Of a stretch of 64,000 nt of DNA, positions 1 to 64,000 are shown piece after piece; the stretch's first letter is position 1; each line of letters opens with the position of its first letter. Both the position numbers and the translations under genes were made by a program. The notes under the pieces were generated by a model. It saw only the letters and a list, made by a program, of their open reading frames with translations. It made no database searches and was not told the DNA's origin. Origin of the DNA: Ruminococcus sp. YE71 (lineage in GTDB: Bacteria; Bacillota; Clostridia; Oscillospirales; Ruminococcaceae); NCBI RefSeq assembly GCF_900119155.1, contig NZ_FPIR01000009.1:62001-126000 (forward strand), given 5' to 3'.

Positions 1-186
1 ATATTTTGTCAGCTCGGCCGTTCCGTCATCGAGGATCCTGTATTTGAAATCCCCCGCGATCTCCGCGTCAGCCGTGATAGCCGTCAGGTTCGAGACCGTC
101 TGCATTATCGGCAGAGCAGGCACCGCCCCCGAGACCATCGACAGCGCAGCGATGCCTGCCGTTACTCTTTTCATAACGTTTCGCAT
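1..186 (-). CDS. Secreted BspA-like leucine-rich-repeat protein, N-terminal part
   Basis: Only the first 62 codons are in the window; the gene continues past the left edge. The start ATG at 186 follows an AAGGAGGAG site five bases upstream. The protein opens with a signal peptide (Arg/Lys n-region, Ala/Val-rich core to about residue 40) and then DFKYRILDDGTAELTKY, which is the usual beginning of secreted LRR_5 (BspA-like) surface proteins of Ruminococcus and relatives. Such proteins are extracellular and thought to bind surfaces or polysaccharide. The next gene upstream (370-903) also carries LRR_5-like sequence. Family call is fair; function is unknown. Confidence 0.6.
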   Translation of the reverse strand, partial: MRNVMKRVTAGIAALSMVSGAVPALPIMQTVSNLTAITADAEIAGDFKYRILDDGTAELTKY

Positions 187-355
187 TGAAACTCCTCCTT
201 ATATAAAATGAAGTTCGCCTCATAAGGACAGTGCTATCCCGTGAGGCACGGTATATTTACCAAAAAGTCCGAAAAGGCGCATTTGGTCTGCCAGCCTTTT
301 CTATATACATTTAACAAAAGTGGCAGCTCGATTTTCAAATCTTTTGGATAAATAT

Positions 356-384
356 ATCATAACATATTATCATTGATTTGTCAA
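356..384 (-). promoter_or_regulatory. Sigma-A promoter of the left-edge LRR gene
   Basis: On the minus strand TTGACA (379-384) is followed after 17 bases by TATGAT (356-361). It overlaps the last codons of the upstream LRR gene. It would produce a leader of about 160 bases before the start at 186; the leader can form several small hairpins but I recognise no riboswitch in it. Confidence 0.6.
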
Positions 385-903
385 TATATCCCAGGATTTT
401 TTTTCGCAAAAAAATGCAGAGCCCGCGAGCTCTGCAAATGTGTTCATATATCTCTCGCCTATTTCCTCAACACTCGCGGGGATGGTGATCTTCTCAAGGG
501 AGTAGCATTCAATGAATATATAACTTGGGATGCAGTTTGCGAACGCGTTGTTGCCGATACTTTTCAGGCTCTGTTGCAGGCTGACCTCGCGGAGATATTT
601 CATATCGGCGAAGGTTTCGTGGCACTGGAAGTAAGCCGGATCAGTGTCATATCCGCAGCCGATCGAGGTGACCTGCTTGCCCTCGATAGTATCGGGGATA
701 TTCAGCAGAAAAAAAGGCCCCGTATAATAATCTATCTGAACTGTATCTTTTTCGGTTATACTGTACTTGAAAAAGCGCTCGGGCATTCCTTTTTGCCACA
801 GGACTATATTAAACATGACATATATCAAGGTAAGTACGAGTAAAACTATCAATATGATATTGCATACTCTTTTTTTCCGAATGGGTCTCTTTCCGTTTTC
901 CAT
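370..903 (-). CDS. Membrane-anchored LRR_5 (BspA-like) protein
   Basis: 177 residues. A basic N-terminus (RPIRKKR) is followed by one hydrophobic segment at about residues 14-36, so the protein is probably anchored with its body outside the cell. The rest carries BspA-type repeat signatures: LNIPDTIEGKQVTSIG, then LREVSLQQSLKSIGNNAF, then LEKITIPASVEEIG. The repeat number is low and the protein is short for the family, so it may be a small adaptor or a shortened copy. It lies just upstream of, and in the same direction as, the LRR gene at the left edge, which has its own promoter. No function can be assigned beyond the repeat family. Confidence 0.7.
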   Translation of the reverse strand: MENGKRPIRKKRVCNIILIVLLVLTLIYVMFNIVLWQKGMPERFFKYSITEKDTVQIDYYTGPFFLLNIPDTIEGKQVTSIGCGYDTDPAYFQCHETFADMKYLREVSLQQSLKSIGNNAFANCIPSYIFIECYSLEKITIPASVEEIGERYMNTFAELAGSAFFCEKKSWDILTNQ

Positions 904-1064
904 AGAATGCCTTCTTTCTTACTGTACAACACAGAAGGAATAATTGTACCACAGAAAGTCAGTAATGTCAAGTAAGATCGGCGCGAAGAATATGTTCTCT
1001 TCGGGACAGTGTCCGAACAGGAACAGTCGGCAGAGTCTGACGCGGCAATATAATAATATGAAAC

Positions 1065-1094
1065 AAAAAGAGGGTCTCCGCATCGGTGACCCTC
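1065..1094 (-). terminator. Intrinsic terminator of the CE12 esterase gene
   Basis: Minus-strand hairpin GAGGGTC (1088-1094) / GACCCTC (1070-1076) followed by five T residues, about 45 bases past the esterase stop codon. Confidence 0.7.
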
Positions 1095-1137
1095 CTGTAT
1101 ATTTTCTGTCGGAAAAACAGTGCTTCGATCCCTCAGC

Positions 1138-2706
1138 TCAATCCTCTCTCAGCCTTTCGGCGATCTTCAGATTCAGCGTTTTTGTCTCCTTGGCAGCCAT
1201 ATCTGCGATGATGGTGGCGCCCTTCGCGTTGAGGTGCGAGTTGTCGATGCCGTTCAGATTCAGATTTTTACAGTGGAGCGACGCGGTCGCAGCAGCACCG
1301 CCCTCGTTGTAAAGCTCATTATAATACGCAACGGTCTTTGCTGTCAAGTCGATGACGGGAATATTGTACTGCTTGCCAAGTGCGATGATGGCGGCAGCGT
1401 ATTTCTCATGTTCCTCATATCTCGGCATACCGACCTTGTCAGGGAAATCATCGCCGTACCGTCTTGTGATGGGCGTTACCAGCACGACCGTAGCGCCCCT
1501 TGCCTTTGCGCCCCTGATATATAAGTTCAGCAGCAACCACTCAAAAGAATACTGTCCGTCAGCATTTTTGCCTTCATCGTCAAGCGTGGAGAAATCGAGA
1601 CCCGGGTATGTTCCGTATCCGGGATACCTGGTCTCATCGACCTTTTCATCGTTGTGACCGAACTGGATGAACAGGTAATCGCCCTTGCCGATGGACTGAC
1701 GCAGCACCCTGTAGCTGTACATTTTCACATAGTTGCGGGCACTGGCGCCGCCTCTTCCAAGGTTAATGATCTTCACGCCGTTGAACTCATTTGCGAGCAT
1801 CATGCCCCAGCCAAAGACGCCTCTTTTTCTTATGTGTTCCTTTGAATAATCATAAGTGCAGATGCTGGAGTCGCCGATCACATAGACATTTCCCGAAAAC
1901 TGAAAGTCTTCCGCTTCATAATTGTGGACGACGGGCGCGGGTTCGGGTTCTACAGTGACCTCGAACGTCCTTGAATTCAGGTCGCGGACATCCCACTTGC
2001 CGTCGATCTTGGCGCATATCACCAGCTTATAGGTCTGAGCTTCCTTGAACTTGGGTGAATCAAAATATGTTCTATCTTCGGGGATGCTCTGGGTAACGAC
2101 CTTCCATCTGCCGTCAAGGTCCACGGCGATGCCGTACCGCTCTGATCCCTCGATTGCGGACCAGTTCAGTCTGAACCTGTCGTTCTCCTCGCTGAAGTCG
2201 ATGCCCGTCACAGTGGGATAAGGGCTCGCCGCCGCGTCGGGCGTTACATTGATCGCGTTCGAGTGGTCTTCGTACCATTTGCCGCCGATCAATGTGATGA
2301 CCGCGATCTTGTACTCCTTACCCGCTATCAGACGATCGAGATCGTAGGAAGTGTCCTCGGTCTTGGCGACAAACCGCCATTTGTCGTCCTCGAAAGCCAC
2401 AACAGCATACCTCTCCGCCCCTTCGACAGCATCCCATGTGATTCTGACCACCTTGATGCCGTTCTCGCTGTAGATAGTGGGTGCGGTGTATGTCTGACTG
2501 TCAGAGCCGTCACTGCCCGAACTGCTGTCATCCACGCTTACAGGATCAGCGGGCTCACAGTCGGTCTCTGACTCTTCTTCCGCGCCCGCAAGGAGATCGT
2601 TTCCCGCCGAAAGCGATCCTGCCTGAATGCCTGCGGAAATATTTCCCGTTACGGCGACAGCGACCAGCACACCCGCCGCGATATGTTTCAGAACGTTATT
2701 CCTCAT
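1138..2706 (-). CDS. Secreted SGNH/GDSL esterase, CE12-like (rhamnogalacturonan acetylesterase type), with two Fn3-like modules
   Basis: 522 residues. Signal peptide at 1-30, then an acidic Ser/Asp linker, two repeated Fn3-like modules (about 72-155 and 163-250; signature WDAVEGAERYAVVAF and WSAIEGSERYGIAVD), then an SGNH hydrolase domain from about 275. Catalytic blocks are visible: VIGDSS (nucleophile Ser), NLGRGGAS (Gly block), QFGHND (Asn block) and DNSHLNAKGA (Asp-His). This order and spacing fits carbohydrate esterase family 12, which removes acetyl groups from pectic polysaccharides. The start ATG follows AGGAGG. The same Fn3-like module occurs at the C-terminus of the 1544-residue protein at 9838-14472. 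Substrate is inferred from family only. Confidence 0.8.
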   Translation of the reverse strand: MRNNVLKHIAAGVLVAVAVTGNISAGIQAGSLSAGNDLLAGAEEESETDCEPADPVSVDDSSSGSDGSDSQTYTAPTIYSENGIKVVRITWDAVEGAERYAVVAFEDDKWRFVAKTEDTSYDLDRLIAGKEYKIAVITLIGGKWYEDHSNAINVTPDAAASPYPTVTGIDFSEENDRFRLNWSAIEGSERYGIAVDLDGRWKVVTQSIPEDRTYFDSPKFKEAQTYKLVICAKIDGKWDVRDLNSRTFEVTVEPEPAPVVHNYEAEDFQFSGNVYVIGDSSICTYDYSKEHIRKRGVFGWGMMLANEFNGVKIINLGRGGASARNYVKMYSYRVLRQSIGKGDYLFIQFGHNDEKVDETRYPGYGTYPGLDFSTLDDEGKNADGQYSFEWLLLNLYIRGAKARGATVVLVTPITRRYGDDFPDKVGMPRYEEHEKYAAAIIALGKQYNIPVIDLTAKTVAYYNELYNEGGAAATASLHCKNLNLNGIDNSHLNAKGATIIADMAAKETKTLNLKIAERLRED

Positions 2707-2842
2707 TATTGTTTTTCCTCCTAATAATAAAGTCTTTCAGGTCTGACCCCTTCGGACTTTCAAGCAAAACATTTTTAATACATTTCAATTAAAATAGGCG
2801 CGGTACGACTTTACGCACTACGCCTTTACAACATATTTATCA

Positions 2843-2898
2843 GGTGAGATGTTCCTCACCCGCAACATCATTATACCACAAATTGCAAAAATTGTCAA
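2843..2898 (-). promoter_or_regulatory. Promoter and leader hairpin of the CE12 gene
   Basis: TTGACA (2893-2898), 17-base spacer, TATAAT (2870-2875) on the minus strand. The roughly 155-base leader begins with a hairpin GGTGAG (2855-2860 read on minus) / CTCACC (2843-2848) with a six-base loop. No known riboswitch consensus was recognised in the leader. Confidence 0.65.
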
Positions 2899-2994
2899 CA
2901 GTTTTTTGATAATTTTCAGATTATTTAACAATAATTTGGCAATTTTCACAGAAACTGCGATATTCGTCATACTGCTGTTAATCGTTTCAGTTTC

Positions 2995-3201
2995 ATGTGC
3001 AATTACTCCTTTCGAGTTCAGCTCTATTATAAGTCAGAGGATAAATCAGAAGCTGAAAAGCCTGCCGAAAAGAAAAAGACCACGAGAAGAAAGTCAACGT
3101 CAAAGGCAGCAAGTAAAACACCGCCCAAAAAGACTGGCGGTAGAAAAAAGAAAAGCGATAATCCCGAAGGCACGGGAGAATCGCAGATGTCAACATTATA
3201 G
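2995..3201 (+). pseudogene. Possible 3' remnant coding a Lys/Arg-rich tail
   Basis: An open stretch ends in a very basic tail (EKKKTTRRKSTSKAASK, then PPKKTGGRKKKS) followed by an acidic end and a stop at 3199-3201. Composition like this is typical of the disordered C-terminal tails of nucleic-acid-binding or histone-H1-like proteins. There is no ribosome binding site and no domain ahead of it, and the upstream sequence overlaps the promoter region of the CE12 gene on the other strand. I read it as a stranded gene end, but it could also be a chance frame. Low confidence. Confidence 0.25.
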
Positions 3202-3600
3202 AATATAATCAACGAAAGTGGAATCAAGAAAAAGAAATCAAAAAACGTGTGATTTTGGTAGAAAAAATGGTAGAAAAAAAGTGGCATTCACGCTTATATT
3301 CTCTACCAACGCTCACTCGAAACGTAGTTAAATCGGGCAGAAACGGAAAAATTTACAATCAAACTCATATAATAGAGTAGACAAATGCACGATTTTATGG
3401 TATAACCAAACCAATTTCACACTGAGTACCACCGTGTCACACTGAGTAACACAAATAATCCGATTTCACGGGGCTTTTTGGTTGTAGAAAGGTCAAAAAC
3501 AGCGTAACAGCGCTGTTCTTATAATTCAAGCATTTTGAAGATTTTTGGTAGAAACTCGGTATAATAATGCCAATATAAATAAAGTGACAGACCAAAAGCA
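3202..3600. other. AT-rich gene-free stretch with a short direct repeat
   Basis: No convincing coding sequence in either direction. The only clear structure is a direct repeat TCACACTGAGTA at 3417-3428 and 3437-3448 (period 20 bases). Phrases such as TGGTAGAAAAAA recur (around 3257 and 3269, with a variant near 3547). This could be the decayed edge of an old insertion, but no att site or recombinase gene is visible. Confidence 0.4.
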
Positions 3601-3602
3601 TA

Positions 3603-3750
3603 GCGCTCCCCTCTCTGAAGAAAAGGGAGCGCAAGTTCTGACCGTAGAAGAGGACCGCTGGTGATCCTCGGACTGTCCGCTTTTAGTTGAAGGAATTCAA
3701 CAGAAACAGCATGGGATCAAGCGGATGCTCTCTTACGGTTATACATAGCT
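3603..3750 (-). ncRNA. Candidate structured non-coding RNA with its own promoter
   Basis: Read on the minus strand from a start near 3750, the RNA would fold into a closed multi-branch structure. The outer stem is ACCGTAAGAGAG (3728-3739) with CTCTTCTACGGT (3641-3652). The second stem pairs CCGCTTGATCC with GGATCACCAGCGG. Two inner hairpins are GTTGAA-TTCC-TTCAAC and CGGA-CAG-TCCG. A strong GCGCTCCC/GGGAGCGC hairpin (3603-3632) follows and may be the terminator, although the T-run behind it is poor. No open reading frame of interest fits. It matches no riboswitch, SRP, 6S or tmRNA consensus that I can recall. Its start site overlaps a GTTAGC-type box, so it could be a metal-regulated small RNA. 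Existence of the fold is seen; function is inference. Confidence 0.45.
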
Positions 3751-3785
3751 AACTAAAGTATAACACATCTTTCGGCTCATGTCAA
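3738..3785 (-). promoter_or_regulatory. Promoter of the candidate RNA with a GTTAGC-type box at +1
   Basis: TTGACA (3780-3785), 17-base spacer, TATACT (3757-3762) on the minus strand. The 16-bp element GTTAGC-TATG-TATAAC (3738-3753, two mismatches to the perfect palindrome GTTAGC-N4-GCTAAC) covers the expected start of transcription, the position expected for a repressor site. Confidence 0.65.
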
Positions 3786-3851
3786 GCCTTTTGCGAAAAA
3801 TCGGGGTTTAGTACATATCTGCGGCGTTTTTTCGGCGAAGATTCGGCATCG

Positions 3852-3922
3852 GTTACATACGGCTAACTATTGACAGAGATTTCGGTCTGTGATATAATCA
3901 ATATAGGTTAGTTTGCGCTAAC
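3852..3922 (+). promoter_or_regulatory. Enolase promoter flanked by two GTTAGC-type boxes
   Basis: TTGACA (3870-3875), 17 bases, TATAAT (3893-3898). One box, GTTACA-TACG-GCTAAC, is at 3852-3867, ending three bases before the -35. A second, GTTAGT-TTGC-GCTAAC, extendable to GGTTAG-N6-CTAACC, is at 3907-3922 and starts nine bases after the -10. The leader to the enolase start is about 145 bases. The arrangement suggests that enolase is under the same regulator as the metal/metallophore genes of this window. Confidence 0.7.
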
Positions 3923-4008
3923 CGCGAATAGATCATAAGCAGACCCCTTTCGGATACCTTGTGCGATAGGGCATTTGAATACTTCGGGTCTGCGCGTCAA
4001 TAATGTGA

Positions 4009-5355
<1,347 letters not shown>

Positions 5356-5378
5356 CCATATACACTTCCATTAAAAAG

Positions 5379-5420
5379 AAGTGACAGCGGCTGAGCTACG
5401 GCTGCTGTCACTTTTCTTTT
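5379..5420. terminator. Bidirectional terminator between eno and the ABC operon
   Basis: AAGTGACAGC (5379-5388) pairs with GCTGTCACTT (5404-5413); T-rich sequence follows on the plus strand and A-rich sequence precedes it, so it can serve both convergent units. Confidence 0.75.
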
Positions 5421-5447
5421 CACATCAAAACTTTTGGAACGCAGGTC

Positions 5448-7181
5448 TTACAGCTTCCAGCTGACCGCCTTTTTCCTGTCCTCCACAAATGTCCTGTAGA
5501 TGCCTTCCTGCTTCATGAGTTCATCGTGCCTGCCCTGCTGAACTATCCTGCCCTTGTCGATGACGATGATGTTGTCCGCATTTCGGACGGTCTTTAGTCT
5601 GTGGGCGATCATTATGATAGTCTTCTCCTTTGTCAGCTCATCTATCGCTTTGGTCAGCTCCGCTTCATTCTCGGGATCAACGTTTGCGGTGGCTTCGTCG
5701 AGAATGATTATCGGCGAATCCTTCATCATCGCCCTTGCGATGGATATGCGCTGTTTCTCGCCGCCCGAAAGACTTGTGCCGCCCTCGACGATGACGGTGT
5801 CATAACCGTCAGGAAGACTCATTATGAAGTCGTGGCAGCGAGCCTTCTTCGCGGCTTCGATGACCCTGTCCATGCTCGCTTCTGGACTGCCGAAACGTAT
5901 GTTGTTCGCGATGGTATCCTCGAAAAGATACACCCTCTGGAACACGAAGCTGAAATTCTTCATCAGGCTGTCAAAGCTGTAATCGCGCACGTCCTTTCCG
6001 CCGAGTGTCACCCTGCCTCCGCCAACATCCCAGAAGCGTGCGATAAGATTTGTGATAGTGGTCTTTCCGCCGCCCGATGGCCCGACTATTGCGGTAGTGG
6101 TGTTTTCGGGAATTCTCAGGTCAACACCGTCGATTATAGTCCTGTTGTCGTAAGCGAATGTCACATTTTCAAGCCCGATGTCCTTTGAAGCGGGCTCAAT
6201 GTCCTCGCCGTCAATATCCATTTCGGGGATAGCAAGTATCTCATTTGCCTGCTCAACGCATATATCAACACTGCGTATCAGCGCCGAAAATCCTGCCATA
6301 ACGTCAAGGCTTTCGTACACCATGAATGAGCTCACCATCATCATTATGCAGTAAAGCAGGCTCATACTTCCGCCGATATAGAAATACACCGACGCCGCAC
6401 ACATCACGACTCCCGTCAGCTTTGTGACTATCTCCTGCAAACCGATGTAGGGAATGACATCGTATTCCAGCCGTGTATCGCCGTACTGCTTTGCCTTTAT
6501 CGCCTTTTCCAGCTTCTTCGCACGGCTCCGCGTGAGGTTGTAGTTCTTGACCTCCGCGATGCCCTGGATGAACTCTATCACCGCCGCCACAAGGTCGCGT
6601 GCGGCTTCCTGCTGGCGGGGCGCACCCTTGCGGGTCTTTTTCTGCATGGCTGAATTTATCACCGCATACACGCCGATGCCTGCCGTGAGTATCAGCCCTA
6701 TGCGCCGATCAAAAGCGAAGATGAAAGCCGTGATAACAAACGTGGTGAGTATTCCCTGAGTGGTGAGCATTACCACTCTCGTGGCAACGTCCGAGAGGTT
6801 CTCCATGGTGTTGGTGGTGACGCTGGTGATGTGTCCGAGACTGTTGTCGTTGAAATACCCCATCGGCAGATAGCGAAGATGCTCGGCTATCTCGATGCGC
6901 TTTCCCGAACAGCAGTTATACCCCGCTTCGGTCTGTAGCATTGTCGTTTTCAGATTGATGAAAAACTGCCCCATCAGCGACGCCGCCAGTATCCCGACAG
7001 CCGTGTAAATGGTTTTGTTCGTCATGTCCTTGTCGAGTATCCCAATGACGACAACGGCTATCGCAGAGATCCTCAGAGCTGCAAATACAGCCTTCACAAC
7101 TCCGAGCGCTATTGCCGTGTACAGCTTTTTCCTGTCCTCTTTGTTGCAGAAATCAAAGAACTTTTTCAGCGTTGCAAACAT
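5448..7181 (-). CDS. ABC transporter half-molecule (permease fused to ATPase), YbtQ/IrtB-like position
   Basis: 577 residues from the ATG at 7181. That ATG shares its A with the TGA of the preceding ABC gene (TGATG) and has AAAGGAGG upstream; an earlier in-frame codon lies inside the preceding gene and is unlikely. An N-terminal six-helix exporter-fold membrane domain (about 15-310) is followed by an ATPase with Walker A GPSGGGKT, Q-loop FSFVFQ, signature LSGGEKQR, Walker B IIILDEAT and H-loop IAHRLKT. It surely pairs with the 7181-8944 product as a heterodimer. Exporter-fold heterodimers next to siderophore genes (YbtPQ, IrtAB) import ferric siderophores, while others export peptides or drugs. 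The box upstream of the operon favours a metallophore role. Transport direction is not provable from sequence. Confidence 0.8.
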   Translation of the reverse strand: MFATLKKFFDFCNKEDRKKLYTAIALGVVKAVFAALRISAIAVVVIGILDKDMTNKTIYTAVGILAASLMGQFFINLKTTMLQTEAGYNCCSGKRIEIAEHLRYLPMGYFNDNSLGHITSVTTNTMENLSDVATRVVMLTTQGILTTFVITAFIFAFDRRIGLILTAGIGVYAVINSAMQKKTRKGAPRQQEAARDLVAAVIEFIQGIAEVKNYNLTRSRAKKLEKAIKAKQYGDTRLEYDVIPYIGLQEIVTKLTGVVMCAASVYFYIGGSMSLLYCIMMMVSSFMVYESLDVMAGFSALIRSVDICVEQANEILAIPEMDIDGEDIEPASKDIGLENVTFAYDNRTIIDGVDLRIPENTTTAIVGPSGGGKTTITNLIARFWDVGGGRVTLGGKDVRDYSFDSLMKNFSFVFQRVYLFEDTIANNIRFGSPEASMDRVIEAAKKARCHDFIMSLPDGYDTVIVEGGTSLSGGEKQRISIARAMMKDSPIIILDEATANVDPENEAELTKAIDELTKEKTIIMIAHRLKTVRNADNIIVIDKGRIVQQGRHDELMKQEGIYRTFVEDRKKAVSWKL

Positions 7182-8944
7182 CACGCACCCTCCTTTACCG
7201 ATATGTGAGCTTCCCACATCTGTCTGTACAGTCCGCTCTTTTCAAGCAGTTCGGACTGTGTTCCCGAAGCCTCCACGCTGCCGTCCTTGATGACGATTAT
7301 CTGATCTGCCGACGCTATGGTGGAAAGTCTGTGGGCTATCACCAGCAGAGTTTTCCCCTGCACCAGCTTCGCGACCGAGGACTGGACCAGCGCTTCGTTT
7401 TCGGGGTCGGTGTAGGCTGTGGCTTCGTCGAGTATCACTATCGGCGCATTTTTCAGCATAGCCCTCGCGACAGAGATACGCTGTCTTTCTCCGCCCGAGA
7501 GGTGTCCGCCCGCACCGCCGACCACGGTGTCATAGCCATGTTCAAGATTCATTATGAAGTCGTGGCAGCCGCAGGCTTTTGCGGCGCCGATGACCTCGTC
7601 GTCCGTAGCTTTCGGGTCGCCCATGCGGATGTTCTCCATGATGGTCTCGTCGAACAGGTAGTTTTCCTGAGACACGTAGGCTATATATCTGTTGTACTCT
7701 TCAAGAGGGATATTTCGTATATCCACACCGCCGAGACTTATGCTTCCGCTGTTCACGTCCCAGAAGGAAGCTATCAGCTTTGCGACGGTGGACTTGCCCG
7801 AACCCGACGGACCCACCAGCGCATTCACCGTGCCCTGCTTTATCGAAATGTCGATACCGTGAAGTATCTCCTCGTCATTGTAGCCGAAGTGTACATTCTT
7901 CAGGACTATGTCCGTGCCTGCGGGCTTCTCTTTCAGCGTGTCGGGGCGGACAAGTTCCTCGCGCTCAAGTATCTCCGTCGCCTCGCCGATCACTGTCCCC
8001 ATCTTTGCGATGCCGTCCCAGTAGGATGCTATCGTCATAAAGGGCGAAACAAGTCCCAGTGAAAGGATTATCAGCATAAGCAGGTCGCTGCCCGAAACGC
8101 TGCCGTTCATATACGCCCTCGCACCGAAAGGCAGCAGTCCCAGCAGGAAGTAGGGCATTATCAGCAGCGCAAGGTTCTGCCAGACATTGCAGCGGCGCAT
8201 CCAGTCGATAAAGCAGTCGGCGCCTTCCTTTGCGGCGGTGACGAACTTCTCGTAGCTGGTCTTTGACTTGCCGAAAGCCTTTATGACCTCGATGCCGTTG
8301 ATATACTCCACGGCGGTGTCGTTTAGCTTTTTGGTCTTGTCAAGGGTGTACTGATAGCTCTCGCCGCTGCCTATCATCATGATGCCGAAAAACACCACGC
8401 CCACAGGCACGCACACAAGGGAGATAAGCGTCAGCTTAACGTCGATGGTCAGCATATAGATGATGAGCGCCACGGGCACGAATGCGTTGGAAACCACTTC
8501 GGGAACGATATGTGCAAGGGTGGTCTCGATGGAGTCAACACGCTCGCAGATGATATTCTTGTATGTTCCGCTGGACTGCGAAAGCACCGACCCGAGGGGT
8601 ATCTTCGAGAGCTTCACCGTCAGCTGCCGCCTTATGTTGGCGAGCACTTCAAAGGTCGCTGCATGGGAAAGGGTGGTGGATATGCTGTGCAGCGCCCTGC
8701 ACAACACCCAGAACAGCGCCATCATGAGCATATCCTTTTTGAAGTCGCCCATTGACGGCCTGCTGCCCTTTTCGTGGGCGGTCAGCAGCTTATCCACGAT
8801 ATCCGCCATGTAGATATACGGCATGATACCGCTCACGACCTTGCCGAACGCGAATATCACGCTTAGGATATAATTCGGCTTTTTCTGTCCCGCGAATTCC
8901 GCTACCCAGCTCAGGGTACTTCGCTTTTTCTTCGTTTGTGACAT
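7181..8944 (-). CDS. ABC transporter half-molecule (permease fused to ATPase), YbtP/IrtA-like position
   Basis: 587 residues. I take the ATG at 8944 (MSQTKKKRS) because GGTGAGG lies five bases upstream; the in-frame ATG at 8962 would place that site inside the coding region. An exporter-type membrane domain (about 15-310) is followed by an ATPase with Walker A GPSGSGKST, signature LSGGERQR, Walker B IVILDEAT and H-loop IAHRLST. It is the first gene of the two-gene ABC unit and is translationally coupled to the second. A perfect GTTAGC-TTAA-GCTAAC palindrome sits in the short gap to tetR, so the ABC pair can be controlled apart from tetR. Likely partner of the metallophore made by the 42-64 kb cluster, by inference. 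Confidence 0.8.
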   Translation of the reverse strand: MSQTKKKRSTLSWVAEFAGQKKPNYILSVIFAFGKVVSGIMPYIYMADIVDKLLTAHEKGSRPSMGDFKKDMLMMALFWVLCRALHSISTTLSHAATFEVLANIRRQLTVKLSKIPLGSVLSQSSGTYKNIICERVDSIETTLAHIVPEVVSNAFVPVALIIYMLTIDVKLTLISLVCVPVGVVFFGIMMIGSGESYQYTLDKTKKLNDTAVEYINGIEVIKAFGKSKTSYEKFVTAAKEGADCFIDWMRRCNVWQNLALLIMPYFLLGLLPFGARAYMNGSVSGSDLLMLIILSLGLVSPFMTIASYWDGIAKMGTVIGEATEILEREELVRPDTLKEKPAGTDIVLKNVHFGYNDEEILHGIDISIKQGTVNALVGPSGSGKSTVAKLIASFWDVNSGSISLGGVDIRNIPLEEYNRYIAYVSQENYLFDETIMENIRMGDPKATDDEVIGAAKACGCHDFIMNLEHGYDTVVGGAGGHLSGGERQRISVARAMLKNAPIVILDEATAYTDPENEALVQSSVAKLVQGKTLLVIAHRLSTIASADQIIVIKDGSVEASGTQSELLEKSGLYRQMWEAHISVKEGA

Positions 8945-8965
8945 ACTATCCTCACCTTTCATTTA

Positions 8966-8981
8966 GTTAGCTTAAGCTAAC
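8966..8981 (-). promoter_or_regulatory. Perfect GTTAGC-N4-GCTAAC box ahead of the ABC pair
   Basis: GTTAGCTTAAGCTAAC is a perfect 16-bp palindrome, 21 bases before the ABC start codon and 22 bases past the region encoding the tetR stop. I see no strong separate -35/-10 here, so the site may block a weak promoter or act on transcription coming from tetR. Confidence 0.7.
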
Positions 8982-9003
8982 TTGTATCCAAAAATAAACG
9001 GAG

Positions 9004-9621
9004 TCAGACTCCGAGTATCTTTTTCCAGCCTGCCGAGAAGAAGGCATCGAGCGTCTGAGCGTAGTGCATAGCTTCTTCCCGCTCAAAACCATGTATCACA
9101 GCCTCAAAAAGCGCTGATACGTTTGCGGTGACCAGCATATGAAATTCCTTTTTTGACAGCTCGTTGACCGTCATGCCGTACTGCTTCATGCGCTCGAAAT
9201 AATCAAGGGTGGTGCGCTCTTCCATCTCCGCCATATCGTGAAGAAAGCTCTCGTACTTCGTCCCCTGGGAGCAGCATATAAGCAGCCTGAACTCATTGAA
9301 ATGGTCATAGACAAAGCTCATGAGCCACTTTGTCTCGCTCTCACTGTCGTTCCAGAGCCGCCTGACGTCGCCGCATTTCATGACCTCATAGCCCCGCTCG
9401 CAGAACTCCCTGTACGTTTCGATAAGCTCATCCACAGTAGGCGAAACAAGCGCCGAGAACATATCCTCCTTGCTTGCGAAATGCCGATACAGCGCACCCA
9501 CCGTCAGCCCCACCTCAGCCGCTATCCTGCGCATGGAGGCGTTTTCAAAGCCGTATTCGAGGAACTCGTCCGTGGCGGCTTTTATTATCTTTTCGTGCAT
9601 CTGTGTTTTATCCTTCGGCAT
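9004..9621 (-). CDS. TetR-family transcriptional regulator
   Basis: 205 residues from ATG 9621 (MPKDKTQMHEK), which follows GGGGTGGGG; the longer frame to 9693 would start inside the promoter. The N-terminal helix-turn-helix is clear: IIKAATDEFLEYGFENASM, then IAAEVGLTVGALYRHFASKE. The C-terminal ligand domain is not assignable. It is transcribed in the same direction as, and just ahead of, the two ABC genes, which is the usual arrangement for a local regulator of an efflux or uptake pair. Its own promoter carries two copies of GTAAACAGTGTTTAC, a palindrome unlike the GTTAGC box, so the gene probably represses itself and is not the obvious binder of the GTTAGC boxes. Confidence 0.88.
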   Translation of the reverse strand: MPKDKTQMHEKIIKAATDEFLEYGFENASMRRIAAEVGLTVGALYRHFASKEDMFSALVSPTVDELIETYREFCERGYEVMKCGDVRRLWNDSESETKWLMSFVYDHFNEFRLLICCSQGTKYESFLHDMAEMEERTTLDYFERMKQYGMTVNELSKKEFHMLVTANVSALFEAVIHGFEREEAMHYAQTLDAFFSAGWKKILGV

Positions 9622-9638
9622 TTTGCCCCACCCCTTTT

Positions 9639-9713
9639 GTAAACACTGTTTACTCACAAGATATATGATAGCACTTATTCTCCCGCTTGTCAAGGTTAGT
9701 AAACACTGTTTAC
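9639..9713 (-). promoter_or_regulatory. tetR promoter with two identical operators
   Basis: TTGACA (9688-9693), 17 bases, TATCAT (9665-9670) on the minus strand. Identical 15-bp palindromes GTAAACACTGTTTAC lie at 9639-9653 (downstream of the start site, next to the ribosome binding site) and 9699-9713 (just upstream of the -35), centre-to-centre 60 bases. This is the classic layout of an autorepressed tetR gene. Confidence 0.8.
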
Positions 9714-9753
9714 AAAGTTTTTACAAACAGACCGCACGCCTCCCGCGATCCCC

Positions 9754-9806
9754 CAAAAAAGCAAATGCTCCGTACGATCATCTCTGCCGTACGGAGCATT
9801 TTTTTA
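9754..9806. terminator. Terminator after the GLUG/FMN-binding gene (bidirectional shape)
   Basis: Perfect 12-bp stem ATGCTCCGTACG (9765-9776) / CGTACGGAGCAT (9788-9799). A seven-T run follows on the plus strand, and TTTGCTTTTTT follows on the minus strand, the direction of the gene that ends at 9838. Confidence 0.8.
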
Positions 9807-9837
9807 ATGATGTGTCACCATTGTTCTGTTATCTGCG

Positions 9838-12800
9838 TCACGAGATCGTGATCTTCACCGCCCTCGAACTCATGTGAGATGTATCATAACTGCCGCCAAC
9901 CTTTGCGCCGACGACAACATAATATGTCCCGGCAGGGAGCTTTGCGGAGGTGTAGGTCAGCGTGTCTGCCGACGTGGTCTTGAGGAGCTTCCAGCCGTTA
10001 CGGTAGTATACAACAGCATAGCCCTCGGCATTGTCAACAGCAGTCCAGCTGAGCCTGAACCGACCGTCCTTCACCTCAGAGCTGACAACGGGATACGCCG
10101 ACAAATTCGGGATAACGTATATCGCGTTTGAAAGGTCGATATTCCATTTCCCGTCGATCTTCGCAATAACAGCCACCTTATAGCTTCTGCCTGCTTTGAG
10201 GTTTTTCTGAACGTATGATGTGACGTTTCCCTGAGCGAGAAGCACCCATCTGCCGTTCACAAATCCTGCTACGCCGTACTTCTCTGCGCCTTCCACCGCG
10301 TTCCAGCTGAGCTTGACTGCGCCGTCACCCTTTTCATAAGTGACCTTGATGGCGGTCTTGCTTCCGAACACGGGCGAGCTTTCGCCCCTTACCCAGCTGT
10401 TCAGGTCGGAGCCGTCAGCGGTATAGAACAGGAAATGCGAGAGACCTTCCTTGTTGTTTTCCGTCATATCCTCAAGATATGTGCTTACATCTTTGAGGAT
10501 AGCGGTCATGCCGTCTTTGTTCTTGTTCAGCGTATTTACGAACTCGCTTGATGCCATCTCGGCAGCAGTCCTTGAAGAAGTTTTTATCTCCTCGCCTACG
10601 ACCGTACCCGACGCCTTCTTCTCCGCAACATCCTTTCCTGCTATCCTTTGCTGTGCGTCACCGTTATAGCAGCACTCGTAATCGACGGCGATGCCTGCGA
10701 TCCTGCCGTTTATACCGCCCACGTCAACGGTCGTGACGAGCGACTCGACATTTCCGTATGTGTAGCAGTTGATATTGGTGCCGCCCGACATACCCGTAAG
10801 ACCGCCTGCCGACGCTTTGTTGTTGCTCTCGGCGTTCACGGTCAGGTCTCCCAGCGTGAAGCAGTTGAGCTGTATCGAGCGGTTCGTCATGCCTGCAAGT
10901 CCGCCTGCGTAAACGGACGAAGTCTCGGTCTCGGCGGTTATATCCGTGTCGGTATAACAATCGGTTATCGTACCCCTCAGCGTGCTTCCCACAAGACCGC
11001 CGACTCTTGCGAAGGATTCCCTCGTCTTTGCATTGACAGTGCCCTGAACGGAGCAGTTGTCGATAACAAAGCCGTTCTGCGCCCACGCGGCGATACCGCC
11101 GACATTCGCTTCATAGCGCGATTCAACGTTGATGGAAACGTCCTTCAGCCTGATGTTCCTGATGTTGACGAGCCTTTCGTCATCGGTGGGGGTGAGGTTG
11201 GTGCTGTGGTCGCCCGCAGCAAGACCGAACAGTCCTGCAAGGTAAATGTCCGCAGGGCTTTCGCTGCTGCCGATGGTAAGACCTGTTATCGTGTGGTCTC
11301 TGCCGTCAAAATTACCCCTGAACGGATAAACGGCGAAATTCTCCTTCTGACCGTTGATCTCTGCCTGTATCGCATGACCGATGGGCAGCCAGTCGCCGCC
11401 TGTGAGGGTGATATCGCTGTCGAGTGCGAACCATACATTCTCCCAGTCAACGTCCTCGTTCATAGCCTCGGCGATATATCTCAGCTGCGACTCCGTTTTC
11501 ACGAGATACGGTTCGGTCTCAGTGCCCTTACCGCCTGCGAATACCGTCACATCAGCAGCCTTGTAGGAGGTCTTGTCGTTGTAGGTGGATTTTTCCTTTG
11601 CGGTCTTGAGAGCGGCTTCATACGCCTCTCCCGAGGCCGAGCCGTCCGAGGACTTGATGTCGGTTATCTCGCCGTTTTTCACGGTGATAGTGACCTCGAC
11701 CGTCTTGTCACTGTCGCGTCCGTACCATACGCCGTCGTTAAGTGTCAGCTCGGGCTTGACAACTATCTCCGCTTCGGGCTGAACATAGTTTACAGCCGCA
11801 GCCGTGTTCGCAAGCGTGACCTCACCCTTGGAGTATTTCCATATCCTCAGTGCGTCCTTTTCCAGACCGAACTGTGTGATCTCTACGGGGAAAGCTGCGA
11901 AATTATCGTTGAGCTTGTCGGTGATGTCCCTGTAGGTATCCTTGCTGTAGGCTTCGTTGTTGAATACCACGCCGCCCGTATAGACCATGCCGTCGTCGCT
12001 TACTCCCGAGGACACTCTCGTTCCCACGTCGGCGACGGGATCGACAACAGTTCCGCCGATGGTCATTTTTGCCTCGCTGTTATAGTAGCAGTCGTAGGTG
12101 TGACCGATGCCAGTGATCCAGCCCGAAAGTGCGCCCGTATATACCGAATAATCGTTGGTATCGTGGCTGCCGTTGCCGTAGCAGTTCACAAGGAAGCCTG
12201 CGTTCACCGCGACGAGCGAGCTGACGACTGCCATGCCCTCGTCCTCGCGGTTTCCGCTTCCGTAAACGCTGCCGAATGTGTAGCAGTTGGCGACAAGCGC
12301 TCTGTTGACAAGCGCCGCGATACCGCCTGCTTCGCCGTATGAGCCGCCTTTTTCGACCGTGCAGGCTGCTTCAACGTCGGTCTTGCAGTTGATGATCGCG
12401 CCCTTGTAGACGTAAGCCGCGATACCTCCGACGAAGCTGTTTCCCGTCTCGGCTGTGACAGTGATACTTCCCCCGACCGAGCAGCCGTCGGTAACAGCGC
12501 CCTTATAGCCGCTGTCGCCGGAATCCATTACTGCGGCGATACCTCCTGCATAAACGCTCGCACCATACGTCACGTTCACCATGACGTCGCTGAGAACAAG
12601 CCCCTTGACAACAGCATTCGTTCCGAGAATGCTGAAAAATCCGATGTAATTCTTGCCCTGTTCAAGCGCCTTTGCGGTGTCGGCAGTACCGATGGTCATG
12701 CCCCTGACAGTATGATCCTTTCCGTCGAAGCTGCCGTTGAATGCGTAGTCGCTGTCACCGACAGGCACCCATTCAGCATCGGAAATGTCGATGTCTGCGG

Positions 12801-14472
12801 ACAGCTCGACATACTTTCCCGAATAGTCGATATTCTCGGTCAGAGAGCCTGCAAAGCTGCGCAGCTGCTCCGAGGTCTTTATCTCATACGGTGACTCCGC
12901 GGTGCCGTCGCCCGATTCAAAAATCGAAGCATCGACCGAGGTGTTGACATAAACCTCGTCGGTAAGCTGAGGAGCATCGCCGTCTGCATAACTCCACAGC
13001 TTTAACTCCGCATCGACTCCCTGCGCTCTGAGCAGCTTGTCGATCTCTGCGAGATTTCCGTTGAGGGTGTCTGCGAACTCGCTGCTGCCTATCTGATCGC
13101 CTGTCAGCGTTTCGGGAACGAAGGTACCCTCGGGGTTCATCGAGCCCGAGCCGTGGGAGACAGGATCGAGGATCGTCATGTCTCCTTTGCTGTCGATATG
13201 ATACATTTTCGCATCAGCCGACTGATAGTCGAATCTGCCCGACGCGGCAGGCATGAGCGCTCCGTCGATAATGCCTGCACCGCTCACGGCATCAGCCTGT
13301 GCGATCGTCCCGACCGTCACGTCACCATCGGCAAAGCAGTTATACTGAGCCGAGGTCATCATGCCGACCACGCCGCCCGCATAAAGCGAAAATCCGCTCG
13401 CAGTCAGCACGGTAACGTCTCCCCTGCCCGCACTGTTTACGATGCTCGTATCGTTGCCTGCCATCGCAGCAATTCCGCCGCCGTATGCGATCTTGGTATT
13501 CGAGGTCGAGCTGATCTTTGCATTGGAAACGCAGTTTGAGATAACCGCGTTTGCCGACGCTCTGCCGACAACGCCGCCAGCCATCACCATCGCCGCGTTA
13601 GTGCCTGCGGACACCAAGCCGTCAACGGCACAGCTGTCAACCGCCGCACTTCCTTCCTGTCCAGAAACTGACCTGCTGGTAATATCTCCTGTTATTCCGC
13701 CTGCCCGCACGACCTTTTCGCCCGAAACTTTGATGTCAACATTTTCGAGCCTTATCCCCGAGACCTTCGCCGCAGTGGAGATAGTCGAGAACAGCCCGAC
13801 GTTCTGCTCCTCGGTATAGGGCTGACCGTCGGCGGTGTGGATTTTCAGTCCCTTTATGGTGTGACCGCGGCCGTCAAAGCTGCCTGCGAAGATCTTGTCG
13901 AGGTTCTTCGCGGCGGAGCCCTCTGCACCGATCGGGTTCCAGTTTTCGGTCTCAGAAAGATCAATGTCAGCGTCGAGCACGATATACTTCCCGAGGAAGT
14001 TCTCGCCGCTGTCAACCATTTCCGCAAATCCCGCAAGCTGAGCCGCCGTTGCTATCACATACGGGTCGGACGCACTGCCGTCGCCGCTCTCAAAGCAGGT
14101 GTCGGACGTGCTCTTTGCGAGTGCGGCATTGACCGCGTTCTTGATGCCGTCACAGCTGTGTGTCGCACCGCTTACGGCATCGACGCCCTCTGTTGAATTT
14201 GCGGCGATGATCTTCGGGATGATCGTCTCGGCATACTTCCAGTACTGCGGTGTCTCATTCTGGGATGTAACGTCGATAGCCGAGATCGCACCGTCGGACA
14301 CCGTGACCGATACGGTGATGTCGCTCTTGTGTCCCCGTGCCGTGCCGACATAAGTGCCGTCCCTGTACTTAGGTGAACCCTCGGCAAAAACGGCTGTGCC
14401 GAGAGTGTTCATCATCAGCGCCGCCGACAGAGCAGTACACAGGGCTTTCTTCTGAAGGATCGTTGTTTTCAT
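9838..14472 (-). CDS. Giant secreted protein with FMN-binding domain, GLUG-type repeats and Fn3-like modules
   Basis: 1544 residues with a signal peptide (1-30). Residues about 36-118 form an FMN_bind domain ending in VDAVSGATHS; the Thr of this SGAT motif is the residue to which ApbE attaches FMN. Three long blocks follow, each built as 'GDG..DPYVI.T..QL..FA..' then 'F.G.FDG..HTI.GL.I' and runs of GLUG-like repeats (VGGIAA..G.I.NC). They start near 127, 520 and 985. A degenerate second FMN_bind-like stretch near 925-985 lacks SGAT. Two Fn3-like modules close the protein (about 1385-1544). It has no visible wall anchor. Start follows AAAGGAGCGG, 13 bases after the Tp47-like gene, so the two form an operon under the double box at 16081-16117. 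A role in extracellular electron transfer, for example metal reduction, is inference. Confidence 0.8.
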   Translation of the reverse strand: MKTTILQKKALCTALSAALMMNTLGTAVFAEGSPKYRDGTYVGTARGHKSDITVSVTVSDGAISAIDVTSQNETPQYWKYAETIIPKIIAANSTEGVDAVSGATHSCDGIKNAVNAALAKSTSDTCFESGDGSASDPYVIATAAQLAGFAEMVDSGENFLGKYIVLDADIDLSETENWNPIGAEGSAAKNLDKIFAGSFDGRGHTIKGLKIHTADGQPYTEEQNVGLFSTISTAAKVSGIRLENVDIKVSGEKVVRAGGITGDITSRSVSGQEGSAAVDSCAVDGLVSAGTNAAMVMAGGVVGRASANAVISNCVSNAKISSTSNTKIAYGGGIAAMAGNDTSIVNSAGRGDVTVLTASGFSLYAGGVVGMMTSAQYNCFADGDVTVGTIAQADAVSGAGIIDGALMPAASGRFDYQSADAKMYHIDSKGDMTILDPVSHGSGSMNPEGTFVPETLTGDQIGSSEFADTLNGNLAEIDKLLRAQGVDAELKLWSYADGDAPQLTDEVYVNTSVDASIFESGDGTAESPYEIKTSEQLRSFAGSLTENIDYSGKYVELSADIDISDAEWVPVGDSDYAFNGSFDGKDHTVRGMTIGTADTAKALEQGKNYIGFFSILGTNAVVKGLVLSDVMVNVTYGASVYAGGIAAVMDSGDSGYKGAVTDGCSVGGSITVTAETGNSFVGGIAAYVYKGAIINCKTDVEAACTVEKGGSYGEAGGIAALVNRALVANCYTFGSVYGSGNREDEGMAVVSSLVAVNAGFLVNCYGNGSHDTNDYSVYTGALSGWITGIGHTYDCYYNSEAKMTIGGTVVDPVADVGTRVSSGVSDDGMVYTGGVVFNNEAYSKDTYRDITDKLNDNFAAFPVEITQFGLEKDALRIWKYSKGEVTLANTAAAVNYVQPEAEIVVKPELTLNDGVWYGRDSDKTVEVTITVKNGEITDIKSSDGSASGEAYEAALKTAKEKSTYNDKTSYKAADVTVFAGGKGTETEPYLVKTESQLRYIAEAMNEDVDWENVWFALDSDITLTGGDWLPIGHAIQAEINGQKENFAVYPFRGNFDGRDHTITGLTIGSSESPADIYLAGLFGLAAGDHSTNLTPTDDERLVNIRNIRLKDVSINVESRYEANVGGIAAWAQNGFVIDNCSVQGTVNAKTRESFARVGGLVGSTLRGTITDCYTDTDITAETETSSVYAGGLAGMTNRSIQLNCFTLGDLTVNAESNNKASAGGLTGMSGGTNINCYTYGNVESLVTTVDVGGINGRIAGIAVDYECCYNGDAQQRIAGKDVAEKKASGTVVGEEIKTSSRTAAEMASSEFVNTLNKNKDGMTAILKDVSTYLEDMTENNKEGLSHFLFYTADGSDLNSWVRGESSPVFGSKTAIKVTYEKGDGAVKLSWNAVEGAEKYGVAGFVNGRWVLLAQGNVTSYVQKNLKAGRSYKVAVIAKIDGKWNIDLSNAIYVIPNLSAYPVVSSEVKDGRFRLSWTAVDNAEGYAVVYYRNGWKLLKTTSADTLTYTSAKLPAGTYYVVVGAKVGGSYDTSHMSSRAVKITIS

Positions 14473-14484
14473 ATTCCCGCTCCT

Positions 14485-16041
14485 TTACTTATCATTGCGG
14501 TTCTTTCTGACGATCATCACTGCCGAAGCCGCAAGCAGAACAGCTGCGCCTGCCGCACCCGTTGCACCCGTGTTCGGGTTAGGCGTAACGGTGACATTGG
14601 TGCCGCCCGCCGTGCTGACCGTAGTCTTGGTCGAGGTCGATGCGGAGGAAGCCGAAGAGGACGACGAAGATGAAGCCGCCGAAGAAGAAGAGGACGAGCT
14701 GCTGCTTGTGTCGGTCGCCGAGCTGCTGTCATCCGACGAGGTATCGTTTGAGGAGGAGTCGCTTACAGAGGAGCTGTCCGTGTCGGAAGAAGCATCGGAC
14801 GAGCTGTCGTCGTAGGTGTTCTCCGAAGCGTTGTAGACCGTCGCTGTATTGCGGATAAAATAGTTGTCACAGCTGAACTCGATGGTGTACTCTGTTCCGT
14901 CAACGGGCTCGCCGAACGTGATAGTATTACCCTCGCTGTCGGTCACGCTTCCCGTGGTGATGGCAACAACGCCGTCATCAGCCGACACGAACACGGGCTT
15001 TGCGGTTTCGGCATCCAGCGGAGTGATGTAGGTGTACTCTGCGTTCTTGCCGCCCGTCGTGTAGTAGACCTTTACGCTGACGTTCTCCGCGTCTTCGGGA
15101 AGTCCGCTGATGGTAAGGGTGTTCTCGTTTTTGAACTTCGCGGTGACCTCGCCCGTATACACCTCTGAGAGCTCCAGATCGGATGTATAGTCATAAACAT
15201 AGTTGACATACTCGGGGGCTGTGCCGTCGGTGGTGTCGGTGTCCTTGACCGTGCAGTAGTAGCGGATGTTGGTTATCTTCTTACCGTCGAGACCTTCAAG
15301 CACGTCGGTTTTCCACGCGAGCTGGTTGAACGCCCATATCTGATCCAGGTGGTAAAGTCCGTGCTTCACGCCGTCGTCGGTCGTCAGGACTACCGCGTTT
15401 ATCAGCTTGTCCGAAGCGTCGGAAGCCTCACCTGCGTCCAGCTGGATGTCGCCCCATCTTGTGCCGTAGGAAACCCCGAGATCTACCGAACCCGAAACAG
15501 AATTGCTTGTGCCCGCAGTGAACTTTCCGTTTTTAAGCTCCAGATAATTATCGGGAGCTTCTGCAAGCTCATAGTAAGAGTAGTCGGACGCCTCCGAAAG
15601 AGCTTCATAGCCGACAAGCGTGCTTGAAGTGGTAGCACCGTGACCTAAGGTTGCAACAGTTACAGTCGAACTGTCAGTCACGACCTCGCCGCCGAGTGCA
15701 ATAATATCATCAATGCTGTCAGCCTTGACAGCCCAGATAACGCCCCTTACCTTCGAGCCGTTGTCCTTGCCGACTGCCGTAACAGTGCCGTCCTCAGCGA
15801 CCGAGACAGTCACACCCGTGTGGTATGCACCGCCTGTCTTGCCGTAGTTGCCTGTTTTGTTCGTGGCGGAGGAAACTGCGTCAACATCGGCAGCTGCCAC
15901 ACCGTCAGCAGCGTAGAACACGCTGTAGGGGATGTTCATCAGAACATATACGCTGTCATCAGCTGCGAAGGCATTGATCGCACCCGAGCTCATCGCGGCA
16001 GCAGCCGCCATGACCGCAGCCATACTTCTTTTGTGTTTCAT
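14485..16041 (-). CDS. Secreted Tp47-like (penicillin-binding protein Tp47 family) protein with Ser-rich stalk and C-terminal anchor
   Basis: 518 residues from ATG 16041, chosen because AAAGGAGTG lies six bases upstream. Signal peptide 1-26, then a region like the Treponema Tp47 N-terminal domain: VYVLMNIPYSVFYAA, DVDAVSSATNKTGNY, VIWAVKAD, and a YHTGV block, followed by YGTRWGDIQLD and HGLYHLDQIWAFNQLAWKT. A Ser/Asp-rich stalk of about 90 residues leads to PNTGATGAAGAA, a hydrophobic segment and a basic end (VRKNRNDK), which looks like a sortase-type (NPNTG-like) or transmembrane anchor. Note that VSSAT resembles but does not match the flavinylation motif SGAT. First gene of the operon with the GLUG/FMN protein, under two GTTAGC-type boxes. 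Molecular role unknown; the context suggests metal or redox work. Confidence 0.75.
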   Translation of the reverse strand: MKHKRSMAAVMAAAAAMSSGAINAFAADDSVYVLMNIPYSVFYAADGVAAADVDAVSSATNKTGNYGKTGGAYHTGVTVSVAEDGTVTAVGKDNGSKVRGVIWAVKADSIDDIIALGGEVVTDSSTVTVATLGHGATTSSTLVGYEALSEASDYSYYELAEAPDNYLELKNGKFTAGTSNSVSGSVDLGVSYGTRWGDIQLDAGEASDASDKLINAVVLTTDDGVKHGLYHLDQIWAFNQLAWKTDVLEGLDGKKITNIRYYCTVKDTDTTDGTAPEYVNYVYDYTSDLELSEVYTGEVTAKFKNENTLTISGLPEDAENVSVKVYYTTGGKNAEYTYITPLDAETAKPVFVSADDGVVAITTGSVTDSEGNTITFGEPVDGTEYTIEFSCDNYFIRNTATVYNASENTYDDSSSDASSDTDSSSVSDSSSNDTSSDDSSSATDTSSSSSSSSSAASSSSSSSASSASTSTKTTVSTAGGTNVTVTPNPNTGATGAAGAAVLLAASAVMIVRKNRNDK

Positions 16042-16080
16042 GTAAAACACTCCTTTCAAACTCTTATAAATCACGCGAAA

Positions 16081-16158
16081 GTTAGCTATAGCTAACTATG
16101 GGTTAGAATATCCTAACCGTTATTCTCTAATTATACAGATTCGTTAACTTTTTGTCAA
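16081..16158 (-). promoter_or_regulatory. Promoter of the Tp47/GLUG operon with two tandem boxes
   Basis: TTGACA (16153-16158), 17 bases, TATAAT (16130-16135) on the minus strand. Downstream of the -10 lie GTTAGG-ATAT-TCTAAC (16102-16117; GGTTAG...CTAACC when extended) and a perfect GTTAGC-TATA-GCTAAC (16081-16096). Centres are 21 bases apart, two helical turns, which would suit cooperative binding on one DNA face. Confidence 0.8.
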
Positions 16159-16265
16159 TTGGGATTTTTCACAAAGTCATCGCAAATATTTTTGGGACTT
16201 TTCATAAAAAGAGAACTATAACGGCAAACAGTTCTGAACTTTTTGTAAATTCACCCCGTTCACAA

Positions 16266-16322
16266 TTGACATCTCAAAAAAACATCAGTATAATAAAAAT
16301 CCACAGGTTAGCTGTGTCTAAC
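16266..16322 (+). promoter_or_regulatory. Promoter of the membrane redox/ZIP operon with one box
   Basis: TTGACA (16266-16271), 17 bases, TATAAT (16289-16294), then GTTAGC-TGTG-TCTAAC at 16307-16322, directly ahead of the AAAGGAG ribosome binding site. It is divergent from the Tp47/GLUG promoter, about 110 bases away. Confidence 0.8.
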
Positions 16323-16336
16323 GATTTAAAGGAGTG

Positions 16337-17806
16337 ATGATCTTGCTGTTTTTGATAGCACTTGCCGCAGCGTCGGCTTTTTCTTATTTCTGTTCGGGGG
16401 CGGTAAAAAAGCACCCGACAGCGTTTTATTTCGGGAGTGCGGTGCTTTCGGCTGCCGTGACTGCCGCGTCCCGGCAGCATATCGAAAATGAGTTCGTGAG
16501 GAATTACCTTGTCGGCATCTTCTCAAAGGGCGCGTTTGCGGGAGCTTTGTGGGTCATAGTCATGTCCATGGGCGCACTTCCGAACGGCAGCCGCCTGATA
16601 AAACGGCTCATGCCGATACGCGGCGAGCTCTCGATCATCGCGGCGACGGTCACTCTTTCCCACATCATCACGTATTCCGTCTCGTATATCAAGCGGCTGC
16701 TGAATCCTGACCTCAGCGCAGAGGCTGACTTCATCGTTACCTGTGCCGTCTGCCTTGCGCTCGTCGTAATCATGATACCGCTGACCGTTATCTCATTCAA
16801 GACGATCAGGAAAAAGATGAACGCAAAGGTCTGGAAGAACATCCAGCGTGCGGCTTACGTTTTTTACGCGCTCATCTACATCCATGTGATGGTCATTTTT
16901 ATCCCCAGGGCGCGAAACGGTCAGGAGGGCTATTTCCTGAGCTGTATTGCGTACACCGCCGTCTGGAGCGCGTATCTGGTATTCAGGCTGCGCAAGTGGT
17001 ATCTGAAAAGCCGCAAGCCCGAGAGCAAGGCAGTCATCAACGGCGTTTGCACGGCGTGTGCGGCGGCGCTCATCGGCGGTTCGGCGTTTTTCAGCTACGG
17101 TAGGGTTCGTGAGAACAGCTCGGCAATAAAAATGAGCACCACCGAAAGTGCGGCCGTCGTGTTCACCGCTCCCGTCATGACCTCTGCCGCCGATGCCGAC
17201 AGCACCCTGCCCGACAGCCTTGCCGACAGTACCGTGACTGCCGCCGTTTCAGCCGCGACATCCGAAGCCGTCACTCCCGTCCTGTCGAGCGAGGGCGACA
17301 GCTCGTCTGACACGGGCAGTTCCGACAGTGACGACGCCGATGCATCCGAGGAGGAGACCGAGGATGGTGACGAGACTGTGACAACTGCACCTGACGGAGA
17401 AGAGCCTGTCTCTTCAAATGAGGACGAGGAATCTGACACATCTGCGGCAGCAACGACCACTCCGACCACGACGACTACCACTGCAACGACCACCACCGCT
17501 CCCCCTGTTGTGACCGAGCCGCCCGCTCCCGAGTACATCTACAATGACGGAACATATACCGACACAGCATACGGTTACGACGGCCTCGTTCACGTTACGA
17601 TAACCATAGAAAACGACATCATAACCAGTCTGACTGCCTTCAGCGAAGAGGAAGAACCCGACTTCTTCAACATGGCATATGAGACCATAGCAAATGCAAT
17701 ACTGAAAAGTCAAAGCACTGACGTTGACGCAGTATCGGGTGCGACCTACAGCTCGAATGCCATAAAAAAGGCGGTAAAGAAGTGCCTTGAACAGGCTAAA
17801 AAATAA
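16337..17806 (+). CDS. Heme-type membrane protein fused to a flavinylated FMN-binding domain (ferric-reductase-like)
   Basis: About 489 residues. The start is uncertain: ATG 16337 is only two bases from GGAG, while TTG 16343 has better spacing. Residues 1-260 form about six membrane helices with His residues inside helices (TLSHIITYS, LIYIHVMVIF), as in the ferric-reductase/YedZ-type heme b domains. A Ser/Asp/Thr-rich linker with long Thr runs (about 270-400) leads to a C-terminal FMN_bind domain (about 405-489) with TDVDAVSGATYSS, the ApbE flavinylation motif. The family use is passing electrons across the membrane to an outside flavin and on to an acceptor, for example Fe(III). With the box upstream and ZIP downstream, a metal-reduction role is a reasonable inference. 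No apbE is present in this window. Confidence 0.78.
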   Translation: MILLFLIALAAASAFSYFCSGAVKKHPTAFYFGSAVLSAAVTAASRQHIENEFVRNYLVGIFSKGAFAGALWVIVMSMGALPNGSRLIKRLMPIRGELSIIAATVTLSHIITYSVSYIKRLLNPDLSAEADFIVTCAVCLALVVIMIPLTVISFKTIRKKMNAKVWKNIQRAAYVFYALIYIHVMVIFIPRARNGQEGYFLSCIAYTAVWSAYLVFRLRKWYLKSRKPESKAVINGVCTACAAALIGGSAFFSYGRVRENSSAIKMSTTESAAVVFTAPVMTSAADADSTLPDSLADSTVTAAVSAATSEAVTPVLSSEGDSSSDTGSSDSDDADASEEETEDGDETVTTAPDGEEPVSSNEDEESDTSAAATTTPTTTTTTATTTTAPPVVTEPPAPEYIYNDGTYTDTAYGYDGLVHVTITIENDIITSLTAFSEEEEPDFFNMAYETIANAILKSQSTDVDAVSGATYSSNAIKKAVKKCLEQAKK

Positions 17807-17812
17807 ACGATA

Positions 17813-17977
17813 GTGAAAGCGGGATATGCGCTTATCCCGACGGCGAAAAGGCGGGCTCGCCCCAAAAGAGTATGGAGCAAATCAGACACGGAGCGCATTA
17901 TCATCCACGGCTGCAAGCCTGCGTTTGATGAGATAATGCGGCTTACCAAAGAGAGTGATGGATCATGGAAAAAGTAA
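17813..17977 (+). CDS. Small basic ORF overlapping the zip start (uncertain)
   Basis: A 54-codon frame starting GTG at 17813 and ending TAA at 17975-17977, overlapping the first codons of the ZIP gene. The product would be basic (AKRRARPKRVWSKSD) and end in PAFDEIMRLTKESDGSWKK. It fills almost all of the gap between two co-directional genes and its overlap would couple it to ZIP. However, no ribosome binding site precedes it and I recognise no family. It may be a small protein, a coupling ORF, or chance. Confidence 0.3.
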   Translation: MKAGYALIPTAKRRARPKRVWSKSDTERIIIHGCKPAFDEIMRLTKESDGSWKK

Positions 17978-18744
17978 TAACAGGTCTGCTGCTGCCCTTT
18001 GCGGGGACGGCGCTCGGTTCAGGGTGCGTGCTGTTCATGAAGCGCAGTCTCGGCAGACAGCTTCAGCGTGCGCTGACAGGCTTTGCCGCAGGGGTCATGA
18101 CTGCCGCGTCGGTCTGGAGCCTCATCATTCCCGCGATGGATATGTCGGCGGACAAGGGCAGGCTGGCGTTTCTGCCTGCGGTCATCGGCTTCTGGTGCGG
18201 AGTTCTGTTTCTTCTGCTGCTCGACTCGCTGATACCCCACCTGCACATGAACGCCGAAAAAGCCGAGGGAATGCCCTCTCGGCTTGCACGGACGACGATG
18301 ATGGTGCTGGCAGTGACGCTCCACAATATCCCCGAAGGAATGGCGGTCGGCATCGTGTACGCAGGGCTCGTATCGGGTTCGGCGGACATGACGGCAGGCG
18401 GAGCCTTTGCACTCACGCTGGGTATCGCCATACAGAATTTCCCCGAAGGCGCGATAATCTCCATGCCCCTCCACGCTGAGGGAAAAAGCAAGTTCAGAGC
18501 GTTCCTTGACGGCGTGCTGTCGGGTGCGGTCGAGCCGATAGGAGCGATCCTTACCATACTGTTTGCAGGGCTGTTTCTGCCGCTGATGCCGTATTTTCTG
18601 AGCTTTGCGGCAGGTGCGATGCTCTATGTGGTGGTCGAGGAGCTTATCCCCGAAATGTCAGAAGGGGAACATTCAAACATCGGCGTGCTGATGTTTTCCT
18701 TCGGCTTCACGCTGATGATGACGCTTGATGTGGCTCTGGGGTGA
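17965..18744 (+). CDS. ZIP-family divalent metal transporter
   Basis: 259 residues with eight predicted helices. The metal-site helices carry the family signatures TLHNIPEGMAVG (helix IV) and IQNFPEGAIIS (helix V), with VEPIGA and VEELIPE further on. The loop between helices III and IV has HLHMNAE, a short His-containing loop. ZIP proteins of the ZupT/GufA type bring Zn, Fe or Mn into the cytoplasm. The gene follows the membrane FMN-binding protein in the same direction, so it falls under the box at 16307. Co-regulation with a metallophore cluster fits a metal-starvation response. Which metal cannot be read from sequence. Confidence 0.9.
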   Translation: MEKVITGLLLPFAGTALGSGCVLFMKRSLGRQLQRALTGFAAGVMTAASVWSLIIPAMDMSADKGRLAFLPAVIGFWCGVLFLLLLDSLIPHLHMNAEKAEGMPSRLARTTMMVLAVTLHNIPEGMAVGIVYAGLVSGSADMTAGGAFALTLGIAIQNFPEGAIISMPLHAEGKSKFRAFLDGVLSGAVEPIGAILTILFAGLFLPLMPYFLSFAAGAMLYVVVEELIPEMSEGEHSNIGVLMFSFGFTLMMTLDVALG

Positions 18745-18863
18745 AATAAGATCGGCAAAGCAGTTCGCCGTGCAAGTCAATCCGCGATGCCTTCGGTCTC
18801 TTCGGGACAGGACTGCGGACGATATATAGAACGACCTCGCTTCGGGCTCTTCATGTTTGCTGT

Positions 18864-19670
18864 TCACGATCCACTCCCGCTAACACTTCCGCCGTCAACG
18901 AGAATATCGACTCCTGCAAGATACCCGTTGCGCTCATCTGCCGCCATAGCGATTGCAAAGCCCAGCTCTTCGGGAGTTCCCATCCTCTTTTCGGCGGTGT
19001 GTCTGAGCATCGCTGCGCCCTCGCCTTTTTCAAGCTCACCCATATCAGTAGCCACCAGTCCCGGGCTTAGCGAACATACCCGTATACCTCGGCTGCCGAG
19101 TTCAAAAGCAGACTTTTTTGCATACCACACCACAAAATTCTTCGAGAGCGCATATGCAAGCCCCGTACTTTTGTAGCTGTCTTTGATAAGGACACACATC
19201 CGCAGCAGTCTGTCAAGAAATTCCTGCTCATGCTTTTCCGCAAGTGCAAATGCCCTTTTGGGTATCATCAATTTCGGGAGCTGATATGCCGAGTTTGATG
19301 ATATATCAACGATAACTCCCCTTTTCATCACCTTTGCAAATTCTCTGTTGACATAGACTGTTCCGAGGGCATTTACCCGAAGCAACTTTTCGGGGGCAGC
19401 CATTGAGGGAGAAAGTCCTGCCGCATTGATGACGTTCGTGACCTCCCCGAGCGATGCGGCATATCTCGCAAGCTCATGCACCTGCCTTCTGTCAGAGGTG
19501 TCGCAGGTCATTGTAAATGCCTGCCGTCCCTCAGCTTTCAGCTGCTCCGCTGCCCTGCCGAGCTTTTGCTGAGTTCTTCCCGATAACAGGAATATCCTGT
19601 CATTCGGCATAGCCCTTGCGGCTTCAAGCCCCATTCCGCTGCCGCCGCCCGTTATAACACACACTTTCAT
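18864..19670 (-). CDS. Short-chain dehydrogenase/reductase
   Basis: 268 residues. N-terminal cofactor loop TGGGSGMG, NAAG at about residue 84, a Ser in ISSNSAY, and catalytic YALSK, with GLVATDM near the end, so an active classical SDR is likely. It uses NAD(P)(H) to interconvert a carbonyl and an alcohol; the substrate is unknown. Third gene of an operon with the epimerase/reductase (19679-20692) and the HHxxxDG acyltransferase (20689-22224); gaps are nine bases or overlaps, so the three probably act on one compound. The operon is preceded by direct repeats likely to bind the response regulator of the neighbouring two-component system. Confidence 0.85.
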   Translation of the reverse strand: MKVCVITGGGSGMGLEAARAMPNDRIFLLSGRTQQKLGRAAEQLKAEGRQAFTMTCDTSDRRQVHELARYAASLGEVTNVINAAGLSPSMAAPEKLLRVNALGTVYVNREFAKVMKRGVIVDISSNSAYQLPKLMIPKRAFALAEKHEQEFLDRLLRMCVLIKDSYKSTGLAYALSKNFVVWYAKKSAFELGSRGIRVCSLSPGLVATDMGELEKGEGAAMLRHTAEKRMGTPEELGFAIAMAADERNGYLAGVDILVDGGSVSGSGS

Positions 19671-19678
19671 ATTTTACC

Positions 19679-20692
19679 TCACGCTATTTTTCCGCTTGCT
19701 TTGAGCCAGGCGATCTCATCGTGTATCGTTTCCTTGTATGACCTTGTTTTGTAGCCCAGCTCACGCCTCGCTTTTGATGAGTCAAACTCGTTGTTTCTTG
19801 CAAGATTGTACACGGAAAATGTTGTCATCAGCGGCTTTTTGCCCGTTTTCTTCGCACTCATTTCAGAGAGCTTTGCGATTAGATTTGCAGCCGCTGTCGG
19901 CAGGAACGCTTTCGGCGCTTTGCAGTCTGCTTCCTCGGCAACTATCCTGCAAAAATCCCGAAAGCCGATCGCATCGTTGCCTAAGATATAGCATTCGCCC
20001 CGACGTCCTCTGTCGGCGGCTGAGATCGTTCCCGCTGCAAGGTCGCGCACGTCGCAGAGGTTGAATGTTCCGCTGATACCCATCGGCATTTCACCTGCGA
20101 TGATCTTTATGAGCGTGCCCGTGGTCTCTCCGACGGCAAAATCCTCGGGGCCCATGATACCGCTCGGGTGGACCACACAGGCGTTCAGACCACGCTCTTT
20201 AACAGCATCAAGCACCGCCTGAGTAGCAAGCGCCTTCGACATCGAATAGCAGCCCTCGACCTTGTCCTCGTCAAAGAAATCCACCTCGGTGATACGCCTG
20301 CCCTTCGGCACTTCGGGTATAGCACCCGTGCTGCTGCAATAGACGAGCTTTTCACATTCGGGGTGGGAAAGGCACATATCAATGATATTTTCTGTACCGC
20401 CTACGTTCACGTCCATGACCTTACGGCTGAAATCGGGGTCAACGGTCACGATGCTTGCGATATGCAGGACAACACTTTTTACCCCTTCCGAAACGGTGTA
20501 CAGCTTTTCAAGACTCTCCCTGTCGCAGAGATCGCCGTAAACGACTTCCGCACCGTCGGGGATATATTTTGCCGCAGGATCATTCGGCAGGACAAAAGCC
20601 CTTACCCTTTCTCCCCGTTCAATAAGCTGACGGCACACCGTACCGCCCAAAAAGCCTGCTGCACCTGTTACAATATATATCCTGTCGTTCAT
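19679..20692 (-). CDS. NAD-dependent epimerase/dehydratase-type reductase (dihydroflavonol-reductase-like)
   Basis: 337 residues, extended SDR. N-terminal TGAAGFLGGTVCRQL is the cofactor loop; YCSSTGAIPEV and CYSMSKALAT give the Ser and the YxxxK (Tyr-Ser-Met-Ser-Lys) catalytic pair; VVHPSGIMGPEDF is the conserved post-catalytic block. Similar proteins reduce or rearrange small alcohol/ketone or sugar-like substrates, and some act on polyketide-derived aldehydes. Its start overlaps the end of the acyltransferase gene, with AAGGAG inside that gene's last codons, so the pair is translationally coupled. Substrate not known. Confidence 0.8.
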   Translation of the reverse strand: MNDRIYIVTGAAGFLGGTVCRQLIERGERVRAFVLPNDPAAKYIPDGAEVVYGDLCDRESLEKLYTVSEGVKSVVLHIASIVTVDPDFSRKVMDVNVGGTENIIDMCLSHPECEKLVYCSSTGAIPEVPKGRRITEVDFFDEDKVEGCYSMSKALATQAVLDAVKERGLNACVVHPSGIMGPEDFAVGETTGTLIKIIAGEMPMGISGTFNLCDVRDLAAGTISAADRGRRGECYILGNDAIGFRDFCRIVAEEADCKAPKAFLPTAAANLIAKLSEMSAKKTGKKPLMTTFSVYNLARNNEFDSSKARRELGYKTRSYKETIHDEIAWLKASGKIA

Positions 20693-22224
20693 ATCAATTT
20701 CTCCTTATACATTATCTTCAAAAGCTCCTCGCGCTTTGCGATACTTCTCAGCACCTGCTCCTCTGTGAGCCTGAGCTTTGCGTCTGCCACCGTCTCGCCG
20801 TCTTTTAACAGAAATGTTCTGACAAAGGCATTTTCGATCGCCGCATATACGCCGACGGCCTTGCGCTCTACAAAATAATAAGCATTCACATTCGCTGAAA
20901 CGGTCTTGTCCCACAGGCTCTCATAGCCCGTGTCTATGACCTTTTCAACGGGCATATCCCGCATCAGCGTATCACAGGGTGTGGAATATATGATCTCATC
21001 CGATACGGAAAGTGCTATCCCTGCATTTGCGAAACTCTCCGCAAGAGCGTTTACATACTTGTCACCCTCAAAATCCTGCGTAAAGTCGATGATGAAATAT
21101 CCGCACTGGCAGGTCATGTTCATAACAAGCCCCGAAGAACAGTCGGAATACAGATGCACCGATTCCACATAACGCTCGTTTTCGTGGAACCTGAACTGCC
21201 CGATATAGCTTATCAGATAGGTGTCGAGCCTGAGGTCGTCAAGCATTTTCATGACCGCACGCTTTTTTCCGAAGGAGCGTAGATGGCTTACAGCGTTCAG
21301 CAGCATGATGATCTTGTTGAACTCGTCCTTGCAGCGCTCGGGAGTTCTCTGCTCGTTCATAAGGCGCTTGTAATGCCTGCAAAGCTCTTCCGCGGACATC
21401 TGCGATTCATTATCGCCGTAAGGCAGGCTGATGCTCTTTACGCAGTTTTTATATGTCCCCTCACAGCCGAGGGCAGCCCTTGCATCAACGGGGAAATTGC
21501 TGTTGATGACTTCCCTGCTGTCGGGGTAAAGCCCTCGTATAGCACGGCTCATCATTACACTGAGCATCACCACGGGAGATGCACCGCTCGCCTTGCAAAG
21601 TGCGATAAAATCCTTCTGCGGGAATTTCAGCTCGCGGCGTCTGTGTGCCGATTTTGCAGCTTTCGTTTCGGGGAGCGTGAAGCCCTTTCTTGAAACGCCC
21701 ACGATCTTATTCAAAGCCTTGCGGTCGATCTTGTATTTATCACCGCATGGCTCTGAGGTCTCGGCTTCCGTAATCGGGGCATCTGCGGTCAATATGCCCT
21801 CGCTGCCTGCGGTGCTGCCGTATGCCGTCTGACAGTAGTGATAGATCAGCGTTTCCACGAAACTCTTGACCCCTCTGCCGTCGGCAAGTCCGTGGTGGAA
21901 GGATACGCAGATACTTTTCACGTGATGCGTCACGCCAATGAGGTAGTAATTGTTCTCCTCTCCGCCGAGCGGGATAAGTGCCTCGCTCTCGTATGCCTCT
22001 ATGGGAAGATCATTCTCCACAGCGTAAAAATCCCCCTCGTGCTCCTCGTATCTCACCTTGAAATAAGGGTAGCGCTCCATAGTCATATCAAGCGCTGCAT
22101 TCAGAGAACCATGCTCCACATCGTCGATCATTCTGACCTCATAGACCTCGCTGGGGATGCCGTTCTTTCTGTAAAGATAAGGCTGCCCTGCTCTGACTTT
22201 CTCCGCTGTCATAGTATTTTTCAT
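20689..22224 (-). CDS. Condensation-superfamily acyltransferase (HHxxxDG), stand-alone
   Basis: 511 residues. The catalytic motif SFHHGLADGRG is present (His110-His111, Asp115, Gly116), as in NRPS condensation domains, PapA-type and alcohol-acetyltransferase enzymes. A second typical block is SNFPVDARAALGCEGTYKN. There is no carrier or adenylation domain, so it probably moves an acyl group from CoA or a carrier protein to an alcohol or amine. It heads a three-gene operon with two SDR-type enzymes. Start ATG follows AGAGGAAC. Upstream are three tandem 11-bp repeats typical of OmpR-class regulator sites. It could belong to the same secondary metabolism as the 42-64 kb cluster, but nothing in the sequence proves it. 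Confidence 0.75.
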   Translation of the reverse strand: MKNTMTAEKVRAGQPYLYRKNGIPSEVYEVRMIDDVEHGSLNAALDMTMERYPYFKVRYEEHEGDFYAVENDLPIEAYESEALIPLGGEENNYYLIGVTHHVKSICVSFHHGLADGRGVKSFVETLIYHYCQTAYGSTAGSEGILTADAPITEAETSEPCGDKYKIDRKALNKIVGVSRKGFTLPETKAAKSAHRRRELKFPQKDFIALCKASGASPVVMLSVMMSRAIRGLYPDSREVINSNFPVDARAALGCEGTYKNCVKSISLPYGDNESQMSAEELCRHYKRLMNEQRTPERCKDEFNKIIMLLNAVSHLRSFGKKRAVMKMLDDLRLDTYLISYIGQFRFHENERYVESVHLYSDCSSGLVMNMTCQCGYFIIDFTQDFEGDKYVNALAESFANAGIALSVSDEIIYSTPCDTLMRDMPVEKVIDTGYESLWDKTVSANVNAYYFVERKAVGVYAAIENAFVRTFLLKDGETVADAKLRLTEEQVLRSIAKREELLKIMYKEKLI

Positions 22225-22290
22225 AAAATGTTCCTCTCTTTCGGGTCGTTGTGGTTTGTTTCATTGTCTGTATTTTACCGCCCGAACATT

Positions 22291-22323
22291 TGCGAATTGT
22301 TTGAGAAATGTTTGAGAAATGTT
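22291..22323 (-). promoter_or_regulatory. Three tandem 11-bp repeats at the acyltransferase promoter (response-regulator site)
   Basis: On the plus strand TGCGAATTGTT, TGAGAAATGTT and TGAGAAATGTT follow one another without gaps (22291-22301, 22302-22312, 22313-22323). On the minus strand they lie immediately upstream of, and across, a poor -35, with TAAAAT as -10 about 17 bases later. Such placement fits activation by an OmpR-type regulator. Two copies of the same repeat lie at the promoter of the neighbouring two-component system (24738-24759). Confidence 0.65.
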
Positions 22324-22336
22324 AAAGCGAACGGAT

Positions 22337-22371
22337 AAAAAATGACCGCCTGCCTTTTCAGACAGACGGTC
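22337..22371 (-). terminator. Terminator of the two-component operon
   Basis: Minus-strand hairpin GACCGTCTGTC/GCAGGCGGTC followed by ATTTTTT, a few bases past the stop of the small membrane protein gene. Confidence 0.8.
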
Positions 22372-22375
22372 AAAG

Positions 22376-22753
22376 TCATTTTCCGTTCTTTATCTTTTCA
22401 CTGAGTGCAAGTATCTCGTCACGGTATTTTGCACGGCTTTGTTTTGTGACTGCCTTGCTGACAGGCGTTGCCGATGCCGCAAGTGCAAAGCCGATGATCC
22501 CAGCTGCTGCTCCTGCCGCAAAGTGCGAAAAGCTCAGAAGCAGTATCACACCGCCCGTCAGTATCAGAATGCCCGTAAGCCCCACCGCAATACCCGCAAA
22601 AGCACCCGGAAGCTCAGCCTTACGGTCAAGCCGTCTGAGCTGTTCAAGATCGCTGTCGGGCTTTTTCGGAGCTGAGATGTATTTGGAAGCTATCCTGTCC
22701 ACCTCGCTGTTTTTTGCAGGTGAATAGCTGTATGTGAACTTTTCATCACTCAT
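22376..22753 (-). CDS. Small two-helix membrane protein downstream of the histidine kinase
   Basis: 125 residues from ATG 22753, preceded by GGAGGT at seven bases; the longer frame upstream runs inside the kinase gene and is not used. A charged N-terminus (about 1-45) is followed by two hydrophobic segments (about 48-70 and 73-95: LPGAFAGIAVGLTGILILTG and AAGAAAGIIGFALAASATPV) and a basic C-terminal helix (KQSRAKYRDEILALSEKIKNG). The gene overlaps the end of the kinase gene by eight bases and ends at a terminator, so it is the third member of that operon. It may be a signalling accessory of the kinase. No family recognised. Confidence 0.65.
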   Translation of the reverse strand: MSDEKFTYSYSPAKNSEVDRIASKYISAPKKPDSDLEQLRRLDRKAELPGAFAGIAVGLTGILILTGGVILLLSFSHFAAGAAAGIIGFALAASATPVSKAVTKQSRAKYRDEILALSEKIKNGK

Positions 22754-23816
22754 TGTTGTGACCTCCGTTCTCATCATGAAGAATGACCGTAAATGTGCTG
22801 CCTCTGCCCAACTCGGAGCTGACCCTGATCTCGCAGCCTGTGATGTCGATGATCCTTTTGACAAGCGCAAGCCCGAGACCGTTCCCTCCCGACGCGTGAG
22901 AGGTATCACCCTGATAGAACTTGTCGAAAATGTGTCTGCCCGTTTCGCTGTCAATACCGCAGCCCGTGTCTGTCACGCTCACCGACGCGCCGCCGACAGT
23001 CCGCTTTACCGCCACCGAGACCTTGCCGCCCTCATCGGTGAATTTTATCGCATTCGAGAACAGATTGTTCCACACAAGGCTCAGAAGCTCGGGATCGGCG
23101 CTTATCATGATCCCGTCGTCAATGTCCGTTTCTATCCCGATGTTCTTCTTTTCCCACTCGTTCTCAAATTCGAGCATACACTCGCACACCAGCTCGCTCA
23201 GATCGATGACCTTGTTCTCGGGGAATATCTGCTGGTTTTCCAGCTTGTTAAGTTTTAAGATGTTAGTGATAAGCGCCGCAAGCCGCTTTGTCGCTTCATC
23301 TATCGCCGCCGCATATCCCATTCTGTCATCGTCGGACAGATTCGGTGAGCGCAGCAGAGCCGCATAGTTCTGGATCACCGCAAGGGGCGTTTTCATTTCG
23401 TGAGAAACATTTGAAACGAAATCCGTCCGCAGGGTCTCAACACCTGCAAGCTCGTCAGCCATTTTGTTGATGCGCTCTATGATAATATTGTATTGGTTGC
23501 TGCCGAGCGGATCGGCAAAAGGCTCTATCCGTTCGGAAAAATCGCCCTCCGTCAGCTTTTCGAGACCGTCCGAGATGCGCTTTACGGGGCGGTCTATCAT
23601 CACCTTTTTCCGCAGCCTGCCGATAAGCCACATGAGAAATGCGATGAACAGCGCGTTTGCAAATGTCAGGACGGCGCTGTCTTTTATCGCTTCTTCGGGT
23701 ATTTCAAGCCCCTGAAAGAACAGAGCAAATGATGCCGTAAGCACGAACGAGATGGAAAACAGGATACCGAAATACTCGATCACTGCAAGCAGTTTTGCAC
23801 GCCATCCGCCGTTCAC
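22746..23816 (-). CDS. Sensor histidine kinase
   Basis: 356 residues. Two membrane helices (about 12-35 and 47-66) enclose a very short outside loop of roughly ten residues, so it probably senses within the membrane or through a partner protein. A HAMP-like linker (about 68-125) is followed by HisKA with VSHEMKTPLAV (phospho-acceptor His139) and a HATPase domain with NLFSNAIKF (N box), DTGCGID (G1), and GGNGLGLALVK (G2). The gene starts within the last codons of the response regulator gene. Short-loop kinases in Firmicutes often answer to cell-envelope stress or peptides and work with ABC transporters. Ligand unknown. Confidence 0.92.
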   Translation of the reverse strand: MNGGWRAKLLAVIEYFGILFSISFVLTASFALFFQGLEIPEEAIKDSAVLTFANALFIAFLMWLIGRLRKKVMIDRPVKRISDGLEKLTEGDFSERIEPFADPLGSNQYNIIIERINKMADELAGVETLRTDFVSNVSHEMKTPLAVIQNYAALLRSPNLSDDDRMGYAAAIDEATKRLAALITNILKLNKLENQQIFPENKVIDLSELVCECMLEFENEWEKKNIGIETDIDDGIMISADPELLSLVWNNLFSNAIKFTDEGGKVSVAVKRTVGGASVSVTDTGCGIDSETGRHIFDKFYQGDTSHASGGNGLGLALVKRIIDITGCEIRVSSELGRGSTFTVILHDENGGHNNE

Positions 23817-24484
23817 TTGAGCACCGCCTTGTAGCCCAGACCGTGGACGGTGACGATCTCAAATTCATCGCAGCTGCCGAACTTCTCCCTGAGCTTTCGC
23901 ATATACACATCGACCGACCGCAAGCCCGACGTCGCCTCAATATCCCAGAATTCATTCATCAGCTGAGAACGTGTGAAAGTCTTTTTCGGGTTTGAGAGCA
24001 GCTTGTACAGCAGATTGAACTCGCGCACCGTCAGGGCGATCTCTTCGCCGTCGTAGACACAGCTCTGCTCATCCTCGTTCATGGTGAGCCTGCCGACGGT
24101 CAGCGATTTGTTCGCGCTGATATTTGCACGTCGGAGTATCGCGCCGATTTTCAGAAGCAGCTCTTCCAGATTGACAGGCTTCACAAGATAGTCGTCGATA
24201 CCGAGCTGATAGCCCCGCTGCATCGAACGCATATCGTCCTTGGCGGTCATGAACAGGATAGGTATATTTTTGTTGAGACCTCTCACAGTTTCGGCAAATT
24301 CAAAACCGTCGATCTTCGGCATCATGATGTCCGAGATTATCATATCAAAGCTCGCACCGTACATCTCGTCATAGGCATCTACCGCATTCAGACAGCCGAC
24401 AGCTTCATAGCCGTTAAGAGAAAGATATTTGCACACGGTAGCATTAAGCTCCTTATCGTCTTCGACCACAAGTATCTTTACCAT
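23813..24484 (-). CDS. OmpR/PhoB-family response regulator
   Basis: 223 residues from ATG 24484, which has GGAG eight bases upstream; the longer frame starts inside the MITE-like element. Receiver domain 1-115 with VVEDD acidic pocket, phospho-acceptor Asp52 in MIISDIMMPKIDG, and MTAKDD switch Thr block plus KPVN lysine. The C-terminal winged helix (about 128-223) has REFNLLYKLLSNPKKTFTR and RSVDVYMRKLREKF. It pairs with the overlapping kinase. The 11-bp direct repeats at 22291-22323 and 24738-24759 are its most likely binding sites. Confidence 0.93.
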   Translation of the reverse strand: MVKILVVEDDKELNATVCKYLSLNGYEAVGCLNAVDAYDEMYGASFDMIISDIMMPKIDGFEFAETVRGLNKNIPILFMTAKDDMRSMQRGYQLGIDDYLVKPVNLEELLLKIGAILRRANISANKSLTVGRLTMNEDEQSCVYDGEEIALTVREFNLLYKLLSNPKKTFTRSQLMNEFWDIEATSGLRSVDVYMRKLREKFGSCDEFEIVTVHGLGYKAVLK

Positions 24485-24512
24485 GTTATCAGCTCCTTTG
24501 ATATATTTTACT

Positions 24513-24692
24513 TTAAGGCAACACCGCACGACCATTGTGCGTCAGATGCGAAGTCAGAAATTTCGTCAGATTACCTAAATGAGGCGCAGATGGGCTGGCG
24601 CCCATCAAGCCGAATTTGGGTAATATGACGGAATTTATGCAAGCATATGACGTGCAAAGGCGCGAGCCGGTGGTTGCGCGGTGTTGCCTTAA
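24513..24692. mobile_element. MITE-like palindromic element (about 180 bp)
   Basis: Terminal inverted repeats TTAAGGCAACACCGC at the left and GCGGTGTTGCCTTAA at the right (one base inside differs). The whole element is a long imperfect hairpin: further internal arms pair, such as CGTCAGATGC with GCATATGACG, AAATTTCGTCA with TGACGGAATTT, ATTACCTAAAT with ATTTGGGTAAT, and a central GATGGGC/GCCCATC. It has no coding capacity. The TTAA ends could be a target duplication. It lies between the -10 of the two-component promoter and the response regulator's ribosome binding site, so the mRNA must start with this hairpin. Confidence 0.75.
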
Positions 24693-24759
24693 TTATAGCA
24701 TAGTCTTCCTCTGATTTCAACGGCTTTGCGACATTTTAACATTTCTCAAACAATTCCTT
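24692..24759 (-). promoter_or_regulatory. Promoter of the two-component operon with two regulator repeats
   Basis: TTGAAA (24715-24720), 17 bases, TATAAT (24692-24697) on the minus strand. The last base of the -10 is also the end of the MITE-like element. Upstream, two 11-bp repeats (AACATTTCTCA, AACAATTCCTT on the plus strand, 24738-24759) match those before the acyltransferase operon, which suggests autoregulation. Confidence 0.7.
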
Positions 24760-24799
24760 TCGCAGGAAACGATGAACGGACTTCCGATAAGAAATAATC

Positions 24800-24846
24800 A
24801 GGGCTATGCCTTCCGTACACGTTCACGGAGGACATAGCCCTTTCTT
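24800..24846. terminator. Hairpin at the end of the flavoprotein operon
   Basis: AGGGCTATGCCTTCCGT pairs with ACGGAGGACATAGCCCT (one bulge on each arm). The T-rich tail is on the plus strand and weak on the minus strand, but no plus-strand gene ends here. Probably the terminator of the minus-strand operon that ends at 24922. Confidence 0.5.
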
Positions 24847-24921
24847 CGGTCACTCTGCAATATTCTTTCCCAAGTCCCCGAGACAGCTGAAATTTCCTGA
24901 CATGATATTACCAACGGTTAT

Positions 24922-25458
24922 TCAGATGTTTTTGCCCATTTCAAAGGCTTCCTGAAGCTTAGCGTTTCCGCTTATCTCGCCTATATCCGTGACACCGCCG
25001 CAGAACAGAGTGCCGACAAGTTCAGATTTTTCAAAGCAGTCTGCCCAGCCCTCTATGCCCGAAAATGCTCTTTGCGGAACGTACTCCTCATCTTCCGCAG
25101 CCGTTGCAAGTGCATATACCTCACGGAACCGATAGTCTGACGGATACAGCGGATTCGCCCTGTCGAGCATCGTTTTCAGCGCTCCGCTCATTTCGTAGTA
25201 GTAGATAGGAGTTGCAAACACCAGCACATCGGCGCAGAGCATTTTTTCACGTATCGCATCGGCATCATCGTGCATAAAACACCGCTTTGTCTTCTGACAG
25301 GCAAAACAGCCGATACAGAACCCGATCTCCTTATCGCGCAGAGAGACGATCTCGACATCGTGACCTGCCGCCTTTGCGCCATCCGCAAAAGATGCGGCAA
25401 GCTGTTCGGAGTTTGCGTTTTTACGCAGACTTGATGATATAATAAGTACCTTCTTCAT
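24922..25458 (-). CDS. NADPH-dependent FMN reductase / flavodoxin-fold flavoprotein
   Basis: 178 residues. ISSSLRKNANSEQLA is the FMN phosphate loop, FCIGCFACQKTKRCFMHDD is the Cys-rich stretch found in iron-sulfur-flavoprotein-like NADPH-dependent FMN reductases of anaerobes, and VFATPIYYYEMSGALKTMLDR is the second flavin-contact block. It likely shuttles electrons between NAD(P)H, FMN and small acceptors such as quinones. Start follows AAAAGGAG. Last gene of a run that also contains a lipoprotein flavodoxin, a heme-type membrane protein and an SDR, so the operon as a whole has a redox theme. Confidence 0.88.
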   Translation of the reverse strand: MKKVLIISSSLRKNANSEQLAASFADGAKAAGHDVEIVSLRDKEIGFCIGCFACQKTKRCFMHDDADAIREKMLCADVLVFATPIYYYEMSGALKTMLDRANPLYPSDYRFREVYALATAAEDEEYVPQRAFSGIEGWADCFEKSELVGTLFCGGVTDIGEISGNAKLQEAFEMGKNI

Positions 25459-25537
25459 AATGATTTCTCCTTTTCTGGCGCTTTTGAAGACTCTTTCCGA
25501 ACTTACGCGTGCTGTACGTTTTCATTCGTCACGAAAA

Positions 25538-26197
25538 CTATTCTGCCGGACCGACTTTCCCGATGACGGTCTCGGCCAGATACCCCACATACGCAAACAG
25601 CATCACCACGCTCAGAAATCCGAGCATAGTCAGCACCGCCGAAGCTGTCGGGTCGATGAACGCAAAGCTGACGCGTCCGAGCATATAGTCGGCGAATCTC
25701 AGCTTTATAAACTCGCGGATGCCGACGATCGCCACCGCTCCCGACACGACTCGCAGACCCCATATCAGCGGCTTGCTTTTCAGCCCGAACCTTGCGGCGA
25801 GCTGTGGGATGTGCATTCCGAGATGGACGCTCATCAGCGTCAGCCCCCGGTAGGCGCAGAGGAAATGCACCGTCCGTGCGACCGCCGCGCCGCCCAGTTT
25901 CAGCCACGCGAAAACGTGCTTTGAGATCACGAGACTGCTGTACATCAGCCCCATCATACATATCAGAACCGCCGCGTTGACCACCGTCCCGACGATGCGT
26001 TTCGGCGGATATCTGCCCTTGAACAGCGTTTTCGTCCATCCGAAATTGAGCGCGTGGTGCAGGATAAACAACCCGAACATCGCGATCCCGACCACTTCAT
26101 GCGCCGTTTCACCCACAAGCGAGTAGCACATCAATACGGGCAAAGCCGCCGTCATGAGAGCGTCGGCGGCGGTTTTTATTTTCGTCCTTGTGTTCAT
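25538..26197 (-). CDS. DUF4405-type (cytochrome b-like) membrane protein
   Basis: 219 residues from ATG 26197, one base after the stop of the flavodoxin gene. Six hydrophobic segments. Conserved His residues lie in helix contexts: GETAHEVVGIAMFGLFILHHALNF near the N-terminus (His pair) and VHFLCAYRGLTLMSVHLGMH in the middle, the pattern of the DUF4405/cytochrome b561-like family that binds heme b within the membrane. It may pass electrons to the exported flavodoxin encoded just upstream. This pairing with a flavodoxin-like lipoprotein recurs in anaerobic Firmicutes, to my knowledge without a proven function. Confidence 0.75.
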   Translation of the reverse strand: MNTRTKIKTAADALMTAALPVLMCYSLVGETAHEVVGIAMFGLFILHHALNFGWTKTLFKGRYPPKRIVGTVVNAAVLICMMGLMYSSLVISKHVFAWLKLGGAAVARTVHFLCAYRGLTLMSVHLGMHIPQLAARFGLKSKPLIWGLRVVSGAVAIVGIREFIKLRFADYMLGRVSFAFIDPTASAVLTMLGFLSVVMLFAYVGYLAETVIGKVGPAE

Positions 26198-26198
26198 G

Positions 26199-26933
26199 TC
26201 AGAACCCCAGATCATCGAGCCAGCTGCGGACGGTCTGCCTGGTATCGTCGTTCAGAGCCTGCGCCGTGCTGCCTCGCATATCGATCGCTGTCAGCACCTG
26301 TGCGCCCGTCACGCTTGCGATGCTGCTGTCGGTGCCCGAAAGTCCGCTGCCCTCGTGGGTGCAGAAGGGGATGACAACCTTGTCCGTCCAGTCGTAACTG
26401 TCCATAAAAGTGTACACTGCCATCGGCATATCGCCCCACCAGATCGGATAGCCGAGGAACACGATGTCGTACTGCTCCGTATTCTCCACCGAACCTATGA
26501 TCTCGGGACGGGCGTTGTCTTTCTGCTCCTGCTTTGCAACGTCGCAGCACTCGTCGTAATCGGCGGGGTAAGGCGTGACCGTCTCGATGTGGAAGCTGTC
26601 CGCGCCGACCTCGCCTGCGATATACTCCGCGAGTATCTGCGTGTTGCCGACCTCCACCGTGCCGACGCTGTAATTCTCGTCCGCACGGGAGAAGTACGCC
26701 ACAAGGATATTCGTACCGCTGTCGGTCTCGGGGGAATCGGGGCTGTCGGCCGTCTCGGCAGGGGCGGTTTCATCGGGCTGCTCCGACTTCGATTCGGTCT
26801 TGTTCAGCTTTTCCTGCACGATGCTTTTGTCGCTTTCGGCAACGCTTGACGCTTTGGCAGGCTCCCCCGAACCGCAGGCGGTCAGGGTCAGACAGAGCAT
26901 GACCGCCGAAAAAAACAGCGAAAGTTTCTTCAT
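26199..26933 (-). CDS. Lipoprotein flavodoxin
   Basis: 244 residues from ATG 26933, which has GTGAGGTG five bases upstream. Signal peptide with lipobox LTAC (Cys20), so anchored outside the membrane. A Ser/Glu/Pro-rich linker of about 55 residues leads to a flavodoxin_4-type domain: NILVAYFSRADENYSVG (phosphate loop), IVFLGYPIWWGDMP (flavin-stacking Trp pair), VIPFCTHEGSGLSGT. An exported flavodoxin must receive FMN outside or be exported folded. It sits between an SDR and the heme-type membrane protein. A role in membrane-linked electron transfer is likely by context. Confidence 0.88.
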   Translation of the reverse strand: MKKLSLFFSAVMLCLTLTACGSGEPAKASSVAESDKSIVQEKLNKTESKSEQPDETAPAETADSPDSPETDSGTNILVAYFSRADENYSVGTVEVGNTQILAEYIAGEVGADSFHIETVTPYPADYDECCDVAKQEQKDNARPEIIGSVENTEQYDIVFLGYPIWWGDMPMAVYTFMDSYDWTDKVVIPFCTHEGSGLSGTDSSIASVTGAQVLTAIDMRGSTAQALNDDTRQTVRSWLDDLGF

Positions 26934-26942
26934 AAGCACACC

Positions 26943-27773
26943 TCACTTTTCAGGTCTCAGCGCCCCATAAAAATAGCTCGAAGTCGCACCGCCGTCGCAC
27001 AGGAACGTCGAACCCGTGATGAACGCGCCCTTGTCGCTCATCAGCAGCTCGGCGACGTTCGCGACCTCGTCGGCTGTGCCCGGACGAACCGCAGGGCACT
27101 TTGCGAACATATTCTTGTAGAAATCGCCGCGAGGGCCGTTGAACTCGTCTATTGCAAGCGGCGTCACGATGATGCCGGGCGCGATGTCATTGAGCCTTGC
27201 GCCGCGCTCGCCCCACCTGACGCACTCCGCCATGACGCGCTTCTCGTTGCAGCGCTTCGCCAGCTGGTAGGCGTGGAGGGTGTCGCGGATATTCTCGGGG
27301 CGGAGTATTTCGAGGTCGAGCAGTTCCTCGACGGGGGTCATGGCAAGCTGAAAATCCTGCTCTGCCGTGAGCTGAGGCATTCTCCAGCCCGACTGACTGG
27401 AGATCGTCACGCCGCAGCCGCCCAAAGCTATCACCTTGCCGACTTCCTCAAGCAGCACCGCCGTACCGTAAAGATCGACCTTGAGTATTGCTTCGATCGT
27501 AGCCTGCGAGGGCGAAACTCCTGCGCCGTTGACCAGATACTTTATCTCGCCGAACTCCTGCGCCTTTGCGATCATCGCAAGGATGCTTTCGCGGCTCGAT
27601 AAGTCCATCTCAAACGGCTCCACATCAAAGCCAGCATCGTTCATTATCTTCGCGATCGTGCGGCAGTTGTCCATGTTCTTATCGCCGAGGACGATCTTTT
27701 TGCCGTAGCCGATCCGCCGTGCGATCGCCATGCTGATCTGCCCTGCACCTGTGACTAACATTACTTCTTTCAT
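26943..27773 (-). CDS. Short-chain dehydrogenase/reductase
   Basis: 276 residues. The cofactor loop is TGAGQISMAIARRIG, a variant with Gln-Ile instead of the second Gly pair; VNGAGVSPSQ is the NNAG equivalent; SSQSGW holds the Ser; the active-site pair is in HAYQLAKRCN (YxxxK). The C-terminus GSTFLCDGGATSS is typical for the classical family. Start follows GGAGAAAGTTTC. It lies 12 bases after the SnoaL-like gene and before the flavodoxin. Substrate unknown. Confidence 0.83.
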   Translation of the reverse strand: MKEVMLVTGAGQISMAIARRIGYGKKIVLGDKNMDNCRTIAKIMNDAGFDVEPFEMDLSSRESILAMIAKAQEFGEIKYLVNGAGVSPSQATIEAILKVDLYGTAVLLEEVGKVIALGGCGVTISSQSGWRMPQLTAEQDFQLAMTPVEELLDLEILRPENIRDTLHAYQLAKRCNEKRVMAECVRWGERGARLNDIAPGIIVTPLAIDEFNGPRGDFYKNMFAKCPAVRPGTADEVANVAELLMSDKGAFITGSTFLCDGGATSSYFYGALRPEK

Positions 27774-27785
27774 GAAACTTTCTCC

Positions 27786-28154
27786 TTAATACATTGATGC
27801 TTCCGCGAGGGTGAACCGCCACTCGCCGTCCTTCTTTTCAAGCCCGAATCTAAGCTGCAAACGCCATGTGTGCCTGCGCGCGCCGAACACCGCCGCTGTC
27901 ACACGGCTCCTGCCCGTAAGAGTCGCGGAATCGCCGTTCACAGCTATCTGCGAACCCTCATGCACAGCCGAATAATAATTGAGCGTGCCGTTCATGATAG
28001 CGTCGATGTACGCGCTTTTCGGCTGCCGCATACCCGTCATGTGGACGAGCACAAATCTGTCATCGTGGACACGCTCCAGCACCGACCTGTCCTTGTTCAC
28101 CATAGCGGTGTACATTTCCTGGTAGAGCCGCGTGATCTTTTCTTCGTCCGTCAT
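27786..28154 (-). CDS. SnoaL/NTF2-like small protein (DUF4440-type)
   Basis: 122 residues. The helix-turn pattern and phrases (LYQEMYTAMVNKDRSVLERV, DDRFVLVHMTG, AIMNGTLNYYSAVHEGSQIAV, TGRSRVTAAVFGARRHTWRLQ) match the nuclear-transport-factor-2 fold as found in DUF4440/SnoaL-like proteins, which are small cone-shaped domains that bind or isomerise small molecules. The catalytic role is unknown here. The start lies 10 bases after the stop of a truncated aldo-keto reductase, whose ribosome binding site and first codons still head the operon. Confidence 0.75.
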   Translation of the reverse strand: MTDEEKITRLYQEMYTAMVNKDRSVLERVHDDRFVLVHMTGMRQPKSAYIDAIMNGTLNYYSAVHEGSQIAVNGDSATLTGRSRVTAAVFGARRHTWRLQLRFGLEKKDGEWRFTLAEASMY

Positions 28155-28164
28155 TTTATCACCG

Positions 28165-28239
28165 TCAAGCCGGGATCATGAAAACGCCGAAGCCGACTGC
28201 GGGTATTCTGTTGCCGTCGTTAAGTGTGATGTATTCCAT
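28165..28239 (-). pseudogene. Aldo/keto reductase remnant, first 24 codons only
   Basis: A GGAGG site is followed by ATG (28239) and a 24-residue frame reading MEYITLNDGNRIPAVGFGVF then MIPA and a TGA stop (28165-28167). This is the typical first beta strand and turn of bacterial aldo/keto reductases (TLNDG..IP.VGFG). The rest of the enzyme is gone; the SnoaL-like gene follows after 10 bases. Most likely a deletion joined the AKR start to the next gene. The little frame may now act as a leader that helps translation of the operon. Confidence 0.75.
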
Positions 28240-28283
28240 AGTGGACCTCCTTATCCGTGTATATCAGTGTTTTTCTTACAATT

Positions 28284-28321
28284 ATTATACCGCACTTTTG
28301 CGCATTTGTACAATGCCGATT
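28284..28321 (-). promoter_or_regulatory. Promoter of the SnoaL-SDR-flavodoxin operon
   Basis: TTGTAC (28308-28313), 18 bases, TATAAT (28284-28289) on the minus strand. The -35 region is part of a 14-base sequence GTACAATGCCGATT (28308-28321) that occurs again unchanged at 28519-28532, about 200 bases upstream; it may be a regulator site or the trace of a duplication. Confidence 0.6.
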
Positions 28322-28613
28322 TCTGATAGCAGTATAACTTTCGGTAATAGCATATTGACTTGCAGCAGGGAACGTGCTCTCCGCTGTTTGCAGGACAAAA
28401 CAATAGCTTTTATAAACGCAAAGACTGCCGAGGGAAAGTCCTCAGCAGTCTTTTTTCTGTATCTCCAACAGCACCAAGCGATCTGACAACTAAAGTGCAG
28501 CATATTTTTTTCGGGGTCGTACAATGCCGATTCATCATGTAAGCATAAGTTCAGATCATACCGAGATAATGGTCGGGACCGATGGGTGTGTGGTGGAAAA
28601 AGGTATCTGAAAT
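28322..28613. other. Intergenic stretch between the flavodoxin operon and the FUSC-HAD gene
   Basis: No gene seen. It contains a terminator-like hairpin AAGACTGC (28421-28428) / GCAGTCTT (28445-28452) with TTTTTT on the plus strand, which could also serve the minus-strand FUSC-HAD gene, and the second copy of GTACAATGCCGATT (28519-28532). Confidence 0.55.
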
Positions 28614-29906
28614 TCAGTGTGAAATATCGTTTCTGTACAGCTTTTTCAGTTTTTTGATAGTTGCATTTCCGCCACCGTCACCGATATATACATCATATTT
28701 GCCCTGAATGCTGCCGAGTGTTATTATCCTATCACAGCCTGTATGAGCCTTCAGCTTCACAAGCATATGCTCCTTTGAAGCGACAGGCGAAAAGACTTTC
28801 AGATATTTATATTCGTCATATTCCGAATACGCAACGGTCATTCTTGCAAGACCGCCAAGCTCATTATCAAGCTGTTTTTCAAGAGCGGATATTTTCACGC
28901 TTTCATCAAGCACCGTCAGATACAGAACACGTTCCGAATCATCGTGCCGTCTGAATTTCTCACGCACATAGTTTCTGTACGGGGAATGCTTGTGTGTTTC
29001 GTAAAGGTCTTTCTCGGCAGCATTCTTTAGTTCCCCGTAGAATATCAGCAGAGTTGCATCGTACATAACGTTCACAAAGCAGTGCATACCGTTATTAGCA
29101 ATTATCCGCTCGGCCTGCTCACATACGTTGGTCTGCATAAACTCCGCTTCAAGGTACTCTCCGACGGTTATGTCATACATCGCAGCACCGTCCATGACGA
29201 TGACAGGATGATTCAGCTTAACGCCCTTCATAAGAGACATGACCTCGGCAGGGGTGCGGATAGTTGAGACCGTGAATTTCACTCCCGATTCGATCATTCT
29301 GTTAAGCTCGACCTTGTTGAAAGCATTTGCCGAAGGATCATCAGGTATCAGAACCGAGTCGATACCGCTGACATAAAGCGTTTCGCTGTCATGCTTTACA
29401 TGTATACGAAAGTTATTGACCGCAAGACCTACAGCGATACCGATGAACGTATCGAGTACACGGTTGAACACAAACAGGTAAGGGTCATCATCAAAGGAAT
29501 GTGTCAGCGCTATGCTCAGAAAGACCACGCAGGAAAAAAATGAAGCATTACGGTTGTTCGTAATGACTGTAAGATATATCACAGGTACTATCATTACCGA
29601 TGCCAGCAGATATACAAGTATCTGCTCTGTCAGTCCGATGCAGCGGAGCAGCAGTATGAACGCAAGTCCGAAGAACGCACCTGTCAGAGTTCCTGTCGAA
29701 CGCTGTGACGCGTTTCTCTTTGTTGTTCCCTGAAACGGCTGCATACACCAAAGGGCAGCAAGAGCACTGTAAAACGGCAGGCCGTTCCCGACAGGAAGAA
29801 TTGTGCGGAAATAGTAAATGACCATACACAATGCCACGGAAACCGATGATTTTATTATCCTTGCACCGATGGGAGGGAGCTTTTTTGGTATCTCCATTCG
29901 TTTCAC
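28614..29906 (-). CDS. FUSC/ArAE-type membrane domain fused to a degenerate HAD (Cof-like) domain
   Basis: 430 residues. Residues about 15-168 form a six-helix aromatic-acid-exporter/FUSC-type half domain (GNGLPFYSALAALWCMQPF; GTTKRNASQRSTGTLTGAFF; VLDTFIGIAVGLAVNNF, the usual end). Residues about 175-425 follow the layout of Cof-type HAD phosphatases. The motif I region reads VSGIDSVLIPDD, where DxDGT is expected, so the nucleophile Asp is Gly (181). Motif II keeps STIRTP (TGR in the family). The final metal motif reads IGDGGGNATIKK instead of GDxxND. The HAD part is probably a dead enzyme used as a sensor or ligand domain. Start follows TGAGGTG. Its leader has the same terminator design as the carboxylase operon and the LuxR gene, suggesting co-regulation. 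Confidence 0.75.
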   Translation of the reverse strand: MKRMEIPKKLPPIGARIIKSSVSVALCMVIYYFRTILPVGNGLPFYSALAALWCMQPFQGTTKRNASQRSTGTLTGAFFGLAFILLLRCIGLTEQILVYLLASVMIVPVIYLTVITNNRNASFFSCVVFLSIALTHSFDDDPYLFVFNRVLDTFIGIAVGLAVNNFRIHVKHDSETLYVSGIDSVLIPDDPSANAFNKVELNRMIESGVKFTVSTIRTPAEVMSLMKGVKLNHPVIVMDGAAMYDITVGEYLEAEFMQTNVCEQAERIIANNGMHCFVNVMYDATLLIFYGELKNAAEKDLYETHKHSPYRNYVREKFRRHDDSERVLYLTVLDESVKISALEKQLDNELGGLARMTVAYSEYDEYKYLKVFSPVASKEHMLVKLKAHTGCDRIITLGSIQGKYDVYIGDGGGNATIKKLKKLYRNDISH

Positions 29907-29910
29907 CTCA

Positions 29911-29997
29911 AAACAAAAAAAACGGCACTGAAAATTTATCAGCGCCGTTGCTTTTTATGATAATAATATTATACCACAGCAGCTGTTCGGATGTCAA
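29911..29997 (-). promoter_or_regulatory. Promoter and leader terminator (attenuator) of the FUSC-HAD gene
   Basis: TTGACA (29992-29997), 18 bases, TATAAT (29968-29973). About 12 bases into the transcript a hairpin AACGGC (944-949 on minus) / GCCGTT (921-926) with inner CTGA/TCAG pairs is followed by eight T residues, all before the ribosome binding site. AGCAA stands directly at the 5' foot of the stem. Transcription should stop here unless relieved. Confidence 0.65.
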
Positions 29998-30063
29998 TTG
30001 ACATGATGATGATTTTGGATAAACATTCAGGGGCGAATTTGGATATCAGACTCATTCGTAAAG

Positions 30064-30098
30064 AAAAAGGTGCCGCACCGAGATCAGACAGCACCTTA
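30064..30098 (-). terminator. Terminator of the guanidine-carboxylase/transporter operon
   Basis: Minus-strand hairpin AAGGTGC (30092-30098) / GCACCTT (30068-30074) with TTTC after it, about 20 bases past the stop of the substrate-binding protein gene. Confidence 0.75.
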
Positions 30099-30119
30099 TA
30101 TTTGACCAGAATCATCCGA

Positions 30120-31136
30120 TCATTTCTTCTTGATGTATTTATCCTCAAGGATAGAGCCGAGCTCTTCGGGGAGCTTGTCGATCATTCCTACGTCATAGAG
30201 GAATTTTGCACTCTTGTTGATGGTGAACGGCAGCGACACATAGTCGTTTCCCTGCTCGAATGTCTTTTCGTTCATCGGCTTGTCGAAGATCGTCACACCG
30301 TCAAGCATTACTTCATATTCATCCTTTGAGATCTCGGCTCCGTCATATATAGCCTGCATGAATTCGGGGTCTCTTGCATTCAGCTTTTCGACGCCCTCGA
30401 ACCACGAGTCAACGATCTTCTGAACGTCATCGGAAGAGCTGCTGAGCACCTCGCTTCTTACCGCCAGAGTATCGGGGATAAGTCCGGGCTCTGTTTCCGT
30501 GCTGCAAAGGACTTTTCCTCCGCCCTCGACTGCCATCGAAAGAGTCGGCTCCCACAGAACAGCCGCGTCTACGCTTCCAGCGATGAACGCAGGACCTGCA
30601 TCATTGATCGTCATATTCACAAAGTTGATGTCGTCGATAGTCATCCCGTTGTCATCAAGCAGCTTTAACAGATACATATGCTCCAGTGTGCCAAGCTCCG
30701 TGGCAACGCTCTTGCCTTTAAGGTCTTTTACAGAAGTTATGCTGTCGTCATGGACCACAAGTGCATCTGCGCCTGCTGAGTTGTCATTCACAAGCACGAT
30801 CTTGAATTCGATCCCCTCATTGTACGGAGCAACGGCATCGGAAGCCGCGATGCAGATACCGTCAAGCTGTCCCGAGTTGAAAGCGGTCAGCGAATCGCTG
30901 TATACAGGGAAAAACTCGATATCAACGTCAACACCGTTCTTCTCGAAAATGCCCGTACCCTCAACGCCGTACCATGCGTACCAGCCTGACATGGGGCTGA
31001 CACCCAGCTTAAAAGCCTTTGAGTCCTTGTCTGACGAACCGTCGCTTCCCTTTGCGGAAGACCCTCCGCAGGCGGTGAACGATAATCCCATTGACAGCGC
31101 TGTGATTAATGATAATACTTTCTTCGATCTTTTCAT
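30120..31136 (-). CDS. ABC transporter substrate-binding lipoprotein (NMT1/TauA-SsuA type)
   Basis: 338 residues. Signal peptide with lipobox FTAC (Cys23) and a Gly/Ser/Asp linker. The body has the NMT1/SsuA-like layout: KLGVSPMSGWYAWYGVEGTG, FNSGQLDGICIAASDAV, DLKGKSVATELGTLEHMYLL, FVNMTINDAGPAFIAGSVDAAVLWEPT. This family captures small N- or S-containing solutes (nitrate, sulfonates, pyrimidines, amides). Last gene of the operon, after the ATPase and permease. With guanidine/urea carboxylase genes upstream, the likely ligand is guanidine, urea or a related small nitrogen compound. That is an inference from context. Confidence 0.85.
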   Translation of the reverse strand: MKRSKKVLSLITALSMGLSFTACGGSSAKGSDGSSDKDSKAFKLGVSPMSGWYAWYGVEGTGIFEKNGVDVDIEFFPVYSDSLTAFNSGQLDGICIAASDAVAPYNEGIEFKIVLVNDNSAGADALVVHDDSITSVKDLKGKSVATELGTLEHMYLLKLLDDNGMTIDDINFVNMTINDAGPAFIAGSVDAAVLWEPTLSMAVEGGGKVLCSTETEPGLIPDTLAVRSEVLSSSSDDVQKIVDSWFEGVEKLNARDPEFMQAIYDGAEISKDEYEVMLDGVTIFDKPMNEKTFEQGNDYVSLPFTINKSAKFLYDVGMIDKLPEELGSILEDKYIKKK

Positions 31137-31150
31137 CTTGAGTTCAGCTC

Positions 31151-31972
31151 CTATTCATCGGTATCACTGTGTACCAGTTCGTTTACTTCTCTTCTTAACG
31201 ATATGAATTCCTGTGTATCCTTCAGATCAAGTGTCCTGTCGTAAGGAAGATACACGGGGATAGTTTTCTTCACCGTTCCGGGTCTTGCGCTCATCGCATA
31301 TATCTTAGTCGCAAGAAATACCGCTTCTTCGATGTCGTGAGTCACAAATACCACCGTAGTTCTGTGCTTCTGCCATATCTGACGCAGCAGAAGCTGCATA
31401 TTTGCCTTTGTCTGAGGGTCGAGAGCTCCGAAAGGCTCGTCCATCAGAAGTACGTCGGGGTCATTGGCAAGAGCTCTTGCAATAGCGACCCTCTGCTTCA
31501 TTCCGCCCGACAGCTCCTTCGGGTAGCTCTTTGCGAACTTCTGAAGCCCTACCGCCTCGATGTACTCTCGGGCTATCCTGTCCTGTTCGGCTTTGGGCGT
31601 TTTTTTCAGCTTCAGACCGAACTTGACGTTATCTTCGACTGTCATCCACGGGAACAGTGTGTAGGTCTGAAAGACCATTCCTCTGTCCGCACCGGGGCCT
31701 TTTATCACCTTGTCGTGTGCGATGACCTTTCCGCCTGTGGGGAAATCCAGTCCCGCAAGCATCCTCAGCAGAGTTGACTTGCCGCATCCCGAAGGACCGA
31801 TGATACATATGAACTCATTTTCCAGCACTTCCATATTGCAGTTTTTCATAGCCACTGTATCGCCCTTGCGGGAATGATAGACCTTTTCAACATCCTTTAC
31901 CTGAATGACCGAAGAACCGACTGTAGCCTCAAGCTCCATAACTTCTTCGGTATTTTTGCTTTTTCCGAACAT
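31151..31972 (-). CDS. ABC transporter ATPase (TauB/SsuB/NrtD type)
   Basis: 273 residues from ATG 31972, which has GGAGGGAG upstream inside the end of the permease gene. Walker A GPSGCGKSTLL, Q-loop VFQTYTLFPW, signature LSGGMKQR, Walker B VLLMDEPFGALD and H-loop FVTHDIEEAV are complete. There is an N-terminal extension of about 25 residues (FGKSKNTEEVMELEATVGSS) before the usual start. It energises uptake with the permease at 31978 and the lipoprotein at 30120. Confidence 0.92.
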   Translation of the reverse strand: MFGKSKNTEEVMELEATVGSSVIQVKDVEKVYHSRKGDTVAMKNCNMEVLENEFICIIGPSGCGKSTLLRMLAGLDFPTGGKVIAHDKVIKGPGADRGMVFQTYTLFPWMTVEDNVKFGLKLKKTPKAEQDRIAREYIEAVGLQKFAKSYPKELSGGMKQRVAIARALANDPDVLLMDEPFGALDPQTKANMQLLLRQIWQKHRTTVVFVTHDIEEAVFLATKIYAMSARPGTVKKTIPVYLPYDRTLDLKDTQEFISLRREVNELVHSDTDE

Positions 31973-31977
31973 ATCTA

Positions 31978-32760
31978 TCACTCCCTCCAAGGAAACAGCA
32001 GCTTGTTCAGCATATCAAGAAATCTGTCGGTCACAAGACCTAAAAGTCCGATAACGAGTATCCCCATAAAGATGGCATCAGTCTTTAAGAAGCGCTGTGC
32101 CTTCATTATGCTGTAACCCAGTCCAGAACTTGCCGCCACCATCTCGGCGACCACAAGATATGTCCACGCCCAGCCTATCATCATTCTGAGGGTATCGAGG
32201 GAACGCGGTATCATCGCGGGGATAAGTATCTTCGTGATGGTCTGCCATTTGGTCGTTCCGAGCGTATAGCCCGCATTCAGCAGGTCCTCGCTGACACTCA
32301 GCGCGTCGTCGGCTATCATGAGTATCAGCTGAAAGAAGATACCGATGAACAGCAGGGCTATCTTTGCTTCCTCGCCGATGCCGACCCACACCATCACAAG
32401 CGGTGTGAAGGCAGGCACAGGCATATAGCGTATGAACTCGCAGAGGGGTCTTATCAGGGCTTCTGCGTGCTTGAATGTGCCGCACAGCAGACCGAGCGGC
32501 ACTCCGAGAACAACGGCAAGCAGCACCCCGAAGAATATCCTCTGTACGCTTATGCCGATATTCGGAAGCAGCGTCCCGTCCTTCAACGACCCGATAAAGT
32601 ATTCCCAGACCTTTGCAGGCGTCGGGAGAAACACGGGGTCTACCAGCTCAAAGGTGCTGAGAACAAGCCATATCAGAAACACAGCTATGAACGAGACTAC
32701 TGCAAGGGTGACATAAGACCTCTTGCTTATCCTTCCCCGAATCTTGAACAATTTACTCAC
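31978..32760 (-). CDS. ABC transporter permease (TauC/SsuC/NrtB type)
   Basis: 260 residues. Six membrane segments; the inner-membrane coupling loop is seen as AGYTLGTTKWQTITKILIPAMIPRSLDTLRM (the EAA-type loop). The block GCTFKHAEALIRPLCEFIRYMPVPAF (starting LLCGTF) is typical of nitrate/sulfonate/bicarbonate permeases. The start is GTG 32760 or the in-frame TTG at 32751, since AGGAAGTGAG overlaps the first codons. The end overlaps the ribosome binding site of the ATPase gene. Part of the guanidine-carboxylase operon. Confidence 0.9.
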   Translation of the reverse strand: MSKLFKIRGRISKRSYVTLAVVSFIAVFLIWLVLSTFELVDPVFLPTPAKVWEYFIGSLKDGTLLPNIGISVQRIFFGVLLAVVLGVPLGLLCGTFKHAEALIRPLCEFIRYMPVPAFTPLVMVWVGIGEEAKIALLFIGIFFQLILMIADDALSVSEDLLNAGYTLGTTKWQTITKILIPAMIPRSLDTLRMMIGWAWTYLVVAEMVAASSGLGYSIMKAQRFLKTDAIFMGILVIGLLGLVTDRFLDMLNKLLFPWRE

Positions 32761-32790
32761 TTCCTATCCGCAGCAGGAGGTTCCCTGCCG

Positions 32791-33150
32791 CTACATTATC
32801 GCATTATCGTCCTTTTCGCCTGTCCTCATCCTGATAACGCTCTCCACAGGCAGGATAAATATACGTCCGTCGCCGTGCGTTTCGGTAGATGCTGTTTCAA
32901 GAACGATATCGGTTATCCTGTCACAGTCCTCGTCACGGGCGTATATCTCTATCATCTTCTTTGAGACCATCGGATGCACATAGTTTGCAAGGACATTTCC
33001 GCTTCCCGTGGCATTGGCTTCAATGGTAACAGGTTCTTTTCCGCGGCCGAATACATCTTTTATGCTCATCGAGTTGAATCCCGCTTCCGAGAGGGCTTCC
33101 TTGACCTCATAGTATTTCGAGGGTCTTATCGTTATAATGATCTGTTTCAT
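32791..33150 (-). CDS. PII-family protein, NifI2-like
   Basis: 119 residues. It begins MKQIIITIRPSKYYEVKEAL and has DVFGRGKEPV, an insert-containing T-loop region (residues about 38-62) and the PII C-terminal signature HGDGRIFILPVESVIRMRTGE. Compared with GlnB/GlnK it lacks the Tyr-containing T-loop for uridylylation and looks like NifI2, the second of the two PIIs that switch nitrogenase off by ammonium in methanogens and some Clostridia. No nif genes are here. It sits between the paired NifI1-like gene and the permease, so the pair may gate the transporter or the carboxylase according to 2-oxoglutarate and ATP/ADP. Start follows AAGGAG. Confidence 0.8.
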   Translation of the reverse strand: MKQIIITIRPSKYYEVKEALSEAGFNSMSIKDVFGRGKEPVTIEANATGSGNVLANYVHPMVSKKMIEIYARDEDCDRITDIVLETASTETHGDGRIFILPVESVIRMRTGEKDDNAIM

Positions 33151-33161
33151 GATACAGCTCC

Positions 33162-33488
33162 TTAAAGTTCATCCTTGCCGCTGCTTATCTTTATGCATCT
33201 TTCGACAGGCAGGATAAAGATCTTGCCGTCGCCGTAGGTGCCCGTTTTGCCTGTTCTGGCATTTTCGACGATCACCTTTGTCACCTCGTCAACATTTTCG
33301 TCGGCGACCACTGTCATTATCATATCCTTGGGTATCTCATCGTAATGAGTCGTACCGATCTTCAGACCCTGCTGCTTTCCTCTTCCGTGGATACAGAATT
33401 TTGTTGCCGCAGGATAGCCTGCAACTCTCAGTGCTTCAAGCACCTCAGCCGATCTTTCGGGACGTACTACTGCTTTTATCATTTTCAT
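33162..33488 (-). CDS. PII-family protein, NifI1-like
   Basis: 108 residues from ATG 33488 (MKMIKAVVRPERS), the usual NifI1 start; GGAG lies nine bases upstream, and the longer frame would start inside allophanate hydrolase. Visible blocks: FCIHGRGKQQGLKIG, HYDEIPKDMIMTVVADENV, ARTGKTGTYGDGKIFILPVE. These match NifI1-type PII proteins more closely than GlnB/GlnK. Together with the next gene it forms a NifI1-NifI2 pair, the arrangement known from nif operons, here moved into a guanidine/urea catabolic operon. Target protein unknown. Confidence 0.82.
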   Translation of the reverse strand: MKMIKAVVRPERSAEVLEALRVAGYPAATKFCIHGRGKQQGLKIGTTHYDEIPKDMIMTVVADENVDEVTKVIVENARTGKTGTYGDGKIFILPVERCIKISSGKDEL

Positions 33489-33508
33489 ACTTTTCATCTC
33501 CGTTTTTT

Positions 33509-35188
33509 TCAATACTCACCATGAGCGGTGATATCCTTTGCGTTTTCGGTACCTTTCGCTTCACAAAGAAAGCCTTTTACAACACTGCCGTCCTTTAGTC
33601 TCACATCTCCGATGCAAAGCGGCATTTTTACATTTTCCATGAACCTGCCGAAGCTGCTTTTCGGCAGCCTGTAAATATCGACTGCAATACTGTTCGTATC
33701 ACCGTCAGCCCTTATCATCCCCGGCTTATCTCCGAGATCGAACAGCTTGTATTCATCGGCAGTCTTTGTATGACGGACAAACCGTCCGCCCAGCTGTGTG
33801 ATCTGATATTCAAGCTCACGGTCACGCTTGTGCAGGCCGCACACCGCAAGTTCCATGCTCTCGCTGCCGAGAAATCTTTCTGCTGCGGCAGATATCAGAC
33901 ATTCATCAGTACTCAGCCCGAATATCGTGATACCGAACGGGTATTCTCTGTCGGTGCTGTTTTCGGGCACGGCTATTGCCGCAAGATCGAGAAGGTTGCA
34001 GTGATTTGTATACAGCCCCATCAGACTGTTCGTTTCGACGGGCGAGTTTCTCACCTGTTCGCGGGTGAACGTGCCGCCCGCTGTCGGCATTATCATTACC
34101 GCGTTGTGCAAAAGGCTTTCGGTCATGTGTCTGTACCTTTGCAGGCTGTGCAGGTCTCCGAACAGATCCGCTGCCGAATGCTTCTCCCCCGTGCGGAGTA
34201 TCTTCTCGGTCACGGGAAAAAGCGCGTCGGGGGCTTCGCGGATGAAATCCTTCAAGTCCTGCCACCTCTCCGCAACGTATGCGCCTTCGTAGAGTATCTT
34301 TGCCGTGTCGAAGAAAGGCTTATAGCTTATCCTTTCGACCCTGATACCGAGAGATTCGATTCGGCTCACTGCGCTGTTCCATTTTTCGCGGTATATTTCT
34401 CGAAAATCACCGTAGAACTGCGGTTCTTCCGACGGCAGAAAAATCTTATCGGGAAGCCTCTTGCCCTTGTTCTCAAAATGTCCTGACCATGCGCAGTCAT
34501 CATCATAGCCCCTTGCTGCTTTGTCCACAAGCTCAGCTTCTTCAAGGGTGTTCGCAAAAACCGTCACGCAGTCAAGACTTGCGCAGGCAGGAACTACTCC
34601 CGATGTTGACCAGGAGCCGACAGGCGGCTTGTAGCCCACAAGAGCATTCAGCATCGCGGGGACTCTTCCCGACCCTGCGGTATCCGTGCCGAGTGCGAAC
34701 ACCGCCTGCCCCAGCGCCACAGCCACCGCCGACCCCGAGCTTGAACCGCCGCTGATAAGTTCGGGCTGATAGGCATTGTGTACCTCACCGTAGGGGCTCC
34801 TTGTTCCTACCAGACCTGTAGCGAACTGATCGAGGTTTGTTTTGCCGACAGGTATCGCGCCTGCCTTTATCAGCTTATCCACAACAAAAGCGCTTTTCTT
34901 CGGCGTGTATCCGAACGCGGGGCACGCGGCTGTCGTGGGCACGCCGACAAGGTCGATATTGTCCTTTATCGCAAAGGGTATTCCCCACAGGGGGTAGTTC
35001 TCTCTGTCGGGAGGAAGTGCCGAAATGTAGCTTTCACACAGTTCCATGCTCGGCTTTTCGATCCAGATGTTGTATTCGGAACAGGCATCCGCTCTTTTTA
35101 CGATCTCTGCGATAAGCTCTCTGGGGTCAAGTCCGTTCTCATATGCCTGCCTGACCCAGTTTACAGTCAGTTTTTCAGGAAAATGCAT
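33509..35188 (-). CDS. atzF: Allophanate hydrolase
   Basis: 559 residues from ATG 35188, with AAGGAGG ten bases upstream at the end of the carboxylase gene. The amidase-signature domain (about 1-430) has the full Ser-cisSer-Lys set: IKDNIDL (Lys), SGGSSSGSAVAVALG (cis-Ser) and TDTAGSGRVPA (nucleophile Ser). The C-terminal domain (about 440-559, beginning MELAVCGLHKRDRELEYQI) is the allophanate-hydrolase C-domain that in AtzF acts after the first hydrolysis. It turns allophanate into CO2 and two ammonia. Separate from the carboxylase gene, unlike the fused fungal urea amidolyase. It completes the guanidine or urea pathway of this operon. Confidence 0.93.
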   Translation of the reverse strand: MHFPEKLTVNWVRQAYENGLDPRELIAEIVKRADACSEYNIWIEKPSMELCESYISALPPDRENYPLWGIPFAIKDNIDLVGVPTTAACPAFGYTPKKSAFVVDKLIKAGAIPVGKTNLDQFATGLVGTRSPYGEVHNAYQPELISGGSSSGSAVAVALGQAVFALGTDTAGSGRVPAMLNALVGYKPPVGSWSTSGVVPACASLDCVTVFANTLEEAELVDKAARGYDDDCAWSGHFENKGKRLPDKIFLPSEEPQFYGDFREIYREKWNSAVSRIESLGIRVERISYKPFFDTAKILYEGAYVAERWQDLKDFIREAPDALFPVTEKILRTGEKHSAADLFGDLHSLQRYRHMTESLLHNAVMIMPTAGGTFTREQVRNSPVETNSLMGLYTNHCNLLDLAAIAVPENSTDREYPFGITIFGLSTDECLISAAAERFLGSESMELAVCGLHKRDRELEYQITQLGGRFVRHTKTADEYKLFDLGDKPGMIRADGDTNSIAVDIYRLPKSSFGRFMENVKMPLCIGDVRLKDGSVVKGFLCEAKGTENAKDITAHGEY

Positions 35189-35193
35189 TATGC

Positions 35194-38100
35194 TTATGCC
35201 TCCTTGTCCATTGGCTTGATAGCTGCCAGAAGCTGCCCCGAGTTCACCTGCTCGCCTGTTTTTACGAACAGCTTTTTCACGCTGCCCGAGCATCCGCTCT
35301 CGATCGTAAATTCCATCTTCATGCTTTCAAGAACGGCTATCTGCTGTCCTTTCTTAACCTGCTCGTTCTCCCTGACAAGTATCTTCCATACGCTGCCCGG
35401 GATAGACGCATTCACAGCTTCACAGCCGTCGGGGAGCTCTGCTTCCGAAGCTTCGGTGTTGCCCTCGGTCTCCGAAACAAAGTGGTCAAGACCCTGCTCT
35501 CTCCAGCGCTGTCTTTCTTCCTCGAAAGCCTGCTCCTGATGTGCTTTAAAAGCTGCGGCACTTTCGCTGATACTCTCCAGATACTTTTTATACTCGCCGA
35601 GATTGAAGCTCGTTTCTTCTGTCTCGATATCGAATTCGCCGCGCAGAAAGTCCTCTCTGTATCTGAGTATCTCATCTGCCGTGCATGGGTAGAACTTGAT
35701 CTGGTCGAAGAAATTCAGCAGCCAGGGCTTGTCCTTTGTGAAATATTTTGTCTCACGCAGGCGGTTCCACATCTGTATCGTGCGTCCCACGAACTGATAA
35801 CCTCCGGGGCCCTCCATACCGTAAACGCAGAGATATGCGCCTCCGATACCGACCGCATTTTCGGGAGTCCAGGGTCTTGCGGGATTGTATTTTGTCGTCA
35901 CCATCCTGTGTCTCGGGTCGGTGGGAGTAGCAACGGGTGCGCCGAGATAAACGTCGCCAAGACCCATAACGAGATAATTCGCTTCAAACACTATCTTCTT
36001 TACGTCCTCGATGCTGTCAAGACCGTTTATGCGTCTGATGAACTCGGGATTGCTCGGACACCAGGGCGCATCGGGACGTACCGTCTGCTGATAGCGCCTT
36101 GCCGCAAGCTGTGTCTGGGTGTCGTCCCACGAAAGCGGAAGTTTGATTATGCGCGAAGGAACGGTGATGTCGTCAAGATGTTTCAGGCTGTCGTTGACCT
36201 CGATGACCTTCCGTGTCATCTCACGGGTGTCTGTTCTGTCAACGTCAAAATGCACTTGCAGCGAGCGTATGCCTGGGGTCATATCTATGATAGGCAGACC
36301 GAGCTTTTCAAGCTCTCGCATAAGGATATGCGCTCTGAAACGGAGCTCAAGGTCAAGCTCCATCTCGCCGAATTCGATGAGGATGTTTTCCTCACCTGCA
36401 AGACGTATCATGTACTTTGTCCCGCCTGCTTCACCCTGTGCGAGCACCGCGTAGGAAGCATCTATATCAGTCTGTTCGGGAAGCTCGGCGATGATATTGC
36501 CGCATCTGATGTTGTCCTCGACCTTTGTACGGATGTCCTTTGCCTGTTCAAGAGTCAACAGTCTGAAATGCACCTTGTCCCCGGGGTGGAGCTGTCCGAG
36601 TTTCCAGAGCTCGCCCTTTGCCGTCGTTACAGAGCATACAAATCCGCCGAGGCTCGGACCGTCGGGACCTAAGAGTATCGACTGGTCGCCCGTGAGGTCG
36701 AGAGTACCGACCGCATAGGCGTTATCGTGGATATTCGACGGGTGCAGTCCTGCTTCACCGCCGTCCTCTCTTACCCACTGAGGGATAGGTCCGTTGAGAC
36801 GAACTCCCGTTCTTGCACTGTTGAAATTGACCGTATATTCAGCGGTGGTAAGGGTAGTGAGGTATTCGGGGCTCAGATATTCGGAAGTAGGCTGAGGACC
36901 CGGGATAACTCCTATCGTCCACTCGTTGGTTATCTTCGGCATAAACTTAACATCGTAGGACGCCGAACTGTCTGTGGTGCAGTTCTTTGTGAGTTTCAGC
37001 ACATCACCCGTGCGAAGTGTACGACCGTTGTGACCGCCGAATTTGCCGTCAGCAAAAGTCGATGAGCTGTTCATCACCTTCGGTACGTCGATACCGCCGC
37101 TGACCAGCAGATAAGTCCTCATACCAGTCTTGCAGGCCGAGAATTTCAGCACCTGCATAGGTTCGGCGGTGATGACCTTGTACATACCGACCGCCTTGCC
37201 GTCAAGTTCGGCGTACATATCCGCGCCCGTGATACAAAAGGAAGTCCTTGTTCTGAAACGGTAGCCGCCGCCTCTTAACGTCATTTCCAGTCCCGCTGTG
37301 TTCACATCGTTGCCCAGCAGGACATTACCTATCCTGAAGCTGTAGTTATCCATCGCACCGCAGGGCGGTACACCGACAGTCCAGTAGCCCTTCATACCAT
37401 AGCAGTCCTGAACGGTGGTCTGGACTCCGCCGTCAAGCACTTCGAGGGCATTTTCTTCGGGAGCGAATCCCTCCAGCATCTTTGTGTAAAGACTGCCGCT
37501 GCCGTATTCCTCCGTGCTGATGAGAGCGCTGAGATAGGAAAGATTGTTGGTCACGCCGTAGATCTTCGAGCCCTCAAGCACGCTCTTCATTTTTTCCAGA
37601 GCTTCACCGCGGTCTTTTCCGTAAACGATGAGCTTTGCAAGCATCGGGTCGTAAAGCGATGATATCTCGATGTTCTTTCTGATCCACGTTTCAACTCTCG
37701 CTTCATCCGAGAACACAACATCGTCGATCTTTCCGCCCGATGGTCTGAAATTGTTCAGGCAGTCCTCGGCATATACTCTGACCTCGATGGAATGACCGCG
37801 CGGCTCGATATCCCTGTCGATGCCTTTAAGCTCCCCTGCGGCTTCCTTTATCATCCACTCCACAAGGTCGATACCCGTGACTTCCTCGGTGATGCCGTGC
37901 TCGACCTGTAGGCGGGTATTGACTTCAAGGAAATAAAAGCGCTCCTCGTTCTCATCGTAGAGGAATTCTATCGTACCCGCGTTACGGTAGCCTATGGAGC
38001 TTGCAAGGCTTCTTGCCGCCTTGTACATCTTCTCTCTTACATGAGACGGGAAATTCGGCGCGGGGGATTCCTCGACCACCTTCTGATTACGCCGCTGTAC

Positions 38101-38787
38101 CGAGCAGTCACGCTCACCCAGCAGGGCGATCTCGCCGTATCCGTTGCCGAAGATCTGTACCTCGATATGTCTTGCACGTCGGATGTATTTCTCGATGAAC
38201 ACTCCCGCATCGCTGAAATTGCTCTCGGCAAGGTGGCAGACCTTATCATATGACGCTCTCAGGTCATCTTCATTCTCGCTGATGCTGATACCGATACCGC
38301 CGCCGCCTGCTGTACTTTTTATCATTACGGGATAACCGATCTCGGCAGCGGCTCTGACGGCCTCATCAAGTCCGCTCAGAAGCCCCGTTCCCGAAAGCAG
38401 CGGCACGCCGGCTTTCTCCGCGATCTCTCTTGCGGAATGCTTTAATCCGAACAGCTTTATCTGCTCCGCTGTCGGTCCGATGAATCTGATACCGTGCTTT
38501 TCACATTCCGCCGCAAGCTCTGTATTTTCGCTCAGGAAGCCGTATCCCGGGTGGATAGCCTCCGCACCTGTGGATACAGCCGCATCGATTATCTTGCCGA
38601 TGTCGAGATATGTGTCCTTCGCACTGCCCGCACCGAGATAAACAGCTTCATCAGCACTTGAAACATGAAGGCTGTCCCTGTCCTTCTTTGAATATACAGC
38701 CACGCTCCCGATGCCCATTTTTCTGAGCGTCCGTTCTATCCTGACCGCTATCGCACCACGGTTAGCGATAAGTACTTTCTTGAACAT
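35194..38787 (-). CDS. Biotin-dependent urea/guanidine carboxylase
   Basis: 1197 residues, normal length. Order: biotin carboxylase (about 1-445; IANRGAIAVRI, ATP-grasp loop TAGGGGIGI, FLEVNTRLQVEH), AHS2-type and AHS1-type carboxyltransferase halves (about 465-1010; GYWTVGVPPCGAMDNYSFR and KYNPARPWTPENAVGIGG), a linker, and a C-terminal biotinyl domain with VLESMKMEF (biotin Lys in the second MK). Enzymes of this build were long called urea carboxylase; those next to the two 'urea-carboxylase-associated' proteins have been shown in several bacteria to act on guanidine. The 39 kb partners here favour guanidine. Start follows AAGGAGTGAG. Confidence 0.9.
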   Translation of the reverse strand: MFKKVLIANRGAIAVRIERTLRKMGIGSVAVYSKKDRDSLHVSSADEAVYLGAGSAKDTYLDIGKIIDAAVSTGAEAIHPGYGFLSENTELAAECEKHGIRFIGPTAEQIKLFGLKHSAREIAEKAGVPLLSGTGLLSGLDEAVRAAAEIGYPVMIKSTAGGGGIGISISENEDDLRASYDKVCHLAESNFSDAGVFIEKYIRRARHIEVQIFGNGYGEIALLGERDCSVQRRNQKVVEESPAPNFPSHVREKMYKAARSLASSIGYRNAGTIEFLYDENEERFYFLEVNTRLQVEHGITEEVTGIDLVEWMIKEAAGELKGIDRDIEPRGHSIEVRVYAEDCLNNFRPSGGKIDDVVFSDEARVETWIRKNIEISSLYDPMLAKLIVYGKDRGEALEKMKSVLEGSKIYGVTNNLSYLSALISTEEYGSGSLYTKMLEGFAPEENALEVLDGGVQTTVQDCYGMKGYWTVGVPPCGAMDNYSFRIGNVLLGNDVNTAGLEMTLRGGGYRFRTRTSFCITGADMYAELDGKAVGMYKVITAEPMQVLKFSACKTGMRTYLLVSGGIDVPKVMNSSSTFADGKFGGHNGRTLRTGDVLKLTKNCTTDSSASYDVKFMPKITNEWTIGVIPGPQPTSEYLSPEYLTTLTTAEYTVNFNSARTGVRLNGPIPQWVREDGGEAGLHPSNIHDNAYAVGTLDLTGDQSILLGPDGPSLGGFVCSVTTAKGELWKLGQLHPGDKVHFRLLTLEQAKDIRTKVEDNIRCGNIIAELPEQTDIDASYAVLAQGEAGGTKYMIRLAGEENILIEFGEMELDLELRFRAHILMRELEKLGLPIIDMTPGIRSLQVHFDVDRTDTREMTRKVIEVNDSLKHLDDITVPSRIIKLPLSWDDTQTQLAARRYQQTVRPDAPWCPSNPEFIRRINGLDSIEDVKKIVFEANYLVMGLGDVYLGAPVATPTDPRHRMVTTKYNPARPWTPENAVGIGGAYLCVYGMEGPGGYQFVGRTIQMWNRLRETKYFTKDKPWLLNFFDQIKFYPCTADEILRYREDFLRGEFDIETEETSFNLGEYKKYLESISESAAAFKAHQEQAFEEERQRWREQGLDHFVSETEGNTEASEAELPDGCEAVNASIPGSVWKILVRENEQVKKGQQIAVLESMKMEFTIESGCSGSVKKLFVKTGEQVNSGQLLAAIKPMDKEA

Positions 38788-38793
38788 AGTATC

Positions 38794-39456
38794 TCACTCC
38801 TTATCCTGATCCCAGATCAGCAGCCTTACGGGTGTCGGGTTGTAGGCGTTGCAGGGATTGTTTAGCTGAGGACAGTTACTGATAAGCACCATAACGTGCT
38901 CCAGCGCCTTCATCTCAACATATTTTCCGGGTGCTGAAACACCGTCATCAAATTTCAGTCCGCCCTCTCGGGTGACAGGCACGTTCATGAAGAAATTGAT
39001 ATTCGGCGCAAGGTCACGCTTTCTGATATCTGCCGCCGTATTGTCTGCAAGCTGTAACATGAAGCTGTCACGGCAGTTGTGCATATATCTCTTCTCCCTT
39101 GCGTACCTGACGGTATTGCTCTGAGACGAGCAGGCACCGCCGAGCGTATCATGTCTGCCTGTTTTATCAGCTGTGATCTCAAGCAGCGGCTTGCCCGATT
39201 CGGCTCTGAGGATACTGCCTGTGGTAAGGTAGATGTTCTTCTGCATGACGATCGTCTGAACTGCGCTGTAATGGTCTGACGGGTCTGTCATGTCATAGAA
39301 TGTGGTATCCACCGCCTGATTTCCCTCTAAGTCGAGAATGCGGAAGGTCTGTCCCCGTTTAAGCTCATGCATCCAGCCGAGCCCTGCGTCGAGCACCTCA
39401 TCATATACCGCATCTTCTATTTTTAACGTGCTGTCCTTTTCTGCAAAACCAAACAT
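38794..39456 (-). CDS. Urea-carboxylase-associated protein 2, probable carboxyguanidine deiminase subunit
   Basis: 220 residues of the DUF1989 family. Visible: [61 protein letters not shown], and a late Cys-rich end [20 protein letters not shown]. In characterised guanidine pathways the two proteins of this type (CgdA and CgdB) form the heteromeric deiminase that turns carboxyguanidine into allophanate. Start follows AGGAGG, 15 bases after the sister gene, and six bases separate it from the carboxylase gene. Assignment as CgdA or CgdB is left open. Confidence 0.85.
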
Positions 39457-39471
39457 TTTCCTGTCCTCCTG

Positions 39472-40191
39472 TCAGATACCCAAAAGATTGTTATAATCCC
39501 AGGTGTTTTCAAAAGCTCTGTAATTCTCGTCCCTGAAATTCACACAGTAGTCTGTGAGATCAACGGGCGGAGCGTCATATACCTCCATAGTGACGGGCAC
39601 CGACGGATATTTTTCGGAAGCATCCAGCGGATTCGGCGTGTTGGAAGCCACGAACAGGATATCCATCTCAGTCCTGAGAGTTACCGTAGCACCTGCCTTA
39701 CAATGGTCGGGAACGTGATGCATACTGCCGTCATCATCGACATACACCTTCGAGAAGAGATTGACGCACGGCACTATATCGCGCTTGCCCATGTTGTTCC
39801 TCACAAGCTCGACCTTGAAATTCTCCTCGCCGCAGCGCAGATAATCGTTGCCCTGCTGCTGATATGTGGTCTTGCCGTACTTCTCATCGGTAAGAAGTCT
39901 TGTAGTGTGTCCCGAGATGGTATCATGCCAGCCGAGACTATCCTCAACGATGCTTGCAAGAACTCTGCCGTTGTCGCTCATCAGCACATTTCCTCTTGTC
40001 AGATGCGCCGTATATTGTGCTTTCAGCGTGTCGGGCATATTGTAGCGCTCCGAAGTATCGCGCATATTATAGAGAAGCACCGAAAGGTTCGCATTGTCGC
40101 CCAGCGCCTTGAAGTGAATGTACTTTCCCTTTCCGATGAATCCCGACCATTTCTCTCCCGCTCTGAAATCCTTTTCAAATATCTTTTGCAT
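39472..40191 (-). CDS. Urea-carboxylase-associated protein 1, probable carboxyguanidine deiminase subunit
   Basis: 239 residues from ATG 40191 (MQKIFEKDFRAGEKW). AGGGAGG lies eight bases upstream, which rules out the in-frame TTG at 40212 inside that site. DUF1989 family: KYIHFKALGDNANLSVLLYN, DNGRVLASIVEDSLGWHDT, CVNLFSKVYVDDDGS, ASNTPNPLDA. First gene of the operon UCA1-UCA2-carboxylase-allophanate hydrolase-NifI1-NifI2-permease-ATPase-binding protein. The pathway would be guanidine to carboxyguanidine to allophanate to ammonia and CO2. The promoter and a leader terminator lie directly upstream. Confidence 0.85.
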   Translation of the reverse strand: MQKIFEKDFRAGEKWSGFIGKGKYIHFKALGDNANLSVLLYNMRDTSERYNMPDTLKAQYTAHLTRGNVLMSDNGRVLASIVEDSLGWHDTISGHTTRLLTDEKYGKTTYQQQGNDYLRCGEENFKVELVRNNMGKRDIVPCVNLFSKVYVDDDGSMHHVPDHCKAGATVTLRTEMDILFVASNTPNPLDASEKYPSVPVTMEVYDAPPVDLTDYCVNFRDENYRAFENTWDYNNLLGI

Positions 40192-40210
40192 GATCTGTTC
40201 CTCCCTGAAC

Positions 40211-40294
40211 AAAAATAAGGGGCTTCGGCAGCCGTTCTGCCAAAGCCCCTTTGCTTTATGTGCTTATTTTACCACAAAAAGCGTTCCGAAACAA
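40211..40294 (-). promoter_or_regulatory. Promoter and leader terminator of the guanidine-carboxylase operon
   Basis: TTGTTT (40289-40294), 17 bases, TAAAAT (40266-40271). From about +9 a 15-bp hairpin AAGGGGCTTTGGCAG / CTGCCGAAGCCCCTT (40217-40251) with loop AACGG is followed by ATTTTTG and then the AGGGAGG ribosome binding site. As transcription passes a finished terminator before the first gene, premature termination must be relieved somehow. The loop holds ACGG, the nucleotides of guanidine-II hairpin loops, but there is one hairpin, not two. AGCAAA precedes the stem as in the two sister leaders. Confidence 0.65.
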
Positions 40295-40362
40295 TTGTCT
40301 TTTATTCTGATTTTTAATCCGTCTTTCTCATACTAAAGTATGACTGACGGTACTGCACGGTA

Positions 40363-41124
40363 TCATTTTTCATTGAATATCATGTTGATAAGCTGTGCCC
40401 TGCTGTTCACTCCCGTTTTGGTGTAGATATTATAGATATGCGTTTTGACGGTCGAAAGACTGACTGCGAGCATATCACTTATGCCTGAATTCGAGAAGCC
40501 CGAGCAAAGCAGTTTAAGCACTTCCGTCTCACGCAGGGTGAGCTCGAATTTTTCGGCGGCGTCTTCAAAAAACTTGTCATTCGTGTTGATGCCGTCATTT
40601 GATGACAAGTGTTTTTTCAGCATATTTTCTATGTGGAATTTCAGAATATCCAGGATATAAATATCCTTTTCGGTGAAGTCGCCCATATTTATGCTTTTGA
40701 ACAGGCTCAGTATCCCTATCAGCTTTCCGTTATGTATAATAAGAAGTCCGCAGCCGAACTGTCCTCCTATCACTTCAAGAAAATTTTTGTAAAAGGATGT
40801 CTCACGGCGCATTTCCTCGCTGACTATCTTTGTATCCTGAAAAATGGTGGTCTCGATAGATATTTCAAAAAGATAGCGCAGGTAATCGTCATCGAAGTAA
40901 TAGCTGATATACTTCCTGATGATCTTTTCATCCATCCCGACGAAGAAAGACATATCTTCTCTGATATGCTCATTGTCATCAAGCAGAGTTATATATCCTT
41001 TTGAATAGTGTATCAGCGAATGCAAGACGTTCATGATACGCTGAAACAAAATATGTATATCATCTATAGAATAAAGTTCCAGCAGTATATTGTTTATCGT
41101 TATCCATTCTCTCTCAGAAAGCAT
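40363..41124 (-). CDS. GAF-like sensor with LuxR-type HTH
   Basis: 253 residues. The N-terminal part (about 15-165) looks like a GAF-type sensory domain: IHILFQRIMNVLHSLIHYSKG, then GGQFGCGLLIIHNGKLIGILSL near 120-145. The C-terminal domain has the LuxR/GerE signature LTLRETEVLKLLCSGFSNSG and LAVSLSTVKTHIYNIYTKTG. It is read in the same direction as the guanidine-carboxylase operon, directly upstream, so it is the likely local regulator, with a small molecule (guanidine, urea, a nitrogen signal) as possible ligand. Its own leader contains a terminator like those of the operon and the FUSC-HAD gene. Confidence 0.85.
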   Translation of the reverse strand: MLSEREWITINNILLELYSIDDIHILFQRIMNVLHSLIHYSKGYITLLDDNEHIREDMSFFVGMDEKIIRKYISYYFDDDYLRYLFEISIETTIFQDTKIVSEEMRRETSFYKNFLEVIGGQFGCGLLIIHNGKLIGILSLFKSINMGDFTEKDIYILDILKFHIENMLKKHLSSNDGINTNDKFFEDAAEKFELTLRETEVLKLLCSGFSNSGISDMLAVSLSTVKTHIYNIYTKTGVNSRAQLINMIFNEK

Positions 41125-41141
41125 ATTTATATCCCCATTTC

Positions 41142-41222
41142 AAAAAAATAAAAAAGACGCCGGTTCAGTGAACACAGCGTCTTTGCTCCATATATTATAT
41201 ATTAAAACAGTCCATTTGTCAA
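41142..41222 (-). promoter_or_regulatory. Promoter and leader terminator of the LuxR-type gene
   Basis: TTGACA (41217-41222), 17 bases, TATAAT (41194-41199). A hairpin AAAGACGC (41177-41184) / GCGTCTTT (41153-41160) with inner GTTC-ACT-GAAC begins about four bases into the RNA and is followed by TTTTTTATTTTTTT, all before the start at 41124. GAGCAAAG leads into the stem, as at the other two leaders. Confidence 0.65.
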
Positions 41223-41470
41223 TGTCGATATTATTAATTGCAATTAAATGATTTTTGGAGGGCGTCAGTATGTCGGAAAAGTATCGGACGGAAGGTCAGC
41301 AGATATCGTGCTGTAATAAACGAGGTCGTGAACAGAGAAGTGACATCGCCCCTGCGGTCGTACTTTTTGCCGACAGGTCGGAGTTGGGCTGAAATATTAC
41401 CCAAAAATAATTATTGAAAAAAATCCGGAAAATATCTTGACAATTGCCTGATAAAATATTATATTTTTTA

Positions 41471-41860
41471 ACAAAAGGCTTAAGCTATTTTGCAGTGGCG
41501 GCGCTCTGTCTGAAAGCACATCTATCACTGCGAACGCTCCGGATATCATTCCGACTCCTTTCGGAGAGACTATTACCGATAAAACGACCGAGCTTAATAA
41601 TAAGGTTTACTTTGTTGAAAACGACGTCGAGGTATCTTCGCTGACAGTTAAGGGCGATGCGAGCATACAGATAGATGACGGCTGCATCCTGACCGTTAAG
41701 GATGGTATAACGGTTGAAGCAACGGGCGGCACCTGCGCACCAACAAAGCAGGCGGTGTCGGCATACGCGGCAGTCTCGAAGTCCGCAGCGGTACTGTAAT
41801 AGCAAAAGGTGCTGACAGCGGCAGCTCTTGTAGATTCCGCAGGCGCAGGCTTATCGTGAG
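41471..41860 (+). pseudogene. Frameshifted remnant of a secreted repeat protein
   Basis: One frame reads SITANAPDIIPTPFGETITD, then KVYFVENDVEVSSLTVKGDA and IQIDDGCILTVKDGITVEAT, typical of the N-terminal part of large secreted Ruminococcus proteins (signal peptide end plus beta-helix-like repeats). After 41735 the fitting continuation is in another frame (AGGVGIRGSLEVRSGTVIAKG), so there is a frameshift, and no start codon with ribosome binding site exists. It stops at about 41860, where an unrelated fragment begins on the other strand. A dead gene piece. Confidence 0.55.
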
Positions 41861-42005
41861 TTTTGAAATATTCTTCCTGTATTTCGGGTGGGTAATTGTC
41901 GATCTGAATATTGTTCCTGCCGCTTGTTGCTGCAAAGCAGACAACCGTAAAGATCGCCGCAAACACAAGCATTTCGATGACTATAACTGCGATATCATTA
42001 CTATC
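41840..42005 (-). pseudogene. N-terminal fragment of a membrane protein
   Basis: Minus-strand frame reading DIAVIVIEMLVFAAIFTVVC then SGRNNIQIDNYPPEIQEEYF and KTHDKP: one hydrophobic helix followed by NYPPEIQEEYF, a phrase found after the first helix of some Firmicute multi-pass membrane proteins. It then runs into the antisense of the secreted-protein remnant, so the rest is missing. No ribosome binding site. Probably a breakpoint product. Confidence 0.45.
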
Positions 42006-42045
42006 CCTTCCCGCATACTTTTCTCAATGATCTCAGCGGAAACGA

Positions 42046-42825
42046 TCACCACCTGAATACTGCGAGTCTGTTGTTCATATTCTTCCCGACGATCGCGAAC
42101 AGCCTGCCCCTGACGGAGTATTTCTTCATCTCCTCGTTGTAGCTTCGTTCCAGTACCAGCTTCATTCTCGGCTCAAGGTCGAGGTATTCCCTGCCCGACT
42201 TTGTTCCCCAGCCGAAGGTGGCGTTAGTATGCTTGACTGCATCATGGTGCTTTCCGTGCTTTTCGAGAAACGGCGAGTGCAGCTCCGCAAGCAGATAGCC
42301 GTGTCCGAAGCTGTTACAGAGCATATTGAGACAGGTCTTTACCTGCTCCTTTGAAAAGTATTCCAGCACACCCTCCATGACGATGATGTTCATATCCTTC
42401 TTCGGGAACTGCGCCGTCCAATCGCTTTCAAGGGCGCTGCCGTCGAGCATGGTGCAGCGGTCTCTGTCCTCGTACACCTTTCTGCGGACGGCGATCTGGT
42501 CGGACAGGTCAACGTCGAACCAGGTGAGCCTGCCGTTGTCCACCTGCGAGAATTTGTCATCGAATCCGCAGCCGAGATTGATGCACAGCGCATCGGGATG
42601 CTTTTTCAGCAGTTTGATAAGCACGTCACGGAACATTATCGTCCTCGCCACAACGCCCTCATGGGACAAAAACGGGTCGTATTTGCTGACGTCCACGCCG
42701 AGAGTTTCGATTATCTCCTTCGCCTTTTCGTCCCTGATCCTTGCGTTCGTTCGTGCTGTTTCGCTCGCCTTTATCGCCAGCGGGATAAGCGCAGTTTCCT
42801 GAATGTCTCCGAATCTCAAATCCAT
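42046..42825 (-). CDS. SAM-dependent O-methyltransferase, leucine-carboxyl-methyltransferase/TcmP type
   Basis: 259 residues. ICINLGCGFDDKF-type SAM loop (here LCINLGCGFDDKFSQ), then TWFDVDLSDQIAVRR and NIIVMEGVLEYFSKEQVK, the layout of the PPM/LCMT family, whose bacterial members (TcmP type) methylate hydroxyl or carboxyl groups of polyketides. The N-terminal TALIPLAIKASETAR is also typical. Last gene of an operon (alpha/beta hydrolase, AKR, GNAT, methyltransferase) driven by a GTTAGC-box promoter, so it could tailor the product of the adjacent NRPS/PKS cluster. Start follows AGGTCAATT, a weak site. Confidence 0.8.
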   Translation of the reverse strand: MDLRFGDIQETALIPLAIKASETARTNARIRDEKAKEIIETLGVDVSKYDPFLSHEGVVARTIMFRDVLIKLLKKHPDALCINLGCGFDDKFSQVDNGRLTWFDVDLSDQIAVRRKVYEDRDRCTMLDGSALESDWTAQFPKKDMNIIVMEGVLEYFSKEQVKTCLNMLCNSFGHGYLLAELHSPFLEKHGKHHDAVKHTNATFGWGTKSGREYLDLEPRMKLVLERSYNEEMKKYSVRGRLFAIVGKNMNNRLAVFRW

Positions 42826-42838
42826 AATTGACCTCTTT

Positions 42839-43456
42839 CTATTCCTTAGTGTCGTATATCAGATCGTATATCTTCGCACCTGCGGCTGTCCGTGTCTGTT
42901 CGAGCCTCATACCGAGGTGTATATACCTGTCACACTTACCCTTGGCGTCTGTGTCAAGAATACACGGGCAGTTCTTGTTATCTGCCATTTTGAAAGCATA
43001 GGTCAGCAGTTTCCGCATATAGCCCTGCCCCTGATGCTCCTTGGTGACGATCAGCATTTCGACCTTGACATATTTCTGCTTCTTCTTTTTCAGGCGCTGT
43101 TCCTGAGTTTCCTCGCCGCCGTTGGCTGTCTTTATGAAGGAAAACAGCTTGCGCCAGCCGCCCATGGCATTTTTCATGCCCCGCGCCATCTTCACGATGC
43201 TGAAAAAACCGGGGTGATTGCCGTCCGTATCGGTAATGAGGATGTATCCCTCACCGCCGTCTGTACTGTAGAAAGTGCCGCTTTCGATGCCTGCCACCAC
43301 AAACGTCCGCATATAGTCCGTCATCGCCTGCCTGCTCTGAAAGAACGGCTTCAGTCCGCCCTCTCCGTCCTCGTATGGGTAATCCCAGAAGGATTCGCCG
43401 ATCAGTGCGGCTATCTCGTCGATCTTTTCCTTCGGGAGCGACCTTATTCTTCGCAT
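42839..43456 (-). CDS. GNAT-family N-acetyltransferase
   Basis: 205 residues. The acetyl-CoA loop is in KVEMLIVTKEHQGQGYMRKLL (Q/RxxGxG/A as QGQGYM) after the central strands (TFYSTDGGEGYILITDTDGN). The C-terminal part (CPCILDTDAKGKCDRYIHLGM) is the usual end of the fold. It may acetylate an amine of a small molecule; a self-protection or tailoring role is possible given the box-controlled operon. The gene is two bases from the AKR gene. Confidence 0.8.
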   Translation of the reverse strand: MRRIRSLPKEKIDEIAALIGESFWDYPYEDGEGGLKPFFQSRQAMTDYMRTFVVAGIESGTFYSTDGGEGYILITDTDGNHPGFFSIVKMARGMKNAMGGWRKLFSFIKTANGGEETQEQRLKKKKQKYVKVEMLIVTKEHQGQGYMRKLLTYAFKMADNKNCPCILDTDAKGKCDRYIHLGMRLEQTRTAAGAKIYDLIYDTKE

Positions 43457-43458
43457 AC

Positions 43459-44394
43459 TTACCTTCTCTTTCCGACCGCAAACCTGAACATATCCGCACC
43501 GAGTATCTTTACACCTGTGCTGTCGGCAGTCTGTTCGAGCACGCTGATCTCCTTTTCGGTCAGCTGAACTTTCACAGCCTTATCAAGCTCGTCTGCCTGA
43601 TAAGGCTTTCTGCACCCGCATATCGGCACTATTCCCTTTGACGAGCAGAACGCCATCGCCACCTGTGCGGGGCTTATCCCGTGCCGCCTGCCGATGATGT
43701 GCATTTTCTTGTAAAGCGGCAGAAGCCTGCTTTGGCGGTTCAGATATATCAGCTTCATCAGCGACAGCCTGCCGCCCTTTTTCGGCGGGACCAGCAGCCC
43801 CTCTTCAAGCACTGCCCACGCCCAGAACTGTACGCCGTTTTCACGGCACCAGTCCACAAGTCCGTTTTTCTCCCATTCTCTTGCAAGGATGCTGTAATGG
43901 TTCTGCACGCCGAAAAGCGGCACGCCCGCAGCGTCAAGCAGGCTCTTCGCCCTTTTGCACTCGTCAAGCGTGAAGTTGGATATGCCGATATTGCCTATCC
44001 TGCCTTCCTTGTAGAGTTCTGTCATTTCCGAGAGGTTCTGCTCTATGCAGTTCGGCAGGTGCAGCCAGTAGATGTCAACGTGATCCCGACGAAAGTCTTT
44101 CAGATCTTTCTCAAACGATCTCCTCACCTGACCCTCGGAATACTTTGTCCCCGGGGTGTATTTTGCCGAGATCACAGCTTCCTTCGGGCAAAGCTCGCCT
44201 ATCAGTTTCTGACCCATACCAAGACCGTAATCCTGCGCAGTATCGAAGATTGCAAGCTCCTTATCCATAGCTTCTCTGACCGTCTGTCTAAGCGTTTCCC
44301 TGTCAACGCTGCTGCCGCGAAGCATCCTGCCGTATGCCTTGCTGCCCCAGGAATTTGTGCCGACTACCGCTCTGTATATGTTCGTTTCACTCAT
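43459..44394 (-). CDS. Aldo/keto reductase
   Basis: 311 residues, TIM barrel of the AKR superfamily. FDTAQDYGLGMGQKLIG gives catalytic Asp and Tyr, SAKYTPG the Lys, and YWLHLPNCIEQN the His; VQNHYSIL and GIVPICGCRKPYQADE are the conserved cofactor blocks. It reduces a carbonyl with NADPH. Second gene of the box-controlled four-gene operon. Physiological substrate unknown; by place it may act on an intermediate of the NRPS/PKS product. Confidence 0.88.
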   Translation of the reverse strand: MSETNIYRAVVGTNSWGSKAYGRMLRGSSVDRETLRQTVREAMDKELAIFDTAQDYGLGMGQKLIGELCPKEAVISAKYTPGTKYSEGQVRRSFEKDLKDFRRDHVDIYWLHLPNCIEQNLSEMTELYKEGRIGNIGISNFTLDECKRAKSLLDAAGVPLFGVQNHYSILAREWEKNGLVDWCRENGVQFWAWAVLEEGLLVPPKKGGRLSLMKLIYLNRQSRLLPLYKKMHIIGRRHGISPAQVAMAFCSSKGIVPICGCRKPYQADELDKAVKVQLTEKEISVLEQTADSTGVKILGADMFRFAVGKRR

Positions 44395-44491
44395 TTTGAT
44401 ACACTCCTCTTTCCCGGACGATTAGCACTATTGTGAGAACAAGCATTTTTGAACCACGTTCCGCTTTTTATCTACGGGATCAAGTTCATCT

Positions 44492-45250
44492 TCACAACTC
44501 AATGCTGTTGAAAAAGCCGCTTAACACCTCGCAATATTCCCCGCCATGCTCATGTAGCAGCTGCGAATGTCCGCAGTCGGGGATCACCTGCTCGTTTATC
44601 TGCGGAAGATGTTTTTTCAGCAGAGCGAACGACCTTTCGGGGATAGGCTCATACTCGCCTCTGATGCAAAGTATCTCTGAATCGCATTTTGCGATTTTCG
44701 GCGAGAGCCTGTATCTGTAAACCTCGGTGCAGACGTTTTTCACCGAAGCCGCAGTCATGCCCTCGAAAAGCATCTGAACGACCGCAGAATTTCCCTTGCC
44801 GAATATCTTTTCCACCAGCCTGTCGTGGACCTTTCCGCCCATTTTAAGATACTTTATCCCGATAGTGCAGACGATGATATTCACCCATGTCTGCAAGAAG
44901 CCCACGTCAACGCAGTAGACGCCGTCCAGCAGTATTCTCTCGGCACGGATCCTGCCCCTCGTCATCAGATGCACGCATATCGTTGCGCCAAGTGACAGAC
45001 CCGTGAGCCCGAATATTTCACCGCCGTAGTGCCTCATTACGAACCGCTCGATCTTCTCACATTCCTTGTCGAGCGAGATAAAGCTGCCCCGCTTGTCGGG
45101 TTCGTGACCGTCAAGATGAACGACGACACAGTGCCGGCGTTCGCTCAGTTTTTCAGCTATTTCGCCGTAGCATATTTCGGCAGTAGTGCATGAGCCGTGA
45201 ATAAAAAGTATCGTCGGCAGCTCTCTTGAGCCGTATTCCGTAAATCTCAT
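44492..45250 (-). CDS. Alpha/beta-fold hydrolase
   Basis: 252 residues. LFIHGSCTTAE is the oxyanion block; GLTGLSLGATICV is the nucleophile elbow (Ser); CIRGEYEPIPE holds an acid; PDCGHSQLLHEHGGEY holds the His. It is thus a complete Ser hydrolase of about normal length, with a helical cap (about 140-185). First gene of an operon whose promoter carries a GTTAGC box. Esterases with this control are often used to open siderophores or release products; here that is only a suggestion. Start follows AAGGAG. Confidence 0.82.
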   Translation of the reverse strand: MRFTEYGSRELPTILFIHGSCTTAEICYGEIAEKLSERRHCVVVHLDGHEPDKRGSFISLDKECEKIERFVMRHYGGEIFGLTGLSLGATICVHLMTRGRIRAERILLDGVYCVDVGFLQTWVNIIVCTIGIKYLKMGGKVHDRLVEKIFGKGNSAVVQMLFEGMTAASVKNVCTEVYRYRLSPKIAKCDSEILCIRGEYEPIPERSFALLKKHLPQINEQVIPDCGHSQLLHEHGGEYCEVLSGFFNSIEL

Positions 45251-45271
45251 GATATACGCTCCTTGTTATGC

Positions 45272-45320
45272 GTTAGTTGTTGCTAACTACATTATATCAC
45301 ATTGAGCTCTGAAAAGTCAA
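45272..45320 (-). promoter_or_regulatory. Promoter of the hydrolase-AKR-GNAT-methyltransferase operon with one box
   Basis: TTGACT (45315-45320), 18 bases, TATAAT (45291-45296) on the minus strand, then GTTAGC-AACA-ACTAAC (45272-45287; perfect except one base) between the -10 and the AAGGAG site. Confidence 0.8.
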
Positions 45321-45441
45321 GAGTGTATGCGGTCTTTTTTTTAAAAAAATTGGTTCCTTCTGTATTGACAGATATATCATGACCGAATAACTGTAAGATC
45401 AGCGCACTCACCCGTATATAGTTTCTTTTTCGCCATTCGGC

Positions 45442-45481
45442 AAAACAGCGATACCACTATATGTGATATCGCTGTTTTTTT
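45442..45481. terminator. Terminator at the end of the minus-strand PKS arm
   Basis: CAGCGATA (45446-45453) pairs with TATCGCTG (45467-45474); further pairs extend the stem. TTTTTTT follows on the plus strand and TTTT on the minus strand, the direction of the arm that ends at 45533. Confidence 0.75.
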
Positions 45482-45532
45482 GGTGAAGGCATGGTCATTT
45501 CAGACCTGCTCGGTTTTTGAACGCGTATCTGT

Positions 45533-46831
45533 TCATGCCTTTTGTTTTTTGGCGGCATCTTCTACGGAGGCTGACGGGTCGGTGTCAAGCAGGGTGATAA
45601 CATCCTCAAATAGCTTTAACAAGGATAGCTGAAATGCTTCCGTGAATACCTGACCGCTTCCCGATGTGCCGAGAGTAAGTTCCTTCTCGCCCTCAAATAC
45701 CAGTAAAAAGAACTGTTCGACGGAGCGCTTTGTCGGTATCGAGACCTTATCGAGTTTCATGTTTTTTGTTTTTGAACCCGCAACAAAGTTCTGATATGTC
45801 AGACAAAACTGCATTCTGTCATAATAATGCGAGGATCTCAGATATGTCATATTTTCGGAGAACTTATTCTTTGATGAAGTCAGCAGGTCGGAAAGCATAT
45901 CCTTATCCGATATTTTCATTCTGTGCTGAAGTGGGTGTGCTATGTACCCCATTGTACGGAAATAACGCTTATCTGTACGGTTCGCGCTGGTAACGCCGAT
46001 TATCGTATCCTTACTGTCAAGAAGGAATGAGAGCCCGATGTGATATGCAAGCAATATCACATTGAATGGAGTAGTATTATTGGCTGCGGCAATTCGGTCG
46101 ATAGCTGTCCTGTCGATCTTGAAGGTGTGGTCGTATCCCGCGCCCCGTTCTCCGATGGCGGCTTTCGTGATATCAAGCATCTGATAGCCGTCGGTCTCTT
46201 TTTTCCAGTATTCAAGCTGTTTTTTTCCCTGTTCCGATGCCAGGAAATCATATTCTTCCTGAATGAAATCCATATATGTGCCGGTTTCCTCGCACTTTGT
46301 ATTCGGGTCTGTGTAGTATCTGAATATCTTATCCATTATCAGACCTGTCGTGCTGCCGTCACCTATCCAGTGATGTGCCATCCAGACAAAAATATGGTCG
46401 TTCCAGCCTATCTTGACAAGGAAGAATCGGCAGCTGGGTTCGTTAAACCAGTCGATGACGGTATTTACCTCACGCGATGCGATTTCAACTGCATTTTTCA
46501 GCCTGTCGTCCTTGGTTTTGCCCTCAGCTTCGTACACATCGAGTTTATACGGATAGTGTTCGATGACCTTCTGCTTATAGGTATCGCCGTGCTGAACAAG
46601 TATCAGCCTCAAAGCATCATTTTCATTGATGATACGCCCTATAACCTTTTCAAGTCTTTTGTAGTCGATGGGGATGCGCAGGCGGATGCCGCTTCCGACA
46701 TTCGCAACGCCGCTGTCCTGACCGTATTTTTCACGTCCGTTAAGGTCAGCCCGAATAAACGCAAGCTGACGGATACCGACGGGATATTCGATATCACCTG
46801 CTTCGTTCTGCAAAAACTTGTACTTTTCCAT
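45533..46831 (-). CDS. Stand-alone condensation-domain protein
   Basis: 432 residues, the size of one NRPS C domain. The motif WMAHHWIGDGSTTGL gives HHxxxDG (His153-His154, Asp158, Gly159). Other blocks: NENDALRLILVQHGD near 70-83 and TPFNVILLAYHIGLSFLL near 255. No carrier or adenylation domain. It could join an acyl group on one carrier to an amine or alcohol, or release the product. Last gene of the minus-strand biosynthetic arm, 12 bases after the AT gene. Start follows AGGAGATG. Confidence 0.82.
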   Translation of the reverse strand: MEKYKFLQNEAGDIEYPVGIRQLAFIRADLNGREKYGQDSGVANVGSGIRLRIPIDYKRLEKVIGRIINENDALRLILVQHGDTYKQKVIEHYPYKLDVYEAEGKTKDDRLKNAVEIASREVNTVIDWFNEPSCRFFLVKIGWNDHIFVWMAHHWIGDGSTTGLIMDKIFRYYTDPNTKCEETGTYMDFIQEEYDFLASEQGKKQLEYWKKETDGYQMLDITKAAIGERGAGYDHTFKIDRTAIDRIAAANNTTPFNVILLAYHIGLSFLLDSKDTIIGVTSANRTDKRYFRTMGYIAHPLQHRMKISDKDMLSDLLTSSKNKFSENMTYLRSSHYYDRMQFCLTYQNFVAGSKTKNMKLDKVSIPTKRSVEQFFLLVFEGEKELTLGTSGSGQVFTEAFQLSLLKLFEDVITLLDTDPSASVEDAAKKQKA

Positions 46832-46842
46832 AAATTCATCTC

Positions 46843-48012
46843 CTATATCAAAAAATCAGTCTTGATATTGACGCCCGACAAAAATGCGTTCCCTGCGGCG
46901 GTCAGGATCTGTTTTCGGTAGTTTCTTCCCGACCTTATCGTGGGTATCCACGCTGCACCGATATTCCCTAAGTTTTTCATCGCCATGCTGATAAGAACAG
47001 GCGAGACACCGATATCAATCACGCGGCTTATCTCATCGCGCGGCAAAGCTCCGACAGCCTGTCTGAACAACACGGGACGGACGATATGCGCCCCCCAATA
47101 GGCAGGCTGTTCGGGGGTCAGATCGCCCGACGACACCGTTGACAGCATTTTTCTGTGAGGTGTACGGAAGGTGACTTTTTTTGCAATATCAGTAAATCTC
47201 TCCGCACAGTCCTTTAAGCCCGAGTAATGTCCGCCGTGTGTCTGATTAATGATGCTCAGACGTATGCGCATAGATTTGCATATCTCATTTAGTGCCGAGA
47301 TATCCTTTGATATACCGCACACTGTCACAAGGTCTTCTGCGTTATATCCCGATATCTCTATTTCAAGACCGTTTTTTTCGGCGATACCGATTATCGTGTC
47401 GGCATCCGTTTCAACAGCCGCTATCCAGTGCGGTTCATCCTCATGCATGATGCCTGCACGCTGAACAAGCAGATACATCGCATCCGATGCCGACATAAGA
47501 CCGCTGCAAACTGCGGCGGCATATTCGCCCATGCTGTAGCCTATCAGATAATCGGGTACACAGCCGCTTTTTATCCAGAGATCCGCAAGTACGACCTCGG
47601 AAGCAAAAACGCGAAGTTGATCTATCACCGCATCTTCTGTCTGTTCATCCAAAAGTCTGACAGGGTAAAATTCTTCAGCCGCTTTTTCCAGTTTTTTCAG
47701 TTCAGATGCGAGAAATTCGCTCACACCGCTCAGTATGGTAAGCATTTGCTTCTGATGTATGCCGTTCCCCGGAAACAGAAACACATTTTTCCCGTGAAGG
47801 AGCTTTCCGTTGTTTTTTGCAAGAGTTCCCAACGCGGCGGATGAGGTTTGCAGTTTACGGTCTTCTTCGCCGCTGTAGACCATAAATGCACGGTACGGGT
47901 CGTGTTCGTTATACGAAAGATATGAGCCTTCCGACTTACTCTCCACGGTACTTAACAGCTGTGCGCTGTCATCAGCGGAAAACAGCGCCAGCTTAAAGCG
48001 TTCAGCCGACAT
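46843..48012 (-). CDS. Free-standing PKS-type acyltransferase (trans-AT)
   Basis: 389 residues. Residues about 1-70 look like the KS-AT linker of modular PKSs. The AT fold starts at VFLFPGNGIHQKQM (FPGQGxQ in the family; here Asn replaces Gln). The nucleophile elbow is LIGYSMGEYAAAV (Ser160) and the His region reads NQTHGGHYSG (His262). The substrate loop that usually reads xAFH or YASH is not conserved, so the extender cannot be read off. Its start overlaps the end of the ACP gene. As both KS proteins in the cluster lack an AT, this enzyme probably loads them in trans, perhaps with an alkylmalonyl unit made by the CCR homologue. Confidence 0.82.
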   Translation of the reverse strand: MSAERFKLALFSADDSAQLLSTVESKSEGSYLSYNEHDPYRAFMVYSGEEDRKLQTSSAALGTLAKNNGKLLHGKNVFLFPGNGIHQKQMLTILSGVSEFLASELKKLEKAAEEFYPVRLLDEQTEDAVIDQLRVFASEVVLADLWIKSGCVPDYLIGYSMGEYAAAVCSGLMSASDAMYLLVQRAGIMHEDEPHWIAAVETDADTIIGIAEKNGLEIEISGYNAEDLVTVCGISKDISALNEICKSMRIRLSIINQTHGGHYSGLKDCAERFTDIAKKVTFRTPHRKMLSTVSSGDLTPEQPAYWGAHIVRPVLFRQAVGALPRDEISRVIDIGVSPVLISMAMKNLGNIGAAWIPTIRSGRNYRKQILTAAGNAFLSGVNIKTDFLI

Positions 48013-48217
48013 TGTTTACCGCATTCAGTATGTCTGCCGCCGTGTCGTTGAGGGTCAGCTTGAGTTCATGACCCGCAACAGATTCAAGGTCAAACGAAAG
48101 CATCATGATATCAAACGAATCCATACCCAACTCCCCGACTATCGTTTCGGGAGTAAGTTCGCCGTTAAGTTCAACGTTGTTTTTTACGAGAAGTGCTTTT
48201 AATTCTTCCAGTGACAT
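48002..48217 (-). CDS. Acyl carrier protein
   Basis: 71 residues from ATG 48217, which follows GGAGGATATAAAA; longer in-frame extensions have no function visible. The phosphopantetheine site is GELGMDSFDIMML (Ser34). The sequence is ACP-like (acidic, DSF) rather than PCP-like. It lies between KS and AT, the natural partners. It is shorter than most ACPs at both ends. Confidence 0.88.
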   Translation of the reverse strand: MSLEELKALLVKNNVELNGELTPETIVGELGMDSFDIMMLSFDLESVAGHELKLTLNDTAADILNAVNNVG

Positions 48218-48313
48218 TTTTATATCCTCCATTTCGATGATACAGGCAATATGCAGACATATAGTATGCAAAGCCGTCAGGCGGTGCTGCCTATACGTTT
48301 TGACGGTGTTCGT

Positions 48314-49513
48314 TCAGTCGGCTTTTTTGAACATCAGCGCCGCATTATGTCCGCCGAATCCAAAGGATGCGGAAACGGCGGTCTCGATCTTAGCTTCTTT
48401 GGTTTCCGAGGGAAGACAGAGCCCCGCAAGCGGCGTGCCGAGAATATTCCCGTGGATGACTTGATTTTTTATCGAATACGCGCAGATAGCCGCTTCTATA
48501 GCGCCCGATGCGCCTATCGTGTGCCCTATGATACCCTTTGCGGAAGTCACGGGGATATCTTTCAGGGAATCTCCGAACACCTCGGTCAGAGCGTACTGTT
48601 CGGTCTTGTCGTTCAGTACGGTCGCTGTGCCGTGTGCGTTGTAGTAATCAATCTTCTGACCGCCGCAAAGCCTGCGAAGCATCCTGATGATCTGAGAGGC
48701 ATCCTGCGGCATCTGAACGATATGAAAGGCATCACAGGTAGATCCATAGCCTGTTATCTCGGCATAGATCCTTGCACCGCGCTTTTTCGCCGATTCATAT
48801 TCTTCAAGGATAAGCGCACAGGCTGCACCCTCGGAAAACAAAAATCCGCTGCGTTCCTCGGAGAAAGGCAGAGGCAAGCCGTTCTCGCTTTTGGTGAGAG
48901 TTCGGAGAACATCGAACGATTTTAGCAGAAGTCCGTTTTCGCATCCGAGATAATCCGCACCGCCGCAGACAGCCGACCTGCCTCTTCCCGACCGGATATA
49001 CCAATAAGCATCGCCGACAGCATTTGTACCCGATGCACAGGCGGTCGAAATCGTCTGATTGATACCGTTTATCCCAAGCAGAATGGAGATCCACGCGGAA
49101 ACGGAACTTGTCATCATCATCGGATTTGAACACGGGTGTATCGGTGAATGAGAGGTCAGCGCACGGTCGGTACGCAATATCTCTTCTGTGTGCGGCACTC
49201 CCACTCCAAAGAAAACGGCTGTATCTTCATCAAGCTTTTCGATGCCCGAATCTCTGACCGCCAAAAGCGCGGAAGCCGCTGCTGCCCATACCGCTTTTGA
49301 CGACCTCGTTTTCATTTTTTTATATGCGCTGCCGAATCCTTCATCATCTGTTTCGGGAAATGGCACATAGAATTTCGTAGAAACGGAAGCGGAACAGTAT
49401 TCGGGAGGGATGGGTCTTACCGCAGTTTTTTTGTTCAGCAGATTTTCAAAAAAGGCATTACCGCTGCCTATCGCAGTTATCGGCGCGATGCCTGTTATCA
49501 CTACACGATCCAT
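48314..49513 (-). CDS. Beta-ketoacyl synthase (FabF-like), free-standing
   Basis: 399 residues. The catalytic triad is intact: STACASGTNAV (Cys159), YNAHGTATVL (His294) and GHTIGASGA (His331). Overall it is FabF-like rather than modular-PKS-like, but its place with a dedicated ACP, trans-AT, CCR homologue and PPTase points to secondary metabolism. It would condense a malonyl-type unit on the ACP. Start follows AAAGGAGATAAGCT. Near the N-terminus the usual second-strand region is shortened. Confidence 0.9.
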   Translation of the reverse strand: MDRVVITGIAPITAIGSGNAFFENLLNKKTAVRPIPPEYCSASVSTKFYVPFPETDDEGFGSAYKKMKTRSSKAVWAAAASALLAVRDSGIEKLDEDTAVFFGVGVPHTEEILRTDRALTSHSPIHPCSNPMMMTSSVSAWISILLGINGINQTISTACASGTNAVGDAYWYIRSGRGRSAVCGGADYLGCENGLLLKSFDVLRTLTKSENGLPLPFSEERSGFLFSEGAACALILEEYESAKKRGARIYAEITGYGSTCDAFHIVQMPQDASQIIRMLRRLCGGQKIDYYNAHGTATVLNDKTEQYALTEVFGDSLKDIPVTSAKGIIGHTIGASGAIEAAICAYSIKNQVIHGNILGTPLAGLCLPSETKEAKIETAVSASFGFGGHNAALMFKKAD

Positions 49514-49525
49514 AGCTTATCTCCT

Positions 49526-50761
49526 TTACAAAACGTCATCGGGAACGATCCTTACCGCATATTTTCCCATCAGGTCTGAGCCGCGCTCCATATCGGCGTG
49601 CGCCTGCGGGAGTTCGTCCCAGCTGTATACCCTGCTGACTGACGGGATAAAATCATGCTCGCGGCGCAGTCTCAGGTATTCTTTAAGGTCATCTGCCGAA
49701 CCTGCATGGCTGCCCTGTATACGCTTCTGATATATCCACAGATGCCGCAGATCGATCGACGCTGTGTGACCCGTCGTAGCACCGCAGAGAACGACCATTC
49801 CCCTGCCCGCGCACACGAAAAGAGAGGTCGCAAGCGTATCACTTCCGGGATGCTCGACCACTATCATCGGGTTCACTCTTTTTCCGACTATGGTATATAT
49901 CTCATTACGGAATCTTGCCGCCTGAAGACTCCACTGACGCACACCCGCTTCGTCAAGGCCGCAGATATTGCCCCAATGTGTATATCGGGTGCGGTCGATA
50001 TAGCCTTTCGCGCCCAAAGATATGCAGTATTCGCCTCGTTGAGCGCTTGATACGACTGCAACAGGTATGCCGCCGTAAGCCCTTACCTGCTGTATCGCGC
50101 TGCTGCCAAGTCCGCCTGCGCCGCCCCATATAAGGACAACATCGTTTTCTCTGATGCGGTTTTCTTCCCAATGTCTCAGCATTCGGTTGACTGTAGTTCC
50201 TGTCGCACAGCAGACGGCAGCTTCATCCCAATCCATGCTTTCGGGCTTCGGGACACACTGATAATCGCTGACCTTTGAGAACTGCGAAAACGCTCCCCAA
50301 TTGCCTTCGTAACCCCACATATGATATGACGGGCTGTATTCTGGTTCGCCGCCGTTCAGGATAAAGGGGCAGTTTTTATTATATTTTGAAGCAGATATTA
50401 TCACATGGTCGCCGACTTTTACGTTTGTCACCTCGTCTCCGACCGCGTAGACTATCCCTGCCGCCTCAGAACCGCAGATATGAAAATCCTGTTTTGCATC
50501 GCCGTATGTGCCGTTCGCTTCGATGACATTTTTAGGCTTGCCGCGAGCCGCCCAGATCGCGTTATAATTTATGCCTGCCGATATATTCGCAACAAGCACC
50601 TCGTCGGGACGCAGGGCAGGTATATCGACTATCTCGTCACGAAAGGCTGTCAGCGGACTGCCAAAACGTTCGCTTCTTATCGTCCATGCGTGCATTTTTT
50701 CAGGTATCGTACCAAGCGGCGGCAGCGTGCCTGCCGAATATATCTTATCTGTGATAATCAT
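49526..50761 (-). CDS. Crotonyl-CoA carboxylase/reductase (CCR) family enzyme
   Basis: 411 residues, zinc-free MDR fold. Family blocks: GINYNAIWAARGKP, HICGSEAAGIVYAVG, HMWGYEGNWGAFSQF, IWGGAGGLGSSAIQQ (cofactor loop) and IVVEHPGSDTLATSLF. The Asn of NYNAIW, the Tyr-Glu pair of WGYE and the His of EHPG are at the positions known to hold CO2 in carboxylating members of the family, so it probably makes an alkylmalonyl-CoA extender by reductive carboxylation of an enoyl-CoA. Its start overlaps the end of the PPTase gene (ATGA). Such enzymes are well known in actinomycete PKS clusters and rare in strict anaerobes. Confidence 0.85.
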   Translation of the reverse strand: MIITDKIYSAGTLPPLGTIPEKMHAWTIRSERFGSPLTAFRDEIVDIPALRPDEVLVANISAGINYNAIWAARGKPKNVIEANGTYGDAKQDFHICGSEAAGIVYAVGDEVTNVKVGDHVIISASKYNKNCPFILNGGEPEYSPSYHMWGYEGNWGAFSQFSKVSDYQCVPKPESMDWDEAAVCCATGTTVNRMLRHWEENRIRENDVVLIWGGAGGLGSSAIQQVRAYGGIPVAVVSSAQRGEYCISLGAKGYIDRTRYTHWGNICGLDEAGVRQWSLQAARFRNEIYTIVGKRVNPMIVVEHPGSDTLATSLFVCAGRGMVVLCGATTGHTASIDLRHLWIYQKRIQGSHAGSADDLKEYLRLRREHDFIPSVSRVYSWDELPQAHADMERGSDLMGKYAVRIVPDDVL

Positions 50762-51480
50762 AGACGGGTCAACTCCTGTGATCTGTTATTTTTGCTGCAA
50801 AAATATCCCGATAGCTGACTGAAACTCATGGATACGATCTTTATGTTATCCGAATGCGAAAATACCGAGGCGCGGTATCCCGTATCGGGTATCCACGTTT
50901 TCCCGAACAGACCGCTGTTTTCCGATATACTCAGTCTGTCGCTTCGGATATCTGCCGAAAATGATGATAACGGTCTCAAAAGACCCTCACCCGTGTATTT
51001 CAGATATGATTCCTTTGCAGTCCATAATATGAAAAACATATCCCTTCGGGCTGTTTCGGACTGTATTCCTTCCAAAGCTGCGGTCTCTGCGGGGTGAAAA
51101 AACTGACGCGCCAACGCAAGTTCATCCCTCTTATCCTGTACTTCCTCAATATCGCATCCGCACGGAAAAAGATCTGCCGCACAAAGCACATATCTGCCTG
51201 AATGAGATATGCTGAGATATATCTTTCCCGCAGGTGTGACCGCATAAGGCGGTCTGCCTGCTTCTGTGACAAGCTTTACATCCGATATATCACATAGTGC
51301 AGTCTGCGACGCTGCACAGACTGCTGACAAACCGCCCGTCAGACATCTTACACGGTCAGCAAGGTGTCTGTAACGTGTAAGACGATGCTGTCTTTCGTCG
51401 GGCAAAAATGCCGAAAGCCTGGCATCGGGTGCTGTTGTGCAGTCAGAGATATCCGTCAGCCAGATGCGCATCTCATTCAT
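50758..51480 (-). CDS. 4'-phosphopantetheinyl transferase, Sfp type
   Basis: 240 residues. KIYLSISHSGRYVLCA and CGCDIEEVQ hold the metal-binding Asp-x-Glu, and FFILWTAKESYLKYTGEGL is the (W)xxKE(S/A)xxK motif. Sfp-type length means broad carrier use; it should arm all ACP/PCP/ArCP domains of the cluster with phosphopantetheine. The start overlaps the end of the FtsX-type permease gene (ATG at 51480, alternative at 51471). Confidence 0.93.
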   Translation of the reverse strand: MNEMRIWLTDISDCTTAPDARLSAFLPDERQHRLTRYRHLADRVRCLTGGLSAVCAASQTALCDISDVKLVTEAGRPPYAVTPAGKIYLSISHSGRYVLCAADLFPCGCDIEEVQDKRDELALARQFFHPAETAALEGIQSETARRDMFFILWTAKESYLKYTGEGLLRPLSSFSADIRSDRLSISENSGLFGKTWIPDTGYRASVFSHSDNIKIVSMSFSQLSGYFCSKNNRSQELTRL

Positions 51481-53689
51481 TGTTTCGTTTCAGACTTTCT
51501 GTCATCTCGACCCTGCCGACTTTATTCGAGACCATCAGCAGAGAGAGAACATATGAAGCCAGAATGATGATAACGGTAATGAGATAGCTGAGGGGCTTAA
51601 CATAAAGCGATATCAGCATACCCGTTGTTTCGGCAGATGATGCACATATCGACTTTCCCACAAGTAATGCAGGCGGGATGCCGATAAGTATCCCGAAAAT
51701 CAGAAGGATATGATTTCCGCTCAGTACAAGGCTGTTTATCTCCTTTTTGCGGTAGCCGAGTATCTTGAACATTGAAATGTTTATCGTGTTTTCTTCTATC
51801 ATCATGTTCGAGATAAGATACATCGACAAAACTCCGAGCATAAAGCCTACGAGTATGACGATATAGCACATCTTATAGTAGACTTGCACCGCCGATTTTA
51901 CGCTGTCGCGGTAATCGTCACGCGATGATGATGACATGACGGTATCGGGATCGTATTCGAGTTTTTTCCTGCTGACTACCATATTGCGGTCATCTTTTCC
52001 ATACCCCATTATTTCAGCCGCATTTTCGGTGCTCGTATATACGGCTGAATTGATATTATCGTCGATGATGCCCTCTATCTTTACGGTATGTTCTTCGGTC
52101 GTTATCAGATCGCGGAATGTAAAGCTGCTGCCCTCGGAAACGCCGTATGATACCGCTGCGGCATTTGTCATGTAGTATGAACCGTACTGCATATCCTTGC
52201 CAGACTTTGTTTTCATTGTGAAAAAGTCGGTATCCTCTTCATATCCCCACAGACTGAACAACAAGGTGCTGTCAGAGGTCTCAAAACGGCTGACAAGTGC
52301 GGATTCGGCATCGTCGGGGACATCGAATTCTGTGGTATTCAGCATATAGGAATAGTCATACGGTATAAGGTCAACGGATGAATCTACGATATTATCCGCA
52401 GAATCCTTTGTTATCCAACCCATGAGGATACATATCGTACTTACGGCGATACCTGTTACTATCACGATAGAACGGGAAATATGTCCGAATACCGAACGCA
52501 AACGGTATTTTTTTCTGAAAGGCAATGACCTGCCTGCAAGGAACGCACTTCCCTTTTTCTTTTTATCCGTCTGTCTCAGCATTTCGACAGGGTCTTTGCG
52601 CAGCATCCTGCCGACCGTGAGATTGGAAACGAGTGTGTAAAGCAGCGGAGGGAGTATCAATGCTAATACTGCGGTCACGGGCGATACTCTAACGGTGTGC
52701 GGCAGCGCTTCAAAGAAATTGAAATACATCTCGGAAAACGGGAATGCCGCAGCATATCCACAGACAAGTCCGACCGCCGCGCCGATGATCCCCGGGACAA
52801 GCGAATACAGCGCATAATGCCTTTTTATCTCAGCGCCTTTATATCCTAACGCGATCAGTGTGCCTATTTGCTTTTGTTCGCCTTTCAGACGGCGGCTGAG
52901 CATGAGCGTTATCAGCAAAAGCACGATACCGTACAGCATAGGCGCAACGATAAGCGCTACAGACTTTACAAGTTTTGCCTGATTCAGCGCTGACTGAACG
53001 CGGATATTATTATTGACCGCCGTATAATTCAGTATCCTGCGGTCGCTGTTGATGCCTTTTCTGAATTCGACAGAATTATCCTTTTGGTATCTGACGGCAT
53101 AATACGACCTGCTGTCAGTAAGCTCGGAGACCACAGATCTGTTTGCTACAGCCAGACCAAAACTGCTGTAATCGGGGAATGAATCTGTAAGTTCGCGCAG
53201 CATACAGAGATAGTCTGTCCGCACCATATATCCGCTTATGCGAAAACTTTCTCCGCATATATCTATACTGTCGCCTATTTTCAGTTTTTGTGCGTCTGCA
53301 AAACGCTCGGAGATCATTATCTCTTTGTCTGAGGCGGGGGCGTTTCCCTTTATTACCTGACAGATATTTACCTTGTCGTTTATCCCTGCCAGACGCAGAA
53401 CATAATCGTCTTTTTCATCGTCGCAGTAGACCATTTCCTCTATCTTAACGCTGTATTTCTGTTCGGCTTCGGAAATGTCACTGTCGGAAAGCGGCAGCAT
53501 GGTCACAAACTGCGCATCTTCTGTCAGGCAGTCTTCTATACCCTTGTTGTAAACATCGTTCATCAGTTCGGCAGTCGAGATCGCAGCTATTATAAGAGCG
53601 CCTATCAGTATTGTCAAAAGTGTAACAACAAGATTGAACGACAAATTGGTTCGGATGCTTCGGAAATATCTTTTGTTCAGCTTCATCAT
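51473..53689 (-). CDS. ABC transporter permease, FtsX/MacB-like, two-module
   Basis: 738 residues from ATG 53689, the A of which overlaps the TGA of the ATPase gene (ATGATG) with GAGGAAAT upstream. A first helix at about 10-35 leads to a periplasm-type outer domain (about 40-235), three helices with an FtsX core (about 250-360), a second helix (about 405), a second outer domain (about 425-600) and a last FtsX core (about 615-735). This double FtsX layout is typical of lipoprotein/antibiotic/peptide exporters in Firmicutes. With the ATPase gene it probably exports the cluster's product or gives self-protection. Confidence 0.85.
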   Translation of the reverse strand: MMKLNKRYFRSIRTNLSFNLVVTLLTILIGALIIAAISTAELMNDVYNKGIEDCLTEDAQFVTMLPLSDSDISEAEQKYSVKIEEMVYCDDEKDDYVLRLAGINDKVNICQVIKGNAPASDKEIMISERFADAQKLKIGDSIDICGESFRISGYMVRTDYLCMLRELTDSFPDYSSFGLAVANRSVVSELTDSRSYYAVRYQKDNSVEFRKGINSDRRILNYTAVNNNIRVQSALNQAKLVKSVALIVAPMLYGIVLLLITLMLSRRLKGEQKQIGTLIALGYKGAEIKRHYALYSLVPGIIGAAVGLVCGYAAAFPFSEMYFNFFEALPHTVRVSPVTAVLALILPPLLYTLVSNLTVGRMLRKDPVEMLRQTDKKKKGSAFLAGRSLPFRKKYRLRSVFGHISRSIVIVTGIAVSTICILMGWITKDSADNIVDSSVDLIPYDYSYMLNTTEFDVPDDAESALVSRFETSDSTLLFSLWGYEEDTDFFTMKTKSGKDMQYGSYYMTNAAAVSYGVSEGSSFTFRDLITTEEHTVKIEGIIDDNINSAVYTSTENAAEIMGYGKDDRNMVVSRKKLEYDPDTVMSSSSRDDYRDSVKSAVQVYYKMCYIVILVGFMLGVLSMYLISNMMIEENTINISMFKILGYRKKEINSLVLSGNHILLIFGILIGIPPALLVGKSICASSAETTGMLISLYVKPLSYLITVIIILASYVLSLLMVSNKVGRVEMTESLKRNNE

Positions 53690-54387
53690 AACTTTATTTC
53701 CTCTGCGCTGCGTCTGCACTGATTCAGTTCGTTGCTGACGACTTTTCCGTCCTTTATGCGGATGATGCGGTCGGCTATATCCTTTATCGCTTCGTTATGG
53801 GTTATTATCACGGTCGTGGTCTTGTATACCCGATTTATCTTGTCAACAAGCGTGATGACGTTTTGCGACGCTTTTGAATCAAGCGCGCCCGTTAACTCAT
53901 CGCACAGCAGCAGCTTTGGTTTTTTGACTATCGAACGTGCTATCGCAACTCTCTGCTGCTGACCGCCCGAAAGTTCCTTCGGGAAACGGGTGCGGTATTT
54001 TTCCATATCAAGGTCTTTCAGCAGTTCGCTGATATCCATCGACTCTTCGGCGATATCCGACGCTACCTGGATATTCTCCTCGACTGTCAGATCGGGGATA
54101 AGGTTAAAAAACTGAAATACAAAGCCGATTTTGCTGCGTCTGTAATTTCCGAGTTTATCCTTGTCAAGCTGCATGATATCCTGACCTTCAACGAAAAGCT
54201 GACCCTCGTCAAGTCTGTCAAGTCCGCCCAGCATATTCAGCAACGTGGATTTTCCCGAACCCGACGGACCGAGAATAACGCACAGTTCGCCCTTTTCTAT
54301 TCCGAGATCGATATGATCCATTGCGTAAACGGTGTTTTCGGCATTGTCACCGTATTTTTTCACTGCATTTTTGAATTCGATAAACAT
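53686..54387 (-). CDS. ABC transporter ATPase, LolD/MacB type
   Basis: 233 residues from ATG 54387, with AAAGGAAC ahead; the longer frame starts inside the thioesterase gene. Walker A GPSGSGKSTLL, Q-loop GFVFQFFNL, signature LSGGQQQR, Walker B LLLCDELTGALD (Cys in the strand, Glu kept) and H-loop IITHNEAI. Partner of the FtsX-type permease. Its first 41 bases overlap the end of the thioesterase gene, a sign of tight coupling in the operon. Confidence 0.92.
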   Translation of the reverse strand: MFIEFKNAVKKYGDNAENTVYAMDHIDLGIEKGELCVILGPSGSGKSTLLNMLGGLDRLDEGQLFVEGQDIMQLDKDKLGNYRRSKIGFVFQFFNLIPDLTVEENIQVASDIAEESMDISELLKDLDMEKYRTRFPKELSGGQQQRVAIARSIVKKPKLLLCDELTGALDSKASQNVITLVDKINRVYKTTTVIITHNEAIKDIADRIIRIKDGKVVSNELNQCRRSAEEIKL

Positions 54388-55090
54388 ATTTTTTGTTCCT
54401 TTCCGCATATCCTGCAAATTCATCTATCAGATCTGTGATCTCCTGATAATGACCGTCAAAATAAAAGTGTCCGCCGCTGAATCTCTGCGTGCGGTAAATT
54501 TCATGAAACGTATTGTGCCAAAGCGGTTCGGCTTCGGGGATGATGACCATATCCGAATCGCCGACCATGTTCATCCCCAAAGGAAGACGTTCATCCTCGG
54601 TGGGAAATGACGGGCGGTAAGTCTCAAGGACGTGCATATCATCACATATCATCTGCTTGAAAAAGCTGTATGCGGTATCGCTGTCTTTTATGAAATCGGG
54701 AATGCCGCCAAGTTTTTGCAGATAGGCATCGGTATCCTTCGGGAGTTCCCAGCTTTTTTCACGATAATAAAAGGGCGGATTCTGCCCTGAAACGATGACC
54801 CCTGCGGGGGGGATGCCCTGCTCTTGCAGAAGCAAGCCGCATTCGCAGGCAACAAATGCGCCCATGCTGTGACCAAACAAAATATAATCTCCTGCCGAGA
54901 CCTGCTGTTTCAGAACATATTCAGCCGCATCTTTTACAAAGTCTTCAAAGCAGGCTCGTTTATCACCGCTCCGAGGCCTATTGTAGTCAAACAGGCATAC
55001 TTCCGTTATATTTTGGTACTTAGCATCCTTCATGAAGCTGTAATACAATGAAAATCCGCCTGCATGAGGAAAACAAACCATTTTTTCCAT
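54347..55090 (-). CDS. Type II thioesterase, canonical Ser nucleophile
   Basis: 247 residues. VCFPHAGGFSLYYS is the usual start of type II thioesterases (oxyanion region), ILFGHSMGAFVAC holds the nucleophile Ser75, IPEAEPLWHNTF lies near the acid position, and FSGGHFYFDGHY holds the His. It is the only one of four such proteins in this cluster with the normal GHSMG elbow, so it is the likely housekeeping enzyme that clears stalled carriers. First gene of the minus-strand arm; the box promoter is about 60 bases upstream. The ribosome binding site is weak (GGGTGATCGG). Confidence 0.88.
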   Translation of the reverse strand: MEKMVCFPHAGGFSLYYSFMKDAKYQNITEVCLFDYNRPRSGDKRACFEDFVKDAAEYVLKQQVSAGDYILFGHSMGAFVACECGLLLQEQGIPPAGVIVSGQNPPFYYREKSWELPKDTDAYLQKLGGIPDFIKDSDTAYSFFKQMICDDMHVLETYRPSFPTEDERLPLGMNMVGDSDMVIIPEAEPLWHNTFHEIYRTQRFSGGHFYFDGHYQEITDLIDEFAGYAERNKKYVYRIQKCSEKIR

Positions 55091-55130
55091 CCGATCACCC
55101 GATTATTCTGTTTCGGCTGCGCACTCCTTA

Positions 55131-55178
55131 GTTAGCGCCACCTAACCGATTATAGCATATGCTGACCGAAATTGTCAA
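55131..55178 (-). promoter_or_regulatory. Promoter of the minus-strand NRPS/PKS arm with one box
   Basis: TTGACA (55173-55178), 18 bases, TATAAT (55149-55154) on the minus strand, then GTTAGG-TGGC-GCTAAC (55131-55146), starting two bases after the -10. Confidence 0.82.
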
Positions 55179-55240
55179 CCCCCTCAAATATGCTTTTGTG
55201 CAAACGATACGATAATAGGTCCGGTTTGTGAGTTTATTTA

Positions 55241-55335
55241 GTTAGCTAATGCTAATTTTTACAAAAAGAATGCAGATCTTTATTGACAAAAAAATGCATC
55301 TGTGATATAATTTCACATGGTTAGCTTTAACTAAC
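55241..55335 (+). promoter_or_regulatory. Promoter of the plus-strand NRPS/PKS arm with two boxes
   Basis: TTGACA (55283-55288), 17 bases, TATAAT (55306-55311). One box GTTAGC-TAAT-GCTAAT lies upstream (55241-55256) and one GTTAGC-TTTA-ACTAAC downstream of the -10 (55320-55335; GGTTAG...CTAACC when extended). The flanking arrangement is the same as at enolase. Confidence 0.82.
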
Positions 55336-55397
55336 CCGTTAGTCCGACAGCTTTACAGCTTGATGTATTTTATGAAAAACAGGAAGGGACCCCCATC

Positions 55398-57236
55398 ATG
55401 AAAATTGAGATCGATTTGAAGGAATCAACCTATCCCCGTATCATCGCGGAGATGAAGCGGCGTTTTGCCGATAAAACTGCTGTTATCGACCACGGTACCA
55501 AACTCAGCTATTTCGAGCTTTGCGAACAGTCCGAACGTTTGGGTGCGTATTTTCTCGAAAAAGGGATACGCCCGAAGGACAAGGTGATACTGCATCTCGG
55601 TAATACGCATCTTTTCATCAAGTGCCTGTTTGCGCTTGAATTGATAGGCGCGGTCCCTGTGATCGTATTTTCGTCGTGCAGGGAACTTGAGATATCTTCG
55701 ATAGCGGGAACGACCGAGGCTGCGGCATATATTTCTTTTCGCAGCTTTAAGGGTCAGGACCGTACAGAGTCGGTTCTTTCGATCCGAAAAAAATACCCGA
55801 CGATCAGGACACTCTTATTCGACGACGAGATAGTATCAGCCCATATATCGGGATATGCGCTGGATAACGCCGACAGGGCAGACCCATCACCCGACGATAT
55901 CGCATACATCGTTCTTTCGGGCGGGTCTACGGGCGTACCGAAGCTGATACCGAAAAAACAGTCTGCAACTCTCTGGTCTGCGGAAAAATGTGCCGAATCC
56001 TGCGGCTTGAATGAAACAACGCGATACCTCACCGCCATGCCGTGCAGTCATTATTTTCACATCTGCGGACCAGGATTTATGGGGACGTTTATTCGGGGCG
56101 GAACAGATATCATGTGCTTCAGTTCCCTGCCCTCAGAGATAATCGAACTTATCCAACAAGAACGGATAACCGAGACCGCTCTTGTTCCTTCCGTAGCTTC
56201 TGAGTGCATCGCATATGCCGAAAAGCACTGCGATGACCTGTCGGAGGTCTTCCGCAGTCTGCGGCTCGTTCAGCTGGGCGGTTCGATGTGTACAGCCGAT
56301 ATCATAAACGCGGTCGCTGCGAAAATGCACTGCATACCTCAGCAGATATACGGCATGGGAGAGGGGCTCGTATATGCGACCTATCCCGATTTTCCGCTTG
56401 ACATGATACTGAAATATCAAGGTATCAACACAAGTGAATATGACAGTGTAAAGGTCGTGGATACTGACGGAAATGAAGTCCCGACGGGTGAATTCGGCGA
56501 ACTTATCGCAAAGGGTCCGAACATAGCGACCGAATACTACAGGAATGATGAAGCGAACCGCACCAAATTCACGAAGGACGGTTATTACCGTACAGGCGAC
56601 AGGGTCAGACTGGTCGATGGAAAGTATTTGCAGGTCGTTGGCAGGATAGACGATATGATAAACCGCGGCGGTGAAAAAATATTTCCCGCAGAACTGGAAA
56701 TGCATATCAGAAAATGCACGAATGTTCGGGATGCGGCAGTTTTCGGGATCCCCGACACACAGATGGGCAATCTTATCACCGCGTTCGTCATCCCCGAAGA
56801 TGAAACTTCTGCCGCCGAGATCAGAAAGGAATTGTTAGCTTCGGGGCTTGCATCCTTCAAGATACCCGACGCTATCTTCTTCCGCAGTGAATTCCCCCTG
56901 ACTTCCGTGAAAAAGATAGACAAGAACGCACTGAAAAAAGAAGCGGCTGAACTGATTAAGCAAACCGCAGAAGAGATGATCTGCACCTTTGACGGCATCT
57001 CCGACCCCGTTATGAAAAAGGCCGCGATATGCTGGGCGCAGACACTCAGAACCACCGAAATAAAAGCCGACAGCAATTTCATTGAGCTTGGCGGCAATTC
57101 TATTTCGGCGGCTGAGATGCTTCAAAAGCTGAACGTCACCTTCGGGACTGATCTGAACATGGAAGATCTTTACACGGCGGCTGATCTTTCGGCACTCAGC
57201 GAGATCATAAAGGAGAGGTTATCAGATGACAAATAA
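55398..57236 (+). CDS. Aryl-acid AMP ligase (EntE/DhbE/YbtE-like) fused to a carrier protein
   Basis: 612 residues. The adenylation domain (about 1-525) has the aryl-acid-ligase hallmarks: IVLSGGSTGVPKLIPKK (core A3), QIYGMGEGLVYAT (A5), GYYRTGDRVRL (A7), GRIDDMINRGGEKIFP (A8) and LTSVKKIDKNALKK (A10 Lys). The carrier domain (about 535-612) has FIELGGNSISAAEM (Ser568). The substrate pocket segment reads CSHYFHICGPG where DHB ligases have HN(Y/F)PLSSPG: the Asn that contacts the 2-hydroxyl is Tyr here and the Ser that contacts the 3-hydroxyl is Cys. The substrate is thus probably an aryl acid other than 2,3-dihydroxybenzoate. First gene of the plus arm, under two boxes. EntE itself has no fused carrier. 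Confidence 0.88.
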   Translation: MKIEIDLKESTYPRIIAEMKRRFADKTAVIDHGTKLSYFELCEQSERLGAYFLEKGIRPKDKVILHLGNTHLFIKCLFALELIGAVPVIVFSSCRELEISSIAGTTEAAAYISFRSFKGQDRTESVLSIRKKYPTIRTLLFDDEIVSAHISGYALDNADRADPSPDDIAYIVLSGGSTGVPKLIPKKQSATLWSAEKCAESCGLNETTRYLTAMPCSHYFHICGPGFMGTFIRGGTDIMCFSSLPSEIIELIQQERITETALVPSVASECIAYAEKHCDDLSEVFRSLRLVQLGGSMCTADIINAVAAKMHCIPQQIYGMGEGLVYATYPDFPLDMILKYQGINTSEYDSVKVVDTDGNEVPTGEFGELIAKGPNIATEYYRNDEANRTKFTKDGYYRTGDRVRLVDGKYLQVVGRIDDMINRGGEKIFPAELEMHIRKCTNVRDAAVFGIPDTQMGNLITAFVIPEDETSAAEIRKELLASGLASFKIPDAIFFRSEFPLTSVKKIDKNALKKEAAELIKQTAEEMICTFDGISDPVMKKAAICWAQTLRTTEIKADSNFIELGGNSISAAEMLQKLNVTFGTDLNMEDLYTAADLSALSEIIKERLSDDK

Positions 57237-57981
57237 ATGGTTCGCATTCGGTGCGGAACGCGAGAATGCAAGTCTTTCTCTGCTGTTGTTCCCTTTTGCG
57301 GGCGGTTGCCCGTCTGCATTTGTTCAGTGGAAAAACAAGCTGACGGATGATATCAGCATATATCCTGTTCAGTATCCGTTCAGAGAAGCACGCAGAAAAG
57401 AAACTTTGCCCGACACGGTCAGGGAGCTTGCAGAAACATTAGTTCGTGAGAACGAGGCGGTATTTTCGGGAAAATACGCCGTATTTGCACACTGTGCAGG
57501 TGCAGCGATCGCTTATGAGACTGTACTTGAAGCGCGAAAAATGTATGGCACAGAACCCGAATTCATGATAGTATCGGGGGCTGAACCGCCCGAGTATTCT
57601 CTGGAAAGCCTGAAATATCTTTCACAGGCGGAGGAGACCGAGTTTCTGGATTATCTGATCTCGAAAGGGTTTGCCGATGAGAGCGTGCGTAAAAATTCCG
57701 CCTTCCTGAGTTACTATCTGCCGATAATCAAGGCGGATTTCACGCTGATGTTTTCATATAAAATGACCCGTGATGAAGAGCCGCTGCATTGTCCGCTGTA
57801 TATTTTCCGCGGAGATGATGATAAGGTCATTGATGTGAACAGACTTGAAGACTGGAAAAAATACACGACCGCCGAAACATCCGAACGCATTTTTGACGGC
57901 GGACACTACTATTTCACAAACGACCCCGATACGGTCTGCGCAGAGATCGGGCGGATAGTTAAGAAAGGGGCGGCAACATGA
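57226..57981 (+). CDS. Thioesterase-fold protein with Cys nucleophile (follows ligase-carrier)
   Basis: 251 residues. LFPFAGGCPSAFVQW is the type II thioesterase start, but the nucleophile elbow reads VFAHCAGAAIAYE, so Cys90 replaces Ser. The acid (YIFRGDDDKVIDV) and the His (FDGGHYYFTND) are in place, so the triad is Cys-Asp-His. The gene overlaps the ligase-carrier gene by 11 bases. Cys versions of this fold (CmaE, SyrC) shuttle acyl groups between carrier proteins instead of hydrolysing them. A transferase role serving the fused carrier is a fair inference. Confidence 0.85.
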   Translation: MTNKWFAFGAERENASLSLLLFPFAGGCPSAFVQWKNKLTDDISIYPVQYPFREARRKETLPDTVRELAETLVRENEAVFSGKYAVFAHCAGAAIAYETVLEARKMYGTEPEFMIVSGAEPPEYSLESLKYLSQAEETEFLDYLISKGFADESVRKNSAFLSYYLPIIKADFTLMFSYKMTRDEEPLHCPLYIFRGDDDKVIDVNRLEDWKKYTTAETSERIFDGGHYYFTNDPDTVCAEIGRIVKKGAAT

Positions 57982-58721
57982 GTTTGCAGAAATGCGCGGT
58001 AGTAACAGGGTCGGCAAGCGGGATAGGCGCATCGTCCGTTAAGCGCCTTGCAAAAGACGGTTTCGATGTTGTCATCAACTACCACAGGGACAGCCGACTG
58101 TCGGAAGCCGAAAGCATCGCAGAGGAATGCCGCGCGTTCGGAGTTCGGGCGATGACCGTAAAGGCGGATATCTCAGACCCTTCACAATGTGATGAACTTG
58201 TTCAAGCGGTGGTTGATGAGTTCGGCAGGATAGATGTTTTGGTGAACAATGCAGGCATCACGAATCTTACACCTATGCTGAAAATGTCCGACGAAGATTT
58301 TGACCGTGTTATGAGGACAAATGCCTACGGTACTTTTTACATGATGAGAAGTGCCGCCCCCGTCATGAAAAAACAGCGCAGCGGCAGCATCATCAATATT
58401 TCTTCGGTCGGCGGGCTTTACGGCGCACCTTGGTCGATAGGCTACGCCGCATCGAAGGGTGCTGTTATCGCGCTCACCAAAACCGCCGCAAAGGAACTTG
58501 CTATCAGCAATATCCGTGTCAATTCTATCGCTCCAGGCGGATGCGATACAGGCATCATCGAGGTCAACGAACATCAGATAAAAGAACAGCTGCGTTTTGT
58601 CACGCTGGGAAGGGTCGGCAGACCCGATGAGATCGCCGGCGCGGTTTCTTTTCTCGCATCGGATGATTCTTCATATATCACGGGTCATGTGCTTGAAGTA
58701 AGCGGCGGGGTGATGATGTAA
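57978..58721 (+). CDS. FabG-like ketoreductase (SDR)
   Basis: 247 residues. TGSASGIGASSVKRLA cofactor loop, NNAGITN, ISSVGGLYGAPWSIGYAASKG (Ser, Tyr, Lys of the triad) and NSIAPGGCDTGI. It resembles FabG and would reduce a beta-keto thioester on a carrier, matching the KS encoded right after it. Overlaps the preceding gene by four bases (ATGA). Confidence 0.88.
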   Translation: MSLQKCAVVTGSASGIGASSVKRLAKDGFDVVINYHRDSRLSEAESIAEECRAFGVRAMTVKADISDPSQCDELVQAVVDEFGRIDVLVNNAGITNLTPMLKMSDEDFDRVMRTNAYGTFYMMRSAAPVMKKQRSGSIINISSVGGLYGAPWSIGYAASKGAVIALTKTAAKELAISNIRVNSIAPGGCDTGIIEVNEHQIKEQLRFVTLGRVGRPDEIAGAVSFLASDDSSYITGHVLEVSGGVMM

Positions 58722-60401
58722 ATGGATATGAATGATAACAGAATCGCAGTAATAGGCATGAGTTTTCGTTTTCCGTCCGCCGAAAACAAAGCGGCTTTTA
58801 CCGCTATGCTGCGAAACGGCGAGTATGCAAAAGCGGGGACACACGAAGCACGCGGAGAATTGGTCGGGATAGCGGATTATCACGAACTTCTGAAAAACAT
58901 CCGCACTATCGACGGCATCGAATACTTCGACAACAGTTTTTTCGGGATAGTCAAGCCCGAAGTGATGGAGATGCCGCCCGAACTGCGGCTGACGATGCAG
59001 GGCGCCGCAGAAGCGATAATGGATGCAGGCTACAGCATACAGTCGATATCCCGTCGCAAATGCGGAGCGGTCACAGCACAGACGACCTGTTCCTACAAAA
59101 GACTTCTGAAGAAGACAAGTTTTCTTTCATTCTTCAACAATATGCCGGGAATGACCTGCGGTTATCTCGCACAATATCTGAAACTCAACGGACCTGTCTA
59201 TCATCTTGATTCGACCTGTTCTTCAACGTTAAGTGCGGCGGCAGCAGCCTGCAACCATCTGCTGATGGGGCAGGCAGACCTTATGCTTGCAGGCGGAGTG
59301 CAGATCTGTATGCCCGTTGACAGTCAGGAAAGCAAGGATATGCTTTCAAACGTGCTGAGTATCGGCGCTGACGGACAATGTTTGCCGTTCGACAAGAATG
59401 CCGCAGGTTTTTTCAGCAGCGAGGGCGTTGGGTTCGTTTTGCTTGAACGGTATGAGGATGCGGTCAGAAATCACGACCACATCTACGGGATAATAAGAGG
59501 CTACGGGATGCACAGCAACGCGGGAAGGTGTGCAACGATATATGCGCCTAACGCCGACGCTCAATATCTCGCGCTTAAAGAAGCGTGGAAAATGGCAGGG
59601 ATAACAGCCGACGACCTGACAGAATTTGAAGCACACGGCGCGGCGACTGTTCAGGGCGATATGGCTGAGGTCTGCTGTATGTCCCGTGCGCTTTCCGAGA
59701 GAACCGTCAAAGAAGCTGTTCTGCTTTCGGCGGTCAAATCAAATCTGGGTCACAGCGGAAATGCCGCAGGCATCACGGGGCTTATCAAGCTGCTGCTTTC
59801 ATTTGAAGCAAAAACCGTTTTCCCCATTTCGGGGTTCACGGAAGCGGATCCGAAGCTCGACCTCGTCGGTGCGCATTTAGCACCCGTAAAAAGCCCGATA
59901 GCGCTTGACAGGCACAGGATAGCGGACATCGGCAGTTATGGTCTGAACGAGCTCAATGTTCATATGATACTTGAAAGTGCGGAAAATATCCCTGCACCGA
60001 ATCTCAAACCCGATAAGGTGCATTATCTGAAATGCAGCGCTGCATCCGAAACGGCGTTATCGGCATATCTTGCTGAGATCGCCGAGGAAATAGGTCGGAC
60101 AGATGATCGTGACGATCTTATCCACACCTTGAATTTCGGACGTGATGACTTTGCATATCGCTGTTTTATCCGTTTTGAAAATACGGACGATCTGCTTTTA
60201 AAGCTGACCTGCCCTGTAGATATCGTAAAATGCAAAATAAATAAAGCTGCGCAGGCGGTATGCCCCGAAAATGAAGATGAGATCTGCCGCATATATCTCA
60301 GCGGCGGAAACATTGATTGGTGCGCTTTAGCGAAAAAAACACAGTATCAAAAACTGCCGTCCGTAACATATCCTTTTGAAAAAAAGAAGATATGGGCTTA
60401 A
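58722..60401 (+). CDS. Free-standing modular-type ketosynthase, AT-less
   Basis: 559 residues. Unlike the FabF-like KS of the other arm, this one is PKS-type: RIAVIGMSFRFPSA start, LDSTCSSTLSAAAA (Cys166), EFEAHGAATVQGD (His305) and SAVKSNLGHSGNAAG (His344). After the KS (about 1-420) comes an extension of roughly 130 residues ending LPSVTYPFEKKKIW, the post-KS/AT linker tail of modular PKSs, with no AT between. It must be served by the trans-AT at 46843. The start codon follows the KR stop directly, so it is translationally coupled. The usual DPQQR loop is replaced by EMPPELRL. Confidence 0.9.
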   Translation: MDMNDNRIAVIGMSFRFPSAENKAAFTAMLRNGEYAKAGTHEARGELVGIADYHELLKNIRTIDGIEYFDNSFFGIVKPEVMEMPPELRLTMQGAAEAIMDAGYSIQSISRRKCGAVTAQTTCSYKRLLKKTSFLSFFNNMPGMTCGYLAQYLKLNGPVYHLDSTCSSTLSAAAAACNHLLMGQADLMLAGGVQICMPVDSQESKDMLSNVLSIGADGQCLPFDKNAAGFFSSEGVGFVLLERYEDAVRNHDHIYGIIRGYGMHSNAGRCATIYAPNADAQYLALKEAWKMAGITADDLTEFEAHGAATVQGDMAEVCCMSRALSERTVKEAVLLSAVKSNLGHSGNAAGITGLIKLLLSFEAKTVFPISGFTEADPKLDLVGAHLAPVKSPIALDRHRIADIGSYGLNELNVHMILESAENIPAPNLKPDKVHYLKCSAASETALSAYLAEIAEEIGRTDDRDDLIHTLNFGRDDFAYRCFIRFENTDDLLLKLTCPVDIVKCKINKAAQAVCPENEDEICRIYLSGGNIDWCALAKKTQYQKLPSVTYPFEKKKIWA

Positions 60402-60441
60402 AATACGCTCGGTACAACAATATATGACCAGGAGGATAACT

Positions 60442-60675
60442 ATGAATAATGAAATAATGATAGCCGAACTCAAAGCGATATGGAAAGAGATACTCGAAAG
60501 TGAAGAAGAGATCGGGACCGATGAATCCTTTTTCGAGATAGGCGGCAATTCCATGCTTGCGACTATGATGGTCGAAAATATCAACGGCAAATATTCTTCG
60601 TCGCTCACACTGAACGATGTTTACGAGCACAACACTATAGAACAGCTTGCTGAGCTGCTTGCTTCACAGGGCTGA
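60442..60675 (+). CDS. Free-standing carrier protein (PCP/ACP)
   Basis: 77 residues from ATG 60442, with AGGAGGATAACT upstream; the longer frame overlaps the KS gene. The attachment site is FFEIGGNSMLATMM (Ser37). The GGNS form is more like NRPS carriers than FAS ACPs. It lies between the KS and a Cys-type thioesterase homologue. Confidence 0.9.
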   Translation: MNNEIMIAELKAIWKEILESEEEIGTDESFFEIGGNSMLATMMVENINGKYSSSLTLNDVYEHNTIEQLAELLASQG

Positions 60676-60679
60676 AGAT

Positions 60680-61453
60680 ATGAACAGCACATACGGAGTC
60701 TGGTTCCCGACAGTTCGGAGCAGTGAGACTGCGGAATTCAGGATCATCTGTTTTCCGCACGCAGGGGCGGGCGCTTCCGCTTATTTGGATTGGTGCCGTT
60801 TTATCCCGAACAATGCGGAGTTTTTCCCCTGTGCATATCCGATGCGTGAAAAGCGGCACAGAGAGTCTATGCCGGGATCTCTGCGTATCCTCGCAGAGGA
60901 TATCGCAAAAGAGAACAAGGCTGTTTTTACCGAAAAGCCGTGCATTCTGTTCGGACACTGCGAGGGCGCGGTGATCGCCTATGAGACCGCACTGGCGGTA
61001 CGGGAAATTTACGGCGTGTCGCCTGCACTTCTTGTTATGTCCGCAAGCAATCCGCCCTGTGTACCGCTTTCGATATCTGTTGATGAAAATATGGATATTT
61101 ATGAAGCGGCTGAAACGTTCAGAAAGTTTGGATTTATCGCAGATGCGTTTGCAAAGAATGAGACATATATCCGATGCTTTGTACCTGTTTTGCTGAAAGA
61201 TTTCGTTTTGTTTCAGAAGTATTCGGATGACTTGATGAAAAAGGTCGATTGTCCGATACTTGAAGTTCACGGCAGTGATGACAAAATGATCCTGCCCGAA
61301 CACGCAAATATGTGGAAAAAATATACTGACTGCGGGGCAGACCATATAGAATACAGCGGCGCACATTTCTATTTCAGCGCCGAAACTCTGCCGCGGCTTA
61401 TCAATGAAATGCTTGACATGGTCACAAAAAAAGAGGAAAGGAAAACGTTATGA
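60680..61453 (+). CDS. Thioesterase-fold protein with Cys nucleophile (follows free carrier)
   Basis: 257 residues from ATG 60680, four bases after the carrier stop. IICFPHAGAGASAYLDW is the family start; the elbow reads ILFGHCEGAVIAYE (Cys94 instead of Ser). LEVHGSDDKMI holds the acid and YSGAHFYFSAE the His. It is close in layout to the protein at 57226 and lies right behind a carrier, which suggests the same kind of job on a different carrier. Confidence 0.85.
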   Translation: MNSTYGVWFPTVRSSETAEFRIICFPHAGAGASAYLDWCRFIPNNAEFFPCAYPMREKRHRESMPGSLRILAEDIAKENKAVFTEKPCILFGHCEGAVIAYETALAVREIYGVSPALLVMSASNPPCVPLSISVDENMDIYEAAETFRKFGFIADAFAKNETYIRCFVPVLLKDFVLFQKYSDDLMKKVDCPILEVHGSDDKMILPEHANMWKKYTDCGADHIEYSGAHFYFSAETLPRLINEMLDMVTKKEERKTL

Positions 61454-61737
61454 ATACAAGCAACCTCCCGACACAATACCGAACAGAAAGAATAAAAAAG
61501 GCATTAGAAAAACTGTGGTGCGATAACCTTCAGACCGCCTGCGCTTCGGATGACGATAATTATTTCATCTGCGGCGGCGATTCACTGAAAGCGATACGGC
61601 TTCTTTCGGCTATCGACCGTGAGTTTTCAGTGCGCTTAAACTATACCGATATTTATGAATATCCGACTTTTTTTGAATTGCTGTCACATATCGAAGCGGT
61701 CATCGCGGCAAACAGAGGACAGGAGGAAGCTGTATGA
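61450..61737 (+). CDS. Free-standing peptidyl carrier protein
   Basis: 95 residues. The site is YFICGGDSLKAIRLL (Ser45), GGDS as in typical NRPS carriers, with VRLNYTDIYEYPTFFEL in helix 3. Overlaps the genes on both sides by four bases (ATGA at each end). It is again followed by a Cys-type thioesterase homologue. Confidence 0.9.
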   Translation: MNTSNLPTQYRTERIKKALEKLWCDNLQTACASDDDNYFICGGDSLKAIRLLSAIDREFSVRLNYTDIYEYPTFFELLSHIEAVIAANRGQEEAV

Positions 61738-62531
61738 TACTGTTTTGCATTTCCGCAGCAGGCGCAAATCCCTTCATGTCGTGGTCTGCATCGCTGAGAA
61801 AGGACATTAAGCTGTGTATTCTCGACCTTCCCGGAAGGGGCAGTAAGCGTTCCGAAAAGCCTGTCGAAAATATGGATGAACTCTGCCGCATCCTTATCTC
61901 GGATATGGATAAAGAAAACCCCGCAAATGACAGCTTCATGATACTCGGATACTGCTTCGGGGCTGTGATAGCCTATGAGATCTGCAAAAAATTACAGGCA
62001 GAAAACAAGCCGCTCCCGGGCGCTTTTCTCACATTTGGAAGCGGCGCACCTGATTCTCTGCGCATTCCCGAAAAGGAACTGACAGAGACCGAAGAATTTC
62101 GCGGGATGGTCGCACAGTTCTTCAATTCGGGAAGTCTCGGAAGTGATGAAGCTGCCGAAAAAGCCGTCAGCGCCTATGCATCCGCGTATAAAAAAGAGAC
62201 CCCCGTATCATTTGCGTCTGTGTTTCCCGACGGGAATGAGGATGAGGATTTTGAACAGATGCAGCTGCTTTTTCTGCTGAACGGCGCTATGGAACAGATC
62301 TCACAGGATCACAGGATGCTGAAAGCCTATCATGACGCGGCGCACGGTCATGAAGTCATCAAGACCTGCGCGGTGGTATTTTACAGTCCGCAGGACAGGT
62401 TTGCGGCAGAAAAAGATGTTCTGGGTTGGGAGCGTTATTTTCAGAGCTCGGATAAAAAAAGCGTCACGGGCGGGCATTATGCCATCATGTCTGAGAAAAA
62501 GTTTTTTATCGAGATCATAAACGGTCTTTGA
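61734..62531 (+). CDS. Thioesterase-fold protein with Cys nucleophile (follows PCP)
   Basis: 265 residues. It starts almost at the first strand (MILFCISAAGANPFMSW) and so lacks the usual 10-20 residue lead. The elbow is MILGYCFGAVIAYE (Cys74; Tyr instead of His before it). FYSPQDRFAAEKDV holds the acid, and VTGGHYAIMSE the His. It is more distant from the other two Cys-type proteins, with the longer lid (about 130-190) rich in acidic residues. The gene is four bases into the PCP gene and 14 bases before the NRPS gene. Confidence 0.83.
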   Translation: MILFCISAAGANPFMSWSASLRKDIKLCILDLPGRGSKRSEKPVENMDELCRILISDMDKENPANDSFMILGYCFGAVIAYEICKKLQAENKPLPGAFLTFGSGAPDSLRIPEKELTETEEFRGMVAQFFNSGSLGSDEAAEKAVSAYASAYKKETPVSFASVFPDGNEDEDFEQMQLLFLLNGAMEQISQDHRMLKAYHDAAHGHEVIKTCAVVFYSPQDRFAAEKDVLGWERYFQSSDKKSVTGGHYAIMSEKKFFIEIINGL

Positions 62532-62545
62532 ACAGGAGGACAGCC

Positions 62546-64000
62546 ATGACACAGAAAATACACGATATATTTGCGGAAATACTCGGAATAAAGGGCGATT
62601 TTGAAAGCGATATCTCCTTTATCGAGCTTGGCGGAACGTCCATTCTCATCGGTGAACTGAAAAGCCGTCTGGACGCAGAATTTCATGTCGATATCCCTTT
62701 TGAAAAAATGTTTGAATCGGGTTCGGTCTGCGGTCTTGCCGAACAGATCGAGCTTTTGCGCAAAAATGTAATAACCGATGACAACGCCGCAGCCTTTGAG
62801 GTGCATCCCGAAAAGCGGTTCGATGTTTTCAAAATGACAGATCTTCAGACAGCTTACTATATCGGGCGGCAGAATGATACCGAACTCGGCGGCAGCCCCA
62901 CAAGAGGTTATTCGGAGATCATTTGCGAAAACTACGATCATCGCCGTATGGAACAGGCTATCCGCAAGCTCATCGCTAAGCACGATACTCTGCGTACACA
63001 TTTTAACGAGGACGGCACACAGCAGGTCGAGGCTGAATTCGGGGAGCTTGATTTTGAGCTTGAAGATATTTCCGATATGCAGCCTGATGCACAGCAGGAA
63101 TATCTGCTTGAAAAGCGTGAGCGGATATTTGATACGGTCTTTGATGTTCATCATCTGCCGCTGGTCAGCTTTGCGGCTACAAAATGCGCTCCCGACAAGA
63201 CCATCATCCATTTCAGCCATGACGGTATGATAATCGACGGATGGAGTCATGAAAAGATAATAGGCGAGCTGGACAAATTCTACACGGATACTGAGCTGAG
63301 TGCAAGACCGCCCGAAATACTTTTCTCGGATTATGTAAGATATCTTGAAGAGATAAGAGATACGGACAAATTCAGGGCGGACAGAGAATACTGGTTGCAA
63401 AAGGCTTCGGACAAGTTTTCGAGACCTGCGCTCCCTCTCAAGACCGACCCCGGCAATATCAGACAGGTACGCACACGTCAGGTCATCAGATACATAAGCC
63501 GAGAAACATGGAACGGCGTTGCGGAGTTTGCGGGCAGGAATGAACTTACTCCGTTTTCCGTGATATTCACCGTTTTCGGCAAGTCGATATTAAAATACTG
63601 CCGTGATAAACAATGCGTTATCAATATGCCTGTCGCTGTTCGTCCGCACATACATCCCGATATGGGTGAACTTATCGGAGAATGCTCAAACTTCTTCCTG
63701 TTCGATCTTGACGATACGCAAAACAGGAGTTTTATCGAGTGTGCGTCGGAAAACCAGAAGGAAATAGCCGAGATAATGCAGCACGATTCATTTTTCGGCA
63801 CTGACCTTATCCGCGAACTGCAAAAGAAGGACGGTGCAAATGTTGCCGCCCCTATCGTTTTCACAAGTCTGATAGATATACCTGCGCGTGAAGAACATTC
63901 GCTGAAAAAAACGTATACCAAAACGCATACAAGTCAGGTGTGGATAGATGCCATTGCGATGAAAAACACCGACGGCATCATGCTGACAATGGACTGCGCG
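62546..64000 (+). CDS. NRPS beginning with carrier-heterocyclization (ArCP-Cy), cut by the window edge
   Basis: 485 codons are open to the right edge. ATG 62546 follows AGGAGGACAGCC. Residues 1-75 are a carrier (FIELGGTSILIGEL, Ser32). From about 90 a heterocyclization domain follows: FKMTDLQTAYYIGRQ (Cy1), HDTLRTHF (Cy2), and SHDGMIIDGWS, in which Asp226, Asp231 and Ser234 form the DxxxxDxxS motif that replaces HHxxxDG; FSDYVRYLEE, and TSQVWIDAIA (Cy7) near 465. Cy domains join and cyclize Cys, Ser or Thr into thiazoline or oxazoline rings. The order ArCP-Cy at the N-terminus is that of PchE and HMWP2. The expected next domain, an adenylation domain for Cys/Ser/Thr, lies outside the window. 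Confidence 0.93.
   Translation, partial: MTQKIHDIFAEILGIKGDFESDISFIELGGTSILIGELKSRLDAEFHVDIPFEKMFESGSVCGLAEQIELLRKNVITDDNAAAFEVHPEKRFDVFKMTDLQTAYYIGRQNDTELGGSPTRGYSEIICENYDHRRMEQAIRKLIAKHDTLRTHFNEDGTQQVEAEFGELDFELEDISDMQPDAQQEYLLEKRERIFDTVFDVHHLPLVSFAATKCAPDKTIIHFSHDGMIIDGWSHEKIIGELDKFYTDTELSARPPEILFSDYVRYLEEIRDTDKFRADREYWLQKASDKFSRPALPLKTDPGNIRQVRTRQVIRYISRETWNGVAEFAGRNELTPFSVIFTVFGKSILKYCRDKQCVINMPVAVRPHIHPDMGELIGECSNFFLFDLDDTQNRSFIECASENQKEIAEIMQHDSFFGTDLIRELQKKDGANVAAPIVFTSLIDIPAREEHSLKKTYTKTHTSQVWIDAIAMKNTDGIMLTMDCA

Follow-up and report, generated by a model that had tools for sequence, protein, structure and literature searches.

A putatively iron-repressed NRPS/PKS gene cluster of mostly free-standing proteins, predicted to make a thiazoline-containing metallophore, in Ruminococcus sp. 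YE71

Introduction

Siderophores of the yersiniabactin and pyochelin type are assembled by an AMP ligase, a carrier-Cy-A(Cys)-carrier NRPS and a type II thioesterase (TE), and yersiniabactin assembly also follows a KS/AT/KR extension logic. Two clusters of similar content, equibactin eqbA-N on ICESe2 of Streptococcus equi and the pAPRE01 cluster of Anaerococcus prevotii (the latter known from its annotation), combine a DhbE-type ligase, a Cy-type NRPS, a PPTase, a type II TE and ABC transporters with a DtxR-type or metal-dependent regulator; in the excerpted sources their NRPSs are modular, and an oxidoreductase and transporters lie within the cluster. According to the excerpted equibactin report, the operator core of the repressor EqbA is GTTAGATGTATCTAAC, EqbA binding responds to Fe2+, Zn2+ and Mn2+, 55Fe accumulation depends on the cluster, and a dye assay showed no chelator activity (PMC3672683). 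The bil arylthiazole cluster of gut Bilophila likewise pairs a DhbE-like ligase with a Cy-NRPS, PKS extension and type II thioesterases; its enzymes are multidomain, and neither a CCR nor free domains are described in the excerpted account (PMC11934131). Here, a locus that distributes these functions over mostly single-domain proteins is compared with them. It lies in a 64,000-nucleotide stretch of contig NZ_FPIR01000009.1 of Ruminococcus sp. YE71, hereafter the window, to which all positions refer.

Results

Architecture and gene content

Positions 45533–64000 contain 18 intact genes in two divergent arms of nine genes each, and all 18 reading frames have a single terminal stop and zero internal stops. 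The first-pass annotation described a metallophore-like NRPS/PKS cluster built mostly of free-standing domains; every part that it named is present in an open frame by Pfam (the ACP by its GMDS motif), and the single-domain format is borne out. Its coordinates hold for the window; the cluster itself extends a further 1.9 kb to the right. The last gene, the NRPS, runs 1941 bases beyond the window and is complete on the continuing contig, where it ends at L010:7942 (window-equivalent 65941). Because a genome of one other genus, G117, matches all 18 genes (37–78% identity) with order and divergent layout kept, the cluster is more than a chance assemblage. The active-site motifs looked for are kept in both genomes, and six carrier sites can be read from the sequence across the cluster.

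The minus-strand arm begins, by position, with a free-standing condensation (C) protein (45533–46831; PF00668, 1.3e-35) whose HHWIGDG motif is intact and also present in G117. It is followed by a free-standing acyltransferase (trans-AT; 46843–48012; PF00698, 3.1e-20) with GYSMGE and an atypical GGHYS motif, a free ACP (48002–48271) identified by GMDS, for which the Pfam search gave no match, and KS1 (48314–49513), a FabF-like protein by Pfam with Cys-His-His motifs present, scoring under the FabF equivalog cut-off. The carboxylating CCR homologue proposed earlier (crotonyl-CoA carboxylase/reductase family; 49526–50761), a zinc-binding dehydrogenase by Pfam type, scores 433.3 bits against TIGR01751, above the curated NCBIfam cut-off of 378.55. 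Its nearest solved relative is AntE, with which, compared by region, its Asn, Glu and His regions align, where the CO2-binding residues of the family would lie. The arm is completed by a PPTase (phosphopantetheinyl transferase; 50758–51480; PF01648), an FtsX-type ABC permease (51473–53719; PF02687) and an ABC ATPase (53686–54423; PF00005), which form the presumed exporter, and TE1 (54347–55090; PF00975), with a Ser nucleophile in GHSMG.

The plus-strand arm opens with a DhbE-type AMP ligase fused to a carrier (55398–57236; PF00501, PF00550), followed by TE2 (57226–57981; AHCAG, Asp, GGHY) and a FabG-like short-chain reductase (SDR; 57978–58721; Pfam, NCBIfam), the presumed KR in trans, which falls below the cut-offs of the FabG models and above that of a general SDR subfamily model. 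Next are KS2 (58722–60401), type I-like with a C-terminal linker by Pfam and motifs, and two free carrier proteins, PCP1 (60376–60675; GGNS) and PCP2 (61450–61737; GGDS), both matching PF00550, that alternate with TE3 (60647–61453; GHCEG) and TE4 (61734–62531; GYCFG). TE2, TE3 and TE4 are all Cys-type TE-fold proteins matching PF00975. The NRPS (62528–64000, on to window-equivalent 65941; 1137 aa) reads carrier-Cy-A-carrier by Pfam, NCBIfam and motifs, so that the further NRPS domains expected beyond the window in a preset test were found; the complete protein has no terminal TE and no second module. Its Cy motif is DGMIIDGWS, and its PDB relatives include BmdB (bacillamide) and the dihydroaeruginoic acid synthetase 7emy. 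The Cys code of A domains is DLYNLSLIWK. With a pocket of D-M-F-N-L-G-V-I-W, the A domain is Cys-like as judged from its sequence, in line with the downstream A domain for Cys or Ser that the first-pass annotation had named as support. Pfam scans of the cluster proteins identified neither an uptake system nor a member of the Gfo/Idh (thiazoline reductase) family.

The ligase pocket and the starter acid

The first-pass annotation treated the aryl ligase as a hallmark of phenolate siderophores, which the ligase itself does not bear out. By sequence it belongs to the DhbE family (best PDB relative the 2,3-DHB-AMP ligase 1md9, E 2.7e-99), but with the NCBIfam DHB-AMP ligase model it reaches 395.8 bits, far short of the 723.55 cut-off. 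In both the window genome and G117, the pocket reads His-Tyr (His218-Tyr219 here), where all three solved DHB/salicylate ligases aligned and 11 of 14 other homologues have His-Asn; the Asn is a pocket residue of salicylate/DHB ligases. A PF00425 search of the genome returned a single chorismate-binding match, a 508-aa frame at C22:57908, and since this sole candidate is of TrpE-like length, no salicylate or isochorismate synthase is recognized. The starter acid is probably aromatic; its aryl nature is unproven, and salicylate or 2,3-DHB is probably not the substrate. S. equi, the host of equibactin, likewise has no salicylate synthase in the excerpted report (PMC3672683).

The cluster compares only in part with the phenolate-thiazoline class: a DhbE/YbtE-type ligase and a carrier-Cy-A(Cys)-carrier NRPS are predicted from sequence, and the pocket Asn, a salicylate/isochorismate synthase (genome) and a thiazoline reductase (cluster) were not found. 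It further differs from the yersiniabactin and pyochelin systems in having domains on separate proteins, a CCR and three Cys-type TEs. The pAPRE01 cluster differs in its Ser-type TE, in a ligase (34% identical) that keeps His-Asn, and in annotated Gfo/Idh-type proteins; KS, CCR and acyltransferase genes are absent from the annotation of the stretch listed.

Partly dissociated relatives

The single-domain format with a CCR homologue had been considered unlike that of any known cluster of this class. Besides the full homologue in G117, which has an extra acyl ligase next to KS1 and the ACP, three further loci of the same bacterial family encode free-standing condensation-type proteins, two of the three also with free carriers. 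By gene content, the dissociated format is thus not isolated. Two of the partly dissociated loci, G028:C37 and G295:C30, resemble the cluster in a DhbE-type ligase beside free-standing condensation-type proteins, free carriers and a Cys-TE; their ligase pockets are His-Asn, unlike the cluster's, and no KS, CCR or AT homologues were found in the stretches covered (a complete 16.3-kb contig and 20 kb of one of 181 kb). In the window's own genus, G035:C48 is a modular NRPS cluster with a DhbE-type ligase, a Gfo/Idh reductase and, at one of its NRPSs, a TubC docking domain.

Cys-type thioesterase-fold proteins

The four TE-fold proteins first reported are present, with the correction that three of them have Cys rather than Ser in the GxSxG motif. 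CmaE and SyrC combine a TE fold with an active-site Cys. In the excerpted sources, these proteins and CysB (coronamic acid, syringomycin and cystobactamid) are small and separate, and perform carrier-to-carrier transfer in split NRPS systems (PMC7966384, PMC8748450, PMC8949500). As Ser-type LgnA also shuttles, according to the excerpted source, Cys is not required for this activity. TE2, TE3 and TE4 are encoded beside carriers and their Cys is conserved, as expected of acyl shuttles, which would give this cluster three shuttle candidates, likened to CmaE and SyrC by fold and Cys. On this analogy, the chance that TE2–4 move acyl groups between separate carriers is put at slightly under even. 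Alternatively, the dissociated line may hand over by diffusion or docking, with TE2–4 as type II editing thioesterases in which Cys is a neutral change. Proteins of known structure related to TE2 are free-standing thioesterases (for example 3qmw, YbtT and RifR), and an editing TE such as YbtT or PchC is a usual part of siderophore clusters; however, an editing role does not readily explain three extra copies next to Ser-type TE1, or why TE2–4 keep Cys and TE1 keeps Ser in the window genome and G117 alike. Moreover, 27 distinct TEs of relatives were compared; 10 are Cys-types, and all ten occur in NRPS loci (one G028 match being a domain within a 940-aa frame and not free-standing). Editing is accordingly a less likely role for all three.

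Promoters, operators and a putative iron regulon

Each arm has a consensus sigma-70 promoter (12/12), TTGACA-18-TATAAT for the minus arm (55149–55178, minus strand) and TTGACA-17-TATAAT for the plus arm (55283–55311, plus strand), laid out identically in G117. Pattern matching places a DtxR/EqbA-type box, GTTAGC-N5-CTAAC, 2 nt behind the minus-arm −10 (55131–55146), a second with one mismatch between the promoters (55241–55256) and a third 8 nt behind the plus-arm −10 (55320–55335), so positioned that a putative operator at each divergent promoter would block RNA polymerase. The boxes agree in half sites and spacing with the operator of the DtxR-like repressor of equibactin, sharing the core GTTAG-N6-CTAAC given in the excerpted report (PMC3672683). 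A further box (45272–45287) lies 5' of a set of minus-strand neighbours, from a hydrolase (45250) down to a methyltransferase (42046), for which the G117 stretch has no match.

Since the pattern was taken from the cluster promoters themselves, their boxes are not independent evidence. The window contains nine exact matches (seven distinct sites) against a mean of 0.00 in 100 shuffles, and the genome 20 distinct exact sites; with at most one mismatch, genome counts are 37/36 against 12/10 for the reversed control pattern. Boxes adjoin FeoA, FeoB, a second FeoB, two DtxR-family regulators (Fe_dep_repress), a Ferric_reduct+FMN_bind gene and exporter-fold ABC proteins or pairs; the feoA box covers codons 9–14 of the longest frame and is upstream only if translation starts at Met21 or Met23. 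The same boxes lie upstream of the modular cluster G035:C48. A ZIP-family gene (17965–18744) is also near a box. G117 has six exact sites, with boxes before or beside FeoB (68% identical), a P-type ATPase, DUF3793 and an ABC pair; its counts with at most one mismatch, 14/14 against 10/13, are barely above the control. A palindrome common to feo genes and a DtxR-family gene is suggestive of a DtxR/IdeR-type iron regulon, and operator pattern and putative regulon together point to metal-responsive regulation. The metallophore-like reading gains support from the iron-type operators, and an iron-regulated metallophore is probable; that the product contains a thiazoline is nearly as much so.

An iron-type operator is no proof of iron chelation, because equibactin was negative in the dye assay. 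The product could instead be an antibiotic, a signal or a redox compound under iron repression, as the cluster contains no importer and some Bilophila arylthiazoles are antibiotic in the excerpted source (PMC11934131); this is improbable, given an operator shared with exporter-fold ABC pairs, FeoB and a ferric-reductase-like gene, and found 5' of the genus's modular DhbE-ligase/NRPS cluster. The operator might also answer to manganese or zinc, making the product zincophore-like or another metallophore. DtxR relatives can respond to Mn or Zn. EqbA itself binds with Fe2+, Zn2+ or Mn2+ in the excerpted report (PMC3672683) and one box has a ZIP-family gene nearby, but the boxes of feoA, of two feoB genes and of the ferric-reductase-like gene point to iron and leave little room for this reading.

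Discussion

The best explanation, with a probability of about 0.7, is an iron-repressed hybrid NRPS/PKS line in dissociated format that makes a secreted, thiazoline-containing metallophore, in which we infer the product and the shuttling from sequence. Under iron limitation, a DtxR-type repressor would leave the operators. The DhbE-type ligase would load the starter acid onto its own carrier, the acyl chain would reach the N-terminal carrier of the NRPS, and the Cy domain would couple cysteine and close the thiazoline. KS2, trans-AT, ACP and KR would add and reduce a polyketide unit, for which the CCR would provide an alkylmalonyl extender. The free C protein may form the final bond or release the product, TE1 may edit or release, and TE2–4 may, like CmaE, SyrC and CysB, relay acyl groups from one separate carrier to another. 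Export of the product would fall to the ABC pair, and re-uptake of the metal complex may fall to the exporter-fold ABC pairs that share the regulon. The sequence data are compatible with more than one order of condensation steps.

Two back-to-back pathways, the minus arm making an alkylmalonyl/acyl-ACP building block or lipid and the plus arm a small acyl-thiazoline, would accord with the minus arm's own ACP, KS, AT, CCR, C protein and export and with the additional acyl ligase next to KS1 and the ACP in G117, but are unlikely in view of a promoter region that is doubly operated and common to both arms, conservation of the two arms together across two genera, and arms that complete each other, since Pfam scans found no KR in the minus arm and no AT or PPTase in the plus arm.

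Within the single-line reading, a more tentative proposal is that covalent module architecture has largely been given up, with carriers wired by dedicated Cys-type TE-fold shuttles, one per hand-over, and with an unfamiliar starter acid and a CCR-made extender. To our knowledge, no thiazoline metallophore has such a starter acid and extender. The mostly single-domain proteins, which could be purified singly, form a natural kit for hand-over without covalent linkage and suit the question of whether Cys-type thioesterases act as relays, and the metal question is directly testable because regulon and operator can be read from the genome. Siderophores in anaerobes have been called a rare occurrence in an excerpted source (PMC6814731), and if the host is an anaerobe, the cluster bears on them. 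A CCR-derived extender and an unusual starter acid would predict a product unlike yersiniabactin, pyochelin and equibactin.

Organization and completeness of the cluster

The window covers positions 62001–126000 of a 152,545-base contig in a 4.07 Mb genome, and the 20-kb cluster that begins at 45533 consists of two nine-gene arms diverging from a 307-base gap at 55091–55397. From the gap outwards, the minus arm (− strand) encodes a thioesterase-fold protein (TE1), an ABC ATPase, an FtsX-type permease, a PPTase, a crotonyl-CoA carboxylase/reductase family protein (CCR), a FabF-like KS (KS1), an ACP, an AT, and a free C protein. The plus arm (+ strand) encodes a DhbE-type AMP ligase fused to a carrier, TE2, an SDR, KS2, a carrier, TE3, a second free carrier, TE4, and an NRPS. 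All 18 frames are intact, and the active-site motifs sought in the C, AT, both KS, SDR, four TE, Cy, A, and all carrier domains are present here and in G117, a genome of another genus of the same family that contains a full homologous cluster. The first-pass annotation of two divergent arms of mostly free-standing NRPS/PKS domains thus stands with all parts present. It had also called for extension of the contig in search of further NRPS domains; the Cy-A-carrier series is completed past the window edge, and the NRPS ends at window-equivalent 65941 with the order carrier-Cy-A-carrier. Being complete at 1137 aa, it is neither a fragment nor the start of a megasynthase.

Predicted building blocks

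The condensation domain of the NRPS carries its motif in the Cy form, DGMIIDGWS. Aligned to the NRPS of pAPRE01, an Anaerococcus prevotii plasmid with equibactin-like gene content, its A-domain pocket reads D-M-F-N-L-G-V-I-W, nearest to the Cys code DLYNLSLIWK. The downstream Cys/Ser A domain that had been predicted therefore appears to be present, in a Cys-like form. Among the PDB relatives of the NRPS are BmdB, which makes bacillamide, and 7emy, a dihydroaeruginoic acid synthetase. Elsewhere in the same genome (locus L001, G000:C24 near 73225) there is a further NRPS-like frame, 1249 aa long.

The ligase had been annotated as an aryl-AMP ligase, and its DhbE type holds; its pocket differs from that of salicylate/2,3-DHB ligases, and no aryl-acid synthase was found in the genome. 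Its closest solved protein is the 2,3-DHB-AMP ligase 1md9, and its score is about half the DHB-ligase model cut-off. The pocket pair is His-Asn in three aligned solved DHB/salicylate ligases, whereas it is His-Tyr in the window ligase and its G117 partner. Among 14 other DhbE-type homologues (loci L014–L017, L052–L060, and L062; the weakly matching L061 and A domains L001–L004 are not in this tally), the pair is His-Asn in 11, His-Cys in one, and His-Lys in two. The genome search found one chorismate-binding enzyme. Given this result and the His-Tyr pocket, neither salicylate nor 2,3-DHB was retained as default starter, and the pocket speaks against salicylate. The starter is probably an aromatic or hetero-aromatic acid. 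According to PMC3672683, S. equi is without a salicylate synthase and takes salicylate from outside; by this precedent, an external acid may be possible for this cluster.

Of the polyketide enzymes, KS2 resembles type I KS proteins, its best solved relatives including PksL, and the AT is remote (CurL is the top match), with an atypical GGHYS motif. The CCR exceeds its family-model cut-off, with AntE nearest, in agreement with the CCR homologue of the first-pass annotation. The extender would likely be an alkylmalonyl unit; crotonyl-CoA is abundant in butyrate-forming anaerobes, of which this host may be one. G117 has an extra gene, an AMP ligase located between KS1 and ACP (L019, G117:C1 near 95135–96712), with no clear orthologue in the Ruminococcus genome, where eight of ten AMP-binding loci were compared (best 32%). 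Pathways joining a ligase to a CCR for extender supply are known (reveromycin), and the extra ligase together with the CCR resembles these.

Promoters and metal-type boxes

The 307-base gap contains three palindromes GTTAGC-N5-CTAAC (DtxR/EqbA-type boxes), one with a mismatch. A consensus scan of 551 bases yields five promoter-like sites against a shuffle mean of 1.6; the two with 12/12 letters face outward from the gap, and each arm has one box, 2 or 8 nt behind the −10 element. The G117 arms share this layout, with promoter letters of 12/12 and 11/12 and boxes 6 or 4 nt behind, the one at 4 nt with one mismatch. Because the box pattern was derived from the two cluster promoters, the boxes there are not independent evidence, while the remaining sites are. 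Exact boxes in the window number nine strand matches at seven distinct sites (shuffle mean 0.00), rising to 20 strand matches at ≤1 mismatch (shuffle 0.42). For the whole genome, 20 distinct exact sites are listed, and ≤1 mismatch gives 37 forward and 36 reverse matches versus 12 and 10 for the reversed control pattern. In G117, six exact sites are found, two of them in the cluster promoter, and the 14/14 matches at ≤1 mismatch hardly exceed the control (10/13).

In the Ruminococcus genome, boxes adjoin genes for FeoA, two FeoB proteins, two DtxR-family proteins of the C22 locus (Fe_dep_repress domains), a Ferric_reduct+FMN_bind protein, DUF3793, and ABC pairs of exporter fold; the feoA box covers codons 9–14 in the longest frame, and only the later Met starts have it upstream. 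Boxes in G117 precede or adjoin genes for FeoB (68% identical), DUF3793, a P-type ATPase, and an ABC pair. Supplied with Fe2+, Zn2+, or Mn2+, the equibactin repressor EqbA binds a 36-base palindrome that has GTTAGATGTATCTAAC as its core (PMC3672683). This operator shares half sites and spacing with the boxes described here, differing from the box pattern by one letter.

Further boxes occur across the window. Three at 3738–3922, of which two have one mismatch, precede the gene at 4054–5355, enolase-like by eye, and one lies between an exporter-fold ABC pair (Pfam) and a TetR-like gene (by eye) at 5448–9693. Boxed ABC genes are also present at L011:6441–9968 and L049:4742–8231 (Pfam on one partner each, the other L049 partner seemingly split across two frames) and, assigned by similarity, at L011:1218–4840. 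The boxed ABC genes at 5448–9693, L011, and L049 are candidates for metallophore uptake. In the segment 9838–18744, genes for a ZIP-family transporter, a Ferric_reduct+FMN_bind protein, and large proteins that look secreted lie around boxes at 16081, 16102, and 16307; PII-like and urea carboxylase/allophanate hydrolase-like genes are seen by eye at 33150–40212. Four neighbour genes beyond the minus arm (42046–45250) possess their own box; as they are not matched anywhere in the 56-kb stretch of G117 used for comparison, they were ruled out as core cluster.

Cys-type thioesterase-fold proteins

TE1 has GHSMG in the window and G117 alike, and TE2, TE3, and TE4 carry Cys-type motifs: AHCAG, GHCEG, and GYCFG in the window, and AHCAG, GHCAG, and GYCSG in G117. 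The nucleophile is Cys in 10 and Ser in 17 of 27 distinct thioesterases from relatives, a set that includes G117's four, leaves out the window's own four, and omits repeat rows (L085, L120, L122, and one of two L062) and PF00975 matches ≤32 bits in other genomes. It combines the 25 distinct proteins among 29 tabulated rows (8 Cys, 17 Ser) with two more Cys-type matches at G028:C37; 11 of the 17 Ser-type proteins come from loci only partly surveyed for neighbouring NRPS genes. The Cys-type proteins derive from G117 (three), G035 (two), G028:C37 (three, one a domain within a 940-aa frame), G295:C30 (one), and G103 (one). All these loci except that of G103 also have a DhbE-type ligase; G103 contributes an NRPS locus with no close DhbE-type ligase in the 18 kb read. 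This locus (L123, G103:C12:1–18000) has two adjacent TEs, one of them Cys-type, condensation-protein matches, and an exact box at 16574.

Two roles can be proposed for TE2–TE4. CmaE, SyrC, CysB, and LgnA are small TE- or AT-like proteins that move acyl groups from carrier to carrier in split NRPS systems (PMC8748450, PMC7966384, PMC8949500). Because of these known shuttles, and because each of the first three carriers of the plus arm is encoded beside a Cys-TE, shuttling is favoured over editing. A role as acyl shuttles has slightly less than even odds; that TE2–TE4 are editing thioesterases is considered less likely.

Distribution and partly dissociated relatives

The G117 cluster is complete and identical in order and orientation, with protein identities from 37% (PPTase) to 78% (ATPase) across the 18 proteins. 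Elsewhere such clusters appear rare, an estimate because the family, order, and class sets sample larger groups: the ligase query has matches in 6 of 297 family genomes (E ≤ 1e-60), close only in its own genome (100%) and G117 (68%), the remainder being 35–38%, and in 10 of 391 class genomes (E ≤ 1e-90), close only in its own, with others at 34–38%, while the free C protein (E ≤ 1e-30) matches 1 of 394 order genomes, itself. At E ≤ 1e-100, the ligase is found in 1 of 13 genomes of its own genus and 1 of 3 of G117's genus, each being the genome itself. Two ligase scans of named genomes from 84,980 species, which may omit records of this genome or very near ones, revealed nothing closely related: the first confirmed 0 of 25 candidate stretches, and the second gave one distant match among 48 (25% identity). 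The titles, abstract starts, and parts of papers searched contain no description of the cluster.

The single-domain format with a carboxylating CCR homologue had been annotated as matching no known cluster of this class. Dissociation is partly paralleled in the family, because free-standing domains occur in three other genomes. First, a 22-kb contig of G035 (same genus) encodes a DhbE-type ligase, a free condensation protein, and a Gfo/Idh reductase, with boxes upstream; one of its NRPSs has two condensation, two AMP-binding, and three carrier matches plus a methyltransferase match below cut-off, and a second bears a TubC docking domain. Second, in G028:C37 and G295:C30 a DhbE-type ligase is adjoined by free condensation-type proteins and free carriers. 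Among the loci compared, none is as dissociated as the window and G117 clusters, and no other has KS, CCR, and trans-AT.

In a partly dissociated NRPS cluster of G295, a class II tRNA-synthetase-like protein (PF00587, L118:6087–7265), possibly an amino-acid:carrier-protein ligase, is encoded near a small carrier-like protein (4771–5019). The pAPRE01 cluster (L062) is modular, with equibactin-like gene content, a metal-dependent regulator, and nickel/peptide-type ABC genes; the plasmid is typed as conjugative.

Relationship to phenolate-thiazoline metallophores

The cluster had been proposed to be metallophore-like and of the phenolate-thiazoline class. The iron-type boxes and the Cy domain with a Cys-like A domain agree with this; the pocket Asn is missing, no aryl-acid synthase was found in the genome, and the cluster lacks the reductase. 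Its working logic is like that of the equibactin/yersiniabactin class, but it is not filed as a member because two tested features fail and the reductase is absent. The best reading of the predicted proteins and boxes is that Ruminococcus sp. YE71 would possess a dissociated, iron-regulated pathway for a thiazoline metallophore.
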